A stretch of DNA of 64,000 nt. Origin: an uncultured Opitutia bacterium (GTDB lineage Bacteria; Verrucomicrobiota; Verrucomicrobiia; Opitutales; UBA953). Within the stretch, counting starts at the first letter, position 1. The number at the start of each line of letters is the position of its first letter. The position numbers and the translations under genes were made by a program. The notes under the pieces are model-generated. The model made no database searches. It was not told the DNA's origin and saw only the letters and a program-made list of their open reading frames with translations. Shown here one piece after another: positions 1 through 64,000 of the stretch. The stretch spans positions 1 through 64,000 of the forward strand of contig CAIWNE010000070.1 in NCBI GenBank assembly GCA_903913915.1. The letters are read 5' to 3'.

Positions 1-3
1 CCA

Positions 4-352
4 TAAGACGGACGGCTCGGAGAGCCGTCCCTACCCCGGCAGCCCCAGCCCCTGATTCCCGCCAACGTTTTGAAGGCCTTTAAATTACTTAAAACTATAA
101 CCAATAACAACTTAAACAAAAACACCCACTCTGCCTAATTTTAAGCAATACCCTAGGTAGGGTCGGGACCGCGTCAAGACAGTGTCGCCTGCCTACCCCT
201 GTCTTGGGTAGGGGCAGCACTGTGTGCTGCCCTAGCTGTCCCACCCCCGGTAGGGCCGACCATCCCTGGTCGGCCGCGCGAGGTTAGGGGTGGGCTCTCC
301 GAGCCCGCCGACCTCGTATAAGACGGAAGGCTCGGAGAGCCCACCCTACCCC
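4..352. repeat. Mosaic of REP-like palindromes upstream of the giant gene
   Basis: GACGGCTCGGAGAGCCGTCCCTACC (11-35), GGTAGGGTCGGGACCGCGTC (156-175), GGGTAGGGGCAGCACTGTGTGCTGCCCTAGC (206-235), GGTAGGGCCGACCATCCCTGGTCGGCC (249-275), GTGGGCTCTCCGAGCC...GGCTCGGAGAGCCCACCCTACC (290-350). Confidence 0.75.
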
Positions 353-487
353 CGTCAGCCCCATCCCCCCGATCATCCCACCCCCACCCCCATAAACTGA
401 CCCAAAAGGGACTTATTCATAAAAGGGGGTTGTCTAGGGGGGTTCTTTTAGGTGAGAATAACTACCTTAACCCCATCTTAATCTTTC

Positions 488-510
488 CCCTTCGGTGCCC
501 CGCCGAAGGG
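488..510 (+). promoter_or_regulatory. Perfect 8-bp hairpin in the putative leader of the giant gene
   Basis: CCCTTCGG-TGCCCCG-CCGAAGGG, about 30 nt upstream of ATG 542. Confidence 0.45.
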
Positions 511-541
511 TACCCTCCTTGTTAATAAACTGACACAGTAG

Positions 542-3500
542 ATGTCCGCACCCCGTCGACAGCGCCCTCGCGGAGCTTTGTCGCGCGCCTCCCTCATGGT
601 GGCCGCGGCCCTGCTCGGGGTAGGCGTGTCCCGGGCGCCCCAGGCCAAGGCCGCGAACTATTATTGGGACCAGAACGGAACGACTTCGGGCGTCGGTGGC
701 ACGGGGACCTGGGACACGACCAATGCCTATTGGTCTTCCTCCACGGCCGGCACCGACGCTTCCGTCGTCGCCAATTTCACCAACGCCGACACGGCGTTCT
801 TCGGCGGTACGGCGGGCACGATCACGCTTTCCGCTCCGCTGACCATCGGCGGCCTGGTCTTCACCGCTTCTGGCGACACCCTGACCGGCAGCACGCTGAC
901 GCTGGATACGTCCACGGGCTTCGCGCCGACGGTCAACGTCGATTCAGGCAACGGCGGCCTGACCGAGGTCGGCACCCGGGCGACGATCAGCTCCGTCCTC
1001 GCCGGTAACAAGGGTCTCGTGAAGACGGGCGATGGCACGCTCGTGCTGACCGCCGCCGACACCTACACCGGCGCCACCATCGTCCAGAACGGCACGCTCA
1101 TCGTCGCCGCGCAGTCCCAGTTGGGCGCGTCGACGGGCTTCATCAGCGTCTTCGGCGGCAACAACGCCGGCATGTTCGGCGGCGGCACCTTGGTGATCGG
1201 GTCTGGCAGCATGGTCTCGTCGCCGGCCATCTTCACACGCGACTTCAGCGTGTCCGGCCGAGGTGATGCGGCCATCGGCGCCGGTTCGCTGCAGTTCATC
1301 GGCAACAATACCCTCACGGGTCTCTTCTCCACCGGTTCCAATTCGGACAACCGATTCTACGGCGAAGGTGGCGTCACGATCTTGAGCGGCAAGGTCAGGT
1401 TCGGCGCCGGTCAGGAGACTTACTTCTACGGGAACACCATCATCTCGGGCGCGATTTCCGGGGGCAACACCGGCGCCTCCACGACGATCGCCAAGGCCAA
1501 CACCACCTTCTCGACCGAACTGCAGATCACCGGGACGAACACCATGCTCGGCGCCGTCCGCGTCGAAGGCGGATTCTTCCGCGTGACGGACGGTGCGCAG
1601 GTCGGTCTCAGCACGGAAACGACCAACGGCGCCAACTTCCAGTTCAACGGTGCGGCGCTGGAAATCCGTTCCGACACCCCGGCGTCGTTCGCCACCAAGA
1701 ATTTCGGCGCGATCTATAACAGCATGAACGTCTACGTCGATCATGCGATCGGCACGATGGGGGCGTCGTCCCTGAATCAGACGTTCGCGTTCAACAACAT
1801 CAACCAGGTCAACAGCCGTACCTATACTTTCACGGGACGAAACGGCACGAACGTCAGCTTCGCGTCCGTCAACGGCTCGGATTCGAGCAGTTCGAACGGC
1901 TGGACCAACAGCGGCAGCGGCTTGCTGACGATCAACGCGGCGGCCGGGGCGTTCTATGCTGATACGTACGGCACCGCCCAGACGCTCACGCTCACGGCCA
2001 CCGGCGAAATCGTCCTCAACGGATCCATCACGGCTTCTGGTGCGAACCATAACTTCACCAAAGCCGGCTCGGGCGTGCTCTCCATCAGCGGCACGAATTC
2101 GACCTTCACCGGTACGCTCAATATCAATGCGGGGACGTTGAGCGTCGGCGACCTCGGCGCCTTGAACAACACCTACGCGTCCAACGTGCTGGCCGACGCC
2201 TATTTTGCCGGTGGTACGCTGAACTATTCCGGCGCTTCCTCCCAGACGCTCAATCGCAGCGTCTGGATGAATGCCACGAGCAACATCATCACGGCGAACG
2301 GAACGGGCGCGCTCACGGTCGGCAACTCCGCCAACGGCGCCAACGCCGTCGTCAACGGGACTGCTGCCAGGAACTTGCTCCTGGGCGGCGCCAGCACGCT
2401 CGCCAACACCCTCGCCGGCATCGTCACCAATGGCCCCGTCGCCACCGGGCTCACCAAGTTCGATTCCGGCACCTGGACGATTACGACCCCGGGCACCACT
2501 GCGACTTCCATCGGTACGGCGAATGCTACGTTCGGGATAACGGCCGTCGGGACGGCGAGCCAGACGATCACAACGACGAGCACGAGCGGCTTGGTGGTCG
2601 GTCAGCCGATATCCGGGGGTGGAGTTCCCTTCGGTTCGGTCATCAGCCAGATAATCAGCGCTACTCAGTTCTCCATCAGCCAGAGTTCGGCTGTTAATGC
2701 GGCGACCTCCTTGAACATCGGGACGGTAAGCGGGTCTTTGTCATCGATCACGGTCACGTCCAACGCCGCCAATGTCCTTACCGTTGGCACCACGGCGAAC
2801 CTGGTGGTGGGTCAGCCGATCAGCGGTACCGGTCTCGCCGCCGCTCAGGGCTGGTATGTCAGCGCGATCAATTCGGCTACGACTTTCACTGTCGCCAATA
2901 CGACCGGCACGGCGGCCCTCGCGACAAACGCCGCGGCCGCGACGCAGACGTTGGGCCTCAGCCCAAGCTTCGCCGGCGCGCTCACGATCACGGGAGGCAC
3001 GGTCATCGTCAGCCCGACTTCCGGCACCGCGAATACGATCAACGACTCCGCCGGCCTGACGTTCGCCGCCGATACGATCCGTAACAACGGCTACGCCGGG
3101 GGCATTTTCAATTATAGCGTCTACAGCGGCGGCAGCAGCGAGACGATGGGCGTGTTGTCCGTCACCGCCGGAGCCGGTACGGTCCAGATCACGCCGACAG
3201 CGGGCACCAACACGCTGACGTTCGGCTCGCTCACGGCTCCTTCTGTCGGCACCGGACTCAACTTCGTCGTCCCCGCTTCGCCTGGGACAAATAGCGTCGT
3301 GCTGATGGCCGGCGGTACGGCCGGGCTTCTGAGCGCTCACGCCTATTATAACGGCGCAGACTTCGCTTATACGCCCGGCGGTGCCAGCGCGGTCTTGTCC
3401 GCCCCTGTCTACGGCACCACGAGCGGATTCACGGCGGTCAACACGCTGACGGGCTCGACGAATGTCGCCATCAATACGGCCGCCTCCACCGGTACGTTGT

Positions 3501-6500
3501 CCGTCACCTCCCTCAAGATTTCCGGCAATTCCGCCCTCACGCTCACAGGGCTGCTGACGGTCGGCGGGGCGACGGGTGGCGGCATCCTGGTCGACAGCGC
3601 CACGACGGGAGCCTCGATCACGGGTACCGGAGTGACCACCGCCTCGGCCGGCGACCTGGTCATCCGCGTCAACGGCCCGAGCGACATACTCACACTTTCC
3701 GCCCCGGTCACCGCAACTACAACCGGCGGCATCACCAAGAACGGCCTGGGCACGTTGATCCTGAACGCCGTCAACGCCGAGACGACGGGCGGCGTGGTCA
3801 CGGTCAACGAAGGCAAGTTGCAGCTTCTCGGCGCCACCACCACGCTGGGCGCTTCCGGCGTCGGTCTCACGCTTCGTCAAGGCACGACGTTCGACATGAA
3901 CGGCGTCAGCCTGAGCGCGGTCGGCGCGCTTAACAGCGCCGGCACGATCATGAATTCGTCCGGCACCCTCGCCACGCTCAATGTCGGTACGGGCAACGGC
4001 AGCGGCATCGTCTCCGGCCTCATCCAGGATGGCACCGGCGGCCTCGCCTTGACCAAGTCCGGCACAGGCACACTGACGCTCACGGGCCTGAACACCTTCA
4101 CGCAGCCGCTGACCATCGCCGGAGGTACGGTGGCGGTCACGACGCTCGCGAACATCGGTTTCCCGAGCGGCATCGGCGCAGGCGTCGGGACGAGCGACGC
4201 CACCAACGCGGCCAGCCTCGTCTTCAGCGGCACCGGAGGCACGCTCCTTTACACCGGAGCCAGCGCGAGCGTCTACCAGACGACGCAGACGCCGTCGGTC
4301 GCCATCAACCGACTCTTCACCGTCGCCGGCGGCGCCACCGCGACCATCGATTCTTCCGGTCAGTTCGGCAACAACACCGCGGCGACCAGCTCGGCGAACA
4401 GCGCCACGCTGATCTTCAGCAGCGCCTCGCCGCTCGTCTATACCGGTTCGGGCACGGCGACCGTCACCCTGCAGGGCAGTTCCATCGGCGACAACGAGTT
4501 CGACCCGCAGCTCGCCAATGCCAACTTCGCCCTGACCAAGACCGGCTCTGGCCTCTGGATCCTCGGTAACGCGAATAATACCTACGCCGGCGCCACGACC
4601 ATCTCCGGCGGTCAGCTGCGTGTCGCCCCCGGCAAGTTGTCGGCCAATTCCAACCTCGTCCTGGCGGGCGGCGTGCTCGAGACCTCTGGAACTTATTCCG
4701 CGGCGATCGGAACCGGCCCTGGCCAGGTGCAGTGGATCGGCTCCTCGGCCGGCGGCTTCGCCGCTTCGACGGCTCCTCTGAAGGTCAATCTCGGCGGGGG
4801 TACGGCAATCAAGTGGGGTTCGACGACCACCAATTTCAGTTCCACGGGCACCTTGACCCTTAGTTCCTCCACGGCGTTGGCCGACGTCGAGTTCCAGAAC
4901 GCCTTGGACCTCAACGGCGGAACACGTACGATCACTGTCAACGACAACACCCAGACCGCGACGGACTTCGCAACGGTCTCGGGTGTAATCAGTAATTCGA
5001 CCGGCACGGGCAACATCACGTTGAACGGCAATAGCGTCCTGTACCTTACCGGAGCGAACACTTATAACGGCACGACGACCATCACCGGTAGCGTGGCGGT
5101 CACGTCGATAGGCGCGAGCGGTGCGACTTCGTCGGCGTTCGGCACGAACGTGAGCGGCGGCCAGTTGCTGGTTGGTTCGGGCGGTTCGGGCGGCGCATTG
5201 GTGTATTATGGCTCCGGCGAGACGGTCACGCGTGTCATCGCGTTGAACGGAAGCACCGGTGGCGCCACGCTCGACTCAAGCGGTACCGGGCCACTTGTCA
5301 TCGGCTTGGGTGGCATCGTTAATACCGTTTCGACCGGCGCCGCAACGAATGCCAAAACCTTGACACTCCGAGGGCAGAATTCGGATGCGAACATCATCGG
5401 TTCAGTCCTTACTAATGATCCCGTCGGTTATTTGACCGTCAACAAGACCGATGGTGGCACTTGGATCCTGGCCGGAGCTAACACCTATACCGGCACGACG
5501 ACCGTCACCAACGGCTGGCTGGGCATCGGCGGGACCACCGGCGGTACGTCGGGCAATCCGCTGCCGGGCGCGCTGACCTTCGGCTCGGGTTACATCAACG
5601 AAGGGATCTTCGCCACGAATCCGGCGGGTCTGACGATCTCGTCCACGGTCTCCTTTAATAACAATCAGGCGAACAGTTTCGGCGGGGCCAATAGCATCAC
5701 GCTTTCGAGCGGCAGCTTCACCTCGCCCGGTGGCAACCCCACCATCCTGAACATTATCTCAGGCGGGACGCTCACCATCGGCTCGTCCGCTGCCACCTTT
5801 TCCTCGGACGGCACCAACGGCCGCACGCTCTATTTCAACGGATCGGGCAATACCGTGTTGAACGCGGCCATGGTAGCCGGTTCGGGTGCCGGTTATGTCG
5901 CGCTGACTGTCGCGACCAGCAGCGACGCCACGACAACATTGGCGGGCACGGGCACGCCGACCACCACTTCCACGACCTTGGCGCCGTTCACGCTTACTCA
6001 GGGCAACCTGGTCCTTGGAAGGACGCCTACGGGCGTCATCACGACCAATTACTATTTCGAAGAGCTTCTCACGCAGACGGTCAACCTCAACGGCGGCGTG
6101 CTTTCGGCGAGCAACGCCCTGACGGGAACCAATAGCATCCAGAACCCGATCAAGCTCGGCGGCACGGTCACGGTCGCCGGAACCAACCCGATCGAGTTCG
6201 GGTGGACGACTTCGGTGACCATGGCCGCCAGCCAGCTGCTGATCAACAACAACAGCGGCGGCCTGACGATCAGCGGTACCACGGCGGCGCTTACGAATTC
6301 GGCCGCGTCCACCCTGACCATCGCAGGCACGGGGAACACCGCTATCAGCGGTGTCGTGGCCCAAGGCACTGGCAACCAAGGCCTGACCAATTCCGGCAGC
6401 GGTACGGTGACGCTGACCGGCGTCAACACCTCCCAGGGCGCCCTGACCGCCAGCAACGGCGTCGTGGTGCTCAGCGGCGCGGGAACTTGGAATTCCGGCA

Positions 6501-9500
6501 CGATTGCGACGAATCCGGGAGGTATCCTCCGCCTGGACAATACGGCCGGCAGTGTTTCGCGCGCCACGGGTGCTTACACGACCGCCGGAGGCACGCTTGA
6601 TTTCATCGGCAACTCGGCCGGCACCAGCCAGTCCGTCGGGGCCCTGACGATCAACACCGGCCTGACGGCGATCACGATGAACACGCCGACGTCCGGGACG
6701 AACATCCTGACGTTCGCGTCGGTCTCGTTCGCGAACAGCGGCTCGTCGCTCGACCTTACGGGCGTTCCCTCGCTGAACACGTCGAACAAGGTCGTCTTCA
6801 CTTCGGCGCCGACCCTGACGAACAACGTCGCCCCGCGCATCCTGCTCGGCACGGACTTCGCGACCTACTCCTCGGGCGTCCTCGCCTTCGCGGGCTATAA
6901 TTCCGGGGCGATCAACAGCGCCGCGGCGACGGACACGATGAGCCTCGCGGCCAACGCGACGATCGACTCGAACCGGACGCTCAATGCGCTGAAGATCAAC
7001 GGCAGCGGCCTGACGATCGGCGGCACCGGCCAGTCGCAGCTGACCTTGTCCGCGGCTTCCCTCATCAATCTTGGCGGCAACAACACGCTCAGCGTGCCGT
7101 TGCTGGCCTTCGGCAGCAACGCCGGCTACTTCCAGGCGGCGAACGGCACGACGCTCGCCGTCACCGGCATCATCACCGGCAGCGGCGGACTTTCGAAGGC
7201 TTCGGCCGGCACCTTGGACCTTCAGAAGGCCAACTACCAGACGAGCACGACCAACGTCCTGGGCGGCACCCTGAAGCTTTCCGGCGGCACGAACACCCTT
7301 TATGCCCAGCAGGCGCTCAACGTCAACCTGGGCGCCACCCTCGACCTCAACGGCAACGCGCAGCTGATCGCGGCGTTAGGCAGCGCGGGCGCGCTCGCTT
7401 CCACCGGGGGCACCATCACTTCGTCTGCCGGCACCGGCACCTTGGTCTCCGTTTCGGGGGCCGCTTCCACCTTCGCCGGCGCGATATCGGGCGCGGTCAA
7501 CTTCGTCCGTGCCGGCAATTACACGACCACGTTCGAGAGCGCGCAGACTTATACCGGCGCCACGCTGCTGTTGGGCTCCCAGACGAACCTTCAGGACAAC
7601 GCGACGCTGCTCAACACGTCGTCGATCGACCTGAACACCGGCCTGCTCTACGTCGACAACAACTCGTCGTTGGCCGTCTACAATCCCAACCGCATCGGGG
7701 ACACGATTCCGATCACGATGCGCGGGGGTTACCTCCAGTACAATCCGCGGTTCAACGCCACCTCGAACGAGACGTTCGGGGCCCTGTTGCTGCCGCTCGG
7801 CTCGAACCGCATCACCGTCAACCAGGTGCCGGGCAACTACGCCTACAACACCTCCACGCTGACCTTCGCCAGCCTGACGCGGACTTCGGGCGCGACGATG
7901 AACTTCTCAGGCTCGAACCTGGGCCTGCCGCAGGCCGGCGCTTCGCGCATCCTGTTCACGGCCGCGCCTGCCTTGGTCGGCAACCAGCTCCTCGGCGCCT
8001 GGGCGATCGCGAATTCGACCGACTACGCTTCCTACAACACGCAGACCGGCGTCGGCGCGGCCGGCTCCGGCGGCTACACGCCTTATCTCTGGCAGGACAT
8101 CAATGCGGCCAACGTCGCCCCCGGTGCGGGCATCTTCGTCGCCGGCAGCATCACTGACATCAATGCTCAGGCCAACGCCTCGTTGCTCCTGCCGTCCGGC
8201 GCCACGACCACGGACATGCTCCGTGTCAGCGGCGGTTACAGCAACGACATCCTCTTCACCAACGCCACGGACACGTTGAACCTGGCCCTGGGCGGCTTCC
8301 TCCGCGACAACAACAACACCAGCACCTCCATCGGTTCGACGACGACCCGCGGCATCCTGACCGCCGGGGGCGCCGAGACCTCGGGCACGCGCGAGCTGAT
8401 CTTCTACGGCAACCAGAACACGATCACCGTCAACGCCGTCATCGCGGACAACGGCAGCGGCAACAGCGTCCGCCTCGTCAAGTCCGGCGCGAACACGCTG
8501 ACGTTGACCGGTTTCAACACCTATACGGGCGGCACGATCGTCAACCAAGGCACGCTCAACCTTTCCGCGACGACCGCGCCGAGCGGCTCGAACTACGTCA
8601 TTCCCGGAGACCTGACGCTCTCGATGGGCATCCTGGACACCCAGGTCGCCGTCACGATGAACACGAATGCCGGGCAGATCAATCCGGCGGCGAACATCAT
8701 CATCAACGGCTCCGGAGCATTGACTCTAGTCGGAGCGAACACGCTGAATAGCCTGACCTTCTCGAACCTCGGTGGCAATGTGGCGCCTACCATCACTTCC
8801 GGCGGCGTGCTGACCCTGACCAGTTCGACGCCGATCACCGCCACTTCGAGCAACCCGGCCAAGGTCGTGACGGTGGCCGGCACCCTGACGCTCCCGTCCG
8901 GCTCCAGCACCATCAGCGTCGCCCCGGTGGTCCTGCAGGGGACGACCACCGGCATCGCACCGCTTGTCGCGACCCTGAACATTTCCGCGATCGTCCAGAA
9001 CGGCGCTTCGGCCTCCTCGATCAGCAAGACCGGCGACGGCATCCTCCAGCTGAGCGGCGCCAGCACGTTCACCGGCGGCGTGACGGTCGGCGGCGCGGCC
9101 GGCGGCCTCTTGCTCAGCGGCAGCAGCTCCAGCTCTTCCAGCTTCGCCGCAGGCACCGGCTTGAACGGGACCTTCATCAGCGGCCCGGTCGGCCTCGGCA
9201 CGCTGACGATGGGGTCGGGCACGACGCTCTACGGCGATGGCACGACGCGCACCCTCGCCAACGCTGTCGTCTTCTCCGGCCAGCCGCTCTTCGACGCCTA
9301 CACGACCACGGCATCATCGGTCGTGATCAACGGCACAAGCACCTTCAACGGCGGCAACGCCCTGACGGTCAACGTCACCAACCCTTACCTGACCGCGACC
9401 TTCCAGGGGCCCGTCACGAACATCGCCGCGCTGACCTCGGTCACCAAGACCGGGGCCGGCAACTTCGGTTTCGACTTCACGGGTTACGGCGCCGCTGCGC

Positions 9501-12500
9501 CGATCACCATCAGCGGGGGCGGCACCTTCACGTTGCTTAACGACGGTGCCGGCAACGGCTTACCCGAGACCCTGACGATGGGAGTCATCACGGATGACGC
9601 GGCCTTGCCGACGATCGTCATCGGCGCATCTGGTCAGACCGCCCTGTGGAACCAGCCGGCCAACAAGACCATCGCCCCGGCCAGCCTCGTCGCGCACCTC
9701 GAGAACGGCCTCTCGCTGACGAACAACAACCAGTACGGCCTGCTCGTCGCGGACAACATCGTCCTGAGCACGACGCAAGGCTCGACCGGTCCGGTGTATA
9801 CGGTGTCTACGGCCACCGCTTCCAACCTGACGCCCGGGCTGAACCTCGCCGGCGTCATCAGCGGCGGCGCCACCGGCTCGGCGGCCGTGGTGCTGACGAA
9901 GGCCGGCGCCGGCGCGTTGGTGCTGTCCAACACGGGCAACACCTTCGGCGGCTCCGGCTCGATCATCGACATCACGGGAGGCATCCTGCAGGCCGGGTCC
10001 GATGCCGTCCTCGGCAACTCGGCCAACGTCGTCCGCCTGAGCGCGAACAGCGCCACCCAGGGCTTCCGCGCCGCCGGCACCTTCGCGACCGCGCGCACGA
10101 TCCTTCTCAACTCGGCGAGCAACGCCTTGGACGTGACCCCAGGCAACACGCTCACGCTGAACGCGGCCTTCGCGACGAACGCCACGTCGACGACGAATTA
10201 CAATCTCCAGAAGAACGATGACGGCACGCTGACGTTCGGCGCTTCCGTCAACAACACCGCCTTCAAGGGCAACCTGACGGTCGCCGCTGGCGCCGTGCTG
10301 GTCGCGGGCAACGGCAACCTCGGCTCGGTCACTACCGGCTCCGCGACCACCAATGCCACGGTCAACGTCACGGTCGCCTCCACCGCCGGCCTCTTCCCGG
10401 GCATGTCCGTCACCGGCGCGGGCATCCCGGACAACACGAGCATCGCCTCGATCACGGACGCCACGCACTTCGCCCTGTCCGCCGCGGCCACCACCTCCGC
10501 CACGCCGACGCTCACCTACACCAATTTCATCAACGTCGGTTCCTATGTGAGCACCACCGCCTATGGCGGCGCGGCCCTGCAGCTTTCCGGCGGCGTGACC
10601 GTGGCCAACTCGCTGGTCCTCCAGTACGGCGGCAACAACCTCGCCCAAGGCGGCATCAATACTTCCGGCCATCTCGAGAGCATCAGCGGCGCCAACACCG
10701 TCAGCGGCGCCGTCTACCTGAATTATGACGCCAGCATCGGCGCCGACGCGGGCGCTTCGCTGACGCTCTCCGGCACGGTTTCGACCCTTTCCGGCAACCG
10801 ACAGATCTACTTCGTGGGCGACGGCAACATCAACCTCGCGACCAACATCATCGGAGGTTCTTACCTGCTGTCGAAGCGCGGCGCCGGCACGTTGACCGTC
10901 TCGGTGGCGCAGACCTCCAACCTGAACAGCGGCGGAACGACCCCGATCATCGGAGGAACGCTGCTTTTCAACGCCGCCGGAGCATTCTCTTCTTCCAACA
11001 CCAACGGCATCCAGGCGCAGAACGCCGCGATCGTCAGGCTGGACAACAGCTCGACCTCCGTCGCGAACCGTCTTGGCACCAAGGGGCTGACGCTCGCGAC
11101 CGGCACCTTCGACTTCATCGCCAACACCGCCGCTGGCACTTCGGAGTCCGTCGGCACGCTGACGGCCACCTGGGGCGCCGACGCCGTCAACTTCACCAAC
11201 GCCGGCGCCGCCAACTCCACGCTGACGTTCGCCGGCCTGGCTTCCAACGTCGTGAGCGGCGGCGGTTTCCTCTCCTTTAATTCCGCCCAGACGTTCAATG
11301 CCGGCACCGCCAAGGTCGTGTTCACGACGGCACCGACGCTGACGAACGGCCTGGTGCAGCGTGCGGTCGTGGCCGACGCCTCGGGGCTCAATTTCGCCGC
11401 CTATGGCACGTCGCTCACGGCTTTCGCGGCTTACACCGCCAGCGACGGTTCTGGTACCGGCACGGACCTGACTTACACGAACGGCAACGGCGGCAAGGCC
11501 TACGGCCTCAATGCTTCCAACGTCGCCGGCACCTATTCGGCCACGACGACCTACAACGTCACCGGCACGACCGCGCTGCTGAGCAACCCGGGCCTCAGCG
11601 GCCGCACGATCAACGCCCTGCGCATCGCCGGCAGCGGGACCAACGTCCAGTTCGGCGCCTCGGGCGGCATCCAGCTCACCCTGTCCGCCGGCAACATCCT
11701 CGCGACGGGCTCCTCCGAAGCCATCGGCAACGCGACGCTGGCGTCAGCCGGGATGGCGCCCGTGATCGCGACCGCCGCCGTCGAAGCCGGCCTCGCCGTC
11801 GGGACGGGGGCCTCCCTCGACTTCAACGCCGTCCTGAGCAACGCGGCCAACGTGACCAAGGCGCTCGGCGGCTCGCTGAGCCTCAACACCAAGCAGTACT
11901 TCAATACCGGCGCGAACGTCTTCAGCGTGCTGGGCGGCACCGTGACGCTCAATGGCGGCGAGAACACCCTCTGGCAAGGCGCCCAGGGTGGCACCAACGG
12001 CCAGCTCCTGGCGATCGGTCCGGGCGCGACCCTCGACCTGAACGGCAACAGCCAGATGGCGGGCGACCTTGTCTCGCCGAACCGCAACGCCTACGCGAAC
12101 GGCGGCGGCACCCTCACTTCCGCCACCGCCGCCACCTTCGTCTCCTCGCTGCTCAACGGAACCGCGTCCTCCTGGGGCGGCCAGATCACGGGCGCTCTCG
12201 CCTTGAACCTAGCGGGTACCAACGGCACCACCTTCTATTACGACAACACTTATTCGGGCCCGACGATCATCACCACCGGCGGGACCCTGACCCTGCGTGA
12301 CAACGCCCGCCTATCCGGCACCTCGAGCATCCTCGTCTCGGGCGGCGGCCTCAGCATCGACAACAACCAGGCGAACGCGCTCGCCGACCGTCTGCCCGAT
12401 GGCGCCACGATCACGCTGAAGAGCGCGAAGACCTTCAATTTCACCGGCCGCGACAACACCAACGTCAGCGAGACCATCGGCAACCTCGTCTTCGCCGAAG

Positions 12501-15500
12501 GCGGCACCAGCACCACGCTCACGAACGGCGTCGGACTGGCCTCGACGGTGCTCAACGTCGGCAACGTCACCCAGCAGAACGGCGCGGTCTGGCTGATCAG
12601 CTCGAGCGCGATCGACGGCACGATGGGCAGCAGCCGCCGCGTCCTGATCGCCAACGGAGCCAGCCTGCTCGTCAACGGCATCATCCCGTGGATCAACATG
12701 GGCGGCGGCGACCTGACGAGCTACCTGATGCCGGTATCCGGGACGGCCGTCGGAGGCCTGGGCAAGCTCGGCGCGGTCGGCTTCCAGGGCTACGACGGCA
12801 CCGTGTTGCCGACCTCGAGCAACCCGACCGGCAACTACAAGATCGCCACCGCCGCGATCAGCCTGCCTGCGGGAGGGCTGACGCTCAATGCGATGGCGAT
12901 AAACAACGGCGGTTCCGCCCAGACCTTCTCCTTCGCCGCCGCGACCGACGTGCTGAACCTCACCGCTGGCCAGATCGTCAAGTCGGCCACGTCGGATACG
13001 ACGATCGGCGCCACGTTGGACAGCGGCCGTTTCACCGCCGGCGGGGTCACGCCGCAGTCGGGCACCGTCGACCTGACGCTGGTGAACACCGGGGGCACGA
13101 ACACCAACATCGTCCTGAACGCGCGCGTGGTGGACAACGGCTCGCAGCCCGTCCGGCTGGTCTTCACCGGTTACAATACCGGTCAGCTTAGGATCAACAA
13201 CGGACTCAACAGCTACACCGGAGGCACCATCGTCAACGCTCCCAACGGCGCCGTGACGAACGGCTATGTCGACCTCAACGTCACGGGCGCGGACGGCACG
13301 ACGGGCAACTCGGCCATCCCGCTCGCGGCGAACCTGCCCGACTCGCTCATCTTGAACGGCGGCGGCGTCCGCCTCTTGCAGTCGAACCAGATCAACTTCG
13401 CCATCACGCCGGTGCTCCGCGGCGGCGTGGCCACGTTGAACCTCAACAATTTCAACCAGACCCTCGCCGGGCTGAGCTTCGACAACGACGGCGGCGCCGG
13501 ACCGCAGGTGACGACGGGCACCGGCGTGCTCACCCTGGCCGGAGGCATCACGGCGATTTCCGGCAACGTCGGCGCCCTTTCGCTCATCTCCGGCGCCGGG
13601 GCCAGCGTTCCTGCCGCCGGCGGCACGATCGCCGTCGACCTCGCCGGCAACAACCTGACCTTCAACGTCGCCCCGGTCACGGTCAACGGCAACGCCACCC
13701 TCGCGAACGCGACGCCGACGCTGAGCATCTCCGCCCCGATCGGCAGCTCGGTGAATCCATCGACGACGGGCATCACCAAGACCGGCAACGGCCTCCTGCT
13801 GCTCAGCGGCGCCAACCTGTTCGGCGGCGGCGTCAGTGTCAATTCCGGCGGCCTGGCGGTAGGCGCCAGCACCAACGTCTCGACCCGCGGCGCGACGACC
13901 GGCCTGGCCGACGCTTTCGCGAACGGTCCGGTCGGTACGGGCACCTTGGCGATGGGGGCCGGCACGTTCCTCACCTCGACGGGGGCCAATACGCTCAACA
14001 ACGCGATGACGGTCGCCGGCGCGCTGACGATGCGCGGCACGAACAGCCTGACCATCAACGGCGCGACGACGCTCCTCGGCAACGCGACGATCAACGTCGA
14101 GGCCCCGCTGACCGTCTTCACCCTCAATGGCGTCGTCGACGACGCCGGCGCGGGTTACTCGATCACCAAGAGCGGCTTGGGCACCTTGCTGCTGGGCAAC
14201 AACAACACCTTCAGCGGCGGCGTCACCGTCAACGCCGGCACGCTCGCGCTCGCCGGCGTCAACGGCGGCAGCGCGGCTCCGGTCTTCGCCGGCACCACGG
14301 CCACGATCGGCAACGGCGGCATGATCAGCCTGCTCAACAGCGGTTCGGGCAACAACGGCCTGATCGTCTACGGGAACAACATCGTCGTCAGCGGTACGCT
14401 CGCCGCCGCCAACATCAACGTCGGCAACAACGGCGCCAACACGGGCAACACCATCCAGGTGCCTGATGTCTCGCTCCTCGGCGGCCAGATCCTGAACGTC
14501 AGTTCGGCCAACAGCTACATCCTGCGCATCCTCAACCTGTCCGGCGACGTCGCGGATGGCAGCGCACCGAAGATCAACGTCGCCCCCGGTTCGACCGCGG
14601 TGGTCTTCACGTATTCGGGCGACAAGCCTGTCAATGTCGGCCAGGGCCTGCTCGTCTTCCCCGACCTGATCTCGGTCGGCACGACCACCGTCCTGACCAC
14701 GGGCACCGGTTCGGCCAACACGAACGGCAACGGCCAGAAGGCCATCCTTCTCAGCGATGCCGTCGCCTATCCCGGCGGCTATTATCCGCTGGTGGTGCAA
14801 GGTTACGCCACCACCCCCGCGACGACGCCCGCCGGCTTCGTCAGCGGCGGCCTTCTCGGCGTGTACGCGAGTTTCGCCGCGACCCAGGCCGCGACCAACG
14901 CCACCATCGCCGGGATCGGCTACACGGCCGGAGGCAATCTGGTGACCAGCCTGAATGACGCCAGCGCTTCCAGCCGTTCCGCTTCCCTGGTGGGCGCCTT
15001 CGCCAACAGCACGGGCGTCTTCAACGGGTTGCTGAAGATCACCAACGCGGGCACCTACCGTTTCCGTTCCAGCGGCGACGACCAGACCGTGCTCTATGTC
15101 GACGGTTCGGCGGTCGTGAACAGCACCGCCTATAACACCGAATCCTCGATCGGGACGCTGACGTTGGCCGCCGGTTACCATAACATCTCCTTCCGCACGT
15201 ACAATGGCAGCGGTGGTTCGAGCTACCGCTTGTTCTACACCGGCGCCGACACCGCGGCCAACGGACTAGGTGGCGGGTGGCAGACGGTGGCGGCCAGCAA
15301 CCTTTATTATGCTTCCGGCGCGCCGAACGCCGCGAACAGCTACAACGGGGCGGCCGTCATCGCGAACGATTACACCTTGGCGGCCGGCGCCAGCGCCACG
15401 GTCGACACCTTCGGCACGCTGTTCGGCTCCGTGATCGACCAGACCAGCGTCCTGACCCTCGGCGCCAATTCCAACCTCTCGGTCCAGAACGGCACCATCG

Positions 15501-18500
15501 GCAGCTTCGGCGCGGGTTGGTTCGGCGCCGCCGGCTCGGCCGTCATCGGCAACGGAGCGATCGTCAACGCCGGCGGCACGGCCAGCTCCGCCGCCGGGAC
15601 CTTCAACTTGCTGGGTGCCGTCACCCAGTCGGGCGCGGGCATCGCGACCGGCGTCGGCGTCTCCAACGCTTTCATCAAGACCGGCACCGGTACGCTCGGC
15701 CTAGGCGGCAACAATACGGCGACCTTCACCGGTGACCTCGTCGTCCAGGGCGGCACCGTCATCCTGAATTCCGCCAACTCCCTTCCGGCGGGCAGCGCGG
15801 GCCGTACCGTGGTCACGGCCCCGACGTATTCCACGACCACGATCACGCTCGGCGGCACCGATACCGTCGGCACGCTGGGCATCCAGCCCGGCGCGATGCT
15901 TTCCGGCACGAACGTCGCCGCCGGGACCTACGTCGTCTCGCTGACCGATGCGACGCACATCGTCGTCTCGACGGCGCCGACGGGCGCGCTCGCGACCAAC
16001 CTGACGTTCAAGCTGGGCACGCTGATCCGCACTGCCAGCAACAACAGCGGCGCGACGGCCCCGACGGCCACCCTCGGCGGCTCGACCGTCACGCTCGGCG
16101 GTTCCGACACGGCCTTCTCGCTGGGATTGCAGCCGGGCGTCCAGGTGTTCGGAACGGGCATCGCCGCCGGGACCTACGTGACCGCGGTCACCGGCGCCAA
16201 CACCTTCACGATTTCGCAGCCGACCACGGCGACCTTGGCAGGGACCTATAACTTCTCCGCGAGCGGCATGCTCGACCTGAACGGCCAGACCGGGGTCGCC
16301 GGCAACGTCGTCATCAGCGGCGCAGGACCGACTTTCCCCGCTGCTACGCCGGCCGCCATCCTTGCCACCACCGCCGGCGGAGCGCTCTGGAACAGCAGCC
16401 CGAACGCCGCCAGCCTGACTGGCATCTTGACCGTGCCGGCGAACGCGACCGTCGGCGGCAACGGGGACCTCACCCTTAACGCCATCTACGCCCCGAGCAC
16501 GACCACGGTGACCAAGGTGGGCGCGAACACGTTGGTGCTGAACGGGACCAATACCACGACGTTCCTCGGCAACATCGCGGTCAGCGCCGGCGTTCTCAGG
16601 CTGACCAATCTGGCGGGACTTGGCGACACCACGGGGACGACGACCATCTCCAGCGGCGCCGTCCTGGACCTCAACGGCCTCGCTGTCGGTGCCGAGCCGG
16701 TCACCATCAGCGGCACTGGGTTCGGAGGCAGCGGCGCCATCTCCGGCTTGGGCACGGTCAGCTCGCTCGGCGCGTTGATCAACAGGAGCGGTACGGCCGC
16801 TTCCCTCTCGGGGACGCTAACCTTGGCCGCCAACGCCGGCATCGGTTCTTCGGACATCAATGCGACTTCCGGTATCACCTCCGCCGGTAATCTCACCCTT
16901 TCGGGTCAGATCACGGGTGCGTTTGTCCTGACTAAGGTCGGCGCCAATACGCTGAACATCACCGGGATGACCAGCGCGTCCGCCAATACCGGCATCATCG
17001 TCGCCGAGGGCAGGGTGGTCTTCTCCGGCGGCAGCACCGTCCAGAACGGCGCGGGCGCGTTGACCGTCAATGCCGGCGCCGTCACCGGCGCTCTGACGCC
17101 GATCAACACGTTGCAGTTCGATTACGCCGGCTTGGGGGCGACTTCCGTCAACCGCGACAACGCGCACACCATCAACCTCAGCGGAGGCGCGCTCCTCCTG
17201 ACCGCCAACACCGGCGCCGTCACCGCCCAGAACGAGAACCTCGGTGCGGTGAACATCGCCCTGGGCAGCGGCTTCAGCCTCATCACGCTCGATGCCAACG
17301 CGACCTCGACGCTGGAGCTTTCGAATACCGGCACCGCCACCGTCACCCGCTCCGCCAACACCGGCACCGTCTTGGTCCGCGGCGCCAACCTCGGCGTCAA
17401 CGCCCCCCTTGCCGTGGGCAGCACGAACATCGTCCCGGGCACGGCGCCGACGGTCATCGGCGCGGCGTATTCGGCCGGCAACAAGACCAACGGCATCATC
17501 CCTTGGATGATCGTCGACAACACCGGCATCGCCGGGTCGGGAGTCAGTTTCGCCACCGACACGGGCACCACGGGTATCCGCGCGCTGAACACGTCGACCG
17601 AGATGGACACGACGTTCACCGCGGGCAACAACATCCTGCTGAACACGACTACGGCCCTGACGGCGGGCGCCGTGTTTTCTTCCGGCTATGCGACCACCAC
17701 GGTCAACTCGCTGACTTTCAGCACGGCGGCGAACCCGTCCCTGACGATCCTTTCCGGCCGCAACGTCGAAGTGGGCAGCGGCGGCATCCTCGCTACCACG
17801 AGCGCCACGATCGGCTCCGTCGGCGGCGGCTTCGTCAACGCCGCCAGCTCGGGGACGGCCCGTGAAATGATCGTCACCACCGCCGGCGCGGGCACCGTCC
17901 TGACGATCAACGCGGCGGTCGGCGGAACGGTCAGTCCTTCCACCGCCGGCCTCACCAAGTCGGGCGAAGGCACCCTCGTCCTCGGCGCGGCCAGCGATGC
18001 CTACACCGGTTCGACGGTCGTGAACCTCGGCACGCTCCAGCTGGCTCCGGCGGCTCCGACCGCCAACGTGCTCTTCTATAAGGCGACGGTGCCGGCGGCG
18101 CAGGGCTCTTATGCCAGCACCCTCAAGGCCGATGCGTTGGTGCTCAACGCCGGAGCGACCTTCGACCTCAACGGCAGCAGCCAGGCTTTCGGCGGCTTCT
18201 CCAGCGCAGGCGTGCTGCCGGGCGGCGGCGGCATCGTCACGAACAGCTCCACGACGGCTTCCACCTTGAGCGTCGACCTCGGCGCCGCCGCGGACTTCGC
18301 CGGACAGATCAACGGCACGGCGACGAACGTGGTGAACTTCGTCAAGGCCGGCGCCTATGCGCTCACGCTGCACGACAACAACGCCTATTACGGCACGACC
18401 ACCGTCCAGGGCAACCTGCTGACACTGACAGACCAAGGACGTCTCTCGAACACCAGCGGCATCACGATCGCAAATTCGGTACTCCGTTGGGATGACACCG

Positions 18501-21500
18501 GCGTCCAGGCGATGTCCAACCGCATCGCCAGCACCGTGCCGATCACGCTCGATGGCGGCGCCTTCGAGTATGTCAGCCGCAGCGGCGTCAACGCCACCCT
18601 CAGCCTCGGTCCCATCAACGTCGCCGCGGGCAACGGCGTGTTCCGCATCACCCAGGGAGGCTCGACGTCCACTTCCACGACGACCGGCGTCGGTTCCGCC
18701 ACGGTCACCTTCGCCGCGATGCCGACCCGCTCGACCGGCGCGACGTTCAGCTTCGTCACCGGTTCCTACAGCGCGATCGGCGACAATCCTTACGTCGTCT
18801 TCACGACGCCGCCCGCGCTGACCAACGGCATCATCGCTCCTTGGTCGACGGTGGTCGGCTTCGACTTCCTGAACTCGACCCCGGCGGTCAACGTCGAATT
18901 CGCGACCTACGATCCCGCCTCGGGCGTCCATGCCGTGACCAACGCGCAGCAGACGGTGCTCACGGCCGCCAACACCTTCGCTTCGTTGGCGAGCGCGACC
19001 TCGAACGTGCGCATGGGCACCGCCGTGACGGAGACGGTCGCGGTCGGCGGCCAGACCATCAACACGCTGACCATGAACATGGCGGCGGAGACCTTGTCCT
19101 TCGCCGCGGCCGGCGACACCCTGACGCTCGCCGCGGGCGGATTGCTCGGCGGGACCGACAACAATGCCCGCACCATCGGCTCCGCAGCCCTGCCGGGCAA
19201 GCTGACGGCGGGAGCAACTGTCTCCGAGCTCTTCGTCACCAACGGCGGCAATTTGCTGACGCTTTACCCTAAGATCGTCGACAACGGCGTTTTGGGCGGA
19301 CTCAACCTGGTGGTCAGCGGGCTCAGCCAGCCGGCCAACACTCCGGCGGTCGTGCTGGCGAACGCCAATTCCTACCTTGGCACGACCTATGTGAACGGCG
19401 TCGGCCTGATGTTGGCCAACACGACCGGCTCGGGCAACGCCGTGCCGGGCAACCTCATCATCACCGGCGGCAACTCGGCCGGCCTCCTGGCCAACGCCGA
19501 CTCCCTTGCCATCAGTTATGCGGTGGTCCAGAATCTCGCCAACCAGCAGATCGCCGACACGGCGACCGTCACGGTCCGGGGCGGCTCGGCGTACACGACG
19601 AACGGATTCAACGAGACGATCGGCAACCTCGTCTTCAACGCGCAGGGAGGCGCCAACGGAGGCAACGGACCTTATGTCTCGACCGGCTCCGGCCTGCTCA
19701 CCATCGCCTCGGGCGGGACCATTTCCGCGACCAGCCTGACCGACTTCCGCGATATCCCGACCGTCCTTGGCAACCTGGCTTTCAGCAGTTCCTTGGGCGT
19801 CTCCGTGGATCAGGTCGCGAACACGACCGTGAACGGCGGCAACGGCCAGGTCGGGTTGGCGCTGAACAGCCGCCTGATGTCCGCAGGCAGCATCATCAAG
19901 TCCGGCGCAGGCGTCCTTTCCGTGGGAGGCGTGAGCTATCTCGCAGACACGTTCGGTTTCGCCGACGGAAACAGCGGCACCATCGTCCTCGGCTCGAACG
20001 CCAACTACCCTCTCTCGACGGTCAACCTAGGTTACGCCGGCAACATCCTGGACATGCGCGGGCAGTCCAACCTTCAGTTGGGCGCGCTGACCGGCGTCGC
20101 CGGCTCGCTCGTGAAGAACTTCAACGTCTCGGCCGGCGGCACCTTGGTCGTCGGCTCGGCGAATTCGGCCTTCACCTATGACGGCGGTTTCGCTTCGGAC
20201 TACACCACCGGATTGCTGAACATCACCAAGGTCGGCACCGGAGCCTGGACGCTGACGGCGGACAATAGCGCGAGCATCCTCGGCACCCTTCAGGTCAACT
20301 TCGGCTCGGTGGTGCTTGCCGGTTCCTCGGCGAAGGTGGGCTTCCTCACCGAGATCCTGGCCAAGGGCGGCGCGATCACCCTCGACAATAGCGTCAATGC
20401 GGTGAGCAACCGACTTGGCGGCACCACGAGTTTCCAGTCATCGGCGGCCGACCGTACCTTCAAGAACCAAGGCGGCACGCTGAACTACATCGGCGGCGGT
20501 TCGGCCGTTTCCGAAGCCCTGAACACGGTGACCGACGTCGAAGGCATGAGCACGTGGGCCCTGACGGCCGGCTCGGCTTCGACTACGATCACCCTCGCCA
20601 CGCTCTCCGCTTCGAGCACGGCGAATCGCGGCGGCCTTTACCTCAACGCCGGCACCGGCATCCTCGGCGGCTCGGCCGGCTCAGGGCATGTCAACGTCAT
20701 CGCCACCTCGACCGGCGTCGTCGGCAATATCCGACCCGACGTCATCGGCATCGACTCGAGCGGCTCCGGGCTGGTGGTCAGCGACTCGAACGGGTTTCGT
20801 CTGCTGACGTCCGGGGACGCCGCGCTCGGTTACTTCGCGCCCGGCGCCTCGAACTATCTCTCGACCACGACCCCGGCCATCATCACGGCGACCGGCGGCA
20901 CGACCGCGAACGCCGCGTCCGGGTCCAATGCTTTCCTCGCGGCCTCTACGTTCCTCTATGGCGCGAACACCATCAACAGCCTGACGCTTAGCAGCGGCGG
21001 CGGGTTGGTCTCGAACGGCGGCGGGCTTTCCTCCGCGCTCTTCTCGGCCAGCGGCCTGAATACTTTGTCTCTCACCGCCGGCGCGCTCGTCGCCCAGTCC
21101 GGCAACTCCGGCCTCACCGGCGGCGCCGTCACCAGCGGCAGCGCCTTGCTTTATGTCCATGCCTTGGGCGACTTGGCGATCAATTCCTACGTCCTCGGCT
21201 CGGCCGGCCTCGTGAAGGACGGCCCAGGTACGCTTACGCTCGGCAAGGCTAACTACAACACCGCCCAGCTCTTCATCAACGAGGGGACCGTCAAGCTGGC
21301 CGGGGGCAACAACACGTGGCTCGTCATCCCGACGTCGACGATCCCGACCGTGGTGGACTTGGTGGTCAACGCCGGCTCCCTCGACCTCAACGGCAACAGC
21401 CAGGCCTTCGCCCGCATCACGCATACCACCTCCAGCAGCTTCGCCGCCGGCGCCGGATCCGTGGTCAACACCAGCGCGACGCCCGCCACGCTCTTCATCC

Positions 21501-24500
21501 TCAACCCCGCGACGTCCTTCGCGGGTACGCTGGGCGGCGTCGGCGGCAACAACTTCAGCTTCGACAAGAGCACGGTCAACACGCTGACGCTCTATTCGCC
21601 GGCCACTTATACCGGCACGACCGTCGTCCGCGGTTCGCAGCTGACGCTGCGCGATTCCGCCGCGATCACCGGCGGCGGCGCCGTCTCGGCCCTGCAGGGG
21701 GCGACGCTCGCCCTCGATAATTCAGGGCTTGCCATCAGTTCCGCCCGACTGGGCACGTCGGCGATCAACCTGACAGGGTCCACGCTCCAGTTCCTCGGCT
21801 CGGCGGGATCCGATTCGCAGACCGTCGGCGCGGTCACGCTGGGCGCCGGCGCGAGCGCGGTGAACGTCACGCTGTACGCGTCCACTTCCACGTCGAGTTC
21901 GCCTGCCTTGCTCACCTTGGCCAGCCTGGCCCAGGCGACCTCCCAGTCCGTCGTCAATTTCACCTACGCAGGGGGAACGATGGGCTTCGCCCGTTCCGGG
22001 GTGGCCGGCTCCCTTGGAACGGCTCAGTCTTCGAATCCGCAGGTCCTGATCACCGCGGCGCCGACGCTGACGAACGGTATCATCGGCCCTTGGGCCGTCG
22101 TGAACGGCTTCGACTGGGCCGCTTATCTCGCCACCGCCGACGCGGCTTCCGGCGCCCAAGGCGTCGGAGCGCTCGGTTCGAGCGTCACGACGGGAGCCGG
22201 GACGACGAGCTATCCGTTCGGGACTTATTCCTCGAACAGCCTGACCACGCCGCCCGCTTCGACCGACAACATCACGACCGCTTCTTCCACGCTCGGCACC
22301 TGGGGCACGGTGACCATGAACACCTTGGCGATCCGCAGCACGAGCGCCACCACCAGCATGGCGTTGACGGGCAAGTCTCTCGATGCGTTGGCGACCCTGG
22401 TCTCCGGAGGCTTGCTGACGAGCAACAACAACTTAACGACGGCCATCCGCGGCGTGCGCCTGACGGCCGGCACCGCGGCGAACGCCACGCTGTACGACTA
22501 TGCCAACGGCACCGCCTCCCAGTCGATGCAGGCGCAGGTCACGGACAATGCGCTCGGCCAGGTCAACTTCGTCAAGTCCGGCGCCGCCACGGTGGGTCTC
22601 GGCGTCTCGCCCATCCTCAACCTTGCTTCGACCACGGCGAATTCCCCGACCGTCACGGTCACCGGCAACACCCCCGGTATCCTCGCCGGGATGACGGTGG
22701 CCAATGCCGTCGTCGGCGTCCCGGCCAATACGGTCATCACGGGCATCGCGAGCTCCACGACGTTCAACGTCGCCGTCGGCACCGCCCTCGCCGGTTCGAC
22801 CACCGCGGCCGACTCCGCCTTCGGGTTCCCGTCCGTACAGGTCATCCCAGGGCTGACGCTCACCAACGGTTCGAACACTGTCACCGTCCCGGCGGGAACG
22901 AGCATCATGCCTGGCGCGGCGGTGACCTTGGTCAACGGGACGACGGGAGTCACGACGGCCGGGGGCGTGACCGTGGCCTCTGTCTCGGGGACGACGTTGA
23001 CCCTTTCGGGCAACTTCGCCGGAACCACTTTCACTTCCGGCACGGTGATCTTCGGAACGGCCGCGACAGCACCCGTCTCGACCCCTGCCGCCGCCCTCAG
23101 CGGCAGCACCAGTCTGCAGGTGCTCAGCGGCACGGGCATCGCCGCCGGCATGTATGTCAGCGGCGCCGGCATCGCACCGGGTACCACGGTGTCGTCTGTC
23201 GCCGGCAACGTCGTCACGCTTTCGGCCGCCGCCGCCGCGAACGCCACTTCCAACGTCGCCTTCACGGCGATCCCGATGGGTCTCACCCAGACGGCCGTGC
23301 CGATCACGGCGGCAGGAACTTCGGTCACCGTCAGCGCGACCAATGCGCCGGGCATCGTGCCGGGCATGTCCGTGACCGGCTTCGGCATACCCGTAGGAAC
23401 TATCGTCAGCTCGGTCTCCGGTACCGCCGTCACGCTCTCACAGGCGATCACGAGCGTCGGCGCCGGCAGCACTTCGACCCTGACCTTCGGCGCACAGCTG
23501 CTGAACTCGACGACCACGGCTTCGACGATTACTTCGGCCGCCAGCTCCGCTTCGGCCACCGTCACGATCGGTTCCACCCAAGGTTTGTACGCAGGCATGA
23601 AGGTCTCGGGCGCCGGCGTGCCGGCAAATTCTTATATCACGTCGATCGCCTCCGGTACGACGTTCACGTTGAACGCCACCGCGACCATCTCGAGCGGCGC
23701 CTCCCTAACGCTGACCTCGCCGACCGTCATCGGCACCTTCGCCAACGCCTACACCGGCGCCACGGTCGTCAACCAAGGCCTGCTTAACATCGGCGGTACG
23801 AGCGGCGGCAACACCGTCGGACAGATCATCGTGCCCGGGGACCTGGTGCTCAACAACGCCAGCGCCACCCAGCAGAGCGGTTATAACGGCACCATCGCCG
23901 CGACGAGCAACGTGACCATCAACGGCGGCGGCGTCCTGACGCTTACCGGCCTCAACACCGTCAACTCGCTGACCTTTAATTCGACCGGCGGCTCGGCTAC
24001 GCCGTCCGTCACCGGTGGAACGTTGGTGCTCAACGCCGCCTCGGCAATCAGTGCGACCAACGACAATTACGCGTTCACGCCGACGGTAAGCGCGATTCTG
24101 GAGCTCAACGGTTCCTCGAAGACCATCACGACTTCCGGCCTCTCTCCGGTGGACCTGTCGATCACCGGCGTGATCCAGAACACCATGAGCGGCACCGCCG
24201 CCAGCCTGACCAAGGCCGGCGCCGGCTCCTTGGTCCTGACGGGTGCGAGCACCTTCAACGGAGGCGTCACGCTCAGCGCCGGCTCCATCATCCTGGGCGG
24301 CAGCAGTTCTGTCACGGCCCCGACGACCACGGCAGGCTACACCTTCGTCACGGGCACCGGTCCGCTCGGCACAGGCACGCTGACCATGGCGGATGGTACG
24401 ACCATCCTGAGCGATACTACGGCCCGTACGTTGCTTAATCCGCTCGTCCTCAGCGGCAACATCACCATCGGTCAGGCCGCGACCGGGCTCACCTTGGCGG

Positions 24501-27500
24501 GTACGGTCAACCTTGGCGCATCGACCCGCACGATCACGGTCACCAGCCCGCAGGTCACGGGCACGATGTCCGGTCCGATCACCGGATCAGCCGGCCTTAC
24601 CAAGGCAGGGGATGGCATCCTGAAGCTGTCTTCGGCCGGCAATGCCTATGCCGGTACGACCACCGTCTCGGCGGGCGAACTCCAGCTGGGCGCCGCCAAT
24701 GCGCTGCCCCTTGCGGGTGCCGTGACCGTATCTGCCAACGGAGCCTTCGATATCGCCGCCAACTCGGCGGTCATAGGCGCGCTTTCCGGGTCCGGCTTGA
24801 TCACTAATTCCAGTTCGGCCGCGACCCTGACGGCCGGTGACGCCACGAACACTTCGTTTGCCGGCGTGTTCACGGCCGGCACGGTCGCCAACCTGAATCT
24901 CACCAAGAACGGGTCCGGCACCTTGACGCTGACCGGCATCAATACGGCCAACGGTACGCTCACCGTCAACCAAGGCGGCGTGACCCTTTCCGGCGCCAAC
25001 GGCATCATCAGCTTCGCGACGGACACGATCAACGCCGGCGGCACGTTGACGGTCGATAACTCGACCTACCTGACGAACCGGCTCCAAGGCAAGAACCTGA
25101 CGCTGCAGGGCGGAACGTTCGTGCTGGGCGGCAATGCTTCTTCCGCGGTCAACGAAACCATCGGCACCTTGCTCGTCCAGAACGGCGGCGGCGTCATCAC
25201 CCTCAGCGGCGGCGCCGGCGGAGCCGAACTGCTGACGATCACCACCCTGACCGCTCAGGCCGTGAATAGCGGCGGCAGCTTGCTGCTTCGCGGCGCGAGC
25301 CTTGGAAGCGCGGCCGGCGCCAACGTCGCCAACGCCACCGTCACCACGTTCACGGGTGTCACCGGCGTGACCCAGGGAACGGGTGTGAATCTTTCGGCCA
25401 CCATGCCGATCCGCCCGGACATCATCGCAGACGCTTCCGCGACGGGCAGCGGCACGGGCTTCCTCACGAAGGACAGTTCCACGGGTTTCCTCCGTCCGCT
25501 CGCGACGGCAGAACTGGCGACCTCGCTCACCAGCAGCTCTACTACCAACTTCGGTAATTTCAGCGCCGTCCAGAACTACCCGGCCGCGACCTCGGTCAAC
25601 AGCTTGACGTTGAGCACCGTGAACGGCATCGCCGTGAGCGGGGCAGGGCAGGCCGGCCAGCGTTACGCCCCTGGCAGCGGGCTCGCCGCACTGACCGTCA
25701 ATACCGGCGGCATCTTGGCCACGTCCAGCGCGACGCTGTCCGTCGGCTCCTTGGTCACGAACGCCAACACCCAGTATGACATGCATGTCGTCGGCGGCTC
25801 GGCCACGCTGACGATCAACGGCTTCCTGACCGGCACCACCGGCGGTCTGGTGAAGGCGGATGCGGGACAGCTCGCCCTGAACAATACTGCTTACTATACT
25901 GGCGCCACGACGGTCAACGGAGGCACCCTGAAACTGAACTCCGGTGCCGCCAACACGCTTGCCGTCGGCATCACCAACACGGCTTCGACCGCGCAGGCCT
26001 TGGTCGTCAACGGTGGGACGTTGGACCTGAACGGTTACGACCAGTCGGTTACGACCATCACCAGCGCCGACGTGGTCTCTGGTCAGGCCGGCACGATCAC
26101 GAGCACGGTCGCCGCGAACCTGATCACGAATACTGGCGCCGGTTCGACCTTCGCGGGCAATGTCGGCGGCACGCTTAATCTCTACAAGACCGGAGCCAGC
26201 ACGCTGGTCCTGACCGGCACGAACGCCTACGCCGGCACGACCAACATCCTTGGCACCGGACTGACCCTCCAGGATGGCGGCACGCTGGCCAGCACGACGA
26301 TCAACATCGGCGGCGGCGCGTTGAACTTCGTGAACAACGGCCTGGCCAACAACAACGCGCGCATCTCCGCCAGCGCCTTGGTCAACCTGAGCAGCGGCAC
26401 GGTCACGTTGACCGGCTCGAATCAGGTCAGCTCCGCGGTCACGATCGGATCGGCGGGTAACGGCGTCTCGCTCCTGCAGGGTTCCAACACCTTCACCGTC
26501 ACGCCGCCCGCCGCGACGACCAACAACGTCGCCTCGCTCGCCGTCGCCAACCTGACGCGTTCGACCGGCGCCGTCGCGACCTTCGCCGCGACGGGCCTGG
26601 GTTCGACCGTGACGGGCAACGGGCAGGTCTTCGTCACCAATGTCAACGGCACCGCCACCGCTAACACCAACGGCATCCTCGGCGGCTGGGCTGTCGCCGG
26701 GGCCACGGTCGCCGGCGCCGACAACTGGGCGACGCTGGCCGGCGCCCAGACGCTGAGCCTGACGACGACCGTCAACAGCAACACCGTGACCTTGGCCTCC
26801 GGCAGCATCGGAAGCCTCGTCCTCGGGCAGTCCGTCACCGGCGGCAACCTTCCGGCTGGAGCCTTCGTCACCGGCTTCACCGACGCGACGCACTTCACCG
26901 TCTCTGCTTATCCGACCGCCGCCGGTACGGCCAATTCTACGGCGGCGGCCGCAGGCATCGGCGCTTTCAATGCCTTCGGTTACGCGACCCTGGACGATAC
27001 CACGGCCACGATCGGCTCGTCGGCGAACGCCAATGTCGTCGCGACCACGACCACGCTGGCCGCCCTTGGCGCCGGCGCATCGGTAGCGGTGAATTCGTTG
27101 CGCATCGCCCCGACGGCCACGCAGACCATCACCCTCGGCAACGACACCGTGACCATCGGTACGGGCGGCCTGCTCAAGACCAGCGCCGCCTTCGCCACCA
27201 CCCTCGCGGGCGGCACGGTCACCACGGCTGCGGGCGGCGGCGAACTTTTCGTCATCAATAACTCGGCCAATTCGCTCACCGTCTCCTCGGTCATCGCCGA
27301 CAACGGCGGCGCGGTTTCGCTGGTCAAGTCCGGCGCCGGCGCGCTCATCCTGAGTTCCGCCAATAACACTTACACCGGCGGTACTTACGTTAACGCTGGC
27401 ACGGTGACCATGGCTGGCACCGGAAGTGCGGTGGTCTTGCCGGGCAATCTGACCGTCAACAGCGGCGGGACCGTCAACACGACCACCACCGCGAACCTCG

Positions 27501-30500
27501 GCATGGCCAGTACGGCCAACGTCACGGTCAACGGTGCTGGCACCTTTACCTTGGCGGGCATCACCACTGCGGGCACCTATACGCTCAACGCCCTGAGCTT
27601 TGCCAATAACGGCGGCACGACCAACCCCTCGGTCGTCGTTCCTGGCGTGACCGCTGGCATCCTCTCCCTGGCCGGAGCCACCCCGATCAGCGTCAACAGT
27701 TACAACGCCGCGACGGTCGCGACTATCTCCGGTACCGGCGCCCTGGCCTTCACCGCCGCGTCCCCGGTCGTCAATGTCACCAGCAACGATGCCACTGGTG
27801 CGTTCGTCGCCAAGGTCACCCCGGATCTTAACATCAACCCCACGGCCGGCATCGCTTCCTCGGTCACGGCCCAGATCGTCAAGACCGGCAACGGTGTCCT
27901 GGCCCTCAGCAGCGCCAGCGCGAACACGGGTGGCTGGAAGCTGCAGGACGGCACGCTGATCCTGAATAACGCCACGGCCCTGGGAACGATCGCCGGAGCC
28001 TTTACCATCGGCGATAGCACCACGGCGAACACCGTCCCGCTGACGATCCTCGCCGGCAGCGCCGCCATCGTGGTCGGCGCGAATCCGGTCGTCGTGAACC
28101 GCGACTTCACCTTCGGCGGTACGGTCGGCACCAACAACCTCACCTTGGGCGGCACCGTCAATCTTGGCGCCGCGACCCGTACGATCACGGTGGCCGCGCC
28201 GGCCGTGACCGCCTCGCTCACCGGCGCGATCAGCAGCACCGCCACCGGGACCGCCTTCGTGAAGGACGGACCGGGCGCATTGGTCGTCAGCGCCGCTTCC
28301 GGCCTGGCTGGAGCCGGCGTCACCGTGGCCAACGGCGTGCTCAGGCTCGGCGCCACCGACGCCATCCCGAACACCAGCGTCATCACGGTCAATGCCGGCG
28401 CCGTGCTGGATCTCGCTGGCTTCACCCTCAATGCGCCCCAGCTGGCCGGCGCCGGCCTGGTGACCAATTCCTCCACGACCGCCGCGGCGATCGTCTTGGG
28501 CGGCGCTTCCGCTTCGGATGTCTCGACGAATTCCAGTTCCACGTTCGGCATGTCGGTGGTTGATATCTCTGCGAATAAGATCGGGCTGACCAAGGCCGGC
28601 GTCGGCACCGTCACGCTGAACGTTTCCGGCAACACCAACTATGGCGCTACCACCGTCGTCTCCGGCACGCTGGCCGGCGGTGCGGATAACGCCTTCCCGG
28701 CGAACTCCACCGTGACGGTGGGCAACGCGACGACCGGTGCGCTGACCGCCACCTTCGACACCGGCGCCTTCAACCAGACGATCGGCGGACTGCAGGCTGG
28801 CAACACCAATGCTTCGGGACTCGCCTCGGTCCGCATCGGCGCCGGCAAGACCCTCACGGTTGGCGGGCTGGTGCAGGTCGGCGTGACCTCGGCCACGACC
28901 GCTACCACGAAGATGACGGTGACCGGAGCAGGCACGCTGAGCGTCGGTACCGCCAGCTCCCCGACCAACGCCAACATCGTGATCGGCTACGGACAGACGA
29001 CCAACGTCAGCAGCGCCGGCGTCCTTGACCTCAGCGGACTTTCGACTTTCTACGCCAATCTCGGCACTGGCACGCTGCTGCTTGGCGATAATTCGAACGC
29101 CGGCGGCACCGCAACCGCGGCCTCTTCCATCATCTTCGCCCAGAGTTCCAAGGTCGTCGCGGCCGCCATCTCGACCGACACGCCCTCGGGCGATAACAAC
29201 GGACTCTTGGTCCAGACGTTCAAGCTTGGCTCCGGTACGAATGAGTTCGACGCGACGAACATTTATGTCGGCAGTCAGGCCAATCGCGCCAACGGGGCCA
29301 TCGTCTTCAACGGAGGAACGGGCACCTTCAAGATCCGCGACATGACCGGCACCGATACGGGCCGCGCTAATCTGTACGTCTCTTACGGCAGCGCCACGAC
29401 CGGCTTCACGATCGATGGCAAGGTCACCCTGACCGGCCACTCGTCCGATCTCTTGCTGAATAATCTCGGCGTCGGCGGTGGCTCCGGGCTTTCAGCCGCG
29501 ATCCGCTCAGGCACCTTCAGCTTCGATACCGGCACGCTTGATGCGACCACCGTCAACATCGCTAATCGTTCCGGCACGACCGCGACTTCTGGAACCGTCA
29601 CCGGCATGATGAACTTGAACGTCGGCGGAGGTGCTGGCGCCGTCACGTTCGTAACGGCCGTTGTCGGTTCGAATTCGGCCACGACGGCCACTACCAGCGG
29701 CCAGGCTTCCGGCACCTTGAACATCGGCGGAGGCACGGTGGGCATCACGACCCTGACCCTCGGCAACGACTCCATCGGCGGTGGCACGACCGCCCAGACT
29801 TCCGGCCCCGTCAGCGCGACCCTGAGCGTCAGCGGAGGCACGACCACGATCGGAACGTTGAACATGAACGTGAACAGCTCGGCCAATACCGGCACGGGCA
29901 ACGCTTCGGTCGCCAACCTGAACGTTTCCGGCGGAGCCTTGAATGTCACGTCGCTCAGCCTGGCGAACACCTCTGTCGCCGCCGCGACCGCGACTTCCAC
30001 GCTTTCGATCACCGGAGGCACCCTGACGCTGGGTTCCGACCTGCTTTACACGAAGACGTCCGGCACGGTGAATTCGACTGTGACCCTGAATGGGGGCACC
30101 TTGGACATGGGCGGCTTCGCCATCGGTTCGAGCAGCGTCACCGTCGGCAGCGGTACGGGTGCCCTGAACTTCCAGTCGGGCACGTTGAAGAACGTCGGTC
30201 TCATCAACAACACCGCCGGCCTAACCAAGACCACCGCCGGCACGCTCACCATCGCCGGGACCGCCGCCTACACGGGCGCGACCACGGTCTCTGCCGGCAC
30301 CTTGGTGCTCTCCAGCACGTCTTCTTCTACTTCCGGCGTGTCGATCAACGGCGGCACGAACACGACGGTGGTCATCACTAATGCGAACGCGACTGGCTCC
30401 GGTTCGTTGGTTTCTAGCACCGGCGCCACGACCCCGATCTTCAAGCTGCATATCGATGGCGGCGGCACGATCACCTTGCCCAACGCCGTGGGGGGGAACA

Positions 30501-33500
30501 GCGGGATCAATACGACCTTTGACGTCGATAACAATGGTTCGGGCTCGAACGGCGTCATCCTCCTCAATGGCACGATGGCCAACTCCGGGGTAGGAACGCT
30601 GACCTATAACGTCACCGGCGCGAACGGCTACTCGTTGTCGATCGCCAACATCCGTAATTCGGCGGGAACCCCAGGTACGATCACTTTCAATCCGACGACC
30701 GCGGCGCTGATCCTTGGTAACCTGACAGGGAATCAGTCTACCAGCACGAACACATGGGCTCTTTCGGGTACCAATACGGGCAACGCCGTCACCGGGGTCA
30801 TCTCCAACTCCGCCGCCGGCACGATTTCCGCCGTCACGAAGAGCGGTACGGGTACCTGGGTGCTTTCGGGCGCCAATACCTATACCGGTGCCACCACGAT
30901 CTCCTCGGGCGTCCTGCAGGTCGGCGCCGGTTCCACTTCCGGTACGCTCGGTACCGCCGCCGTCACGAACAACGCCTCCTTGGTCTTCAACCGCAGCGAC
31001 GCGCTCACGGTCAGCAACGCGATTGGCGGCTCAGGTAGCGTGACGCAGGCCGGCGCTGGCAATCTTTCCCTCACGGGAGCCAATGCTTTCTCCGGCGCGA
31101 CGCTCGTCTCTGCCGGCACGCTCACCGCCGCCTCGGGCGCGTTGGCCGGTACTTCCGGCATCGCTGTCAACGGCGCAACCCTGTCCGCGGTCGACGTCAA
31201 CTCCGGCGCCACCCTCTCGCTCGACAACTCTTCGAAGGCCTCCTTCAGCGGCAACGTGACGCTCGGTGCGGTCAGCAACGCGAACGCGACGGACGCCAAC
31301 GCCCTCAACTTCACCGCCTCGACCGGCGCGGTCACGCTCGCTGCGCTCACCGGCGCCGGCAACACCACCTTCGGTTCGGATGCCACCATCACCGGCGGCA
31401 TCTCGGGCGGCACGGTCAATGTCACCGGCGCCCTGACCGCCGCCGTCTCGGGCGGCACGATCAATGCGGCTTCGCTCGCGGGCAACATCTCCGGCGCCGC
31501 CACGACGACGGTCGCCGGCCTGACCAACGGCGCGATCGCCGGCACGGGCACGCTCTCGTCCGGTTCCCTCACCTCTTCTTCCGTCAGCGGCGGAACCAAC
31601 ACGATCACGGGCGCCGCCACCGTGACGACCGTCTCCGGCGGCACGACCACCGTGGGCGGCGTGGCCACGGTGACGACGGTCACCAACGGCACGCTCAACC
31701 TGAACGGGGCCACGGCCGCGGTCACGCACCTCAACGGCGGTACGATCGCCCTGGGCAGCTCGACCGCGCTCTCCGTCTCGGATGGTACTTCCGCCGGCGC
31801 CATCGCGGGCGCGACTGGCAGCCTGACCAAGACCTCGAACGGCACGCTGACGCTCACGGGCGCCAATACCTACGGCGCCGGCACCACGATTTCCGTCGGC
31901 ACGCTCCAGCTCGGCAACGGTGGCACGACCGGCTCGATCGGCGCGGGCGACGTGACCGATAACGCGACCTTCGCCATCAGCCGCAGCGACGACCTGACCT
32001 TCGCCAGTAAGATCACGGGCACGGGCGGCTTCACGAAGCTCTCGGGCAACAACCTGACGCTCACCGGCGCGAACGATTACGCCGGAGCCACGCTTGTCTC
32101 GGCCGGCACGCTCACCGCCGCCTCGGGCGCGTTGGCCGGCACCTCTGGCATCACCGTCAACGGCGCGACCTTGTCCGCGGTCGACGTCAACTCGGGCGCG
32201 ACTCTGACGCTCGACAGCACTTCGAAGGCATCCTTCAGCGGCAACGTGACGCTCGGCGCGGTCACCAATGCGAACGCGACCGACGCCAACGCCCTTAACT
32301 TCACGGCCTCCACCGGTGCGGTCACGCTCGCTTCGCTCACCGGCGTCGGCAAGACGACCTTCGGTTCGGACGCCACCGTCACCGGCGGTATCTCGGGCGG
32401 CACGATCAACGTCACGGGCGCCCTGACCGCCGCCGTCTCGGGCGGCACGGTCAATGCGGCTTCGCTCACGGGTAACATCTCCGGCGCTTCCACCTCGGTC
32501 ACCTTGACGGGCCTGCTCACGGGCAATGTCGCCAACGGAACGGTCGGCGCCGACGCCCTGACGGGCAATGTCACCGGCGGCGCGGTCACCATCGCCCATC
32601 TCCTGACGGGCAACGTTTCCGGTGGCACGGTCTCGGCGGGTTCGATGACGGGCGACGTCGCCAGCTCGGTCACGGTCGCGGGTCTCCTGACCGGCGCGAT
32701 CACCGACGGCACGAACGCCCTGGGCTCGCTCTCCTCTTCCTCTGTCACTGGTGGCACCAACGCGATCTCGGGCGATGCGACCATCACGACCGTCGCCGGC
32801 GGCACGACCACGGTGAGCGGCATCGGCGCCGTCACGACCCTCTCCTCCGGCACGGTGAAGCTGATGGGCTTGACGGCCACGATCACACACCTCAGCGGTG
32901 GCGCCGTCGCCTTGGGCAACACCGCCCTGACCGTCTCCGACGGCACCTTCGGCGGCATCATCTCGGGTCCGACGGGCAGCCTGACCAAGACCTCGAACGG
33001 CACGCTGACGCTCAACGGCGCCAACACCTTCGGCGGCGCGATCAACCTAGCCGCGGGTACGCTGGCCTTCGGCGCCGCCAACGCCGCGGCCAATGCTTCC
33101 GGCCTCAACGTCACCGGCGACGCGACCTTCGTCCTGCCGGATTGGAGCGCGGGCTCGGCCCTCCCGATCGCCATCGCCTCGGGCAAGACCCTCACGGCCA
33201 ACGCCTCCACGGGCATCACGCTCGACGCGGCGCTGACCGGCGCTGGCACGCTGACGATCGTCGGTTCCGCGACCGCCGGCGACCGCTTCATCCTCGGTGC
33301 GGCCACGGGCTTCACTGGTGCGATCAACCTGCAGCAGGGTATTCTCGAGGCCGATCCGTTCGTCGGTAATACCGGCACGGCGCGCAACGTCTCGGCGATC
33401 AACGTCACCGGTGACGCCACGATCGTCGGCACGACCTACCACGGCATCGCGGTGCCGGTCTCCGTCGCCGCCGGCAAGACCGCCACGCTCCGTGGCATCC

Positions 33501-36235
33501 AGAATCTCACCCAGACGCTCAGCGGCTCGGGCGACCTCCTCGTCCAGGACAGCACCTTGACCTTGGGCGGCACCAACACCTTCTCCGGCAATATCCGCCT
33601 CGCGGGAGGCAGCCTCGCCATCAGCGCCACGGGCAACGTCGCCAGCGTCGCCGGCCTCTCCGTCGAGAACGACGCCGGCCTGGCGCTCTCCACGAGCGAC
33701 GCCACCGTCGCCGCCCCGATCGCCCTCGCGGCCTCGAAGACCCTGACGCTCACCGGCAACCATGTCCTGACCCTGTCGGGCGTGCTCTCCGGCGCCGGCG
33801 CCGTGACGGTCAACGCCAACGCCGGCGTGGTCTTCGGCTCGACCAACACCTACCACGGCGACACCGCGCTTGTAGCCGGCACGGCTTTCCTCGGCGCGGA
33901 CAACGCCCTGGGCGACGGTACGCTGAACATCAGCTACGGCACGCTCAGCAGCGACGGCACGACCGCCCGCAGCCTGGCCAACAACGTCGTCGCTTCCGCC
34001 GACCTCATCCTCGGCGACCAGACCAAGAACGGCGCGCTCACCTTCACCGGTACGGTCGACCTCGGCGGCGACCGCGCCATCAGCGTCAACGCTCCGGTCA
34101 CTCTCTCCGGCGTCGTCAGCAACGGCTCCCTCACCAAGAGCGGCGACGCGACCCTCACGCTCACGGGCGCCAACACCTACGCGGGCCTTACCACGGTCAA
34201 CGCCGGCGTCCTGGCTATCGGCAACGCGGCCGCGCTCGGCACGGACGCCGCGGGCACGGTCGTCGCCGATGGCGCCGAACTCCGCGTCCAGGGCGACATC
34301 ACCGTCGCCTCCGAGGCCATCACCGTGTCCGGTACGGGCGTCTCGGGCAGCGGCGCGATCCGTAACTTCTCCGGCGACAACACCCTCGGCGGCGCGATCA
34401 CGCTCGCTGCCGACACGAGCATCGTCTCGACCGCCGGCAAGCTGACCCTCTCCGGCGGCGTCACCGGCGCGACCAAGAACCTGACCGTCGACGGCGCCGG
34501 CAACGTCACCCTCTCGGGCGTCCTGAACCTCGGCACCGGCGTGCTGGTGAAGAACGGCGCCGGCCTCCTGCTCCTTTCCTCGGCCAACACGCTCGGCGGC
34601 ACCACCGTCGGCGCCGGCACGCTCAAGATCGGCGACGTCGGCTCGCTGGGCTCGGGCGCGGTCACCGTCGCCAACGGCGCCACGCTCGACCTCAACAATT
34701 TCGCGGTCGGCAACGCCATCAGCCTCGGCGCCACGGCGACCCTGAAGAACGGCCAGATCTCCACCGCTTCCGCCCCGACGACGGGTACGCTGGCCGTGGC
34801 GCTCACCGGCACCGCCGACCTTGTGAAGACGGACGCCGGTCGTCTCGAACTCACCGGCGCCAGCACCTTCACCGGCGCGACCTCCGTCGGCGCCGGCACG
34901 GTCGCCGTCTCCGACTTCGGCAACGGCACGAGCGCCAGCCCGCTGGGCATCACGCCGCTGGCCGACCCGAGCAAGCTCGTCCTCTCCGCGGGTGCGACGC
35001 TCGAGTTCAACGGCGCGACCAACACCAGCACGGCGCGCAGCTTCACGATCGGCGGTTCCGCCGGCATCGCGGCCTCCGGCACGGGCACGCTCGAGTTCAC
35101 TTCCGACGCCAAGATCGCGACCACCGGCACGAACCCGGCGCTCACGCTCACGGCGAACAACACCGGCACCAACCGCTTCGCGCCGAGCCTGGCGGCCGAC
35201 AGCGCCCCGCTGGCCACGCTCGCCATCGACGGCGCCGGCACCTGGGTGATCGGCACCGGCGCCAACCGCTTCAAGGGCGACGTCCGCGTCGACGCGGGCT
35301 CCGGCTCCACGATCGGCCTCGAATCCGGCGCCCTGCCGGCCGGCGCCACCATCGCCATCGCGGACGGCGCCAAGGTGCGCTGGGAAGCCGGCAACACCAG
35401 CGACCTTTCGTCCAACCTCAGCATCGCGGCGGGCGCGACCGCCAAGCTCGACCTCGGCAGCAACAACGTCGTGTTCTCGTCGGCTCCGGCCGTCGGCACC
35501 GGCGGCGCGACGATCGAGAAGACCGGCACAGGCGCGCTCAAGATCGACGCCACCGTCAGCGCCCCGACCCTGAACGTCGCCGTGAGCTCCGGCCTCGTGT
35601 CCGTCAACGGCACCGTGGGCAACGTCAGCGTCAGTTCCGGCGCGACCCTCGGCGGCTCCGGCACCGTCGGCGACGTGACCACCGTCCGCGGGTCGCACGT
35701 CTCGCCGGGCAATTCGCCGGGCACGCTGACCACGGGCAACTTCGGCCTCGTCGGCGGTTCCTACTACGACTGGCAGGTCCAGGACGCCAAGGAGCTCACC
35801 GTCCAGCCCGGCTATGACAAGCTGGCGATCTCGGGCAACTTCGACCTGCGTCAGGCCGCGCCGGACAACAAGATCACGATCAGCGTCATCTCGCTCTCCG
35901 ACCCCCACACCGTGGGCAATCCGCTGAACTTCGACAAGCCGGGTACGATCGGTCTGCGTCCGATGACCTTTACCTTCGCGACCGTCGGGGGCTCGGTGCT
36001 CTTGAATCCGGGCGTGAACATCAACGATGTCTTCGCCTTCGACCTCACGCAGTTCACCTATTCCGACGGTAGCGCTTCCGACGCCGGTCTGTGGTCGGTC
36101 AACTGGGATGGCGGCAGCCTCGTGACCATCACCGCCGTCCCCGAGCCTTCCACCTACGGCTTCGGCCTCGGCGCCCTGGCCCTCGCCGCGGCGGCGATTC
36201 GTAGGCGCAAGCGCAAGCCTCAGGCGAACGCCTGA
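542..36235 (+). CDS. Giant (11,897 aa) autotransporter-associated beta-strand (PATR) repeat protein with PEP-CTERM sorting signal
   Basis: Single open frame. N-terminal basic/hydrophobic signal (SRASLMVAAALLGVGVSRAPQAKA). Many TKxGxGTLxLTGxNTYTGxTxVxxGTL repeats. C-terminus VPEPSTYGFGLGALALAAAAIRRRKRKPQANA is a classic PEP-CTERM (motif, TM helix, Arg/Lys tail). Confidence 0.95.
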   Translation: MSAPRRQRPRGALSRASLMVAAALLGVGVSRAPQAKAANYYWDQNGTTSGVGGTGTWDTTNAYWSSSTAGTDASVVANFTNADTAFFGGTAGTITLSAPLTIGGLVFTASGDTLTGSTLTLDTSTGFAPTVNVDSGNGGLTEVGTRATISSVLAGNKGLVKTGDGTLVLTAADTYTGATIVQNGTLIVAAQSQLGASTGFISVFGGNNAGMFGGGTLVIGSGSMVSSPAIFTRDFSVSGRGDAAIGAGSLQFIGNNTLTGLFSTGSNSDNRFYGEGGVTILSGKVRFGAGQETYFYGNTIISGAISGGNTGASTTIAKANTTFSTELQITGTNTMLGAVRVEGGFFRVTDGAQVGLSTETTNGANFQFNGAALEIRSDTPASFATKNFGAIYNSMNVYVDHAIGTMGASSLNQTFAFNNINQVNSRTYTFTGRNGTNVSFASVNGSDSSSSNGWTNSGSGLLTINAAAGAFYADTYGTAQTLTLTATGEIVLNGSITASGANHNFTKAGSGVLSISGTNSTFTGTLNINAGTLSVGDLGALNNTYASNVLADAYFAGGTLNYSGASSQTLNRSVWMNATSNIITANGTGALTVGNSANGANAVVNGTAARNLLLGGASTLANTLAGIVTNGPVATGLTKFDSGTWTITTPGTTATSIGTANATFGITAVGTASQTITTTSTSGLVVGQPISGGGVPFGSVISQIISATQFSISQSSAVNAATSLNIGTVSGSLSSITVTSNAANVLTVGTTANLVVGQPISGTGLAAAQGWYVSAINSATTFTVANTTGTAALATNAAAATQTLGLSPSFAGALTITGGTVIVSPTSGTANTINDSAGLTFAADTIRNNGYAGGIFNYSVYSGGSSETMGVLSVTAGAGTVQITPTAGTNTLTFGSLTAPSVGTGLNFVVPASPGTNSVVLMAGGTAGLLSAHAYYNGADFAYTPGGASAVLSAPVYGTTSGFTAVNTLTGSTNVAINTAASTGTLSVTSLKISGNSALTLTGLLTVGGATGGGILVDSATTGASITGTGVTTASAGDLVIRVNGPSDILTLSAPVTATTTGGITKNGLGTLILNAVNAETTGGVVTVNEGKLQLLGATTTLGASGVGLTLRQGTTFDMNGVSLSAVGALNSAGTIMNSSGTLATLNVGTGNGSGIVSGLIQDGTGGLALTKSGTGTLTLTGLNTFTQPLTIAGGTVAVTTLANIGFPSGIGAGVGTSDATNAASLVFSGTGGTLLYTGASASVYQTTQTPSVAINRLFTVAGGATATIDSSGQFGNNTAATSSANSATLIFSSASPLVYTGSGTATVTLQGSSIGDNEFDPQLANANFALTKTGSGLWILGNANNTYAGATTISGGQLRVAPGKLSANSNLVLAGGVLETSGTYSAAIGTGPGQVQWIGSSAGGFAASTAPLKVNLGGGTAIKWGSTTTNFSSTGTLTLSSSTALADVEFQNALDLNGGTRTITVNDNTQTATDFATVSGVISNSTGTGNITLNGNSVLYLTGANTYNGTTTITGSVAVTSIGASGATSSAFGTNVSGGQLLVGSGGSGGALVYYGSGETVTRVIALNGSTGGATLDSSGTGPLVIGLGGIVNTVSTGAATNAKTLTLRGQNSDANIIGSVLTNDPVGYLTVNKTDGGTWILAGANTYTGTTTVTNGWLGIGGTTGGTSGNPLPGALTFGSGYINEGIFATNPAGLTISSTVSFNNNQANSFGGANSITLSSGSFTSPGGNPTILNIISGGTLTIGSSAATFSSDGTNGRTLYFNGSGNTVLNAAMVAGSGAGYVALTVATSSDATTTLAGTGTPTTTSTTLAPFTLTQGNLVLGRTPTGVITTNYYFEELLTQTVNLNGGVLSASNALTGTNSIQNPIKLGGTVTVAGTNPIEFGWTTSVTMAASQLLINNNSGGLTISGTTAALTNSAASTLTIAGTGNTAISGVVAQGTGNQGLTNSGSGTVTLTGVNTSQGALTASNGVVVLSGAGTWNSGTIATNPGGILRLDNTAGSVSRATGAYTTAGGTLDFIGNSAGTSQSVGALTINTGLTAITMNTPTSGTNILTFASVSFANSGSSLDLTGVPSLNTSNKVVFTSAPTLTNNVAPRILLGTDFATYSSGVLAFAGYNSGAINSAAATDTMSLAANATIDSNRTLNALKINGSGLTIGGTGQSQLTLSAASLINLGGNNTLSVPLLAFGSNAGYFQAANGTTLAVTGIITGSGGLSKASAGTLDLQKANYQTSTTNVLGGTLKLSGGTNTLYAQQALNVNLGATLDLNGNAQLIAALGSAGALASTGGTITSSAGTGTLVSVSGAASTFAGAISGAVNFVRAGNYTTTFESAQTYTGATLLLGSQTNLQDNATLLNTSSIDLNTGLLYVDNNSSLAVYNPNRIGDTIPITMRGGYLQYNPRFNATSNETFGALLLPLGSNRITVNQVPGNYAYNTSTLTFASLTRTSGATMNFSGSNLGLPQAGASRILFTAAPALVGNQLLGAWAIANSTDYASYNTQTGVGAAGSGGYTPYLWQDINAANVAPGAGIFVAGSITDINAQANASLLLPSGATTTDMLRVSGGYSNDILFTNATDTLNLALGGFLRDNNNTSTSIGSTTTRGILTAGGAETSGTRELIFYGNQNTITVNAVIADNGSGNSVRLVKSGANTLTLTGFNTYTGGTIVNQGTLNLSATTAPSGSNYVIPGDLTLSMGILDTQVAVTMNTNAGQINPAANIIINGSGALTLVGANTLNSLTFSNLGGNVAPTITSGGVLTLTSSTPITATSSNPAKVVTVAGTLTLPSGSSTISVAPVVLQGTTTGIAPLVATLNISAIVQNGASASSISKTGDGILQLSGASTFTGGVTVGGAAGGLLLSGSSSSSSSFAAGTGLNGTFISGPVGLGTLTMGSGTTLYGDGTTRTLANAVVFSGQPLFDAYTTTASSVVINGTSTFNGGNALTVNVTNPYLTATFQGPVTNIAALTSVTKTGAGNFGFDFTGYGAAAPITISGGGTFTLLNDGAGNGLPETLTMGVITDDAALPTIVIGASGQTALWNQPANKTIAPASLVAHLENGLSLTNNNQYGLLVADNIVLSTTQGSTGPVYTVSTATASNLTPGLNLAGVISGGATGSAAVVLTKAGAGALVLSNTGNTFGGSGSIIDITGGILQAGSDAVLGNSANVVRLSANSATQGFRAAGTFATARTILLNSASNALDVTPGNTLTLNAAFATNATSTTNYNLQKNDDGTLTFGASVNNTAFKGNLTVAAGAVLVAGNGNLGSVTTGSATTNATVNVTVASTAGLFPGMSVTGAGIPDNTSIASITDATHFALSAAATTSATPTLTYTNFINVGSYVSTTAYGGAALQLSGGVTVANSLVLQYGGNNLAQGGINTSGHLESISGANTVSGAVYLNYDASIGADAGASLTLSGTVSTLSGNRQIYFVGDGNINLATNIIGGSYLLSKRGAGTLTVSVAQTSNLNSGGTTPIIGGTLLFNAAGAFSSSNTNGIQAQNAAIVRLDNSSTSVANRLGTKGLTLATGTFDFIANTAAGTSESVGTLTATWGADAVNFTNAGAANSTLTFAGLASNVVSGGGFLSFNSAQTFNAGTAKVVFTTAPTLTNGLVQRAVVADASGLNFAAYGTSLTAFAAYTASDGSGTGTDLTYTNGNGGKAYGLNASNVAGTYSATTTYNVTGTTALLSNPGLSGRTINALRIAGSGTNVQFGASGGIQLTLSAGNILATGSSEAIGNATLASAGMAPVIATAAVEAGLAVGTGASLDFNAVLSNAANVTKALGGSLSLNTKQYFNTGANVFSVLGGTVTLNGGENTLWQGAQGGTNGQLLAIGPGATLDLNGNSQMAGDLVSPNRNAYANGGGTLTSATAATFVSSLLNGTASSWGGQITGALALNLAGTNGTTFYYDNTYSGPTIITTGGTLTLRDNARLSGTSSILVSGGGLSIDNNQANALADRLPDGATITLKSAKTFNFTGRDNTNVSETIGNLVFAEGGTSTTLTNGVGLASTVLNVGNVTQQNGAVWLISSSAIDGTMGSSRRVLIANGASLLVNGIIPWINMGGGDLTSYLMPVSGTAVGGLGKLGAVGFQGYDGTVLPTSSNPTGNYKIATAAISLPAGGLTLNAMAINNGGSAQTFSFAAATDVLNLTAGQIVKSATSDTTIGATLDSGRFTAGGVTPQSGTVDLTLVNTGGTNTNIVLNARVVDNGSQPVRLVFTGYNTGQLRINNGLNSYTGGTIVNAPNGAVTNGYVDLNVTGADGTTGNSAIPLAANLPDSLILNGGGVRLLQSNQINFAITPVLRGGVATLNLNNFNQTLAGLSFDNDGGAGPQVTTGTGVLTLAGGITAISGNVGALSLISGAGASVPAAGGTIAVDLAGNNLTFNVAPVTVNGNATLANATPTLSISAPIGSSVNPSTTGITKTGNGLLLLSGANLFGGGVSVNSGGLAVGASTNVSTRGATTGLADAFANGPVGTGTLAMGAGTFLTSTGANTLNNAMTVAGALTMRGTNSLTINGATTLLGNATINVEAPLTVFTLNGVVDDAGAGYSITKSGLGTLLLGNNNTFSGGVTVNAGTLALAGVNGGSAAPVFAGTTATIGNGGMISLLNSGSGNNGLIVYGNNIVVSGTLAAANINVGNNGANTGNTIQVPDVSLLGGQILNVSSANSYILRILNLSGDVADGSAPKINVAPGSTAVVFTYSGDKPVNVGQGLLVFPDLISVGTTTVLTTGTGSANTNGNGQKAILLSDAVAYPGGYYPLVVQGYATTPATTPAGFVSGGLLGVYASFAATQAATNATIAGIGYTAGGNLVTSLNDASASSRSASLVGAFANSTGVFNGLLKITNAGTYRFRSSGDDQTVLYVDGSAVVNSTAYNTESSIGTLTLAAGYHNISFRTYNGSGGSSYRLFYTGADTAANGLGGGWQTVAASNLYYASGAPNAANSYNGAAVIANDYTLAAGASATVDTFGTLFGSVIDQTSVLTLGANSNLSVQNGTIGSFGAGWFGAAGSAVIGNGAIVNAGGTASSAAGTFNLLGAVTQSGAGIATGVGVSNAFIKTGTGTLGLGGNNTATFTGDLVVQGGTVILNSANSLPAGSAGRTVVTAPTYSTTTITLGGTDTVGTLGIQPGAMLSGTNVAAGTYVVSLTDATHIVVSTAPTGALATNLTFKLGTLIRTASNNSGATAPTATLGGSTVTLGGSDTAFSLGLQPGVQVFGTGIAAGTYVTAVTGANTFTISQPTTATLAGTYNFSASGMLDLNGQTGVAGNVVISGAGPTFPAATPAAILATTAGGALWNSSPNAASLTGILTVPANATVGGNGDLTLNAIYAPSTTTVTKVGANTLVLNGTNTTTFLGNIAVSAGVLRLTNLAGLGDTTGTTTISSGAVLDLNGLAVGAEPVTISGTGFGGSGAISGLGTVSSLGALINRSGTAASLSGTLTLAANAGIGSSDINATSGITSAGNLTLSGQITGAFVLTKVGANTLNITGMTSASANTGIIVAEGRVVFSGGSTVQNGAGALTVNAGAVTGALTPINTLQFDYAGLGATSVNRDNAHTINLSGGALLLTANTGAVTAQNENLGAVNIALGSGFSLITLDANATSTLELSNTGTATVTRSANTGTVLVRGANLGVNAPLAVGSTNIVPGTAPTVIGAAYSAGNKTNGIIPWMIVDNTGIAGSGVSFATDTGTTGIRALNTSTEMDTTFTAGNNILLNTTTALTAGAVFSSGYATTTVNSLTFSTAANPSLTILSGRNVEVGSGGILATTSATIGSVGGGFVNAASSGTAREMIVTTAGAGTVLTINAAVGGTVSPSTAGLTKSGEGTLVLGAASDAYTGSTVVNLGTLQLAPAAPTANVLFYKATVPAAQGSYASTLKADALVLNAGATFDLNGSSQAFGGFSSAGVLPGGGGIVTNSSTTASTLSVDLGAAADFAGQINGTATNVVNFVKAGAYALTLHDNNAYYGTTTVQGNLLTLTDQGRLSNTSGITIANSVLRWDDTGVQAMSNRIASTVPITLDGGAFEYVSRSGVNATLSLGPINVAAGNGVFRITQGGSTSTSTTTGVGSATVTFAAMPTRSTGATFSFVTGSYSAIGDNPYVVFTTPPALTNGIIAPWSTVVGFDFLNSTPAVNVEFATYDPASGVHAVTNAQQTVLTAANTFASLASATSNVRMGTAVTETVAVGGQTINTLTMNMAAETLSFAAAGDTLTLAAGGLLGGTDNNARTIGSAALPGKLTAGATVSELFVTNGGNLLTLYPKIVDNGVLGGLNLVVSGLSQPANTPAVVLANANSYLGTTYVNGVGLMLANTTGSGNAVPGNLIITGGNSAGLLANADSLAISYAVVQNLANQQIADTATVTVRGGSAYTTNGFNETIGNLVFNAQGGANGGNGPYVSTGSGLLTIASGGTISATSLTDFRDIPTVLGNLAFSSSLGVSVDQVANTTVNGGNGQVGLALNSRLMSAGSIIKSGAGVLSVGGVSYLADTFGFADGNSGTIVLGSNANYPLSTVNLGYAGNILDMRGQSNLQLGALTGVAGSLVKNFNVSAGGTLVVGSANSAFTYDGGFASDYTTGLLNITKVGTGAWTLTADNSASILGTLQVNFGSVVLAGSSAKVGFLTEILAKGGAITLDNSVNAVSNRLGGTTSFQSSAADRTFKNQGGTLNYIGGGSAVSEALNTVTDVEGMSTWALTAGSASTTITLATLSASSTANRGGLYLNAGTGILGGSAGSGHVNVIATSTGVVGNIRPDVIGIDSSGSGLVVSDSNGFRLLTSGDAALGYFAPGASNYLSTTTPAIITATGGTTANAASGSNAFLAASTFLYGANTINSLTLSSGGGLVSNGGGLSSALFSASGLNTLSLTAGALVAQSGNSGLTGGAVTSGSALLYVHALGDLAINSYVLGSAGLVKDGPGTLTLGKANYNTAQLFINEGTVKLAGGNNTWLVIPTSTIPTVVDLVVNAGSLDLNGNSQAFARITHTTSSSFAAGAGSVVNTSATPATLFILNPATSFAGTLGGVGGNNFSFDKSTVNTLTLYSPATYTGTTVVRGSQLTLRDSAAITGGGAVSALQGATLALDNSGLAISSARLGTSAINLTGSTLQFLGSAGSDSQTVGAVTLGAGASAVNVTLYASTSTSSSPALLTLASLAQATSQSVVNFTYAGGTMGFARSGVAGSLGTAQSSNPQVLITAAPTLTNGIIGPWAVVNGFDWAAYLATADAASGAQGVGALGSSVTTGAGTTSYPFGTYSSNSLTTPPASTDNITTASSTLGTWGTVTMNTLAIRSTSATTSMALTGKSLDALATLVSGGLLTSNNNLTTAIRGVRLTAGTAANATLYDYANGTASQSMQAQVTDNALGQVNFVKSGAATVGLGVSPILNLASTTANSPTVTVTGNTPGILAGMTVANAVVGVPANTVITGIASSTTFNVAVGTALAGSTTAADSAFGFPSVQVIPGLTLTNGSNTVTVPAGTSIMPGAAVTLVNGTTGVTTAGGVTVASVSGTTLTLSGNFAGTTFTSGTVIFGTAATAPVSTPAAALSGSTSLQVLSGTGIAAGMYVSGAGIAPGTTVSSVAGNVVTLSAAAAANATSNVAFTAIPMGLTQTAVPITAAGTSVTVSATNAPGIVPGMSVTGFGIPVGTIVSSVSGTAVTLSQAITSVGAGSTSTLTFGAQLLNSTTTASTITSAASSASATVTIGSTQGLYAGMKVSGAGVPANSYITSIASGTTFTLNATATISSGASLTLTSPTVIGTFANAYTGATVVNQGLLNIGGTSGGNTVGQIIVPGDLVLNNASATQQSGYNGTIAATSNVTINGGGVLTLTGLNTVNSLTFNSTGGSATPSVTGGTLVLNAASAISATNDNYAFTPTVSAILELNGSSKTITTSGLSPVDLSITGVIQNTMSGTAASLTKAGAGSLVLTGASTFNGGVTLSAGSIILGGSSSVTAPTTTAGYTFVTGTGPLGTGTLTMADGTTILSDTTARTLLNPLVLSGNITIGQAATGLTLAGTVNLGASTRTITVTSPQVTGTMSGPITGSAGLTKAGDGILKLSSAGNAYAGTTTVSAGELQLGAANALPLAGAVTVSANGAFDIAANSAVIGALSGSGLITNSSSAATLTAGDATNTSFAGVFTAGTVANLNLTKNGSGTLTLTGINTANGTLTVNQGGVTLSGANGIISFATDTINAGGTLTVDNSTYLTNRLQGKNLTLQGGTFVLGGNASSAVNETIGTLLVQNGGGVITLSGGAGGAELLTITTLTAQAVNSGGSLLLRGASLGSAAGANVANATVTTFTGVTGVTQGTGVNLSATMPIRPDIIADASATGSGTGFLTKDSSTGFLRPLATAELATSLTSSSTTNFGNFSAVQNYPAATSVNSLTLSTVNGIAVSGAGQAGQRYAPGSGLAALTVNTGGILATSSATLSVGSLVTNANTQYDMHVVGGSATLTINGFLTGTTGGLVKADAGQLALNNTAYYTGATTVNGGTLKLNSGAANTLAVGITNTASTAQALVVNGGTLDLNGYDQSVTTITSADVVSGQAGTITSTVAANLITNTGAGSTFAGNVGGTLNLYKTGASTLVLTGTNAYAGTTNILGTGLTLQDGGTLASTTINIGGGALNFVNNGLANNNARISASALVNLSSGTVTLTGSNQVSSAVTIGSAGNGVSLLQGSNTFTVTPPAATTNNVASLAVANLTRSTGAVATFAATGLGSTVTGNGQVFVTNVNGTATANTNGILGGWAVAGATVAGADNWATLAGAQTLSLTTTVNSNTVTLASGSIGSLVLGQSVTGGNLPAGAFVTGFTDATHFTVSAYPTAAGTANSTAAAAGIGAFNAFGYATLDDTTATIGSSANANVVATTTTLAALGAGASVAVNSLRIAPTATQTITLGNDTVTIGTGGLLKTSAAFATTLAGGTVTTAAGGGELFVINNSANSLTVSSVIADNGGAVSLVKSGAGALILSSANNTYTGGTYVNAGTVTMAGTGSAVVLPGNLTVNSGGTVNTTTTANLGMASTANVTVNGAGTFTLAGITTAGTYTLNALSFANNGGTTNPSVVVPGVTAGILSLAGATPISVNSYNAATVATISGTGALAFTAASPVVNVTSNDATGAFVAKVTPDLNINPTAGIASSVTAQIVKTGNGVLALSSASANTGGWKLQDGTLILNNATALGTIAGAFTIGDSTTANTVPLTILAGSAAIVVGANPVVVNRDFTFGGTVGTNNLTLGGTVNLGAATRTITVAAPAVTASLTGAISSTATGTAFVKDGPGALVVSAASGLAGAGVTVANGVLRLGATDAIPNTSVITVNAGAVLDLAGFTLNAPQLAGAGLVTNSSTTAAAIVLGGASASDVSTNSSSTFGMSVVDISANKIGLTKAGVGTVTLNVSGNTNYGATTVVSGTLAGGADNAFPANSTVTVGNATTGALTATFDTGAFNQTIGGLQAGNTNASGLASVRIGAGKTLTVGGLVQVGVTSATTATTKMTVTGAGTLSVGTASSPTNANIVIGYGQTTNVSSAGVLDLSGLSTFYANLGTGTLLLGDNSNAGGTATAASSIIFAQSSKVVAAAISTDTPSGDNNGLLVQTFKLGSGTNEFDATNIYVGSQANRANGAIVFNGGTGTFKIRDMTGTDTGRANLYVSYGSATTGFTIDGKVTLTGHSSDLLLNNLGVGGGSGLSAAIRSGTFSFDTGTLDATTVNIANRSGTTATSGTVTGMMNLNVGGGAGAVTFVTAVVGSNSATTATTSGQASGTLNIGGGTVGITTLTLGNDSIGGGTTAQTSGPVSATLSVSGGTTTIGTLNMNVNSSANTGTGNASVANLNVSGGALNVTSLSLANTSVAAATATSTLSITGGTLTLGSDLLYTKTSGTVNSTVTLNGGTLDMGGFAIGSSSVTVGSGTGALNFQSGTLKNVGLINNTAGLTKTTAGTLTIAGTAAYTGATTVSAGTLVLSSTSSSTSGVSINGGTNTTVVITNANATGSGSLVSSTGATTPIFKLHIDGGGTITLPNAVGGNSGINTTFDVDNNGSGSNGVILLNGTMANSGVGTLTYNVTGANGYSLSIANIRNSAGTPGTITFNPTTAALILGNLTGNQSTSTNTWALSGTNTGNAVTGVISNSAAGTISAVTKSGTGTWVLSGANTYTGATTISSGVLQVGAGSTSGTLGTAAVTNNASLVFNRSDALTVSNAIGGSGSVTQAGAGNLSLTGANAFSGATLVSAGTLTAASGALAGTSGIAVNGATLSAVDVNSGATLSLDNSSKASFSGNVTLGAVSNANATDANALNFTASTGAVTLAALTGAGNTTFGSDATITGGISGGTVNVTGALTAAVSGGTINAASLAGNISGAATTTVAGLTNGAIAGTGTLSSGSLTSSSVSGGTNTITGAATVTTVSGGTTTVGGVATVTTVTNGTLNLNGATAAVTHLNGGTIALGSSTALSVSDGTSAGAIAGATGSLTKTSNGTLTLTGANTYGAGTTISVGTLQLGNGGTTGSIGAGDVTDNATFAISRSDDLTFASKITGTGGFTKLSGNNLTLTGANDYAGATLVSAGTLTAASGALAGTSGITVNGATLSAVDVNSGATLTLDSTSKASFSGNVTLGAVTNANATDANALNFTASTGAVTLASLTGVGKTTFGSDATVTGGISGGTINVTGALTAAVSGGTVNAASLTGNISGASTSVTLTGLLTGNVANGTVGADALTGNVTGGAVTIAHLLTGNVSGGTVSAGSMTGDVASSVTVAGLLTGAITDGTNALGSLSSSSVTGGTNAISGDATITTVAGGTTTVSGIGAVTTLSSGTVKLMGLTATITHLSGGAVALGNTALTVSDGTFGGIISGPTGSLTKTSNGTLTLNGANTFGGAINLAAGTLAFGAANAAANASGLNVTGDATFVLPDWSAGSALPIAIASGKTLTANASTGITLDAALTGAGTLTIVGSATAGDRFILGAATGFTGAINLQQGILEADPFVGNTGTARNVSAINVTGDATIVGTTYHGIAVPVSVAAGKTATLRGIQNLTQTLSGSGDLLVQDSTLTLGGTNTFSGNIRLAGGSLAISATGNVASVAGLSVENDAGLALSTSDATVAAPIALAASKTLTLTGNHVLTLSGVLSGAGAVTVNANAGVVFGSTNTYHGDTALVAGTAFLGADNALGDGTLNISYGTLSSDGTTARSLANNVVASADLILGDQTKNGALTFTGTVDLGGDRAISVNAPVTLSGVVSNGSLTKSGDATLTLTGANTYAGLTTVNAGVLAIGNAAALGTDAAGTVVADGAELRVQGDITVASEAITVSGTGVSGSGAIRNFSGDNTLGGAITLAADTSIVSTAGKLTLSGGVTGATKNLTVDGAGNVTLSGVLNLGTGVLVKNGAGLLLLSSANTLGGTTVGAGTLKIGDVGSLGSGAVTVANGATLDLNNFAVGNAISLGATATLKNGQISTASAPTTGTLAVALTGTADLVKTDAGRLELTGASTFTGATSVGAGTVAVSDFGNGTSASPLGITPLADPSKLVLSAGATLEFNGATNTSTARSFTIGGSAGIAASGTGTLEFTSDAKIATTGTNPALTLTANNTGTNRFAPSLAADSAPLATLAIDGAGTWVIGTGANRFKGDVRVDAGSGSTIGLESGALPAGATIAIADGAKVRWEAGNTSDLSSNLSIAAGATAKLDLGSNNVVFSSAPAVGTGGATIEKTGTGALKIDATVSAPTLNVAVSSGLVSVNGTVGNVSVSSGATLGGSGTVGDVTTVRGSHVSPGNSPGTLTTGNFGLVGGSYYDWQVQDAKELTVQPGYDKLAISGNFDLRQAAPDNKITISVISLSDPHTVGNPLNFDKPGTIGLRPMTFTFATVGGSVLLNPGVNINDVFAFDLTQFTYSDGSASDAGLWSVNWDGGSLVTITAVPEPSTYGFGLGALALAAAAIRRRKRKPQANA
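14846..15310 (+). other. PA14-like domain inside the giant protein
   Basis: In-frame GLLGVYASF...FNGLLKITNAGTYRFRSSGDDQTVLYVDGSAVVN...GTLTLAAGYHNISFRTYNGSGGSSYRLFYTG matches the PA14 family pattern; non-PATR. Confidence 0.75.
31101..33030 (+). repeat. Tandem in-frame duplication inside the giant gene (about 990 bp offset)
   Basis: 31101 'cgctcgtctctgccggcacgctcaccgccgcctcgggcgcgttggccgg' recurs at 32091. Protein VSAGTLTAASGALAGTSGI.VNGATLSAVDVNSGATL.LD..SKASFSGNVTLGAV.NANATDANALNFTASTGAVTLA.LTG is near identical in both copies. Confidence 0.9.
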
Positions 36236-36241
36236 GCTTGC
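36213..36241 (+). terminator. Strong hairpin overlapping the giant gene's stop codon
   Basis: GCAAGCCTCAGGCG-AA-CGCCTGAGCTTGC, 13 bp stem with one bulge; no clear U-tract. Confidence 0.5.
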
Positions 36242-36287
36242 GCGGGGGTCTGCTGGCACGCTGGCAGGCTGCGAAGCAGTTGCCTTG

Positions 36288-36412
36288 GGTAGGGCTGACC
36301 ATCCTTGGTCGGCCGTGTATTGGCCGGCGGTAGTAGGGCGTGCGGCCGAGCAGGGATGCCCGGCCCTACCCGAGGCAGGTTGTTGGTAGGGCTGACCATC
36401 CTTGGTCGGCCG
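36288..36412. repeat. REP-like hairpins upstream of the RAYT
   Basis: GGTAGGGCTGACCATCCTTGGTCGGCC at 36288 and 36385; GGCCGAGCAGGGATGCCCGGCCCTACC at 36344-36370. Confidence 0.85.
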
Positions 36413-36488
36413 TTAGGATGATCAGCCTAGCTCTTTGCTGATGGCTCTCCGGTTTTGGTAAAGTGACTGGCCGAATCATGATATAGGC

Positions 36489-36923
36489 ATGCCTCTGCCT
36501 GTACGCGGTCAGCTTCGTCACGCCATCCCATCCTGGGTGGATGAAAAGGATAAGTGGTTCGTGACGATCTGCTGTCAGCCACGAGGACGAAATCAGCTGG
36601 CATCACCCGTGCCGGCAGCGGTTTATCGTGGGGCGCTGGCGTTTTATGAAGCGAGCGGGATGGCCAGATCTGTAATCAGCGTGCTGATGCCCGACCATCT
36701 CCATGTCATCGCCCAATTCGACCACCGTGCCGGCATGCCGAGGATTATCTCAGCCTTGAAGCAGCATCTGGCTAGGCATGCCGGTGTTAGCTGGCAGAAG
36801 GGCTTCTTCGATCATCGGCTGAGCGGGGAGCATGAAGTGGCCGAGAAATGCCGATACGTCCGAAATAATCCGGTCCGCGCCGGTTTGTGCGCGAAGGTGG
36901 AGGACTGGCCTTATACTTATTGA
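36489..36923 (+). CDS. REP-associated tyrosine transposase (RAYT, Y1/IS200-like transposase fold)
   Basis: 144 aa with MPDHLHVI (HUH-type), catalytic-region KQHLARHAG and YVRNNPVRAGL signature; flanked by REP hairpins. Confidence 0.88.
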   Translation: MPLPVRGQLRHAIPSWVDEKDKWFVTICCQPRGRNQLASPVPAAVYRGALAFYEASGMARSVISVLMPDHLHVIAQFDHRAGMPRIISALKQHLARHAGVSWQKGFFDHRLSGEHEVAEKCRYVRNNPVRAGLCAKVEDWPYTY

Positions 36924-37024
36924 GGTAGGGCCGACCATCCTTGGTCGGCCGCGGCCGAGCAGGGATGCTCGGCCCTACCCAAGGCACGATGACAGCGGCC
37001 GAGCAGGGATGCTCGGCCCTACCC
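36924..37024. repeat. REP-like array immediately after the RAYT stop codon
   Basis: GGTAGGGCCGACCATCCTTGGTCGGCCGCGGCCGAGCAGGGATGCTCGGCCCTACC (36924-36979), then a second GGCCGAGCAGGGATGCTCGGCCCTACC (36997-37023). Confidence 0.88.
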
Positions 37025-37036
37025 GCGATTCGCGAG

Positions 37037-38221
37037 CTACCCGCCGACCGCGTCCGCCTCGCCGTCGTTGAACTTGAGGCGGAGCTTGCGGCCTTTGGTC
37101 ACGCCCTGGCTGGTCGAGATGACGGTGCCGTCCGCGTCGCGGACGATCGAGTAGCCGCGTGAAAGGATGGATTCGAAGCCGGCCGAACGCAGGCGATGGC
37201 CGAGCTGGTTGAGTTTCTCGCGCGTCACGCCCAGGCGGGCCTTGGGTGACAGGCGGTGGAGCTCGCTGCCGAGTTCGGAGAGACGATGCCGGTATTCCGC
37301 GACGACTTCCTGGGCGGCGCCATCGAGGCGCTCGTTGAGCAGGTCGAGGTCCTGGTACAGCGATTGCAGCTTGGCCTTGGGGGAATGGCGGGCGAGTTCG
37401 GCGCCCAGCAGCTTGAGCTTCTCGCGTAGCTTGATCTGGCCGGAGACGATGAGTTCAGCCGCGGCGGTCGGAGTCTCCGCGCGCTTGTCAGCCGCGAAGT
37501 CGCACAACGTGAAGTCGGTCTGATGGCCGACGGCCGAGATGACGGGCGTCTTGCTGGCGCGGACGGCGCGCACGAGTCCCTCGTCGTTGAATCCCCAGAG
37601 GTCTTCCATTGAGCCTCCCCCGCGGCCGACCACGATGAGGTCGATGCCCGGGATCGCGTTGGCGAGCTTGAGGCCGTTGGTCATCGAGCCGGGGCACGTC
37701 TCGCCTTGGACGCGCGCCGGCACCAGCCAGGCCGTGCCGCTCCAGCCGCGGGTCTTGAGCACTTCGGTGAAGTCGTGCCAGACCGCGCCGCTCTCCGAGG
37801 TGACGAACGCGACGACTTTCGGGAAGTCCGGCAGGGGGCGCTTGTTCGCCTCATCGAAGAGGCCTTCGGCCTTCAGCTTCTCCTGCAGTTCCTTGAATTT
37901 CTGGAACAGGTCGCCTTCGCCGGCTGGCTTCATCGAGTCGACCATCAGCGACAGCTTGCCCGAAGGCGCGTAGATGTCGGCCTTGGCCTTGACGATGACC
38001 TTCACGCCGTCGCCCAGCGGGAACTTCACCCAGCGGGCCTGGTAGCTGAGCAGCACGCAGGCGAGCGTGGCGCCGCTGTCCTTGATCGAGAAGTAATGAT
38101 GTCCCGAGGAGTAGTGCTTGTAACCCGAGATCTCGCCGACGACTTCGACCGTCCCGATGCGATTCACCGTGCCCTTGAGGACATCAGAGAGCTCGCTGAC
38201 GGTGAGGGGCGCCGAAGACAT
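37037..38221 (-). CDS. xseA: Exodeoxyribonuclease VII large subunit
   Basis: MSSAPLTVSELSDVLKGTVNRIGTVEVVGEISGYKHYSSGHHYFSIKDSGATLACVLL... and GRGGGSMEDLWGFNDE, PVISAVGHQTDFTLCDFAADKRAETPTAAAEL. Start placed at 38221; the longer ORF reads through a REP. Confidence 0.95.
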   Translation of the reverse strand: MSSAPLTVSELSDVLKGTVNRIGTVEVVGEISGYKHYSSGHHYFSIKDSGATLACVLLSYQARWVKFPLGDGVKVIVKAKADIYAPSGKLSLMVDSMKPAGEGDLFQKFKELQEKLKAEGLFDEANKRPLPDFPKVVAFVTSESGAVWHDFTEVLKTRGWSGTAWLVPARVQGETCPGSMTNGLKLANAIPGIDLIVVGRGGGSMEDLWGFNDEGLVRAVRASKTPVISAVGHQTDFTLCDFAADKRAETPTAAAELIVSGQIKLREKLKLLGAELARHSPKAKLQSLYQDLDLLNERLDGAAQEVVAEYRHRLSELGSELHRLSPKARLGVTREKLNQLGHRLRSAGFESILSRGYSIVRDADGTVISTSQGVTKGRKLRLKFNDGEADAVGG

Positions 38222-38262
38222 GACGGGAGGTTCGGGGATTTGGCAGGGGAGGGCAAGAGGTT

Positions 38263-38318
38263 GGTAGGGCCAACCATCCTTGGTTGGCCGCGGCCGAGCA
38301 GGGATACTCGGCCCTACC
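38263..38318. repeat. REP-like hairpin pair
   Basis: GGTAGGGCCAACCATCCTTGGTTGGCCGCGGCCGAGCAGGGATACTCGGCCCTACC; compensatory CAACC/GGTTG stem. Confidence 0.85.
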
Positions 38319-38330
38319 AGACACAATAAC

Positions 38331-38460
38331 TCAAGGGGAGACAGGAAAGGATGCTGAGGCAGATTCATTTTCAGGTCCCTGGTCTCGGCCCTCGGGTGTC
38401 AGGTTCAGGGGTTCAGGTCCGGGGCATGCATTTCCCAACCGCCAACCGCTTAAACCTGAC
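38331..38460 (+). repeat. CAGGT-rich intergenic mosaic module, copy 1
   Basis: tcaaggggagacaggaaaggatgctgaggcagattcattttcaggtccctggtctcggccctcgggtgtcaggttcagg...gcatgcatttcccaaccgccaaccgcttaaacctgacgcg. Confidence 0.75.
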
Positions 38461-38463
38461 GCG

Positions 38464-38518
38464 GGTAGGGCCAATCCCCTTGGTTGGCCGCGGCCGAGCA
38501 AGGATGCTCGGCCCTACC
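38464..38518. repeat. REP-like hairpin pair
   Basis: GGTAGGGCCAATCCCCTTGGTTGGCCGCGGCCGAGCAAGGATGCTCGGCCCTACC. Confidence 0.85.
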
Positions 38519-38556
38519 TGTTTGCCATCGGATGCGTTCCGCCTTTCACTTCTCCC

Positions 38557-39426
38557 ATGAAAATCGCGTTCGTCGGTACCGGGGTGATGGGCAAGAGCAT
38601 GGTGGCCAACCTGCTCAAGGCGGGCCATGAGGTCACGGTCTACACCCGCACGAAGGCTATGGCCGAGGACCTGTTCGCACAGGGCGCCAAGTGGGCCGCT
38701 TCGCCGGCCGAGGCCGCGAAGGGCGTCGACGTGGCGATCTCAATGGTGGGCTACCCCAACGACGTCGAGGAAGTCTGGCGCGGCCCGCAGGGCTTCATGT
38801 CGACCGCCAAACCCGGGTGCGTGCTCATCGACATGACCACCTCGAGCCCCGCGCTCGCCCGTTCCCTGGCCGCGGAGGCCTCGGCCAAGGGCTTCGGTCC
38901 GCTCGACGCCCCGGTCTCGGGTGGCGACCGCGGCGCGCGCGAAGGCACGCTGACGATCATGGTCGGCGGCGCCCAGAAGGATTATGATTTCGCCCAGCCG
39001 CTCTTCGCGGCGATGGGCAAGACGATCGTCCTGCAGGGCGCTCCCGGTACCGGCCAGCTCTGCAAGCTCGCCAACCAGATCGGCATCGCCTCCGGCATGG
39101 TCGCGATGTCCGAAGCCCTTGCCTTCGCCCACGCTACCGGCCTCAACCTCGAGACCACCCTGCGTTCGATCTCCGGCGGCGGCGCCTCGAGCTGGGCTCT
39201 GCTCAACCTCGCGCCGCGCGTGCTCAAGGGCGACTTCGCCCCGGGCTTCTACGTGAAGCATTTCGTGAAGGATATCGGCCTCTCGCTCGACGTCTGCAAG
39301 GAGCAGGGCATCCGGCTCCCCGGACTCGAACTCGCCGCGAAGCTCTATGCCGACGTCGTCGCCGCGGGCGAAGGCGATTCCGGCACCCAGGCGCTCGCGC
39401 GAAGGTATTTTCAGATTAGCGGGTAG
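38557..39426 (+). CDS. NAD(P)-dependent beta-hydroxyacid dehydrogenase (3-hydroxyisobutyrate DH / tartronate semialdehyde reductase family)
   Basis: MKIAFVGTGVMGKSMVANLLKAGHEVTVYTRT, GPLDAPVSGGDRGAREGTLTIMVGG, GTGQLCKLANQIG, VLKGDFAPGFYVKHFVKDIGLS. Start trimmed to 38557. Confidence 0.92.
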   Translation: MKIAFVGTGVMGKSMVANLLKAGHEVTVYTRTKAMAEDLFAQGAKWAASPAEAAKGVDVAISMVGYPNDVEEVWRGPQGFMSTAKPGCVLIDMTTSSPALARSLAAEASAKGFGPLDAPVSGGDRGAREGTLTIMVGGAQKDYDFAQPLFAAMGKTIVLQGAPGTGQLCKLANQIGIASGMVAMSEALAFAHATGLNLETTLRSISGGGASSWALLNLAPRVLKGDFAPGFYVKHFVKDIGLSLDVCKEQGIRLPGLELAAKLYADVVAAGEGDSGTQALARRYFQISG

Positions 39427-39459
39427 TGGGAGGCGGTTGGCGGTTAGCGGTTGGTAAAG

Positions 39460-39626
39460 CCGCGCACTCAAGGGGAGACCGGAAACCGGAAAGGATGCTG
39501 GGGTAGATTCATTTTCAGGTCCCTGGTCTCGGCCGTCGGGCACCAGGTTCAGGTGTTCAGGTCCTGGTACAGGTCCGGGGCATGCATGTCCCGCCGCCAA
39601 CCGCTCACCGCTTAAACCTGACGCGT
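39460..39626 (+). repeat. CAGGT-rich intergenic mosaic module, copy 2
   Basis: tcaaggggagaccggaaaccggaaaggatgctggggtagattcattttcaggtccctggtctcggccgtcggg...gccgccaaccgctcaccgcttaaacctgacgcg. Confidence 0.75.
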
Positions 39627-39693
39627 GTAGGCCCAGCCATCCTTGGTTGGCCGCGGCCGAGCGAACGGCCGAGCAGGGATGCTCGGCCCTACC
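39627..39693. repeat. REP-like hairpin pair
   Basis: GTAGGCCCAGCCATCCTTGGTTGGCCGCGGCCGAGCGAACGGCCGAGCAGGGATGCTCGGCCCTACC. Confidence 0.8.
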
Positions 39694-39753
39694 TTGTCGA
39701 TGCAGGGCTCAAGGGGAGACCGGAAACCGGAAAGGATGCTGGGGTAGATCCAT

Positions 39754-39969
39754 TTTCAGGGACCTGGCTTCAGGTAGGGACGGCTCTCCGAGCCGTCCGT
39801 CCGCAAGAATACGGCGGGCTCGGAGAGCCACGCCCTACCCCTGTGGCAAACCAGGGCAGCACGTGGTGCTGTCCCTACCTCAATACAGGCGGGTGCGATG
39901 CCGTCGCATCCCTACCCGAGGCGATTGCTTCGCAGCTGTTCACCATGCCAGCATGCCCTCGCGCGCAAG
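39754..39969 (+). repeat. ~215-bp composite intergenic repeat, copy A (near-duplicate of 49137-49350)
   Basis: ttcaggtagggacggctctccgagccgtccgtccgcaagaatacggcgggctcggagagccacgccctacccc...gcacgtggtgctgtccctacctcaatacaggcgggtgcgatgccgtcgcatcc...gcttcgcagctgttcaccatgccagca. Confidence 0.85.
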
Positions 39970-39978
39970 CGCTGTGGC

Positions 39979-41403
39979 TCAGAGCGCCGGGACGGAGCGG
40001 AGCTGGATGGAATCGATGACGGTCGGACCGAGGATCACGTTGGTCACGATCACGAACACCTGGCCGGGCACGCAGTAGCCTTCGTCGCGCAGGCGGATGA
40101 GCGCGAGCGTGATGTTGTCTTCGGCCTTGGGCGCGAACTTCGTCTGGAAGGATTCGACGCCCCAGAGGAGGCTCATCTTCCGGTGGACGTGTTCTTCTTC
40201 CATGAACGCGTAGATCGGGCAGCCGACCGCGCGGAGGGAGGAAAGGGTGCGGGGCACGTCGCCGTTGCGGGTGAAGGCGATGATGCCCGTGTTGCCGAGG
40301 TCCTGGGCGAGGCCGGCCGCGGCGCGCAGCAGCTTAACCTTCGGGGTCTCGTTGGGCTGTTCCGGGGAAAGCACGCGCGGGAGCTCGTTCTCGGTCGTCT
40401 TCGCGATGCGGGTCATCACGTCGACGCAGCGGATCGGGTGCTTGCCCGTGGTGGTCTCGCCGGAGAGCATGACCGAGTCGGCCATCTCGAGCACCGCGTT
40501 CGAGACGTCCGTGACTTCGGCGCGGGTCGGGACGGGCGCCTGGATCATCGACTCAAGCATGTGCGTGGCGACGATCACCGGCTTGCGGCAGGCGATGGCC
40601 ATGGCGACCGCGCGGCGCTGGATGAGCGGCAGGGTCTCGTAGGGGATCTCGATGCCGAGGTCGCCGCGGGCGACCATCAGGGCGTCGGTGGCTTCGAGGA
40701 TGGAGCCGAGGTGCTCGATGGCGGACTGGTCCTCGATCTTCGAGATGATATGCGCCTTCGACTCGTGCTGCGCGAGCAGGGTGCGCAGGGCGTAGACGTC
40801 GGCCGCTTCGCGGACGAACGAGAGGGCGTAGAAGTCGACGCCGACCTCGCAGCCGACGGCCACGTCGGCGCGGTCCTTGTCGGTGAGCGCGGGGAGGTCC
40901 ACCTTGACGCCCGGGAGGTTGATGTGGCGGCGGCTGCCGAGCGGACCGGGCTGCTCGACCTTGCAGCGAAGGCGGTCCTTCTTCTGTTCCAGGACGCGGA
41001 GCTGGATGAGGCCGTTGTCGACGAGGACCACGCCGCCCACGGGCACGGCGCTGATCATCTTCGGGTAATTCGTGGGGATGACGAGGATGTCGCCATCGGC
41101 CGGGGTGGCGTCGGAGCCCGCGACGTCGACGACCTGTCCGACGCTCAGCTGGGTGGCCTCCGTGCGGGCGCCGGTGCGGATCTCGGGGCCCTTGATGTCC
41201 ATCATCACGCCGAGTTCCTTCTTCATGCGGCGGCTGACCAGCCGGACGCGTTCGACCGTCTTGCGCACCCAGGCGTGGTCGGCGTGGGCCATGTTGAGGC
41301 GGACCACGTTGGCGCCGGCGTTGATGATCGCTTCCAGCTGGGCTTCCGACTCCGTGGCCGGCCCGATGGTGAAAGTGATGCGTGTGTGACGGAAGGATTT
41401 CAC
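39979..41403 (-). CDS. pyk: Pyruvate kinase
   Basis: TRITFTIGPATESEAQLEAIINAGANVVRLNMAHADH, GVMMDIKGPEIRTG, DLGIEIPYETLPLIQRRAVAMAIACRKPVIVATHMLESMIQAPVPTRAEVTDVSNAVLE, DSVMLSGETTTGKHP. Confidence 0.97.
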   Translation of the reverse strand: MKSFRHTRITFTIGPATESEAQLEAIINAGANVVRLNMAHADHAWVRKTVERVRLVSRRMKKELGVMMDIKGPEIRTGARTEATQLSVGQVVDVAGSDATPADGDILVIPTNYPKMISAVPVGGVVLVDNGLIQLRVLEQKKDRLRCKVEQPGPLGSRRHINLPGVKVDLPALTDKDRADVAVGCEVGVDFYALSFVREAADVYALRTLLAQHESKAHIISKIEDQSAIEHLGSILEATDALMVARGDLGIEIPYETLPLIQRRAVAMAIACRKPVIVATHMLESMIQAPVPTRAEVTDVSNAVLEMADSVMLSGETTTGKHPIRCVDVMTRIAKTTENELPRVLSPEQPNETPKVKLLRAAAGLAQDLGNTGIIAFTRNGDVPRTLSSLRAVGCPIYAFMEEEHVHRKMSLLWGVESFQTKFAPKAEDNITLALIRLRDEGYCVPGQVFVIVTNVILGPTVIDSIQLRSVPAL

Positions 41404-41478
41404 AGCATTTATGACAACTTATGACAGGTGGAGATGCAAGGGACAGAACACCCTAGCAATCGGCACAAACTGGTGAAT

Positions 41479-42066
41479 TTACGGCACTCGTTCCGCTTCG
41501 AGGTCCCGTTTGTCCTTCATGCGTTCCTCAAAGAACGTCGTTTGCTCGAACGGCCACGTCGTGTCGGCCCGCAGGTTCCAGGCGGCGTGTTCGGCCAGAT
41601 GCGCGCGCGTCCACTCGAAGTAGTCAGCGTCGTCGGTGCGGAAGTGCAGGCGCGCGCCGGCGGCGGCGCGACGGGCGAGGAGGTCGAGGCTCGCCGGTTG
41701 GATGAAGCGGTTCTTGTGATGCTTCTTCTTCGGCCACGGATCCGGATAGAGGATGAAGATCTTGCGGAGCACGACGTCGGTCGGGAGCGCTTCGAGGAAC
41801 TCCGTCGCTTCGGCCTTGAGGAAGATGACGTTGTTGAGCTTGCCCAGCGTCTGCTTGCGGACCGAGCGTTCGACGCGGTGCGTGATCAGGTCGATGCCCA
41901 CGCAGAACTCGTCGGGGTGCGCGGCGGCGTAGGCGGCGAGCCAGTGGCCGTGGCCGCAGCCGAGCTCGAAGGTGATGTCCGTGCGGCCGGCCAAGGCGGC
42001 GGCCAGCGTCTCGCCCAGGCGGGCCACGTTGGCGGCGCGACGGGCGTCGGCCCATTCCTTGCCCAT
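41479..42066 (-). CDS. trmB: tRNA (guanine-N7-)-methyltransferase
   Basis: FELGCGHGHWLAAYAAAHPDEFCVGIDL...IFILYPDPWPKKKHHKNRFIQPASLDLLARR. Start placed at 42066; the upstream extension is repeat sequence. Confidence 0.92.
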   Translation of the reverse strand: MGKEWADARRAANVARLGETLAAALAGRTDITFELGCGHGHWLAAYAAAHPDEFCVGIDLITHRVERSVRKQTLGKLNNVIFLKAEATEFLEALPTDVVLRKIFILYPDPWPKKKHHKNRFIQPASLDLLARRAAAGARLHFRTDDADYFEWTRAHLAEHAAWNLRADTTWPFEQTTFFEERMKDKRDLEAERVP

Positions 42067-42128
42067 GACTTTGGTGTGTTCCGGCACGAAGGGGTTAAGA
42101 GGCAAAGGAGGGTGGGAGGCAAGCGGGC

Positions 42129-42333
42129 GGATGACAGATGACAGATGACAGATGACTGATGGCGGAATGGAGGACTGAGTTGAGGGCTGAATGGTGGATG
42201 CAGACTTCGGGATGCAGGGCGCGATTTCGGGTCTCGGGTCTCGGCCATCGGGTACCGGGTTCAGGTCTTCGGGTTCGGGTGTCGGGCAATGCATTTCCCG
42301 ACTGCCAACCGCTCAACGCTTCCACCTGTCATG
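42129..42333. repeat. Heptamer array (GATGACA)x3 followed by GAGGACTGA/GAGGGCTGAATGG words and a CAGGT module half-copy
   Basis: gatgacagatgacagatgacagatgactgatggcggaatggaggactgagttgagggctgaatggtggatgcag... Confidence 0.7.
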
Positions 42334-42389
42334 GGTAGGGCTGGCCATCCTTGGCCGGCCGCGGCCGAGCAGGGATGCTCGGCCCTACC
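42334..42389. repeat. REP-like hairpin pair
   Basis: GGTAGGGCTGGCCATCCTTGGCCGGCCGCGGCCGAGCAGGGATGCTCGGCCCTACC; TGGCC/GGCCG stem variant. Confidence 0.85.
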
Positions 42390-42446
42390 TCGATGCGAGG
42401 TGCTCAAAGGGAGACCGGGAACCGGAAGGGATGCTGCGGCGGATCC

Positions 42447-42604
42447 ATTTTCGGGTCCCAGGTCTCGGCCCTCAGGTCTCAGGTGCGGGTTATCAGGTAC
42501 AGGTGCGGGTTATCAGGTACAGGTGCGGGTGCGGGGCAAAGTTTAGGTCCCGAACCTGAGCACCTGAGCCTGGCTGCTGAGACCTGAGACCTGGGACCTG
42601 AAAG
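42447..42604. repeat. CAGGT element with inverted arms and an internal 20-bp tandem repeat
   Basis: Left arm attttcgggtcccaggtctcgg vs right arm gagacctgggacctgaaa; aggtgcgggttatcaggtac x2 at 42481-42520. Confidence 0.75.
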
Positions 42605-42674
42605 TGCTGGCTTTGGCGTGCTGCGAATAACTCCGGCTTCCCTCGCTGGGGTGGTTGGAGTCTCTTGGGGGCCT

Positions 42675-43112
42675 ATGGCCAAGGTAGACATCGAAATCGT
42701 CCAGAAGATCCTCAAGCAGAGCGGGGTCGACGTCCGCGTCGCCGCCGAAATCCTGAACCAGATCCGCGACGCCGCGGCCGAGGAGGCTGTCGAGCGCGAG
42801 AAGCCGGCCAAGAAGCAGATGCTCGTCCTGGTCAGCGAACCCGAGGAAGGCCTGCCCAAGGATCTCACCGGCTGGGTCGTGCAGCTCCTCGAGGATGACG
42901 ACCCGTCGGAAGTCGCCGCCAAGATGGTCGACGTCGCCAAGGCCTTCAACGAATCGCCGAAAGGGCAGCGCATGCCGGTCGAGTCGTTCGGCGACGCCGT
43001 GCAGAGCATCCCCGGCAAACTTTACAAGGAGAGCGACCTGTGGATCAAGACGCGCGAACCCGTGCGCGTCATTCCGGTGAAGAATTCGATCGGCCGCCGT
43101 CGTCGCGACTGA
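42675..43112 (+). CDS. Conserved hypothetical protein (145 aa)
   Basis: MAKVDIEIVQKILKQSGVDVRVAAEILNQIRDAAAEE...; good coding character, terminator downstream, family not recognised. Confidence 0.75.
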   Translation: MAKVDIEIVQKILKQSGVDVRVAAEILNQIRDAAAEEAVEREKPAKKQMLVLVSEPEEGLPKDLTGWVVQLLEDDDPSEVAAKMVDVAKAFNESPKGQRMPVESFGDAVQSIPGKLYKESDLWIKTREPVRVIPVKNSIGRRRRD

Positions 43113-43151
43113 GCGGCGAAGTTCCCGCGCGTTTTTGAAATAAGGTTCGCG

Positions 43152-43177
43152 AAAAAGCGAATTTAGCATCGCTTTTT
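43152..43177 (+). terminator. Rho-independent-like terminator
   Basis: AAAAAGCGA-ATTTAGCA-TCGCTTTTT, 40 nt after the stop of the 145-aa gene. Confidence 0.65.
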
Positions 43178-43243
43178 AACCCTTCCCGGGCGGTTGATTG
43201 CTCTCGCCTCAGCGGGCGTCGGGGATAAGTTCGAACCCCTACT

Positions 43244-44431
43244 ATGAAGTTCAAAAACTTCCCGATCTACCGCATCGAATGGGTGACCTCCGCTTTCCTC
43301 ATCGGAACGGCGCTCCTTTCGCTGACGGTGGTGCCTTGGTTCCTCTGGACCCAGTTCCATCTCGCCGACGACGCCGCCAACAAGGTCCACGGCTGGGGCT
43401 TCATCTGGGCCATGTTCGTGTTCTATTACTACGCGACCGGCTTCGGCATCACCCTGGGCTACCACCGCCTGTTTTCCCATATCTCCTTCAAGGCCAAGTG
43501 GCCGGTGAAGGTCTTCGTGCTCCTGTTCGGCGCCGCTTCCTTCGAGAACTCGGCCCTGGATTGGTCCGCCGACCATCGCATCCACCACAAGCACGTGGAC
43601 GAGGACGAGGATCCGTACGACATCTCCAAGGGCTTCTTCTACGCCCACATCGGCTGGCTCCTCTTCCGCCTCAAGCCGAAGCCGCCCGTCACCAACGTCA
43701 AGGACCTCGAGGCCGACCCCCTCGTCATGCTTCAGCATAAGTACGTCCAGTGGATCGGAGCCTTCGTGGGCTTCGTCTGTCCGGCCCTCCTCGGTTACGG
43801 CTATGCCAAGCTCATGGGTTACGCCAACCCGGGCATGACCGCCCTGGCCGCCTTCCTCATCGCCGGCCTGCTCCGCACCGTCGTCGTCCAGCAGGGCACC
43901 TTCTGCATCAACTCGCTCTGCCACATGATCGGTCGCCAGCCTTACTCCACGGACCACAGCGCCCGTGACAGCGGCCTGGTCGCGCTCCTCACGTTCGGCG
44001 AGGGCTACCACAACTACCACCACGAGTTCCAGCACGACTACCGCAACGGCGTGAAGGGCTGGCAGTTCGATCCCACCAAGTGGATCATCTGGACGCTCTC
44101 CAAGGTCGGCCTCACCGAAGACCTGCGCCGCGTGCCGGATTCCCGCATCATGGCCGCCGAGCTCAAGGAGAAGAGCCGCACCCTCGGCCGCGACATCGAT
44201 TCCCTCGCCGCCCGCCTCGACGCCCGCACCCGCGAGCTCAAGGCCAAGACGATCGCCGCCGCCCACGAGCTCGCCAAGGAGCTCGCGCTGCGCGCCGAAG
44301 CCCTCAAGGAAGCCGCGGCTACCAAGGCCGAAGTGGCCCAGGAGACGATGGTCGAACTGCGCGGCCTGCTCAACCAGGCGGCCTCGCATCTCGAGACGCT
44401 GCGTCGCGCCGACGCCGGTTCCGCCGCCTAA
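43244..44431 (+). CDS. Fatty acid (acyl-CoA delta-9 type) desaturase
   Basis: Three histidine boxes: HRLFSH, HRIHHKHVD, GEGYHNYHHEF; TM segments; long Ala/Glu-rich C-terminal extension. Confidence 0.93.
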   Translation: MKFKNFPIYRIEWVTSAFLIGTALLSLTVVPWFLWTQFHLADDAANKVHGWGFIWAMFVFYYYATGFGITLGYHRLFSHISFKAKWPVKVFVLLFGAASFENSALDWSADHRIHHKHVDEDEDPYDISKGFFYAHIGWLLFRLKPKPPVTNVKDLEADPLVMLQHKYVQWIGAFVGFVCPALLGYGYAKLMGYANPGMTALAAFLIAGLLRTVVVQQGTFCINSLCHMIGRQPYSTDHSARDSGLVALLTFGEGYHNYHHEFQHDYRNGVKGWQFDPTKWIIWTLSKVGLTEDLRRVPDSRIMAAELKEKSRTLGRDIDSLAARLDARTRELKAKTIAAAHELAKELALRAEALKEAAATKAEVAQETMVELRGLLNQAASHLETLRRADAGSAA

Positions 44432-44443
44432 GCGGACCGCCGT

Positions 44444-44905
44444 TCAGGACCGCAGTCCCTGCACCAGTTCGAGGACCTTCGCCTCGATCTGAGGCAGGGC
44501 TTCGTCCGGGTGCGCGCAGTCGATGTCGTGCACCGTCCAGTACTCGATGCGGTCGGCCCATTCCGGGTGAGCCTGGAGCATCATGGCGTGGTGCTCGTCC
44601 TTCTTGAGGGCGATGGTCCGATGGGCCCTTTCCAGGTCTTCGCGGCGGAGCTGGGTAGGGGCCGGGCCCGTGAGGTCGAGCGGGACCCCGAGCTCACGGA
44701 GGCGCTTTTCGGTATCCCGGGAAATCAGGGTCGGCTCATCGGCCACGAGGGACGTCAGCAGCCCGCGGGAGAAGGCCCGGGCCGGGTGCCCCATCCGGGC
44801 GGCGTGCCAGTTGAAGAGGGCCTCGGCATGGCGGCTTCGGTAGAAGTTCCCCGTGCAGACGAAGAGGGTGAGGGGGCCAGAATCTGCGCTTGTGCGGTGG
44901 GGCAT
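44444..44905 (-). CDS. Low-molecular-weight protein tyrosine phosphatase family protein
   Basis: FVCTGNFYRSRHAEALFN contains the C(X)5R(S) P-loop near the N-terminus. Confidence 0.8.
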   Translation of the reverse strand: MPHRTSADSGPLTLFVCTGNFYRSRHAEALFNWHAARMGHPARAFSRGLLTSLVADEPTLISRDTEKRLRELGVPLDLTGPAPTQLRREDLERAHRTIALKKDEHHAMMLQAHPEWADRIEYWTVHDIDCAHPDEALPQIEAKVLELVQGLRS

Positions 44906-44940
44906 GCCGGGTAGAGTCCCCGCAACCTAACCTCACTGCC

Positions 44941-45189
44941 ATGGTACGCAATCTGTTCGTTCTCTCTCTCCTTTCCTTCGCTGTCGTCGGTTGCATGGGC
45001 CCCAAGAAGGGTCCGTCCCCGGTCACCGACGGCGCCGGCGACGGCAACCTCGTCCCGGCCACGCTGGCGCCGGTCGCCGCTGCTCCGGCCCTGACCCCTG
45101 ATCCGGCTCCGGCCCCCGCCGCTCCGGCCAAGAAGGCCGGCACCAAGGCCAAGGGCAAGCTCCCCCTCAACAGCACCAGCAGCAAGTAA
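44941..45189 (+). CDS. Small Ala/Pro-rich lipoprotein (82 aa)
   Basis: MVRNLFVLSLLSFAVVGCMGPKKG: lipobox VVGC; start trimmed to 44941. Confidence 0.65.
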   Translation: MVRNLFVLSLLSFAVVGCMGPKKGPSPVTDGAGDGNLVPATLAPVAAAPALTPDPAPAPAAPAKKAGTKAKGKLPLNSTSSK

Positions 45190-45199
45190 GCCGCGAGGC

Positions 45200-46141
45200 T
45201 TACATCAACGACACCTCGGTGACGAAGGTGTCGACCTGACCGGGCTCCGCGAAACGGAGCCCGTTCTTATGTTCTGGGCTGTTGGGCGGGCCCATCCAGG
45301 GTTCGACGCAGTAATACGGCGCTTCCGGGTCCGGCGTCCAGGTGACGACGCTCGCCCAGCTGCCGGGGATGGCCTCTTCGCCGACCTTGATCGTGATGTC
45401 TTCTTCGCCGGACTTCGGTCCGAAGCTGAGCGTCGCTGATTTCAGGTTGGTGAAGATGCAGTCGGAGAGGTGCGGGCTGTCGAAGCCGATGGCCTCCGCG
45501 CCCTTGAGCTCGGCGAACGGGACCAGCTTGCCGTCGGCGGCGTGGCGCCACTGTTTCTTCGAGGGGATCTTCACGACGTAGTCGCGGCGGCTCAGGCCCT
45601 TGTGCCAAGGCAGCGTGAAATAGAAGTGATGCCCCGCGCACCAGGGCAGCGGCTGGGCGTCGCGGTTCTCGAACTCGAAGGTGATGCGCAGGAACAGCTC
45701 GAGGAAGTCGAAGCGGATGCGGAAGTCGTACGCGAACGGGTAGCAGCCGCGCCCGCGCTCGTCCTGGATGAGGCGCACCACCGCGTGCTTGGGGCCGCTC
45801 TCGACGATCTCGAAGGCCGAATCGCGGGCGAAGCCGTGCTGCGGCATCGGGCGCTTCACGCCGTCCGCGGCCTTCCAGGCGAACTTCTCGCCGTCGGCGT
45901 AGTTGCGGCCCATGAACGGGAAGAGGATCGGGTTGCCGCCGCGGACGGGGCCGATCTTGTCGAGGTCCATGGGGGCGCCTTCGGGCCAGAAGAGGATCTC
46001 GCGGTGGCCCGAGGGGACGTCGAGCTTCCAGCGGAGGAGGCGCGCGCCGCGCGTCAGGCACGTCTCGTAGGTCGAGGCGCCGACCTTCCATCGTTCCATG
46101 GGCACGCCGTTCTCTTCGTAGCTCTGCATGGGCGAGAGCAA
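45200..46141 (-). CDS. Aldose 1-epimerase / hexose-6-phosphate mutarotase family protein
   Basis: LTRGARLLRWKL, GGNPILFPFMGRNY, PQHGFARDSAFEI, CAGHHFYFTLPW, WTPDPEAPYYCVEPWMGPPNS. Confidence 0.85.
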   Translation of the reverse strand: MLSPMQSYEENGVPMERWKVGASTYETCLTRGARLLRWKLDVPSGHREILFWPEGAPMDLDKIGPVRGGNPILFPFMGRNYADGEKFAWKAADGVKRPMPQHGFARDSAFEIVESGPKHAVVRLIQDERGRGCYPFAYDFRIRFDFLELFLRITFEFENRDAQPLPWCAGHHFYFTLPWHKGLSRRDYVVKIPSKKQWRHAADGKLVPFAELKGAEAIGFDSPHLSDCIFTNLKSATLSFGPKSGEEDITIKVGEEAIPGSWASVVTWTPDPEAPYYCVEPWMGPPNSPEHKNGLRFAEPGQVDTFVTEVSLM

Positions 46142-46172
46142 ACGCGGCGTCGGCCCGGTGGCAAACGCGGAC

Positions 46173-47213
46173 TTAGCCCGCGCGCTTGGCGAAGCGGTAA
46201 TGGCAGACCATCCACTCCGAGCCGCCCCGGAAGTTCCAGAGCTCGGCGCAGGCCATGAAGAACACGCGCCAGTTGGCCAGCCACGCCTTCGCCCGCTTCT
46301 CGCCGTAGGTCTGCGCGAAGATCCGGAGGACCTCCTCGCGGTGGCGGTCGGTGTTCTGCAGCCAATGCTCCGAGGTCTGGCCGTAATGGCGGCCTTCGAC
46401 CTCCCACTGCGCCTCGAGCTTCAGGTCGTCCTGGAAGCGGCTGGCGAGGCAGTTGGAGGGCATGATGCCGCCGGTGAAGAAGTGGCGCGACATCCAGTCG
46501 GTCGAGTCCTTGGCCGCGAAGTGGTAGGCGATGTCCTTGTGCGTGAAGACGTGGAAGAACAGCTTGCCGCCGGGCTTGAGCCAGCCGGCGATGCGGCGCA
46601 TGAGCTCGGCCCAGTTCTTCATGTGCTCGAACATCTCGACCGACACCACGCGGTCGAAGCGGGACGCCTCGGCGGCGAAGACGTTCATGTCGCAGGTGAG
46701 GATGCGCACGTTCCTGAAGCCGCGCCTGGCGCATTCGCCTTCGATGTGGGCGCGCTGCGAGGCGGAGTTCGAGACGCCGGTGATGCGGGCGTTCGGGTAT
46801 TTCTCGGCCATCCAGAGGGTGAGCGAGCCCCAGCCGCAGCCGAGCTCGAGGATCTCCATGCCGTCCTTGAGCTCGGCGCGGGCGCAGGTGCGGGCCAGCA
46901 TGACCTCCTCGGCCTCGCCGAGGGTCTCGCCGCCGAGCTCGTAGAAGCAGGAGGAGTATTTCAGGCGCGGTCCGAGGCAGAGCTTATAGAACGCGGCCGG
47001 CACTTCGTAGTGCTGTTCGTTCGCCGCCTGGGTCTCGATCGCCACGGGGAGCTTGCGGAGCTCGGCGGCGAAGGCGTCGACCTTCGCGAAGCGTTCGGCC
47101 GCGGATTCCGGACGCTCGTCGGCGAGGCGCTGCTTCAGCAGGCGGCGGATTCCCCAGCGGATCACGGAGTCCGGGAGGATGTCCTTCTCGATGAGCGTGT
47201 CGATCAGCGGCAT
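46173..47213 (-). CDS. Cyclopropane-fatty-acyl-phospholipid synthase family SAM methyltransferase
   Basis: NEQHYEVPAAFYKLCLGPRLKYSSCFY, LELGCGWGSLTLWMAEKYPNARITGVSNSASQR, VSVEMFEHMKNW, GGIMPSNCL. Confidence 0.9.
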   Translation of the reverse strand: MPLIDTLIEKDILPDSVIRWGIRRLLKQRLADERPESAAERFAKVDAFAAELRKLPVAIETQAANEQHYEVPAAFYKLCLGPRLKYSSCFYELGGETLGEAEEVMLARTCARAELKDGMEILELGCGWGSLTLWMAEKYPNARITGVSNSASQRAHIEGECARRGFRNVRILTCDMNVFAAEASRFDRVVSVEMFEHMKNWAELMRRIAGWLKPGGKLFFHVFTHKDIAYHFAAKDSTDWMSRHFFTGGIMPSNCLASRFQDDLKLEAQWEVEGRHYGQTSEHWLQNTDRHREEVLRIFAQTYGEKRAKAWLANWRVFFMACAELWNFRGGSEWMVCHYRFAKRAG

Positions 47214-47265
47214 GGCGACACCTTGTGCGGCGTCCGCCCCGCTGGCAATCCGCCGCGGCGGAAAA

Positions 47266-48081
47266 TCAGCGACGGGGCGGACGGGGCCAGAAGGCCGGCA
47301 CGCGCGCCTGGTAGTCGGCGTAGGCCGGACCCTTCGACGTCAGGAGCTGCTGCTCCGTGAGCGGGATGCCGGTGACGCGGTTCAGGAAATAATACATCAG
47401 CACGACGCAGAACAGCCCGGGGAGGCCGCGGAACTCGGCGTTGTAGCTCATCAGCAGGAAGCCGACCCAGACGAGCCATTCGCCGAAGTAGTTGGGGTGG
47501 CGGCTCCAGGCCCAGAGGCCGCGTTCGCAGACCTGGCCCTTGTTGGCCGGGTCCTTCTTGAAGGACGCCAGCTGGGCGTCCGCGACGGCCTCGATGAGGA
47601 CGGCCAGGGCCGCCACGCCGAGTCCGACCCAGTGGATCGGGCGCGTCGGGCCGGTGGCGCCGGCGGGGCTCGACGACAGCAGGGGCAGGCAGAGGAGCGT
47701 GAGCGCCGCGGCCTGGACGAAATAGAAATAGGCCATCTGCGCGGCCATGCCTTCGCCGTGCTCCGCCCGCATCTTCAGGTAGCGGCCGTCTTCGCGGTCG
47801 AGGTGGCCGAGCACGCGGATCGCGAGGTGGGTGCCGAGGCGCAGGCTCCAGAGCGTCGTCGCGACGGCCATGAGCACGCCTTGCCCACCCATCGGCAGCC
47901 CGAACCAGTGGAGGTAGAGCATGCGCAGGGCGACGCCCGCGAAGCCGAAGGACCAGAGGACGTCGACGATCGACCAGTTATCGAGCTTCTTGGCGACGAG
48001 CCAGCAGGCGGCGAAGCAGACGCTGGAGAACCAGAGGAGCACGAACGCGTCGTAGCCGAGGGCGAAGAGAGGGCTGCTCAT
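47266..48081 (-). CDS. DUF1295 (steroid 5-alpha-reductase-like) membrane protein
   Basis: LWAWSRHPNYFGEWLVWVGFLLM and GIPLTEQQLLTSKGPAYADYQARVPAFWPRPP. Confidence 0.88.
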   Translation of the reverse strand: MSSPLFALGYDAFVLLWFSSVCFAACWLVAKKLDNWSIVDVLWSFGFAGVALRMLYLHWFGLPMGGQGVLMAVATTLWSLRLGTHLAIRVLGHLDREDGRYLKMRAEHGEGMAAQMAYFYFVQAAALTLLCLPLLSSSPAGATGPTRPIHWVGLGVAALAVLIEAVADAQLASFKKDPANKGQVCERGLWAWSRHPNYFGEWLVWVGFLLMSYNAEFRGLPGLFCVVLMYYFLNRVTGIPLTEQQLLTSKGPAYADYQARVPAFWPRPPRR

Positions 48082-48557
48082 GGGGCGGAAGGCTTGGGGA
48101 GCACGCGGCGGAAGACCGCGCGCAAGGCGAAGTTCAGGAGCCAGGCGGCGGCCGGGACGACGATCAGCCAGCCGATGATGCCGTGCACGTAGGCCATCCC
48201 GAACTTCTGCACGAAGCCGCCGAACGAACGGCTGAACTCGTCGACGATCGCCGAGGGCGAAAGCGGGACATGCTCGGCGCCGGTGACCGTCTCGCCCAGA
48301 CGGACGAACGGCACGATCAGAATGATCTGCAACGGGTAGCTGACATGGTTGATCACCTGCATCACCACGTGGTTGAGGCGGAAGAGCCGGCCGGCGACGA
48401 TGCAGCCGACGGTCGTCGTGCCGATGATCGGGTTGATCGCGATGGCCAGGCTGACCGTCACCGCCGCGGCCACCGCCTCCGGGGTCGCGCCTTGGCGGAG
48501 TTCCGCGACGAGCGGATCACGCACCTTGCGGCGAAGCCAATCGGAGACGCGTCCCAT
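48078..48557 (-). CDS. DUF2062 domain membrane protein
   Basis: GATPEAVAAAVTVSLAIAINPIIGTTTVGCIVAGRLFRLNHVVMQVINHVSYPLQ pattern; 4-bp overlap with the DUF1295 gene. Confidence 0.8.
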   Translation of the reverse strand: MGRVSDWLRRKVRDPLVAELRQGATPEAVAAAVTVSLAIAINPIIGTTTVGCIVAGRLFRLNHVVMQVINHVSYPLQIILIVPFVRLGETVTGAEHVPLSPSAIVDEFSRSFGGFVQKFGMAYVHGIIGWLIVVPAAAWLLNFALRAVFRRVLPKPSAP

Positions 48558-48941
48558 TCAGGCGACCTTACGCGTGAAGAAGACCTTGCCAAGGTCGGTC
48601 TCGCCCTTGGCGCCGAAGAGGCAGAGCAGCGCGTAGCCCGCGATGGCGAAGTTGCCGAGGGTCAGCAAGGCCGCCAGCCAGCCCAGGCGGGCGACGACGG
48701 TGCGTTCGCGCCAGGCGACGTAGAGCCAGAAGGCGAGGAAGCCGAAATAGGCGTAGAACATCGTGGCGAGACCCCACGGCTCGGAGCAGACGGTCACGTA
48801 GCCGCCGAGGACGTTGAGGCCCTTGCCGGCATACTGAGGCAGCGAGGTGATCGACGGCGCCGTACACGCGTACCAAGACACCCAGGTCATGGCGACGAGC
48901 ACGAGGATGAAGTAGACGGTCAGGGTGCGGCGGAGGGGCAT
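48558..48941 (-). CDS. Small integral membrane protein (possibly DUF1475-like)
   Basis: RRTLTVYFILVLVAMTWVSWYAC... several TM segments; directly abuts the DUF2062 gene. Confidence 0.65.
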   Translation of the reverse strand: MPLRRTLTVYFILVLVAMTWVSWYACTAPSITSLPQYAGKGLNVLGGYVTVCSEPWGLATMFYAYFGFLAFWLYVAWRERTVVARLGWLAALLTLGNFAIAGYALLCLFGAKGETDLGKVFFTRKVA

Positions 48942-48981
48942 GGGCTGAAGGTGACGGGGAAGGGGAGAAAGGCAAACAGGC

Positions 48982-49137
48982 TAGGGGGAGGACTGAGTCG
49001 ATGACGGCATTGAGGACTGAATTGAGGGCTGAATGGATGACGCAAACTTCGGGATGAAGGACGCCATTTCAGGTCCCGGGTCTCGGTCATCGGGTGTCAG
49101 GTTTTCAGGTTCCGGTACAGGTGTCGGGCAATGCATC
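48982..49137 (+). repeat. GAGGACTGA/GAGGGCTGAATGG words plus CAGGT module
   Basis: gaggactgagtcgatgacggcattgaggactgaattgagggctgaatggatgacgcaaacttcggg...ttcaggtcccgggtctcggtcatcgggtgtcagg. Confidence 0.7.
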
Positions 49138-49350
49138 TTCAGGGACCTGGACTTCAGGTAGGGACGGCTCTCCGAGCCGTCCGTCCGCAAGAATATGGCG
49201 GGCTCGGAGAGCCACGCCCTACCCCGAGGCAGCGAGGAAAGCACGTGGTGCCGTCCCTGCCTCAATACAGGCGGATGCGATGTCATCGCATCCTTGCCAA
49301 GGCAACTGCTTCGCAGCGGTTCACCATGCCAGCAGTCCCCTCGCGACGCG
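49137..49350 (+). repeat. ~215-bp composite intergenic repeat, copy B
   Basis: Near-duplicate of 39754-39969; shares all embedded palindromes in the same order. Confidence 0.85.
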
Positions 49351-49361
49351 TTGCGTCGCGC

Positions 49362-51296
49362 TTAGAATGCGCGGCGGATGCTGAGGGCGGCGGAGAGGTC
49401 GGACGAAGGGCCGACGCCCGCGGCGTGGAGCGAGAGGTTCAGCAGTGTGTCGGCGGACAGCTTGTGGTCCACGTCGAAGCCGAAGCGGGCCTGGTTGGCG
49501 GTCGGCGCAATGCCGGGGGCCGTCAGCGTGCCTAACGTGGAGCTGGTGGCGGTGAGGCCGGCGCCGGCTCCGTCGAAGCGATGGATCCACTCGGCGGTGA
49601 AGAGCAGGGTGGTGCTGGGCGAGGCCACGTGCTTCGCGGTGAGGCCGAGGCGGCCTTCCTGGGCGGTATGCGCCTGGTCGGCGAAGCGCGCCGGGAACGC
49701 GCCGCCGGTTTCGGCATAGGCGTCGGCGGTCGTGCGCGTGAGCGTGAACGAAGCGAAGGGCGACACGGAGACGGGGCTGACGAACTGCTGGGCCGGTCCG
49801 TCGTAGCGGAGGCGGACGCTCGAGGTCTTCACGCCGGTGCTCCCGCCGGAATGGTCGACGCCGCTGCCCGTATCGTAGCCGCGGCGGGTGTCGGCGGTGT
49901 AGTCGCCGTACATCACGACGAGCGACACGATGCTCTCCTTGTCGGGGAGGCGATAGTCGCCTTCGGCGAGAAGGTAATTGCCGGAGATGCTGGCGGAACC
50001 GTCGTAGGGAAGGTCCTGGTTGAGCGAGGCGTGGCCGGCGGCTAAGCCGAAGACGAAGTCGCCGTAGGCTTGGCTCACGCCGATCTCTCCGGAGGTGAGG
50101 TGGCTGTCGGTCTGGCGCGAGGAAGCGCCGAAGTCGCCCGTGGCCCAGGCCTGGCTCTGCTTGCCCATGCTGTCATAGGACATCAGCGGGCGGTGGTGCG
50201 CGCCTTCGAGCGGCTGGGCGCTGAGGCCGGTGGTCATCGCCAGCACGGCGTTCGGGCCGTTGAGCGAGCCGAGCCACACTTCGGCGTCGAGCATCGTCAG
50301 GTTGGCGTAGGCGAAGGCATGCGTATAGCCGCCCGTCACGGTGCTGAAGCCGACGATCACCCTGCCGTCGTCCGACACGCCCGTGGCGTCCGAACTCGTG
50401 CCGCCGGGCAGCGTGCCGAGGTCGGTCATCGTGCCGGACTGATAGACGAAGGCGTGGTTTTGCGAGCCGGCCGTCAGGCTCTGGCCGACGATCACCGAGC
50501 CGTCGAAAGACACGGCGCGCGCCACGGAGGAGAAGCCGCCGAGGCTGCCGAGGGAGATGAGCCCGCCGGCGACGGTGTGCTTGAACGCTAGGGGGTTGCT
50601 CGAAGCGTCGTCGAACTGCCCGACCGTCACGAGTCCGTTACCAGAAACGGCGAAGGCCTTGGTGAACGTCCCGCCGGCGACAGGCAGGATCGGGGTCAGG
50701 GTCGTGCCGACGTAACGGAAGCCCTGCACGTTGCCGCTAGCGTCGGTCATCCAGCCCACGATGACGCCCCCGTCCTGCGAGACGCCCGTGGCGAACGAAT
50801 CCTGGTAGGCGTTCACCGGCAGAGGCGTGATGGCCACCATGCCGCCGCCGCTGGTCCACTTGAAGGCCACTTCGGCGACGGTGTCGAAGCTGTTGCCGAC
50901 GATGGTGGAGCCGTCGCGAGAGATCGCGAGGGCGTTCGAGGTCCCGAATCCGAAGTCGCCGAGCGCGGTAGCAGTGCCCCCCGAGAACTTGAACGCTTGG
51001 TCGGGTCCGCCGAGGAACGACGCCGTCCCGACAATCGTGCCGTTGGCGGAGATGCCCGTGGCATAAGAACCGGCGCCGAGGCCGAGGTCATGGTAGCCGG
51101 TCGAATCGAAGGAACAGGCCGAGCCCAGGTTGCTGACGATGTTCGAGGAGCCGACTCCCGTGAGTCCGTCGGCCGCGACGCCGAAGGCGCGGGTGCTCTT
51201 CAGGGGGTTGCCCGAAGGATGGGCGTCGAGCAGGTCGGCGGCGTGGAGGGAGACGGTGGTCGCGGCGAGGAGGGTGAGTTTGGAGAAGGTGCGCAT
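49362..51296 (-). CDS. HAF-repeat autotransporter
   Basis: Repeated AFKxxxGGxxxLGxLGG...AxxVSxDGxVIVGxS units, then a C-terminal beta-barrel region ending FDVDHKLSADTLLNLSLHAAGVGPSSDLSAALSIRRAF. Confidence 0.9.
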   Translation of the reverse strand: MRTFSKLTLLAATTVSLHAADLLDAHPSGNPLKSTRAFGVAADGLTGVGSSNIVSNLGSACSFDSTGYHDLGLGAGSYATGISANGTIVGTASFLGGPDQAFKFSGGTATALGDFGFGTSNALAISRDGSTIVGNSFDTVAEVAFKWTSGGGMVAITPLPVNAYQDSFATGVSQDGGVIVGWMTDASGNVQGFRYVGTTLTPILPVAGGTFTKAFAVSGNGLVTVGQFDDASSNPLAFKHTVAGGLISLGSLGGFSSVARAVSFDGSVIVGQSLTAGSQNHAFVYQSGTMTDLGTLPGGTSSDATGVSDDGRVIVGFSTVTGGYTHAFAYANLTMLDAEVWLGSLNGPNAVLAMTTGLSAQPLEGAHHRPLMSYDSMGKQSQAWATGDFGASSRQTDSHLTSGEIGVSQAYGDFVFGLAAGHASLNQDLPYDGSASISGNYLLAEGDYRLPDKESIVSLVVMYGDYTADTRRGYDTGSGVDHSGGSTGVKTSSVRLRYDGPAQQFVSPVSVSPFASFTLTRTTADAYAETGGAFPARFADQAHTAQEGRLGLTAKHVASPSTTLLFTAEWIHRFDGAGAGLTATSSTLGTLTAPGIAPTANQARFGFDVDHKLSADTLLNLSLHAAGVGPSSDLSAALSIRRAF

Positions 51297-51395
51297 GAGG
51301 AGGGGAGACGCGGTGAGCGGTTGGCGGTGTGGAATGCAGGGCAGGTGGGGACGTAAGGTATTCTTTACGCTCTGACGGGGCGGGCAACCGGAAAG

Positions 51396-51416
51396 CCCCT
51401 AGCTCGAGCCTAGGGG
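51396..51416 (-). terminator. Candidate terminator hairpin downstream of the 51424-52443 gene
   Basis: CCCCTAG-CTCGAGC-CTAGGGG; minus strand continues CTTT. Confidence 0.5.
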
Positions 51417-51423
51417 GAGGGCC

Positions 51424-52443
51424 TCAGGGTTCGTAGGACCGGTAGCGCTCCAGGTCGGGCCCAGGGGTGTCCGGGCCAGGTCGCAGCAGGTTCGTTTTCA
51501 TGTCATGGGCCAGCCGCGGGTCGTCCGGCATCGGGTTGTAATAATATCGGAACGCGACCACGCCGAAGTCGTGACGGACCGCCCGCTGGATCTTGGCGTA
51601 GTGCGCGGAGATGATCCTGCCGTCCGGCCCCACCTTGGTGCGCACGCGGAGGAAGTAGCCGACGAAGTCGTCCCGCGTGTCAGGTAAGGGCAGGGTGGCG
51701 TAAGGTAGTTCCAGCTGCATCGCATAGCCTTCGAGCGGCGCGGTGGCCGGCATCTTCAGGAGGCAATAAGGCCAGAACGCCGGCGAGCGAAGGATGCCGC
51801 TTCCGGATCCTTCGCACCGGAGCCGGGTGACGCCGCGGAATGAGCCATACAGGGCGTCGAATTCCTCTTCGGAAAAACGCGCGTGATCTTTGTCATGGCG
51901 GTAACGTTCGATCGTCCGCTCGGACTGGGTCCACCCGATCCGCTCTCCTTCGTTCCAGAAGCTGATGTCGGCGACCTCGCCCTTGCCCCACGGTCGGACG
52001 ACATCGCCGAGGGCGAGGTCGAAGCCGACCCAGGTCTTGGTCGGCAGCCGTCCGTCTGCTCGCCGCAGGCTCACTTCCTTGTAGCATAAAGGAATGCCGG
52101 CCACCTGGCGTGGCAGGGTTAGGATATAGGATGGCTCCGAGGGCACCTTGCCTAGCCCGTGGAGTTCGCCGAGGTCGGCGTCGTAATGGCCGGGCAGGGA
52201 TGCGCGGAGCCGGACCAGGCACATGTCATCGTCGGCCTTGAACCGGAAGACGCCCTGGGCGTCGGTCTTTCCCTCGAACGTCCGCATGCTGGCATCGCGC
52301 GGATCGTTCATGCGGCCGAACAGCGCCAGCATCGCGACGTCGGAGAGCGGCCGGTTTGCTTCATCGACGACGGTGGCGGCGTAGTCTCGGCCCATGAGCG
52401 GAAGCCCGAAGAGCGTGAGCAGGAGGAGCGCAGATAGTCTCAT
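51424..52443 (-). CDS. Secreted hypothetical protein with N-terminal carboxypeptidase-regulatory/Ig-like fold segment
   Basis: Signal MRLSALLLLTLFGLPLMG; ATVVDEANRPLSDVAMLALFG...GKTDAQGVFRFKA; 4-bp overlap with the upstream gene. Confidence 0.7.
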   Translation of the reverse strand: MRLSALLLLTLFGLPLMGRDYAATVVDEANRPLSDVAMLALFGRMNDPRDASMRTFEGKTDAQGVFRFKADDDMCLVRLRASLPGHYDADLGELHGLGKVPSEPSYILTLPRQVAGIPLCYKEVSLRRADGRLPTKTWVGFDLALGDVVRPWGKGEVADISFWNEGERIGWTQSERTIERYRHDKDHARFSEEEFDALYGSFRGVTRLRCEGSGSGILRSPAFWPYCLLKMPATAPLEGYAMQLELPYATLPLPDTRDDFVGYFLRVRTKVGPDGRIISAHYAKIQRAVRHDFGVVAFRYYYNPMPDDPRLAHDMKTNLLRPGPDTPGPDLERYRSYEP

Positions 52444-55061
52444 CGCAGGGAGGCGGCCTCGATCATCCGCAGGAAGAGCGGGCTGACGTACGGAAGCGCG
52501 ACGTTCTTGTAATCGCTATGCAGCCAACGGCCGGCGGTCCGGGTGCCGTCGTGTCCTTCCGCAGGCCAGGGGCCGCCCGGCCGGCGTCCCTGGAGTTCCA
52601 GGTCGTAGTTCGCGACGCCCGCGGCGACGATCGGCGCGGCTCCGGCGGCGAACGTCATCGCGGGAACGCCACGGGCCAGAAGGTCGTAGCGGATGTGCGG
52701 CGAGTCGAGCAAGGGCGACGGGCGCGGCGCCCTGGGTTGGTGCAGCCAGCCTTCGTCGAAGGGCCGGAAGAAGGGGTCCTTAAGCAGTTGGGCCGACGTA
52801 AGCTGCGCCGCCTCCTCGGGCGTAAGCTTCTCGTAATGCCCGCCGGCGCCCTTCGTCGTGCCATTCGGGACGTAGCGCCCGCGCCATGCGGGATTGAATC
52901 CCCATGCCCCTTGCGACCTTTCCATCGCGATGGCGGCGAGCGACCGGCTCCATCCGACGCCCTTCAGCAGTTCCTGCGTCTTCCATACGCCGTAGTCGAT
53001 CGCCCGGCCCGACCAGAGGGTCGCGAGCACCGAGGCGGACACCATCTCGCGGGGACAGTTGGTGACATCTTCGCCGGTGGAGTAGCAGTTGGTGGCGATG
53101 GCCGCCGTGCGGACACGTTCGAAGGCGTTGAGCCACGTGTAGGATGCGCGTTGGTCGCCCGGTGGTTGTTGGCGGGCCCAGTCCGAGGCATAGAGCCGTC
53201 GTTCATAAGGCCTCCATGAGCCTTCGGTCATCTCGGCGGCCTGCTGCGGCGAGGTCGAATCGCCGGCGATCGATTCGATCGGGAGCGCGGCGTTGAGCAT
53301 GAAGTAGCGGGCGGGCGTGAAACCCGCCTGCACCGCCTGGCAGGCGACGACATTCCCCAGGCTATGGGCGACCAGCAAGGTTCGGGAGGCGTCGAGGAAG
53401 CCCAAGGCATGCGGCACTTCGTCGCCGGTCTGGAATGCCTGGTAGACCGCACGATGATAATCCAGCCCGGTGTCTCCGTTCCAGGTGATGCCCACGAAGC
53501 GCGCGTTGCTGCCCAGGACGTAGAGCCGCTTGAACGTCTCGGCGTGCCAGCCGCGGGCGACGTCTCCGGGGACGTTGTAGCCGTGGATCAACACGACCCA
53601 GCGGTCGTTCGTCTCGGCGTCGGGCAGGCCTGGCGGCTCGCCGATCTGTTGCGGCCGGCCGGCTCGTCTGACCTGAGCCGGTCGGCCGGAGTAATCGAAG
53701 GCGGCTCGCGCCAGGTTCACATGGCGGTACATGGTCTCCACGGGCACGAGCGCCAAGGGTTGCTCGAAGCTGGTCACGAGCCGGTCTCCCTTGAAGATTT
53801 CCAGACGCAGGGGCCGGACGCTGGGATGCGCTCCTTCCAGCAGCACTACGCCGTGCCCCAGCGCATGGATACGTTCAAGGAAGCCAGCTGGTATCTCGAT
53901 GCGGCCGTCCTTGTCCGGCATGAGCACTTCGGCGGCGGCGGGAGCGTCGTCCAGCTTCGGGCCGAAGCATCGGATCGTCGGATCACGATGGAGGGAGCCG
54001 GCGGTCGCCGGGGTCAGTCCGGTCAGGACGGCTTGGACGGCGCGATCAGGGTTGCCGATGAAGTAGCGGAAGCCTTCGGCGGGCTTAAGCAAGCCCGTGA
54101 CCTGCGCGAGGTTCAGGTTGACCGGCAGGAAGTCGACGAGGTCGCGCAATCCGTCGATGCCTGGGTGGGCGTAGTCCGCCTGACTCGATGGCAGTCCCGG
54201 GACATCGGCACGCTCCTGGCATTCACCTGCGTCGTCGTCGTCATTGACCCAGTGCCGGAGCGGCCTGCCTTCGGCCGGACTTTCGTTCGTCGCGATGATG
54301 CCGTCGCGATCGATGTCGGCTTCGATGCCGACCGGCACTGCGGTGAAATCGCTCAGGTCGTAGCCCAGATGGGTGCCGCCCTCGGGCGTCAGGCTCAACG
54401 TCAGCTGGTGGCCTTCGTCGGCCGTCTTGAGCCTGAAGGAGAGTCCGGCGTAATCCCATGCCATCCCCACCGGGGTAGGTGTGGTCCATTCGGCGATCGT
54501 CTTGCCGTCATCCCGGCGGACCGAAACGACGTAACGTTGCTCGATGCCGAGGGGGTTCCACGTGAGACGATGCCGCCAGATCAGCATGAACGTCCCCGCC
54601 TTCAGGTCCCCGCGCCGGATCTCGACGGCCAGGTCCGAGAGGTCGGAGGGAAGATAGTAATACCTGAGAAAAAAGTCCGCGGCGCCCGTCGGACTGTTCG
54701 ACGACGAAGAGGCGCCGAGGCGGCGCGCCGCCAGCAGTTCCGAAATCTTGAGCCGGAGCGACGGGTTGCCGGTGGCGACGCCGCCCGCGGCTTGGATGGT
54801 TTCGCCGTGCGGGAAGTCGTGAGGATCGCAGGGGTCGGTGCCGTTGATCAGTTCGGTCAGGTCGTCCCAGCCGTCGCCGTCGGTATCCGGCGACAGCGGG
54901 TCGGTGCCGAGTTCGGCTTCGAGTTCATCGTCGAGGCCGTCGCCATCGGTATCGACGACGGTTGGCGGAGGGCTCAGGTCGCCGCGGTTCAGCGCAAAGG
55001 TCGGCGAAGACGCGGCGAGGTGCAGGAAGATTCCCCAGCAAAGGCAGGAACGGGCGATCAT
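52440..55061 (-). CDS. Secreted alpha/beta hydrolase with thrombospondin type-3-like Ca-binding repeats
   Basis: DTDGDGLDDELEAELGTDPLSPDTDGDGWDDLTELINGTDP; WVVLIHGYNVPGD; nucleophile elbow VAHSLGN. Confidence 0.85.
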   Translation of the reverse strand: MIARSCLCWGIFLHLAASSPTFALNRGDLSPPPTVVDTDGDGLDDELEAELGTDPLSPDTDGDGWDDLTELINGTDPCDPHDFPHGETIQAAGGVATGNPSLRLKISELLAARRLGASSSSNSPTGAADFFLRYYYLPSDLSDLAVEIRRGDLKAGTFMLIWRHRLTWNPLGIEQRYVVSVRRDDGKTIAEWTTPTPVGMAWDYAGLSFRLKTADEGHQLTLSLTPEGGTHLGYDLSDFTAVPVGIEADIDRDGIIATNESPAEGRPLRHWVNDDDDAGECQERADVPGLPSSQADYAHPGIDGLRDLVDFLPVNLNLAQVTGLLKPAEGFRYFIGNPDRAVQAVLTGLTPATAGSLHRDPTIRCFGPKLDDAPAAAEVLMPDKDGRIEIPAGFLERIHALGHGVVLLEGAHPSVRPLRLEIFKGDRLVTSFEQPLALVPVETMYRHVNLARAAFDYSGRPAQVRRAGRPQQIGEPPGLPDAETNDRWVVLIHGYNVPGDVARGWHAETFKRLYVLGSNARFVGITWNGDTGLDYHRAVYQAFQTGDEVPHALGFLDASRTLLVAHSLGNVVACQAVQAGFTPARYFMLNAALPIESIAGDSTSPQQAAEMTEGSWRPYERRLYASDWARQQPPGDQRASYTWLNAFERVRTAAIATNCYSTGEDVTNCPREMVSASVLATLWSGRAIDYGVWKTQELLKGVGWSRSLAAIAMERSQGAWGFNPAWRGRYVPNGTTKGAGGHYEKLTPEEAAQLTSAQLLKDPFFRPFDEGWLHQPRAPRPSPLLDSPHIRYDLLARGVPAMTFAAGAAPIVAAGVANYDLELQGRRPGGPWPAEGHDGTRTAGRWLHSDYKNVALPYVSPLFLRMIEAASLR

Positions 55062-55252
55062 GGCCCAGACGAGTTTAGGATTCCTGCCTGCAAAACAACG
55101 AGCGACCCCTGGGTATCTTATGATGAGAGAACATCGCCGCCGTCGCCTAGGCTAAGTCCGGGCTGGTTATATGTCCGCGACCTGTCGAATAAAGGCGGGC
55201 GAGAGCGCCGGGGCCGGTTGACCCCGCAACCGCCGGGGTTATCTGGTGTCTC

Positions 55253-57793
55253 ATGCGCATGCCCCGCCGCACCCTGTCCCTGGCCGCCCTCTGCCTGGCG
55301 GCCGCCGCCTCCGCGCAGATCGGCGACAAGGCCGGCGAGCCGCAGATGCAGATCGTGCCCGACAACCTGATCCCGCCCTCGCCCGCGCTTGCGCCTCAGG
55401 ATGAGCTGAAGACGTTCCAGCTCGCGAAGGGCTACCGGATCTCGCTCGTGGCGAGCGACCCGCAGATCGGCGATCCGGTGGCCGCCCAGTTCGGACCCGA
55501 CGGACGGCTCTGGGTGGTCGAGATGCAGGGCTACATGCCCGACCTCGACGGCACGACGGAAGACCAGCCGCACGGCCGCATCTCGGTCCTCGAGGACACC
55601 GACGGCGACGGCGTCTTCGACAAGGCCACGGTCTTCCTCGATCACATCGTGATGCCGCGCGCCATCGCCCTCCATCGCGACGGCGTCCTGGTCGGCGCGC
55701 CGCCCCACCTCTGGTTCTGCCGCGACACGAAGGGCGCCGGCAGGTGCGACGAGAAGACCGAGATCGCGACGGACTTCGGCGTGCGCGTCGATCCGTCGCG
55801 TCCGGCGCTCGCCAATCCCGAGCGCGCCCCGAACGCCTTGCTCTGGGGCCATGACAACTGGCTCTACGTCGGCGCCTACACGGCCCGCTTCAAGTTCAAG
55901 GACGGACGCTGGGTGCGCGGGCTGAGCAACTTCCGCGGCCAGTGGGGTCTCTCGCAGGACGACTTCGGCCATCTCTTCCATAACAGCAACAGCGACGCCC
56001 TCCGCGCGGACGTCATCCCGTCGTCCTACCTCAACCGCAACCCGAACCTCAACCGCGTCACGGGCCTGAACTGGAAGGTCGCGAAGGAGCAGTTCGTCTG
56101 GCCGGCCCGCGTCAATCCGGGCATCAACCGCGGCTATCGCCCGGAGATGCTCCGCGACTTCAAGCTCAAGGAGTACACCGCCGCCTGTGCGCCTTGGGTG
56201 TACCGCGCCGACCTCTTCCCGGCTGACGCCTACGGCAACGTGTTCGTCTGCGAACCCGCCGGCAACCTGATCTCCCGCGACGTGGTGAAGTCGGCCGGCG
56301 GCGCGCTCGAGTCGCAGCCGTATTACGACCAGGCGGAGTTCCTGACCTCGACCGACGAACGCTTCCGTCCGGTCAACCTGCTCACCGGCCCCGACGGCGC
56401 GCTCTACGTCATCGACCTCTACCGCGGCATCATCCAGCACCGCATCTCGCTGACCACCTACCTGCGCGAGCAGATCGTGAAGCGGGGCCTCGACAAGCCC
56501 CTCGCGCTCGGGCGCGTCTGGCGGATCGCGCCCGAAGGCGTCGCCGTCGTCCCGGCCAAGAAACTCTCCGCGATGACCCCGGCCGAGCTCGTCGCCGAGC
56601 TCGCCAGCGGCAACGCCTGGCGTCGCGAGACCGCCCAGCGCCTGCTCGTCGAGGCCGCTCCGGACGCCGCGATCGACGCCGCGTTGGTCGCGCTCGCCAA
56701 GGAGTCCGCCGCGCCCATGGGCCGCGTGCATGCGCTCTGGACGCTCGAAGGCCGCGGCGTCGTGAAGGCCGAGGCCGTCCTCGCCGGCATGGCCCACGCC
56801 GATCCGCGCGTGCGGGCCGCCGCCATCCGCGTGTCGGAGGCCCTGATGGCCACGCCGGACCGCGAGGCGATCGTCGCCCGCTGGACCGACCTCGCCGCGA
56901 CCGAGGCCGTCGCCGAAGTGCAGCAGCAGCTCGCGCTCTCGATCGGCGAAGCCAAGTCCCTCGCGTCCGACCTCGCCGGCGCCGCGCTCGTCACCCGCGC
57001 GGCCGACGTCGCCTTCATCCAGGACGCCTTCGTCAGCGGACTGGAAGGGCGGGAAATCGACGTCTTCGAGGCCGTCATGAAGAAGCCCGCGGATTATCCC
57101 AAGACCCTGCCCGCCGCCTTGCTGCGCTGCGTGTTCTCGACGCGCAAGCCCGCGCAGGTCGAGAAGGCCTTGGCGATCATCGCCGCGTTGCCGCTCAAGT
57201 CGCAGCAGCTGACGTTGCTCGGTTCGCTGGCCACGCACCCGACCGTCACCGCCAAGCGCCCCGTGAAGCTCGCCGCCGAGCCGGCCTCGCTGGCCAAGCT
57301 TGCGAAGAGCAAGGACGCCGCGATGCTCAAGGCCCTCGCCTGGTTCAAGAGCACCGTCGTCTGGCCGGGCAAGCCCGGCGTCGTCGTCCCGGTCGTGAAG
57401 CCGCTCACCAACGAAGAGCAGGCGCTCTTCGACAACGGCAGGCAGACCTTCGCCGGCCTGTGCGCCGCGTGCCACCAGACCACCGGCAAGGGCCTCGACG
57501 GCCTCGCTCCGCCGCTGGCCGATTCCGAGTGGGTCAACGGCGATCCCGAGCGCATCGTCAAGGTCGTCATGCACGGCCTGCGCGGGCCCATCAAGGTCAA
57601 GGGCAGCCACTACAGCTACGACATGCCCGCCGCGGGTTTCCTTTCCGACGAGCAGATCGCTGGCGTACTCACGTATATCCGCCGCGAGTGGGACCACGAG
57701 TCCGCGCCCGTGCCGCTCGACCTCGTGAAGAAGGTCCGCGCCGAGACCAAGGGCCGGACCGATGCGTGGACGGAAGCGGAGCTCGGCAAGTGA
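55253..57793 (+). CDS. PVC-type membrane-bound dehydrogenase / HEAT-like region with c-type cytochrome domain
   Basis: GDPVAAQFGPDGRLWVVEMQGYMPDLDG...; C-terminal heme site GLCAACHQTTGKGLDGLAPPLADSEWV. Confidence 0.9.
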   Translation: MRMPRRTLSLAALCLAAAASAQIGDKAGEPQMQIVPDNLIPPSPALAPQDELKTFQLAKGYRISLVASDPQIGDPVAAQFGPDGRLWVVEMQGYMPDLDGTTEDQPHGRISVLEDTDGDGVFDKATVFLDHIVMPRAIALHRDGVLVGAPPHLWFCRDTKGAGRCDEKTEIATDFGVRVDPSRPALANPERAPNALLWGHDNWLYVGAYTARFKFKDGRWVRGLSNFRGQWGLSQDDFGHLFHNSNSDALRADVIPSSYLNRNPNLNRVTGLNWKVAKEQFVWPARVNPGINRGYRPEMLRDFKLKEYTAACAPWVYRADLFPADAYGNVFVCEPAGNLISRDVVKSAGGALESQPYYDQAEFLTSTDERFRPVNLLTGPDGALYVIDLYRGIIQHRISLTTYLREQIVKRGLDKPLALGRVWRIAPEGVAVVPAKKLSAMTPAELVAELASGNAWRRETAQRLLVEAAPDAAIDAALVALAKESAAPMGRVHALWTLEGRGVVKAEAVLAGMAHADPRVRAAAIRVSEALMATPDREAIVARWTDLAATEAVAEVQQQLALSIGEAKSLASDLAGAALVTRAADVAFIQDAFVSGLEGREIDVFEAVMKKPADYPKTLPAALLRCVFSTRKPAQVEKALAIIAALPLKSQQLTLLGSLATHPTVTAKRPVKLAAEPASLAKLAKSKDAAMLKALAWFKSTVVWPGKPGVVVPVVKPLTNEEQALFDNGRQTFAGLCAACHQTTGKGLDGLAPPLADSEWVNGDPERIVKVVMHGLRGPIKVKGSHYSYDMPAAGFLSDEQIAGVLTYIRREWDHESAPVPLDLVKKVRAETKGRTDAWTEAELGK

Positions 57794-57896
57794 CGGAGGG
57801 CTGAGCCGAGACGGGAGGTTCGGCCTTGCCTGTTGATGTCTCGGAAATGGACGGCCGTTTACTTCGCCGGCAGAAGCCGGCGGCCCATCGCGTCGC

Positions 57897-59873
57897 TCAG
57901 AAATTCCTGCGGAGGCTGATCGCGCCGGACACGTCAGGCGACTCGCCCACGCCGGAGGCGTGCGCGGTGAAGGACAGCGTGGTCTGGTCGTCCAGTTTGT
58001 GGTCGACGTCCAGACCGAAGCGGGCCTGGTCGCGGACGGGTTCGGCGGTGGGCGCGGAGAGCTCGAGCGTGCTGGTGACGTCGGTGGCGGCCAGCGAGGC
58101 TTGGCCGTGGTCGTAGCGATGGATCCATTCGGCCGAGAGGCGTACGGCGGTCCGCTCGCCTAGCGACCGGCTCAGGGCCGTCCCGACCCGGCTTTCCTTG
58201 GCGGTTTGTCTCATCGCTCCGAAGCTCGCGGCGTAGGAGCCGCCGGTTTCCGTGAAGGCGTCGGACTGCGCTTCGCTGATCGAGTACGACACGTAGGCCT
58301 TGAGTTCGACGTCGCCGGCTTTGGCCAGCGTCGGCGAGTCGAAACGGAGACGGGCGGCGAGGTTGGTGAGGTTCGTCACGCCATGGGAATGGTCGACGCC
58401 GCCGCCGGTGACATAGCCGCGGTCGGCGACATAGCGCCAACCGCCATAAGACAGCAGGACGGAGAAGATGCCGCCCTCCGCGCGGAACAGGTCCGCTTCG
58501 GCCACGAGGTATTGCCCCTGGATGCGGGCTGCCCCGTCGTTGGCCAGGTTCTGGTCCTGTACGCCGTAGCCGGCGCCTGCTCCGACGAGAAGGCCGGGCA
58601 GGGGGGCGAAGGTCGCGCCGACTTCGCCCGAGCGGGAGAGCAGGTCGCGGGTGCGCGAGCTGCTGGCGACGTCGCCGGTCGACCAGAAGGAGCGCCCTAG
58701 TCCGAGGTCGGCCAGCGGACGATGATGCGCGCCTTCGAGGTAGCCGTTGGTGAGCGCCAAGGAGGTGGACAGGACCGATTGAGCGCCAGCCACGGAGCCG
58801 AGCCAGTCCTGGGCGTCCAGCATCACGCGTTGGCGCCATACGAAGGCGTGGTTGCCCCCGCTGGCGGTGTCGCTGTTGCCGACGACGACCTTGCCGTCGG
58901 CGGAAACTCCGCTGGCGTAGGAATTGGCACCGCCGAGCGTGCCGAGGTCGGTCATGCCGTCGGCCTGGGTCCAGCGGAACGCGTGCGTATTGCCGGCGGC
59001 GACGGACGAGGCTCCGACGACGACGTTGCCGTCCGCGGAGATGCCGGTCGCCGTCGAGTAGGTGCCGGCGATCGCGCCGAGGCTCGTCATGCCGCCGACC
59101 TGGGTCCAGCGGAACGCGAACATGTCCCCGTTGAGAAAACTGCTGTCGCCGATTACGACCAGTCCGTCGGAGGAGACGGCCTTGGCATGCGAGTCGTTGG
59201 CTCCGGGGATGGTCCCGAGGTCGGTCATGCCGCCGGCCTGGCTCCAGCGGAAGGCGTGATTGACGCCGCCTCCCGTGCTGCTGGTACCGACGACGACATT
59301 GCCGTCCCCTGAGGTCCCGGTGGCGGAGGAAAGGGTACCTCCGAGGGTGCCGATATCGGCGAAGCCACCGGCCTGCGTCCAGCGGAAGGCATGCGTTTCC
59401 GTGCTGATCGCGCTCTCGCCGACGATGACAGCGCCGTCGGCCGAGACGCCCCACGCCGCCGAAGTATTGCCTGACGCGAAGGTGCCGCCGAGGGCGCCGA
59501 GGTCGGTCATGCCGCCGGCCTGAGTCCAGCGAAAGGCATGGAAGTGGGAGTAGTCGGTTCCTGGCCCATATCCAAATTGGTCCGCGCGGCCGACGACGAC
59601 GGAGCCGTCAGCGGAGACGGCCAACGCGGTGGACCAGCCGTTGACGACCAGCGGGCCGAGGTTCGTCATGCCGCCGGCCTGGGTCCATCGGAACGCCTGC
59701 TCCTTGCCGTTCGCGTCGTCGCCCGAGCCGATGATCACGAGTCCGTTGGCGGAGATGCCGCCGGCGGCGGACCAGGTGCCTCCCGCGAGGGGGCCGACAT
59801 CGGTCATGGTCCCCGCGCCGAGGCGCGGGACGGTGGCCGCCGCCAGCAGGAAAAGGCCGGAGATCGTACGCAT
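57897..59873 (-). CDS. HAF-repeat autotransporter, paralog of 49362-51296
   Basis: About ten units of the form AFRWTQAGGMTDLGxLGG...SADGxVVVGxS; C-terminus FGLDVDHKLDDQTTLSFTAHASGVGESPDVSGAISLRRNF. Start trimmed to 59873 (MRTISGLFLLAAATVPRLGAG). Confidence 0.92.
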   Translation of the reverse strand: MRTISGLFLLAAATVPRLGAGTMTDVGPLAGGTWSAAGGISANGLVIIGSGDDANGKEQAFRWTQAGGMTNLGPLVVNGWSTALAVSADGSVVVGRADQFGYGPGTDYSHFHAFRWTQAGGMTDLGALGGTFASGNTSAAWGVSADGAVIVGESAISTETHAFRWTQAGGFADIGTLGGTLSSATGTSGDGNVVVGTSSTGGGVNHAFRWSQAGGMTDLGTIPGANDSHAKAVSSDGLVVIGDSSFLNGDMFAFRWTQVGGMTSLGAIAGTYSTATGISADGNVVVGASSVAAGNTHAFRWTQADGMTDLGTLGGANSYASGVSADGKVVVGNSDTASGGNHAFVWRQRVMLDAQDWLGSVAGAQSVLSTSLALTNGYLEGAHHRPLADLGLGRSFWSTGDVASSSRTRDLLSRSGEVGATFAPLPGLLVGAGAGYGVQDQNLANDGAARIQGQYLVAEADLFRAEGGIFSVLLSYGGWRYVADRGYVTGGGVDHSHGVTNLTNLAARLRFDSPTLAKAGDVELKAYVSYSISEAQSDAFTETGGSYAASFGAMRQTAKESRVGTALSRSLGERTAVRLSAEWIHRYDHGQASLAATDVTSTLELSAPTAEPVRDQARFGLDVDHKLDDQTTLSFTAHASGVGESPDVSGAISLRRNF

Positions 59874-59935
59874 AGGAGTCCCCGCAGTCTTCGCTTCCGC
59901 CCTATGCGGGCAAGCCGTAAGCCGCATGGCCACGC

Positions 59936-60862
59936 TTACTTCGCTTCTTCCGGCACGAAACGTTCGAGGTAACGCCAGATCCAGGGCAGGAGCGTCAGCG
60001 CCATGATGGCCGCCGAGAGATTGAAGGCGGAATGCACCAGCGCGACCTGCAGTCCGGGCTCGGGCATGAGCGCGAGCAACGGCCGGATGGCGAATTGGAG
60101 CACGGCGACGAAGAGCGCGAGGCCGCAGAGGTCCAGCCCGGCGTTGAACAGCGCCAGCCGGCGAGCGCTGGGGCCGAAGGTCGAGGCGTTGAAGAGCGAG
60201 ACCCAGCCGGTGCCGAGGTTCGCGCCGACGACCATCCAGATCGAGAGCGCAGGTTCGATGAGCCCGCCCGCCACGGAGAGCACGGTGAGGCCGACGACGA
60301 CCGAGGAGGACTGTACCAGCATCGTCAGCAGGGCGCCGAAGGCCAAGGCGCGCAGGGGCGTGGAGACGGCTTCGAGCCAATGCATGACGTCGGGCGAACG
60401 CGCGAGCGGCAGGAGCGTCGAACTGATCAGGCTGAGCGCCAGGAAGATCAGGCCGAAGTGGAAGACCGGGTGGCCGTAGGTGCGCCAGCGCCGCGGGCCG
60501 AAGAGCGACCAGAGGCCGCCGACCGAGACGAAGATCGGGCCCATGCCGGTGAACTTGTAGGCGATGAGCCAGGCGGTGAGGGTGGTGCCGACGTTGGCGC
60601 CGATCATGACCGTCCAGGCCGCGCGCATGGGCAGGACCTTCTGCTCGGTCAGGCCCATCGTGATGAAGTTCACCACCGAGGACGACTGCACCAAGGCCGC
60701 GCTGACCGCGCCCGCGAGCGCGCCGCCGAAGCGGTTGGCCGTCACGCGCTGCAGGACATGCCGCAGGTGCGAGCCGCCGAGGCGCGTCACCTCGCGGGCG
60801 AAATCCCGGAGGCTGTGCAGGTAGAGCATGACCGCCGCGACGGCGGTGAAGAAGAGGTCCAC
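59936..60862 (-). CDS. Na/Pi cotransporter family protein
   Basis: Two QSSS motifs (SAALVQSSSVVNFI; TMLVQSSSVVVGL), GANVGTTLTAW and GANLGTGWVSLFNAS. Confidence 0.9.
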   Translation of the reverse strand: MDLFFTAVAAVMLYLHSLRDFAREVTRLGGSHLRHVLQRVTANRFGGALAGAVSAALVQSSSVVNFITMGLTEQKVLPMRAAWTVMIGANVGTTLTAWLIAYKFTGMGPIFVSVGGLWSLFGPRRWRTYGHPVFHFGLIFLALSLISSTLLPLARSPDVMHWLEAVSTPLRALAFGALLTMLVQSSSVVVGLTVLSVAGGLIEPALSIWMVVGANLGTGWVSLFNASTFGPSARRLALFNAGLDLCGLALFVAVLQFAIRPLLALMPEPGLQVALVHSAFNLSAAIMALTLLPWIWRYLERFVPEEAK

Positions 60863-60998
60863 GGCGGGAAGGTAGGGGAGGGGGTGCGGAGTTTCGAGGA
60901 TGGAGTGCGCGGGGTAGGGACAGCACCACGTGCTGTCCTAAGTGCAAATCGGCCTACGGCCTGTGCAAAGGTGCAAACGTGGAAGGATGCCGGACGCG

Positions 60999-61133
60999 AT
61001 TTCAGGTCCCGGGTCTCGGGTGCAGGTTTGTGCGCGGTTACGGGCGCGGGGGTGGGAATCAGGCCCGGGACCTGTACCCGAACCTGAACACCTGAACCTG
61101 ATACCCGACGGCCGAGACCTGGGACCTGAAAAT
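60999..61133. repeat. CAGGT element with terminal inverted arms
   Basis: Left atttcaggtcccgggtctcgg (60999-61019) vs right ccgagacctgggacctgaaaat (61112-61133). Confidence 0.75.
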
Positions 61134-61220
61134 ATCCCCGCAGCAACGTATCCGGTCTCCCTTTGATTGATGCCGCTGTCCTTGTCTCCGGGTACCTTCG
61201 CGGCGGCTACGCCGCCGCGC

Positions 61221-62009
61221 TTACTTCTTCTCGACGGGCTTCGCCGGGGCGATCGGCTTGTTCTGCGCGGCGATGACGGCGCGCGTCATCGGCCAGTCGG
61301 CGTTCGGCTTGGCTTCCCAGAGATGGAGGTCGCGGATCGAGCCTTCGGGGCCGGTGACGACCATGAAGCTGTGCTTGAGCTGGCCGATCGCTGCGTGCTG
61401 GCCGGAGATCGAATGGCCGTCGACGGTCGCGACATATTCGTCGCCCATGATCTCGATGAGCACGGTGTGCCACTCGCCGACGGCGAGCGCCTTCTTGTGC
61501 GTGGCGAGGACCTCGAGCTTGTCCGGACCTTCGCGGTCTTTCCCGTCCTTGTTGATGGAGAACCCTCCGAGCCCCAGGTTGAGGCTGCAGACGTAGGTCT
61601 TCTCATTGGTCGCGCGGAGCTGGATGTAGCGGTTCTTGCGTCCATGGGCCGGATCCTTGTCGAGTTCGACGTCCTCGAGGCGCAGCTGGCACTGGAGGAT
61701 GATGTTCTGGAACTTGATGCCGTACGAAGCCGTGGCGGGGTGCTTCACCTGCGGGTTCTCCGATCCTTGGAACCGTCCGTCGACCTGCTTCCACTGGCCG
61801 CCGCGGGATTCCGGGCCCGTGCCGTGGATGAGCCAGCCTTCGAAGCCGCTGGCGTAGCCGTTGGGCTTGCCGGTGTACTTCGCGAGCGGCTTGGTGAAGT
61901 CCTCATGATAGAGTTCCTTGCCGCGCGTGGTCATCAGCGTGGGGACGTCTTCGGCGAGGGCGGAGACGCAGGTGAAGGCGAGCAAGGCGGCGAGACGGAG
62001 GGGTGACAT
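61221..62009 (-). CDS. Secreted 3-keto-disaccharide hydrolase/DUF1080-like (concanavalin-like) protein
   Basis: Signal MSPLRLAALLAFTCVSALAE; YHEDFTKPL...GQWKQVDGRFQG...EWHTVLIEIMGDEYVATVDGHSISGQ...SIRDLHLWEA. Confidence 0.7.
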   Translation of the reverse strand: MSPLRLAALLAFTCVSALAEDVPTLMTTRGKELYHEDFTKPLAKYTGKPNGYASGFEGWLIHGTGPESRGGQWKQVDGRFQGSENPQVKHPATASYGIKFQNIILQCQLRLEDVELDKDPAHGRKNRYIQLRATNEKTYVCSLNLGLGGFSINKDGKDREGPDKLEVLATHKKALAVGEWHTVLIEIMGDEYVATVDGHSISGQHAAIGQLKHSFMVVTGPEGSIRDLHLWEAKPNADWPMTRAVIAAQNKPIAPAKPVEKK

Positions 62010-62236
62010 GAGGAGAGGGTACGCCTTCTGGGAGGACGTGGCAACCTTCATGGGTAGGGGCGGGACCGCGTCACGACCTAGTTGCAACCGTTTCGGGTGG
62101 CAGGTGGCAGCCCTAGGTGGCGGGTGGTTGGAACCTTAAACTCAAAGGGAAACCGGAGACCGGATCATTACCTCATGATGCCTCTGCTTCGTAGGAGTTC
62201 ACCTTGCCGGCATGTCCCCGCGCGGCCTCCGGCCGT

Positions 62237-62650
62237 TCAGATTTCGAAATCCGTGCCGGTTTCCGAAAGCGCCAGCTGCGCGACCGTAAAGCCGGACAGG
62301 GACTTGTCGAAGCGCTTGGACACTTCGCGCCAGAGCGCCGCGACCTGAGGTCCGGAGGCGCCCTTGAGCGTGATCTTCGTCTCGACGAGTTCGGGTTCCA
62401 CGACCGCGAGCACCTGTTTCAAGGTGATGTCTTCGGCGTCCTTCGCCAGGCGGTAGCCGCCGGTCTTGCCGCGCTTCGAGACGACCAGGCCGCCTTCGCG
62501 GAGTTCGTTGAGCAGCTGGACGAGGTAATTGGCCGGGATGTCCTCGAGCTTGGCGAGTTCCTCGATGCGCGTGACGGCCGTGCCGCGGTGGCGGCGGGCG
62601 AGCTGGGAGAGGACGCGGAGGGAGTACTCGAGCTTGAGGGAGGCTTTCAT
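62237..62650 (-). CDS. Rrf2-family transcriptional regulator lacking Fe-S cysteines
   Basis: LKLEYSLRVLSQLARRHRGTAVTRIEELAKLEDIPANYLVQLLNELREGGLVVSKRGKTGGYRLAKDAEDITLKQVL; no Cys in the whole protein. Confidence 0.92.
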   Translation of the reverse strand: MKASLKLEYSLRVLSQLARRHRGTAVTRIEELAKLEDIPANYLVQLLNELREGGLVVSKRGKTGGYRLAKDAEDITLKQVLAVVEPELVETKITLKGASGPQVAALWREVSKRFDKSLSGFTVAQLALSETGTDFEI

Positions 62651-63195
62651 GCGCTGTGCTTGGGACCCTGCGGAGGGGTCTTCGGTTCCGAACCTACGAG
62701 GATGAAAGTGCGGTCCGCAACCTCATCTGGCAGGATGGGGGCCTTCGGACGGGCGAAATACGAAGTGCCGAGGAAGCAGATGCCGCGATTCTGCACGACC
62801 TGGATGGCGCGGTCGTCCCAGAGCTCGATCATCCCGAAGTCCTTCTTGTCGGTGACCTCGAGTTCCGGGAGGCCGTGGGCCTTGAGCCAGGCCTGCGTGG
62901 CCGCCAGGCCTTCGGGGTCGCCCGCGCGGGCCGTCACGATCTTCACGCGGAGGCCTTTCTCGAGCCACTGCTGCACGCGGCGCATCATCAGCGGCACCGG
63001 CGGTCCGATGTGGCTCATCCCTTGCCAAGGCGTCGCCTCGGCCAGCGTGCCGTCGAGATCGACGCCGATCCAGCCCTGCTGGTTGGCCGGGCGGGTGGAC
63101 GGGGCGCGTTCGGTCGGCACGGGCTCGGCCGGCGCCTGGCTGAAGTCAGGCGCGGGCGTCTTCGGGGCGAAGAGGGAACGGAGCCACGCGAACAT
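62647..63195 (-). CDS. HAD-superfamily hydrolase
   Basis: GWIGVDLDGTLAEATPW (DxDGT), VKIVTARAGDPEG, IELWDDRAIQVVQNRG; 4-bp overlap with the Rrf2 gene. Confidence 0.85.
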   Translation of the reverse strand: MFAWLRSLFAPKTPAPDFSQAPAEPVPTERAPSTRPANQQGWIGVDLDGTLAEATPWQGMSHIGPPVPLMMRRVQQWLEKGLRVKIVTARAGDPEGLAATQAWLKAHGLPELEVTDKKDFGMIELWDDRAIQVVQNRGICFLGTSYFARPKAPILPDEVADRTFILVGSEPKTPPQGPKHSA

Positions 63196-63405
63196 GCGCC
63201 CAGCGTGGGGAAGGGCAGGACAGGGGCAAGAGTGGAGGTGGGGGCAGCACCGCGTGCTGCCCTAGCATGGAGGGCTGAATGGAAGAGACAGCGTGCGATG
63301 ATTCAGCAGCAAACATCCCGGCTCCCGGTTCCCTGATGAGTTTCCTCTGTCATCGACTCAGCCATCGACGCTGTCATCGACTCAGTCCTCTTCATTCGTG
63401 AACAG

Positions 63406-63455
63406 GGTGCTCGGGGCGGGGGTCGAACCCGCACACCTTGCGGCGTCTGGGCCTC
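63406..63455 (-). pseudogene. 3' half of a tRNA-Leu-like gene (anticodon loop to acceptor)
   Basis: Minus strand GAGGCCCAGACGCCGCAAGGTGTGCGGGTTCGACCCCCGCCCCGAGCACC: perfect T arm, variable arm, 3' acceptor strand; no matching GCTCGGG 5' strand upstream. Confidence 0.55.
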
Positions 63456-63532
63456 GGGCATTAGGGTGAAATCTTCACGGCACGACGGGACGGTCGGATT
63501 GACCCCCGGCTTCGCCTGCTTAGATTATTCTT

Positions 63533-64000
63533 ATGCCCCTCCTCGTTTCCCGTTTCCGGCGGTTCGTTCTCTGGCTGGTCCTCTTGGCGTCTTTTTTATC
63601 CGCTGAAGCCAAGGGGCTCACCGATCAGCAAGCCTTCGAGAGTTACCTGAAGCAGGCCGAGAAGGGTGACGGCGGCGCGATCTACAGCCTGGGGTTTTGC
63701 TACTGGTATGGCCGCGGTGTCGCCAAGGATCCGGTCGAGGCGTATGCCTATTGGAACCTGCGCGGCATGTCCGATCGCGTGGATGCGCGATACGCCCTCT
63801 GGGCCCTGGAGGCCGAAAAGGAAATCACCCCCGAGATTCGTGCGCGCGGCCGGTTGCGAACGACGGAACTGCAGGAAAAACTTGATGCGAAGGCCGGGCC
63901 AGGGGGGGCTCCTTCCGTCCATCGTCTTACTTATGAGCAGCTTTTTGCCGATTACATGGGCATGGTCGAACAGGGTAACATGGGTTATCTCTATAACGTG
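63533..64000 (+). CDS. Sel1-repeat protein, truncated by window end
   Basis: MPLLVSRFRRFVLWLVLLASFLSAEA signal; AEKGDGGAIYSLGFCYWYGRGVAKDPVEAYAYWNLR Sel1-like repeat; frame open to 64000. Confidence 0.8.
   Translation, partial: MPLLVSRFRRFVLWLVLLASFLSAEAKGLTDQQAFESYLKQAEKGDGGAIYSLGFCYWYGRGVAKDPVEAYAYWNLRGMSDRVDARYALWALEAEKEITPEIRARGRLRTTELQEKLDAKAGPGGAPSVHRLTYEQLFADYMGMVEQGNMGYLYNV

Follow-up and report, generated by a model that had tools for sequence, protein, structure and literature searches.

The window, a 64,000-nucleotide stretch of DNA at the start of contig C70 of an uncultured freshwater Opitutia bacterium, encodes a giant protein in which a passenger-like body with PATR repeats ends in a PEP-CTERM tail. 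A second giant of this type lies elsewhere in the same genome, which has a single exosortase gene, and relatives occur across the genus, where the bodies diverge fast at kept loci. We favor the reading that these proteins are exported, processed by the exosortase and displayed as long fibers. The source genome is a 2.53-Mb draft in 148 contigs, with a completeness of 94%. The features of the window are listed in Table 1.

Table 1. Positions of the giant gene, its parts and other features, counted from the first letter of the window
Feature	Position	Strand	Remarks
Giant ORF	542..36235	+	11,897 aa, ATG start, about 1,149 kDa, pI 4.75, no Cys
Signal peptide, residues 1-37	542..652	+	genus motif [SP]RA[ST]LMVAAxL ... 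AxA followed by AN; read by inspection
Passenger-like body, scattered PATR / TIGR02601 repeats	1013..34912	+	profile matches
C-terminal 700 aa	34133..36232	+	modelled beta-solenoid, then beta-rich cap, then terminal helix; pLDDT 82, pTM 0.70
C-terminal cap, PGNSPGTL ... LWSxxxN ... ITLTA	35705..36136	+	kept in congeners; start estimated by residue counting; precedes PEP motif
PEP-CTERM motif, VPEPSTYG - hydrophobic helix - RRRKRK	36134..36208	+	PF07589 34 bits, E 1.2e-7
REP-associated tyrosine transposase	36489..36923	+	NF047646 85.8 bits
Copies of GGTAGGGCNGACCATCCNTGGTCGGCC	249-275, 36288-36314, 36385-36411, 36924-36979, 36997-37023, 38263-38289, 38492-38518, 39667-39693, 42334-42389
HAF-repeat autotransporter with PF03797 barrel	49362-51296	-	profile matches
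HAF-repeat autotransporter with PF03797 barrel	57900-59870	-	profile matches

A giant gene with an unbroken frame

The first-pass annotation described a 35.7-kb frame without interruption, and named a frameshift or an assembly collapse as what could overturn it. The translation contains no internal stop. In 3-kb blocks, the codon-position GC is stable throughout, with GC3 values of 0.82-0.94, as in the neighboring genes, and the coding signal is therefore continuous. The longest exact internal repeat measures between 40 and 49 nt, and none reaches 50 nt, which makes a repeat collapse unlikely. Neither codon-position GC nor exact repeats thus bear the signature of either defect, and the ORF, as judged from its sequence, is real rather than an artefact. 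The first base of the window is also the first base of the contig, which leaves 541 bp upstream of the giant, and these match the DNA preceding the orthologous starts in two congeners. The absence of cysteine, reported earlier from a visual skim, is confirmed by the count (zero, versus about 110 predicted from the rate in the other genes of the window). The protein was also placed among the larger bacterial ones; it is large, but it holds no record, as at least 17,232 aa are found in a congener and 39,678 aa in Omnitrophota (PMC10066038).

Signals at both ends of a passenger-like body

In the N-terminal signal, a basic n-region and a hydrophobic core precede the AxA site after residue 37, as read by inspection. 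The motif is kept in congeners and is alignable in eight giants. Within the source genome its profile matched the two giants only, and of the 15 genomes searched, those from other genera gave no match.

The body carries about 41 PATR matches of at least 8 bits, a count obtained with a home-made model at that threshold, with a median spacing of 189 aa; a shuffled control gave none. The PATR / TIGR02601 matches spread from residue 158 to residue 11,427 and account for only about 11% of the residues, while the remainder is comparable G/T/S/A/N-rich sequence in which no named domain is recognized. An analysis of periodicity in the primary sequence revealed no dominant repeat length. A PA14-like stretch (residues 4823-4894, window 15008-15223) scores 23.7 bits, just below Pfam's 24, and was not counted as evidence. 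The part enclosing it, from about residue 4500 to 5250, matches nothing in the other giants with which it was compared.

The model of the C-terminal 700 residues, built from 17 sequences, consists of strands almost throughout and one terminal helix. The best PDB matches found by Foldseek are mostly autotransporter passengers (Ssp, Ag43, pertactin and Hbp), with low TM-scores, mostly 0.1-0.3, and the sole match in the PDB sequence search is the IcsA passenger, which is weak (E 0.0035). A phage collection searched with the same 700 residues gave no match. Together, the PATR matches and the modelled C-terminal solenoid bear out the beta-helical, passenger-like body proposed in the first-pass annotation. 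The prediction of segments, also proposed there, succeeded for the C-terminus, but the interior segment 2265-2973, modelled from six sequences, is beta-rich and uncertain (pLDDT 67), with no significant fold match. Firm structural support accordingly extends no further than the C-terminal 700 aa. We did not take up an S-layer reading, because the best fold match of the interior segment, RsaA, is not significant (E 0.023) and the interior model is of low confidence.

The PEP-CTERM tail, assigned by PF07589, is also recognized by TIGR02595, at 16.2 bits, just above the cut-off. Its helix corresponds to model residues 679-693, and many positions of the tail are invariant across 17 aligned rows. 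A profile search found no PF03797 barrel in the giant, and the previously described PEP-CTERM end without a C-terminal barrel holds. Nor did the Pfam scan of residues 1-4000, which gave only PATR, detect a haemagglutination-activity (TPS) domain.

The REP-associated tyrosine transposase that adjoins the giant is a neighbor rather than a part of the fiber, and it adjoins the giant in the congener G016 as well. The 27-bp palindrome GGTAGGGCNGACCATCCNTGGTCGGCC occurs in eleven copies in the window, several of them around this transposase, and in none of the shuffles; the copies are a predicted REP/REPIN-like family.

One exosortase and two giants in the same genome

A search of the genome for exosortase/EpsH, as suggested earlier, found one gene, on contig C109, away from both giants. 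Its product passes the TIGR04178 cut-off, and all of the NCBIfam subtype models (XrtA, D, N, W, X and others) remain below theirs. The catalytic Cys, Arg and His are intact, with C217, R267 and H304 invariant in ten aligned sequences of the genus. The neighboring genes, named by eye, are peptide-ABC-transporter ATPase-like genes and a glycogen-synthase-like gene, and no EPS locus or polysaccharide genes were seen beside the exosortase.

The giant is no singleton: contig C33 carries a second one (11,981 aa, zero Cys, with a PEP-CTERM end), and relatives occur genus-wide. The two giants, which share only 30-44% identity, in patches, together make up 2.8% of the assembly. They are the only PEP-CTERM proteins detected in this genome, as PF07589 and TIGR02595 agree, and further ones may be missed since the draft is 94% complete.

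The same genome encodes five PF03797 barrel proteins, including the two HAF-repeat autotransporters of the window, and both export routes therefore coexist. The first-pass idea of exosortase rather than type V export is right in that the giant lacks a barrel and the genome has an exosortase, but there has been no simple replacement of one by the other. The term “anchoring” also needs to be narrowed: the tail is PEP-CTERM, but this tag denotes a transient hold in the inner membrane with processing and sorting, and no proven final anchor. We identified no dedicated outer-membrane exporter for the giants in the genome. One T4P-like secretin, one secretin closest to GspD and one polysaccharide export (Poly_export) protein are possible candidates for the outer-membrane exit.

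Giants across the genus

The related exosortase loci belong to MAGs and assemblies of Opitutae, of which many carry lake names. Exactly one exosortase is present in 33 of the 36 congeners. PEP-CTERM matches were found in 31 of the 36, with one to seven in each, and frames of more than 3,000 aa are common. The PEP-CTERM frames include those of 11,590, 9,593, 8,605, 7,787, 7,619 and 7,568 aa, some ended by contig edges, and the giants of the congeners have the N-terminal signal motif and the C-terminal cap in common. Shorter PEP-CTERM proteins, about 1,000 aa long, also occur, and those read have PATR-like bodies. Five congeners have an exosortase and no PEP-CTERM match, including G019 (99% complete, with one PATR match); in these five, the substrates may have been lost or may be unrecognised. 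The longest PATR frame measures at least 17,232 aa; it lies in a congener of 8 contigs and starts with the same kind of signal, while its C-terminus is lost at a contig end. No giant is among the barrel-bearing frames of the genus, the longest of which has 2,914 aa. In G034, the 7,787-aa giant forms a tandem pair with another ORF of the giant type, which carries the same signal motif and follows immediately downstream (G034:C15:11000-13562, minus strand).

Outside the genus, G204, a single-contig genome from another family of the order, encodes a PATR giant of 8,498 aa with one Cys and no PEP-CTERM (G204:C1:978092-1003585, minus strand). Its N-terminus resembles a TPS domain by eye, and other lineages therefore appear to export such giants in another way.

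Diverging bodies at fixed loci

Syntenic orthologues were found for the C70 locus in G016 (Opitutae bacterium BS6), and for the C33 locus in G015 and G027. In BS6, the genes after the PEP-CTERM end of the C70-type giant are those found on C70, in unchanged order. While the thirteen neighboring genes have a median identity of 93.4%, the giants are only 48.9% identical over 2,030 columns, with 1,097 gap columns. The N-terminal part of the BS6 giant, recognized by its signal and upstream DNA, is located at the end of another contig, and shows hardly any similarity to the C70 giant past the first 115 residues. Both pieces run to contig ends (17.8 and 15.3 kb), and we infer that they belong to one gene of at least 33 kb. 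The PATR coding in this assembly (G016 C9 and C1) runs on across frame changes, which are probably indel errors of that assembly. At the C33 locus, the neighbors are 68-98% identical to those of G015 and G027, in contrast to about 49% and 41% for the giants, and the syntenic giants in independent assemblies measure 11,590 and 8,605 aa. The two HAF-repeat barrel autotransporters of the window have no match in the syntenic stretch of G016, and this region therefore looks variable.

The fast divergence of the bodies at kept loci points to exported surface fibers under strong diversifying pressure. Such a turnover would be compatible with selective pressure from phages, from grazers or from shifting attachment partners.

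Proposed mechanism and alternatives

We propose that Sec carries the giant beta-solenoid out of the cytoplasm, and that the C-terminal PEP-CTERM helix then holds it in the inner membrane. The single exosortase would cleave it, possibly transferring the product to an acceptor in the envelope or outside the cell. The giant would then pass the outer membrane and be displayed as a long fiber on the cell surface or in the extracellular matrix, most likely as an adhesin, a shield or a matrix strut. If the whole chain forms one solenoid with 18-25 residues per turn, then the fiber would be about 230-320 nm long. We hold this sequence-based model to be rather probable. Several observations count against it: the exosortase adjoins neither the giants nor polysaccharide genes, five of the 36 congeners combine an exosortase with no PEP-CTERM match, structural support is firm only at the C-terminus, with low TM-scores, and a dedicated outer-membrane exporter was looked for and not found.

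That the ORF arose in assembly or annotation, through repeats that were fused or collapsed, or that it is a pseudogene without a product, is highly improbable. The genome is a draft MAG and the window begins at a contig edge; moreover, the giants of congeners often end at contig edges, and the coding signal in BS6 switches frame. However, the C70 giant has stable codon-position GC and lacks exact repeats of at least 50 nt, independent assemblies contain the syntenic giants at the C33 locus, the BS6 ends extend over 17.8 and 15.3 kb to their contig edges with frame changes that look like indel errors, and a frame of 17,232 aa is open in a congener of only 8 contigs. Type V secretion after all, either with a barrel supplied in trans or as a two-partner, FhaB-like substrate, would account for the PATR body and the autotransporter-like PGNSPGTL cap, in a genome that does encode barrel proteins, and the TPS-looking N-terminus of the G204 giant lends it some appeal. 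We nevertheless regard it as distinctly unlikely, given the missing PF03797 barrel, the Pfam scan of the N-terminal 4,000 aa, in which no TPS domain appeared, the limit of 2,914 aa on barrel frames in the genus, and a PEP-CTERM tail that keeps many positions unchanged across 17 aligned rows.

A processed giant could also remain within the periplasm or the inner membrane and serve there in a structural or storage role. This would agree with the lack of an identified outer-membrane exporter, and has parallels in Nostoc, where some PEP-CTERM proteins are abundant in the periplasm (PMC12188702), and in Akkermansia, where they are more abundant in intracellular fractions (PMC4960237). However, fast divergence at kept loci is typical of exposed proteins, a rod of 230-320 nm would far exceed the width of the periplasm, and the GspD-like secretin and the polysaccharide export protein offer possible exits, which together make a periplasmic fate fairly unlikely. 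Returning to the fiber model, we suggest a tentative extension to the whole genus, which is possible though doubtful. An untyped exosortase may have become specialized for giant, nearly Cys-free solenoid fibers with matched N- and C-terminal signals, handling chains of 12,000-17,000 aa, beyond the reach of the co-resident barrel autotransporters, and the fibers may make up a variable outer coat, rewritten fast while their loci stay fixed.

Relation to known systems and significance

PATR repeats with PEP-CTERM tails probably also occur outside this group. The giants share with the PEP-CTERM/exosortase substrates described by Haft et al. (2006, PMC1569441) the signal peptide, the PEP motif, the transmembrane helix, the basic tail, a genomic exosortase and a Ser/Thr/Asn-rich body of low homology. 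In contrast to that survey, with a median of eight substrates per genome, only two were detected here, both of about 12,000 aa, and the exosortase fits no typed NCBIfam subfamily and lies away from polysaccharide genes. Type Va passengers such as pertactin, Ag43 and Hbp likewise have PATR, a predicted beta-solenoid, an autotransporter-like cap before the C-terminal module and hardly any Cys, but the giant has PEP-CTERM in place of the beta-barrel and is several times longer than the longest barrel frame of the genus. The giant ORFs of Omnitrophota / Velamenicoccia (PMC10066038), from a PVC-related phylum, are also very long and poorly conserved, with a suggested role in adhesion or as a coat. 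Unlike the 39,678-aa Velamenicoccus protein with its 42 predicted TM helices, the C70 giant has a signal peptide, PATR and one recognized C-terminal helix. The filamentous-haemagglutinin-like giant of G204 resembles it in size, PATR and near absence of Cys, and differs in its TPS-like N-terminus and in lacking the PEP-CTERM tail.

The individual parts are of known kinds, and what sets these giants apart is their combination, the size, the near-exclusive use of an exosortase for giants, the paired signals and the hypervariability at fixed loci. The literature searched contained no description of PATR/PEP-CTERM giants in Opitutae, although this argues only weakly that none exists. The passage of exosortase substrates across the outer membrane is an open question in the field, and a system with two detected megadalton-fiber substrates provides a sharp test case, because a fiber of this mass should be visible by electron microscopy. 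With signals and loci kept and the body rewritten fast, these giants are good candidates for a main surface through which freshwater Verrucomicrobiota interact with phages, grazers or particles.
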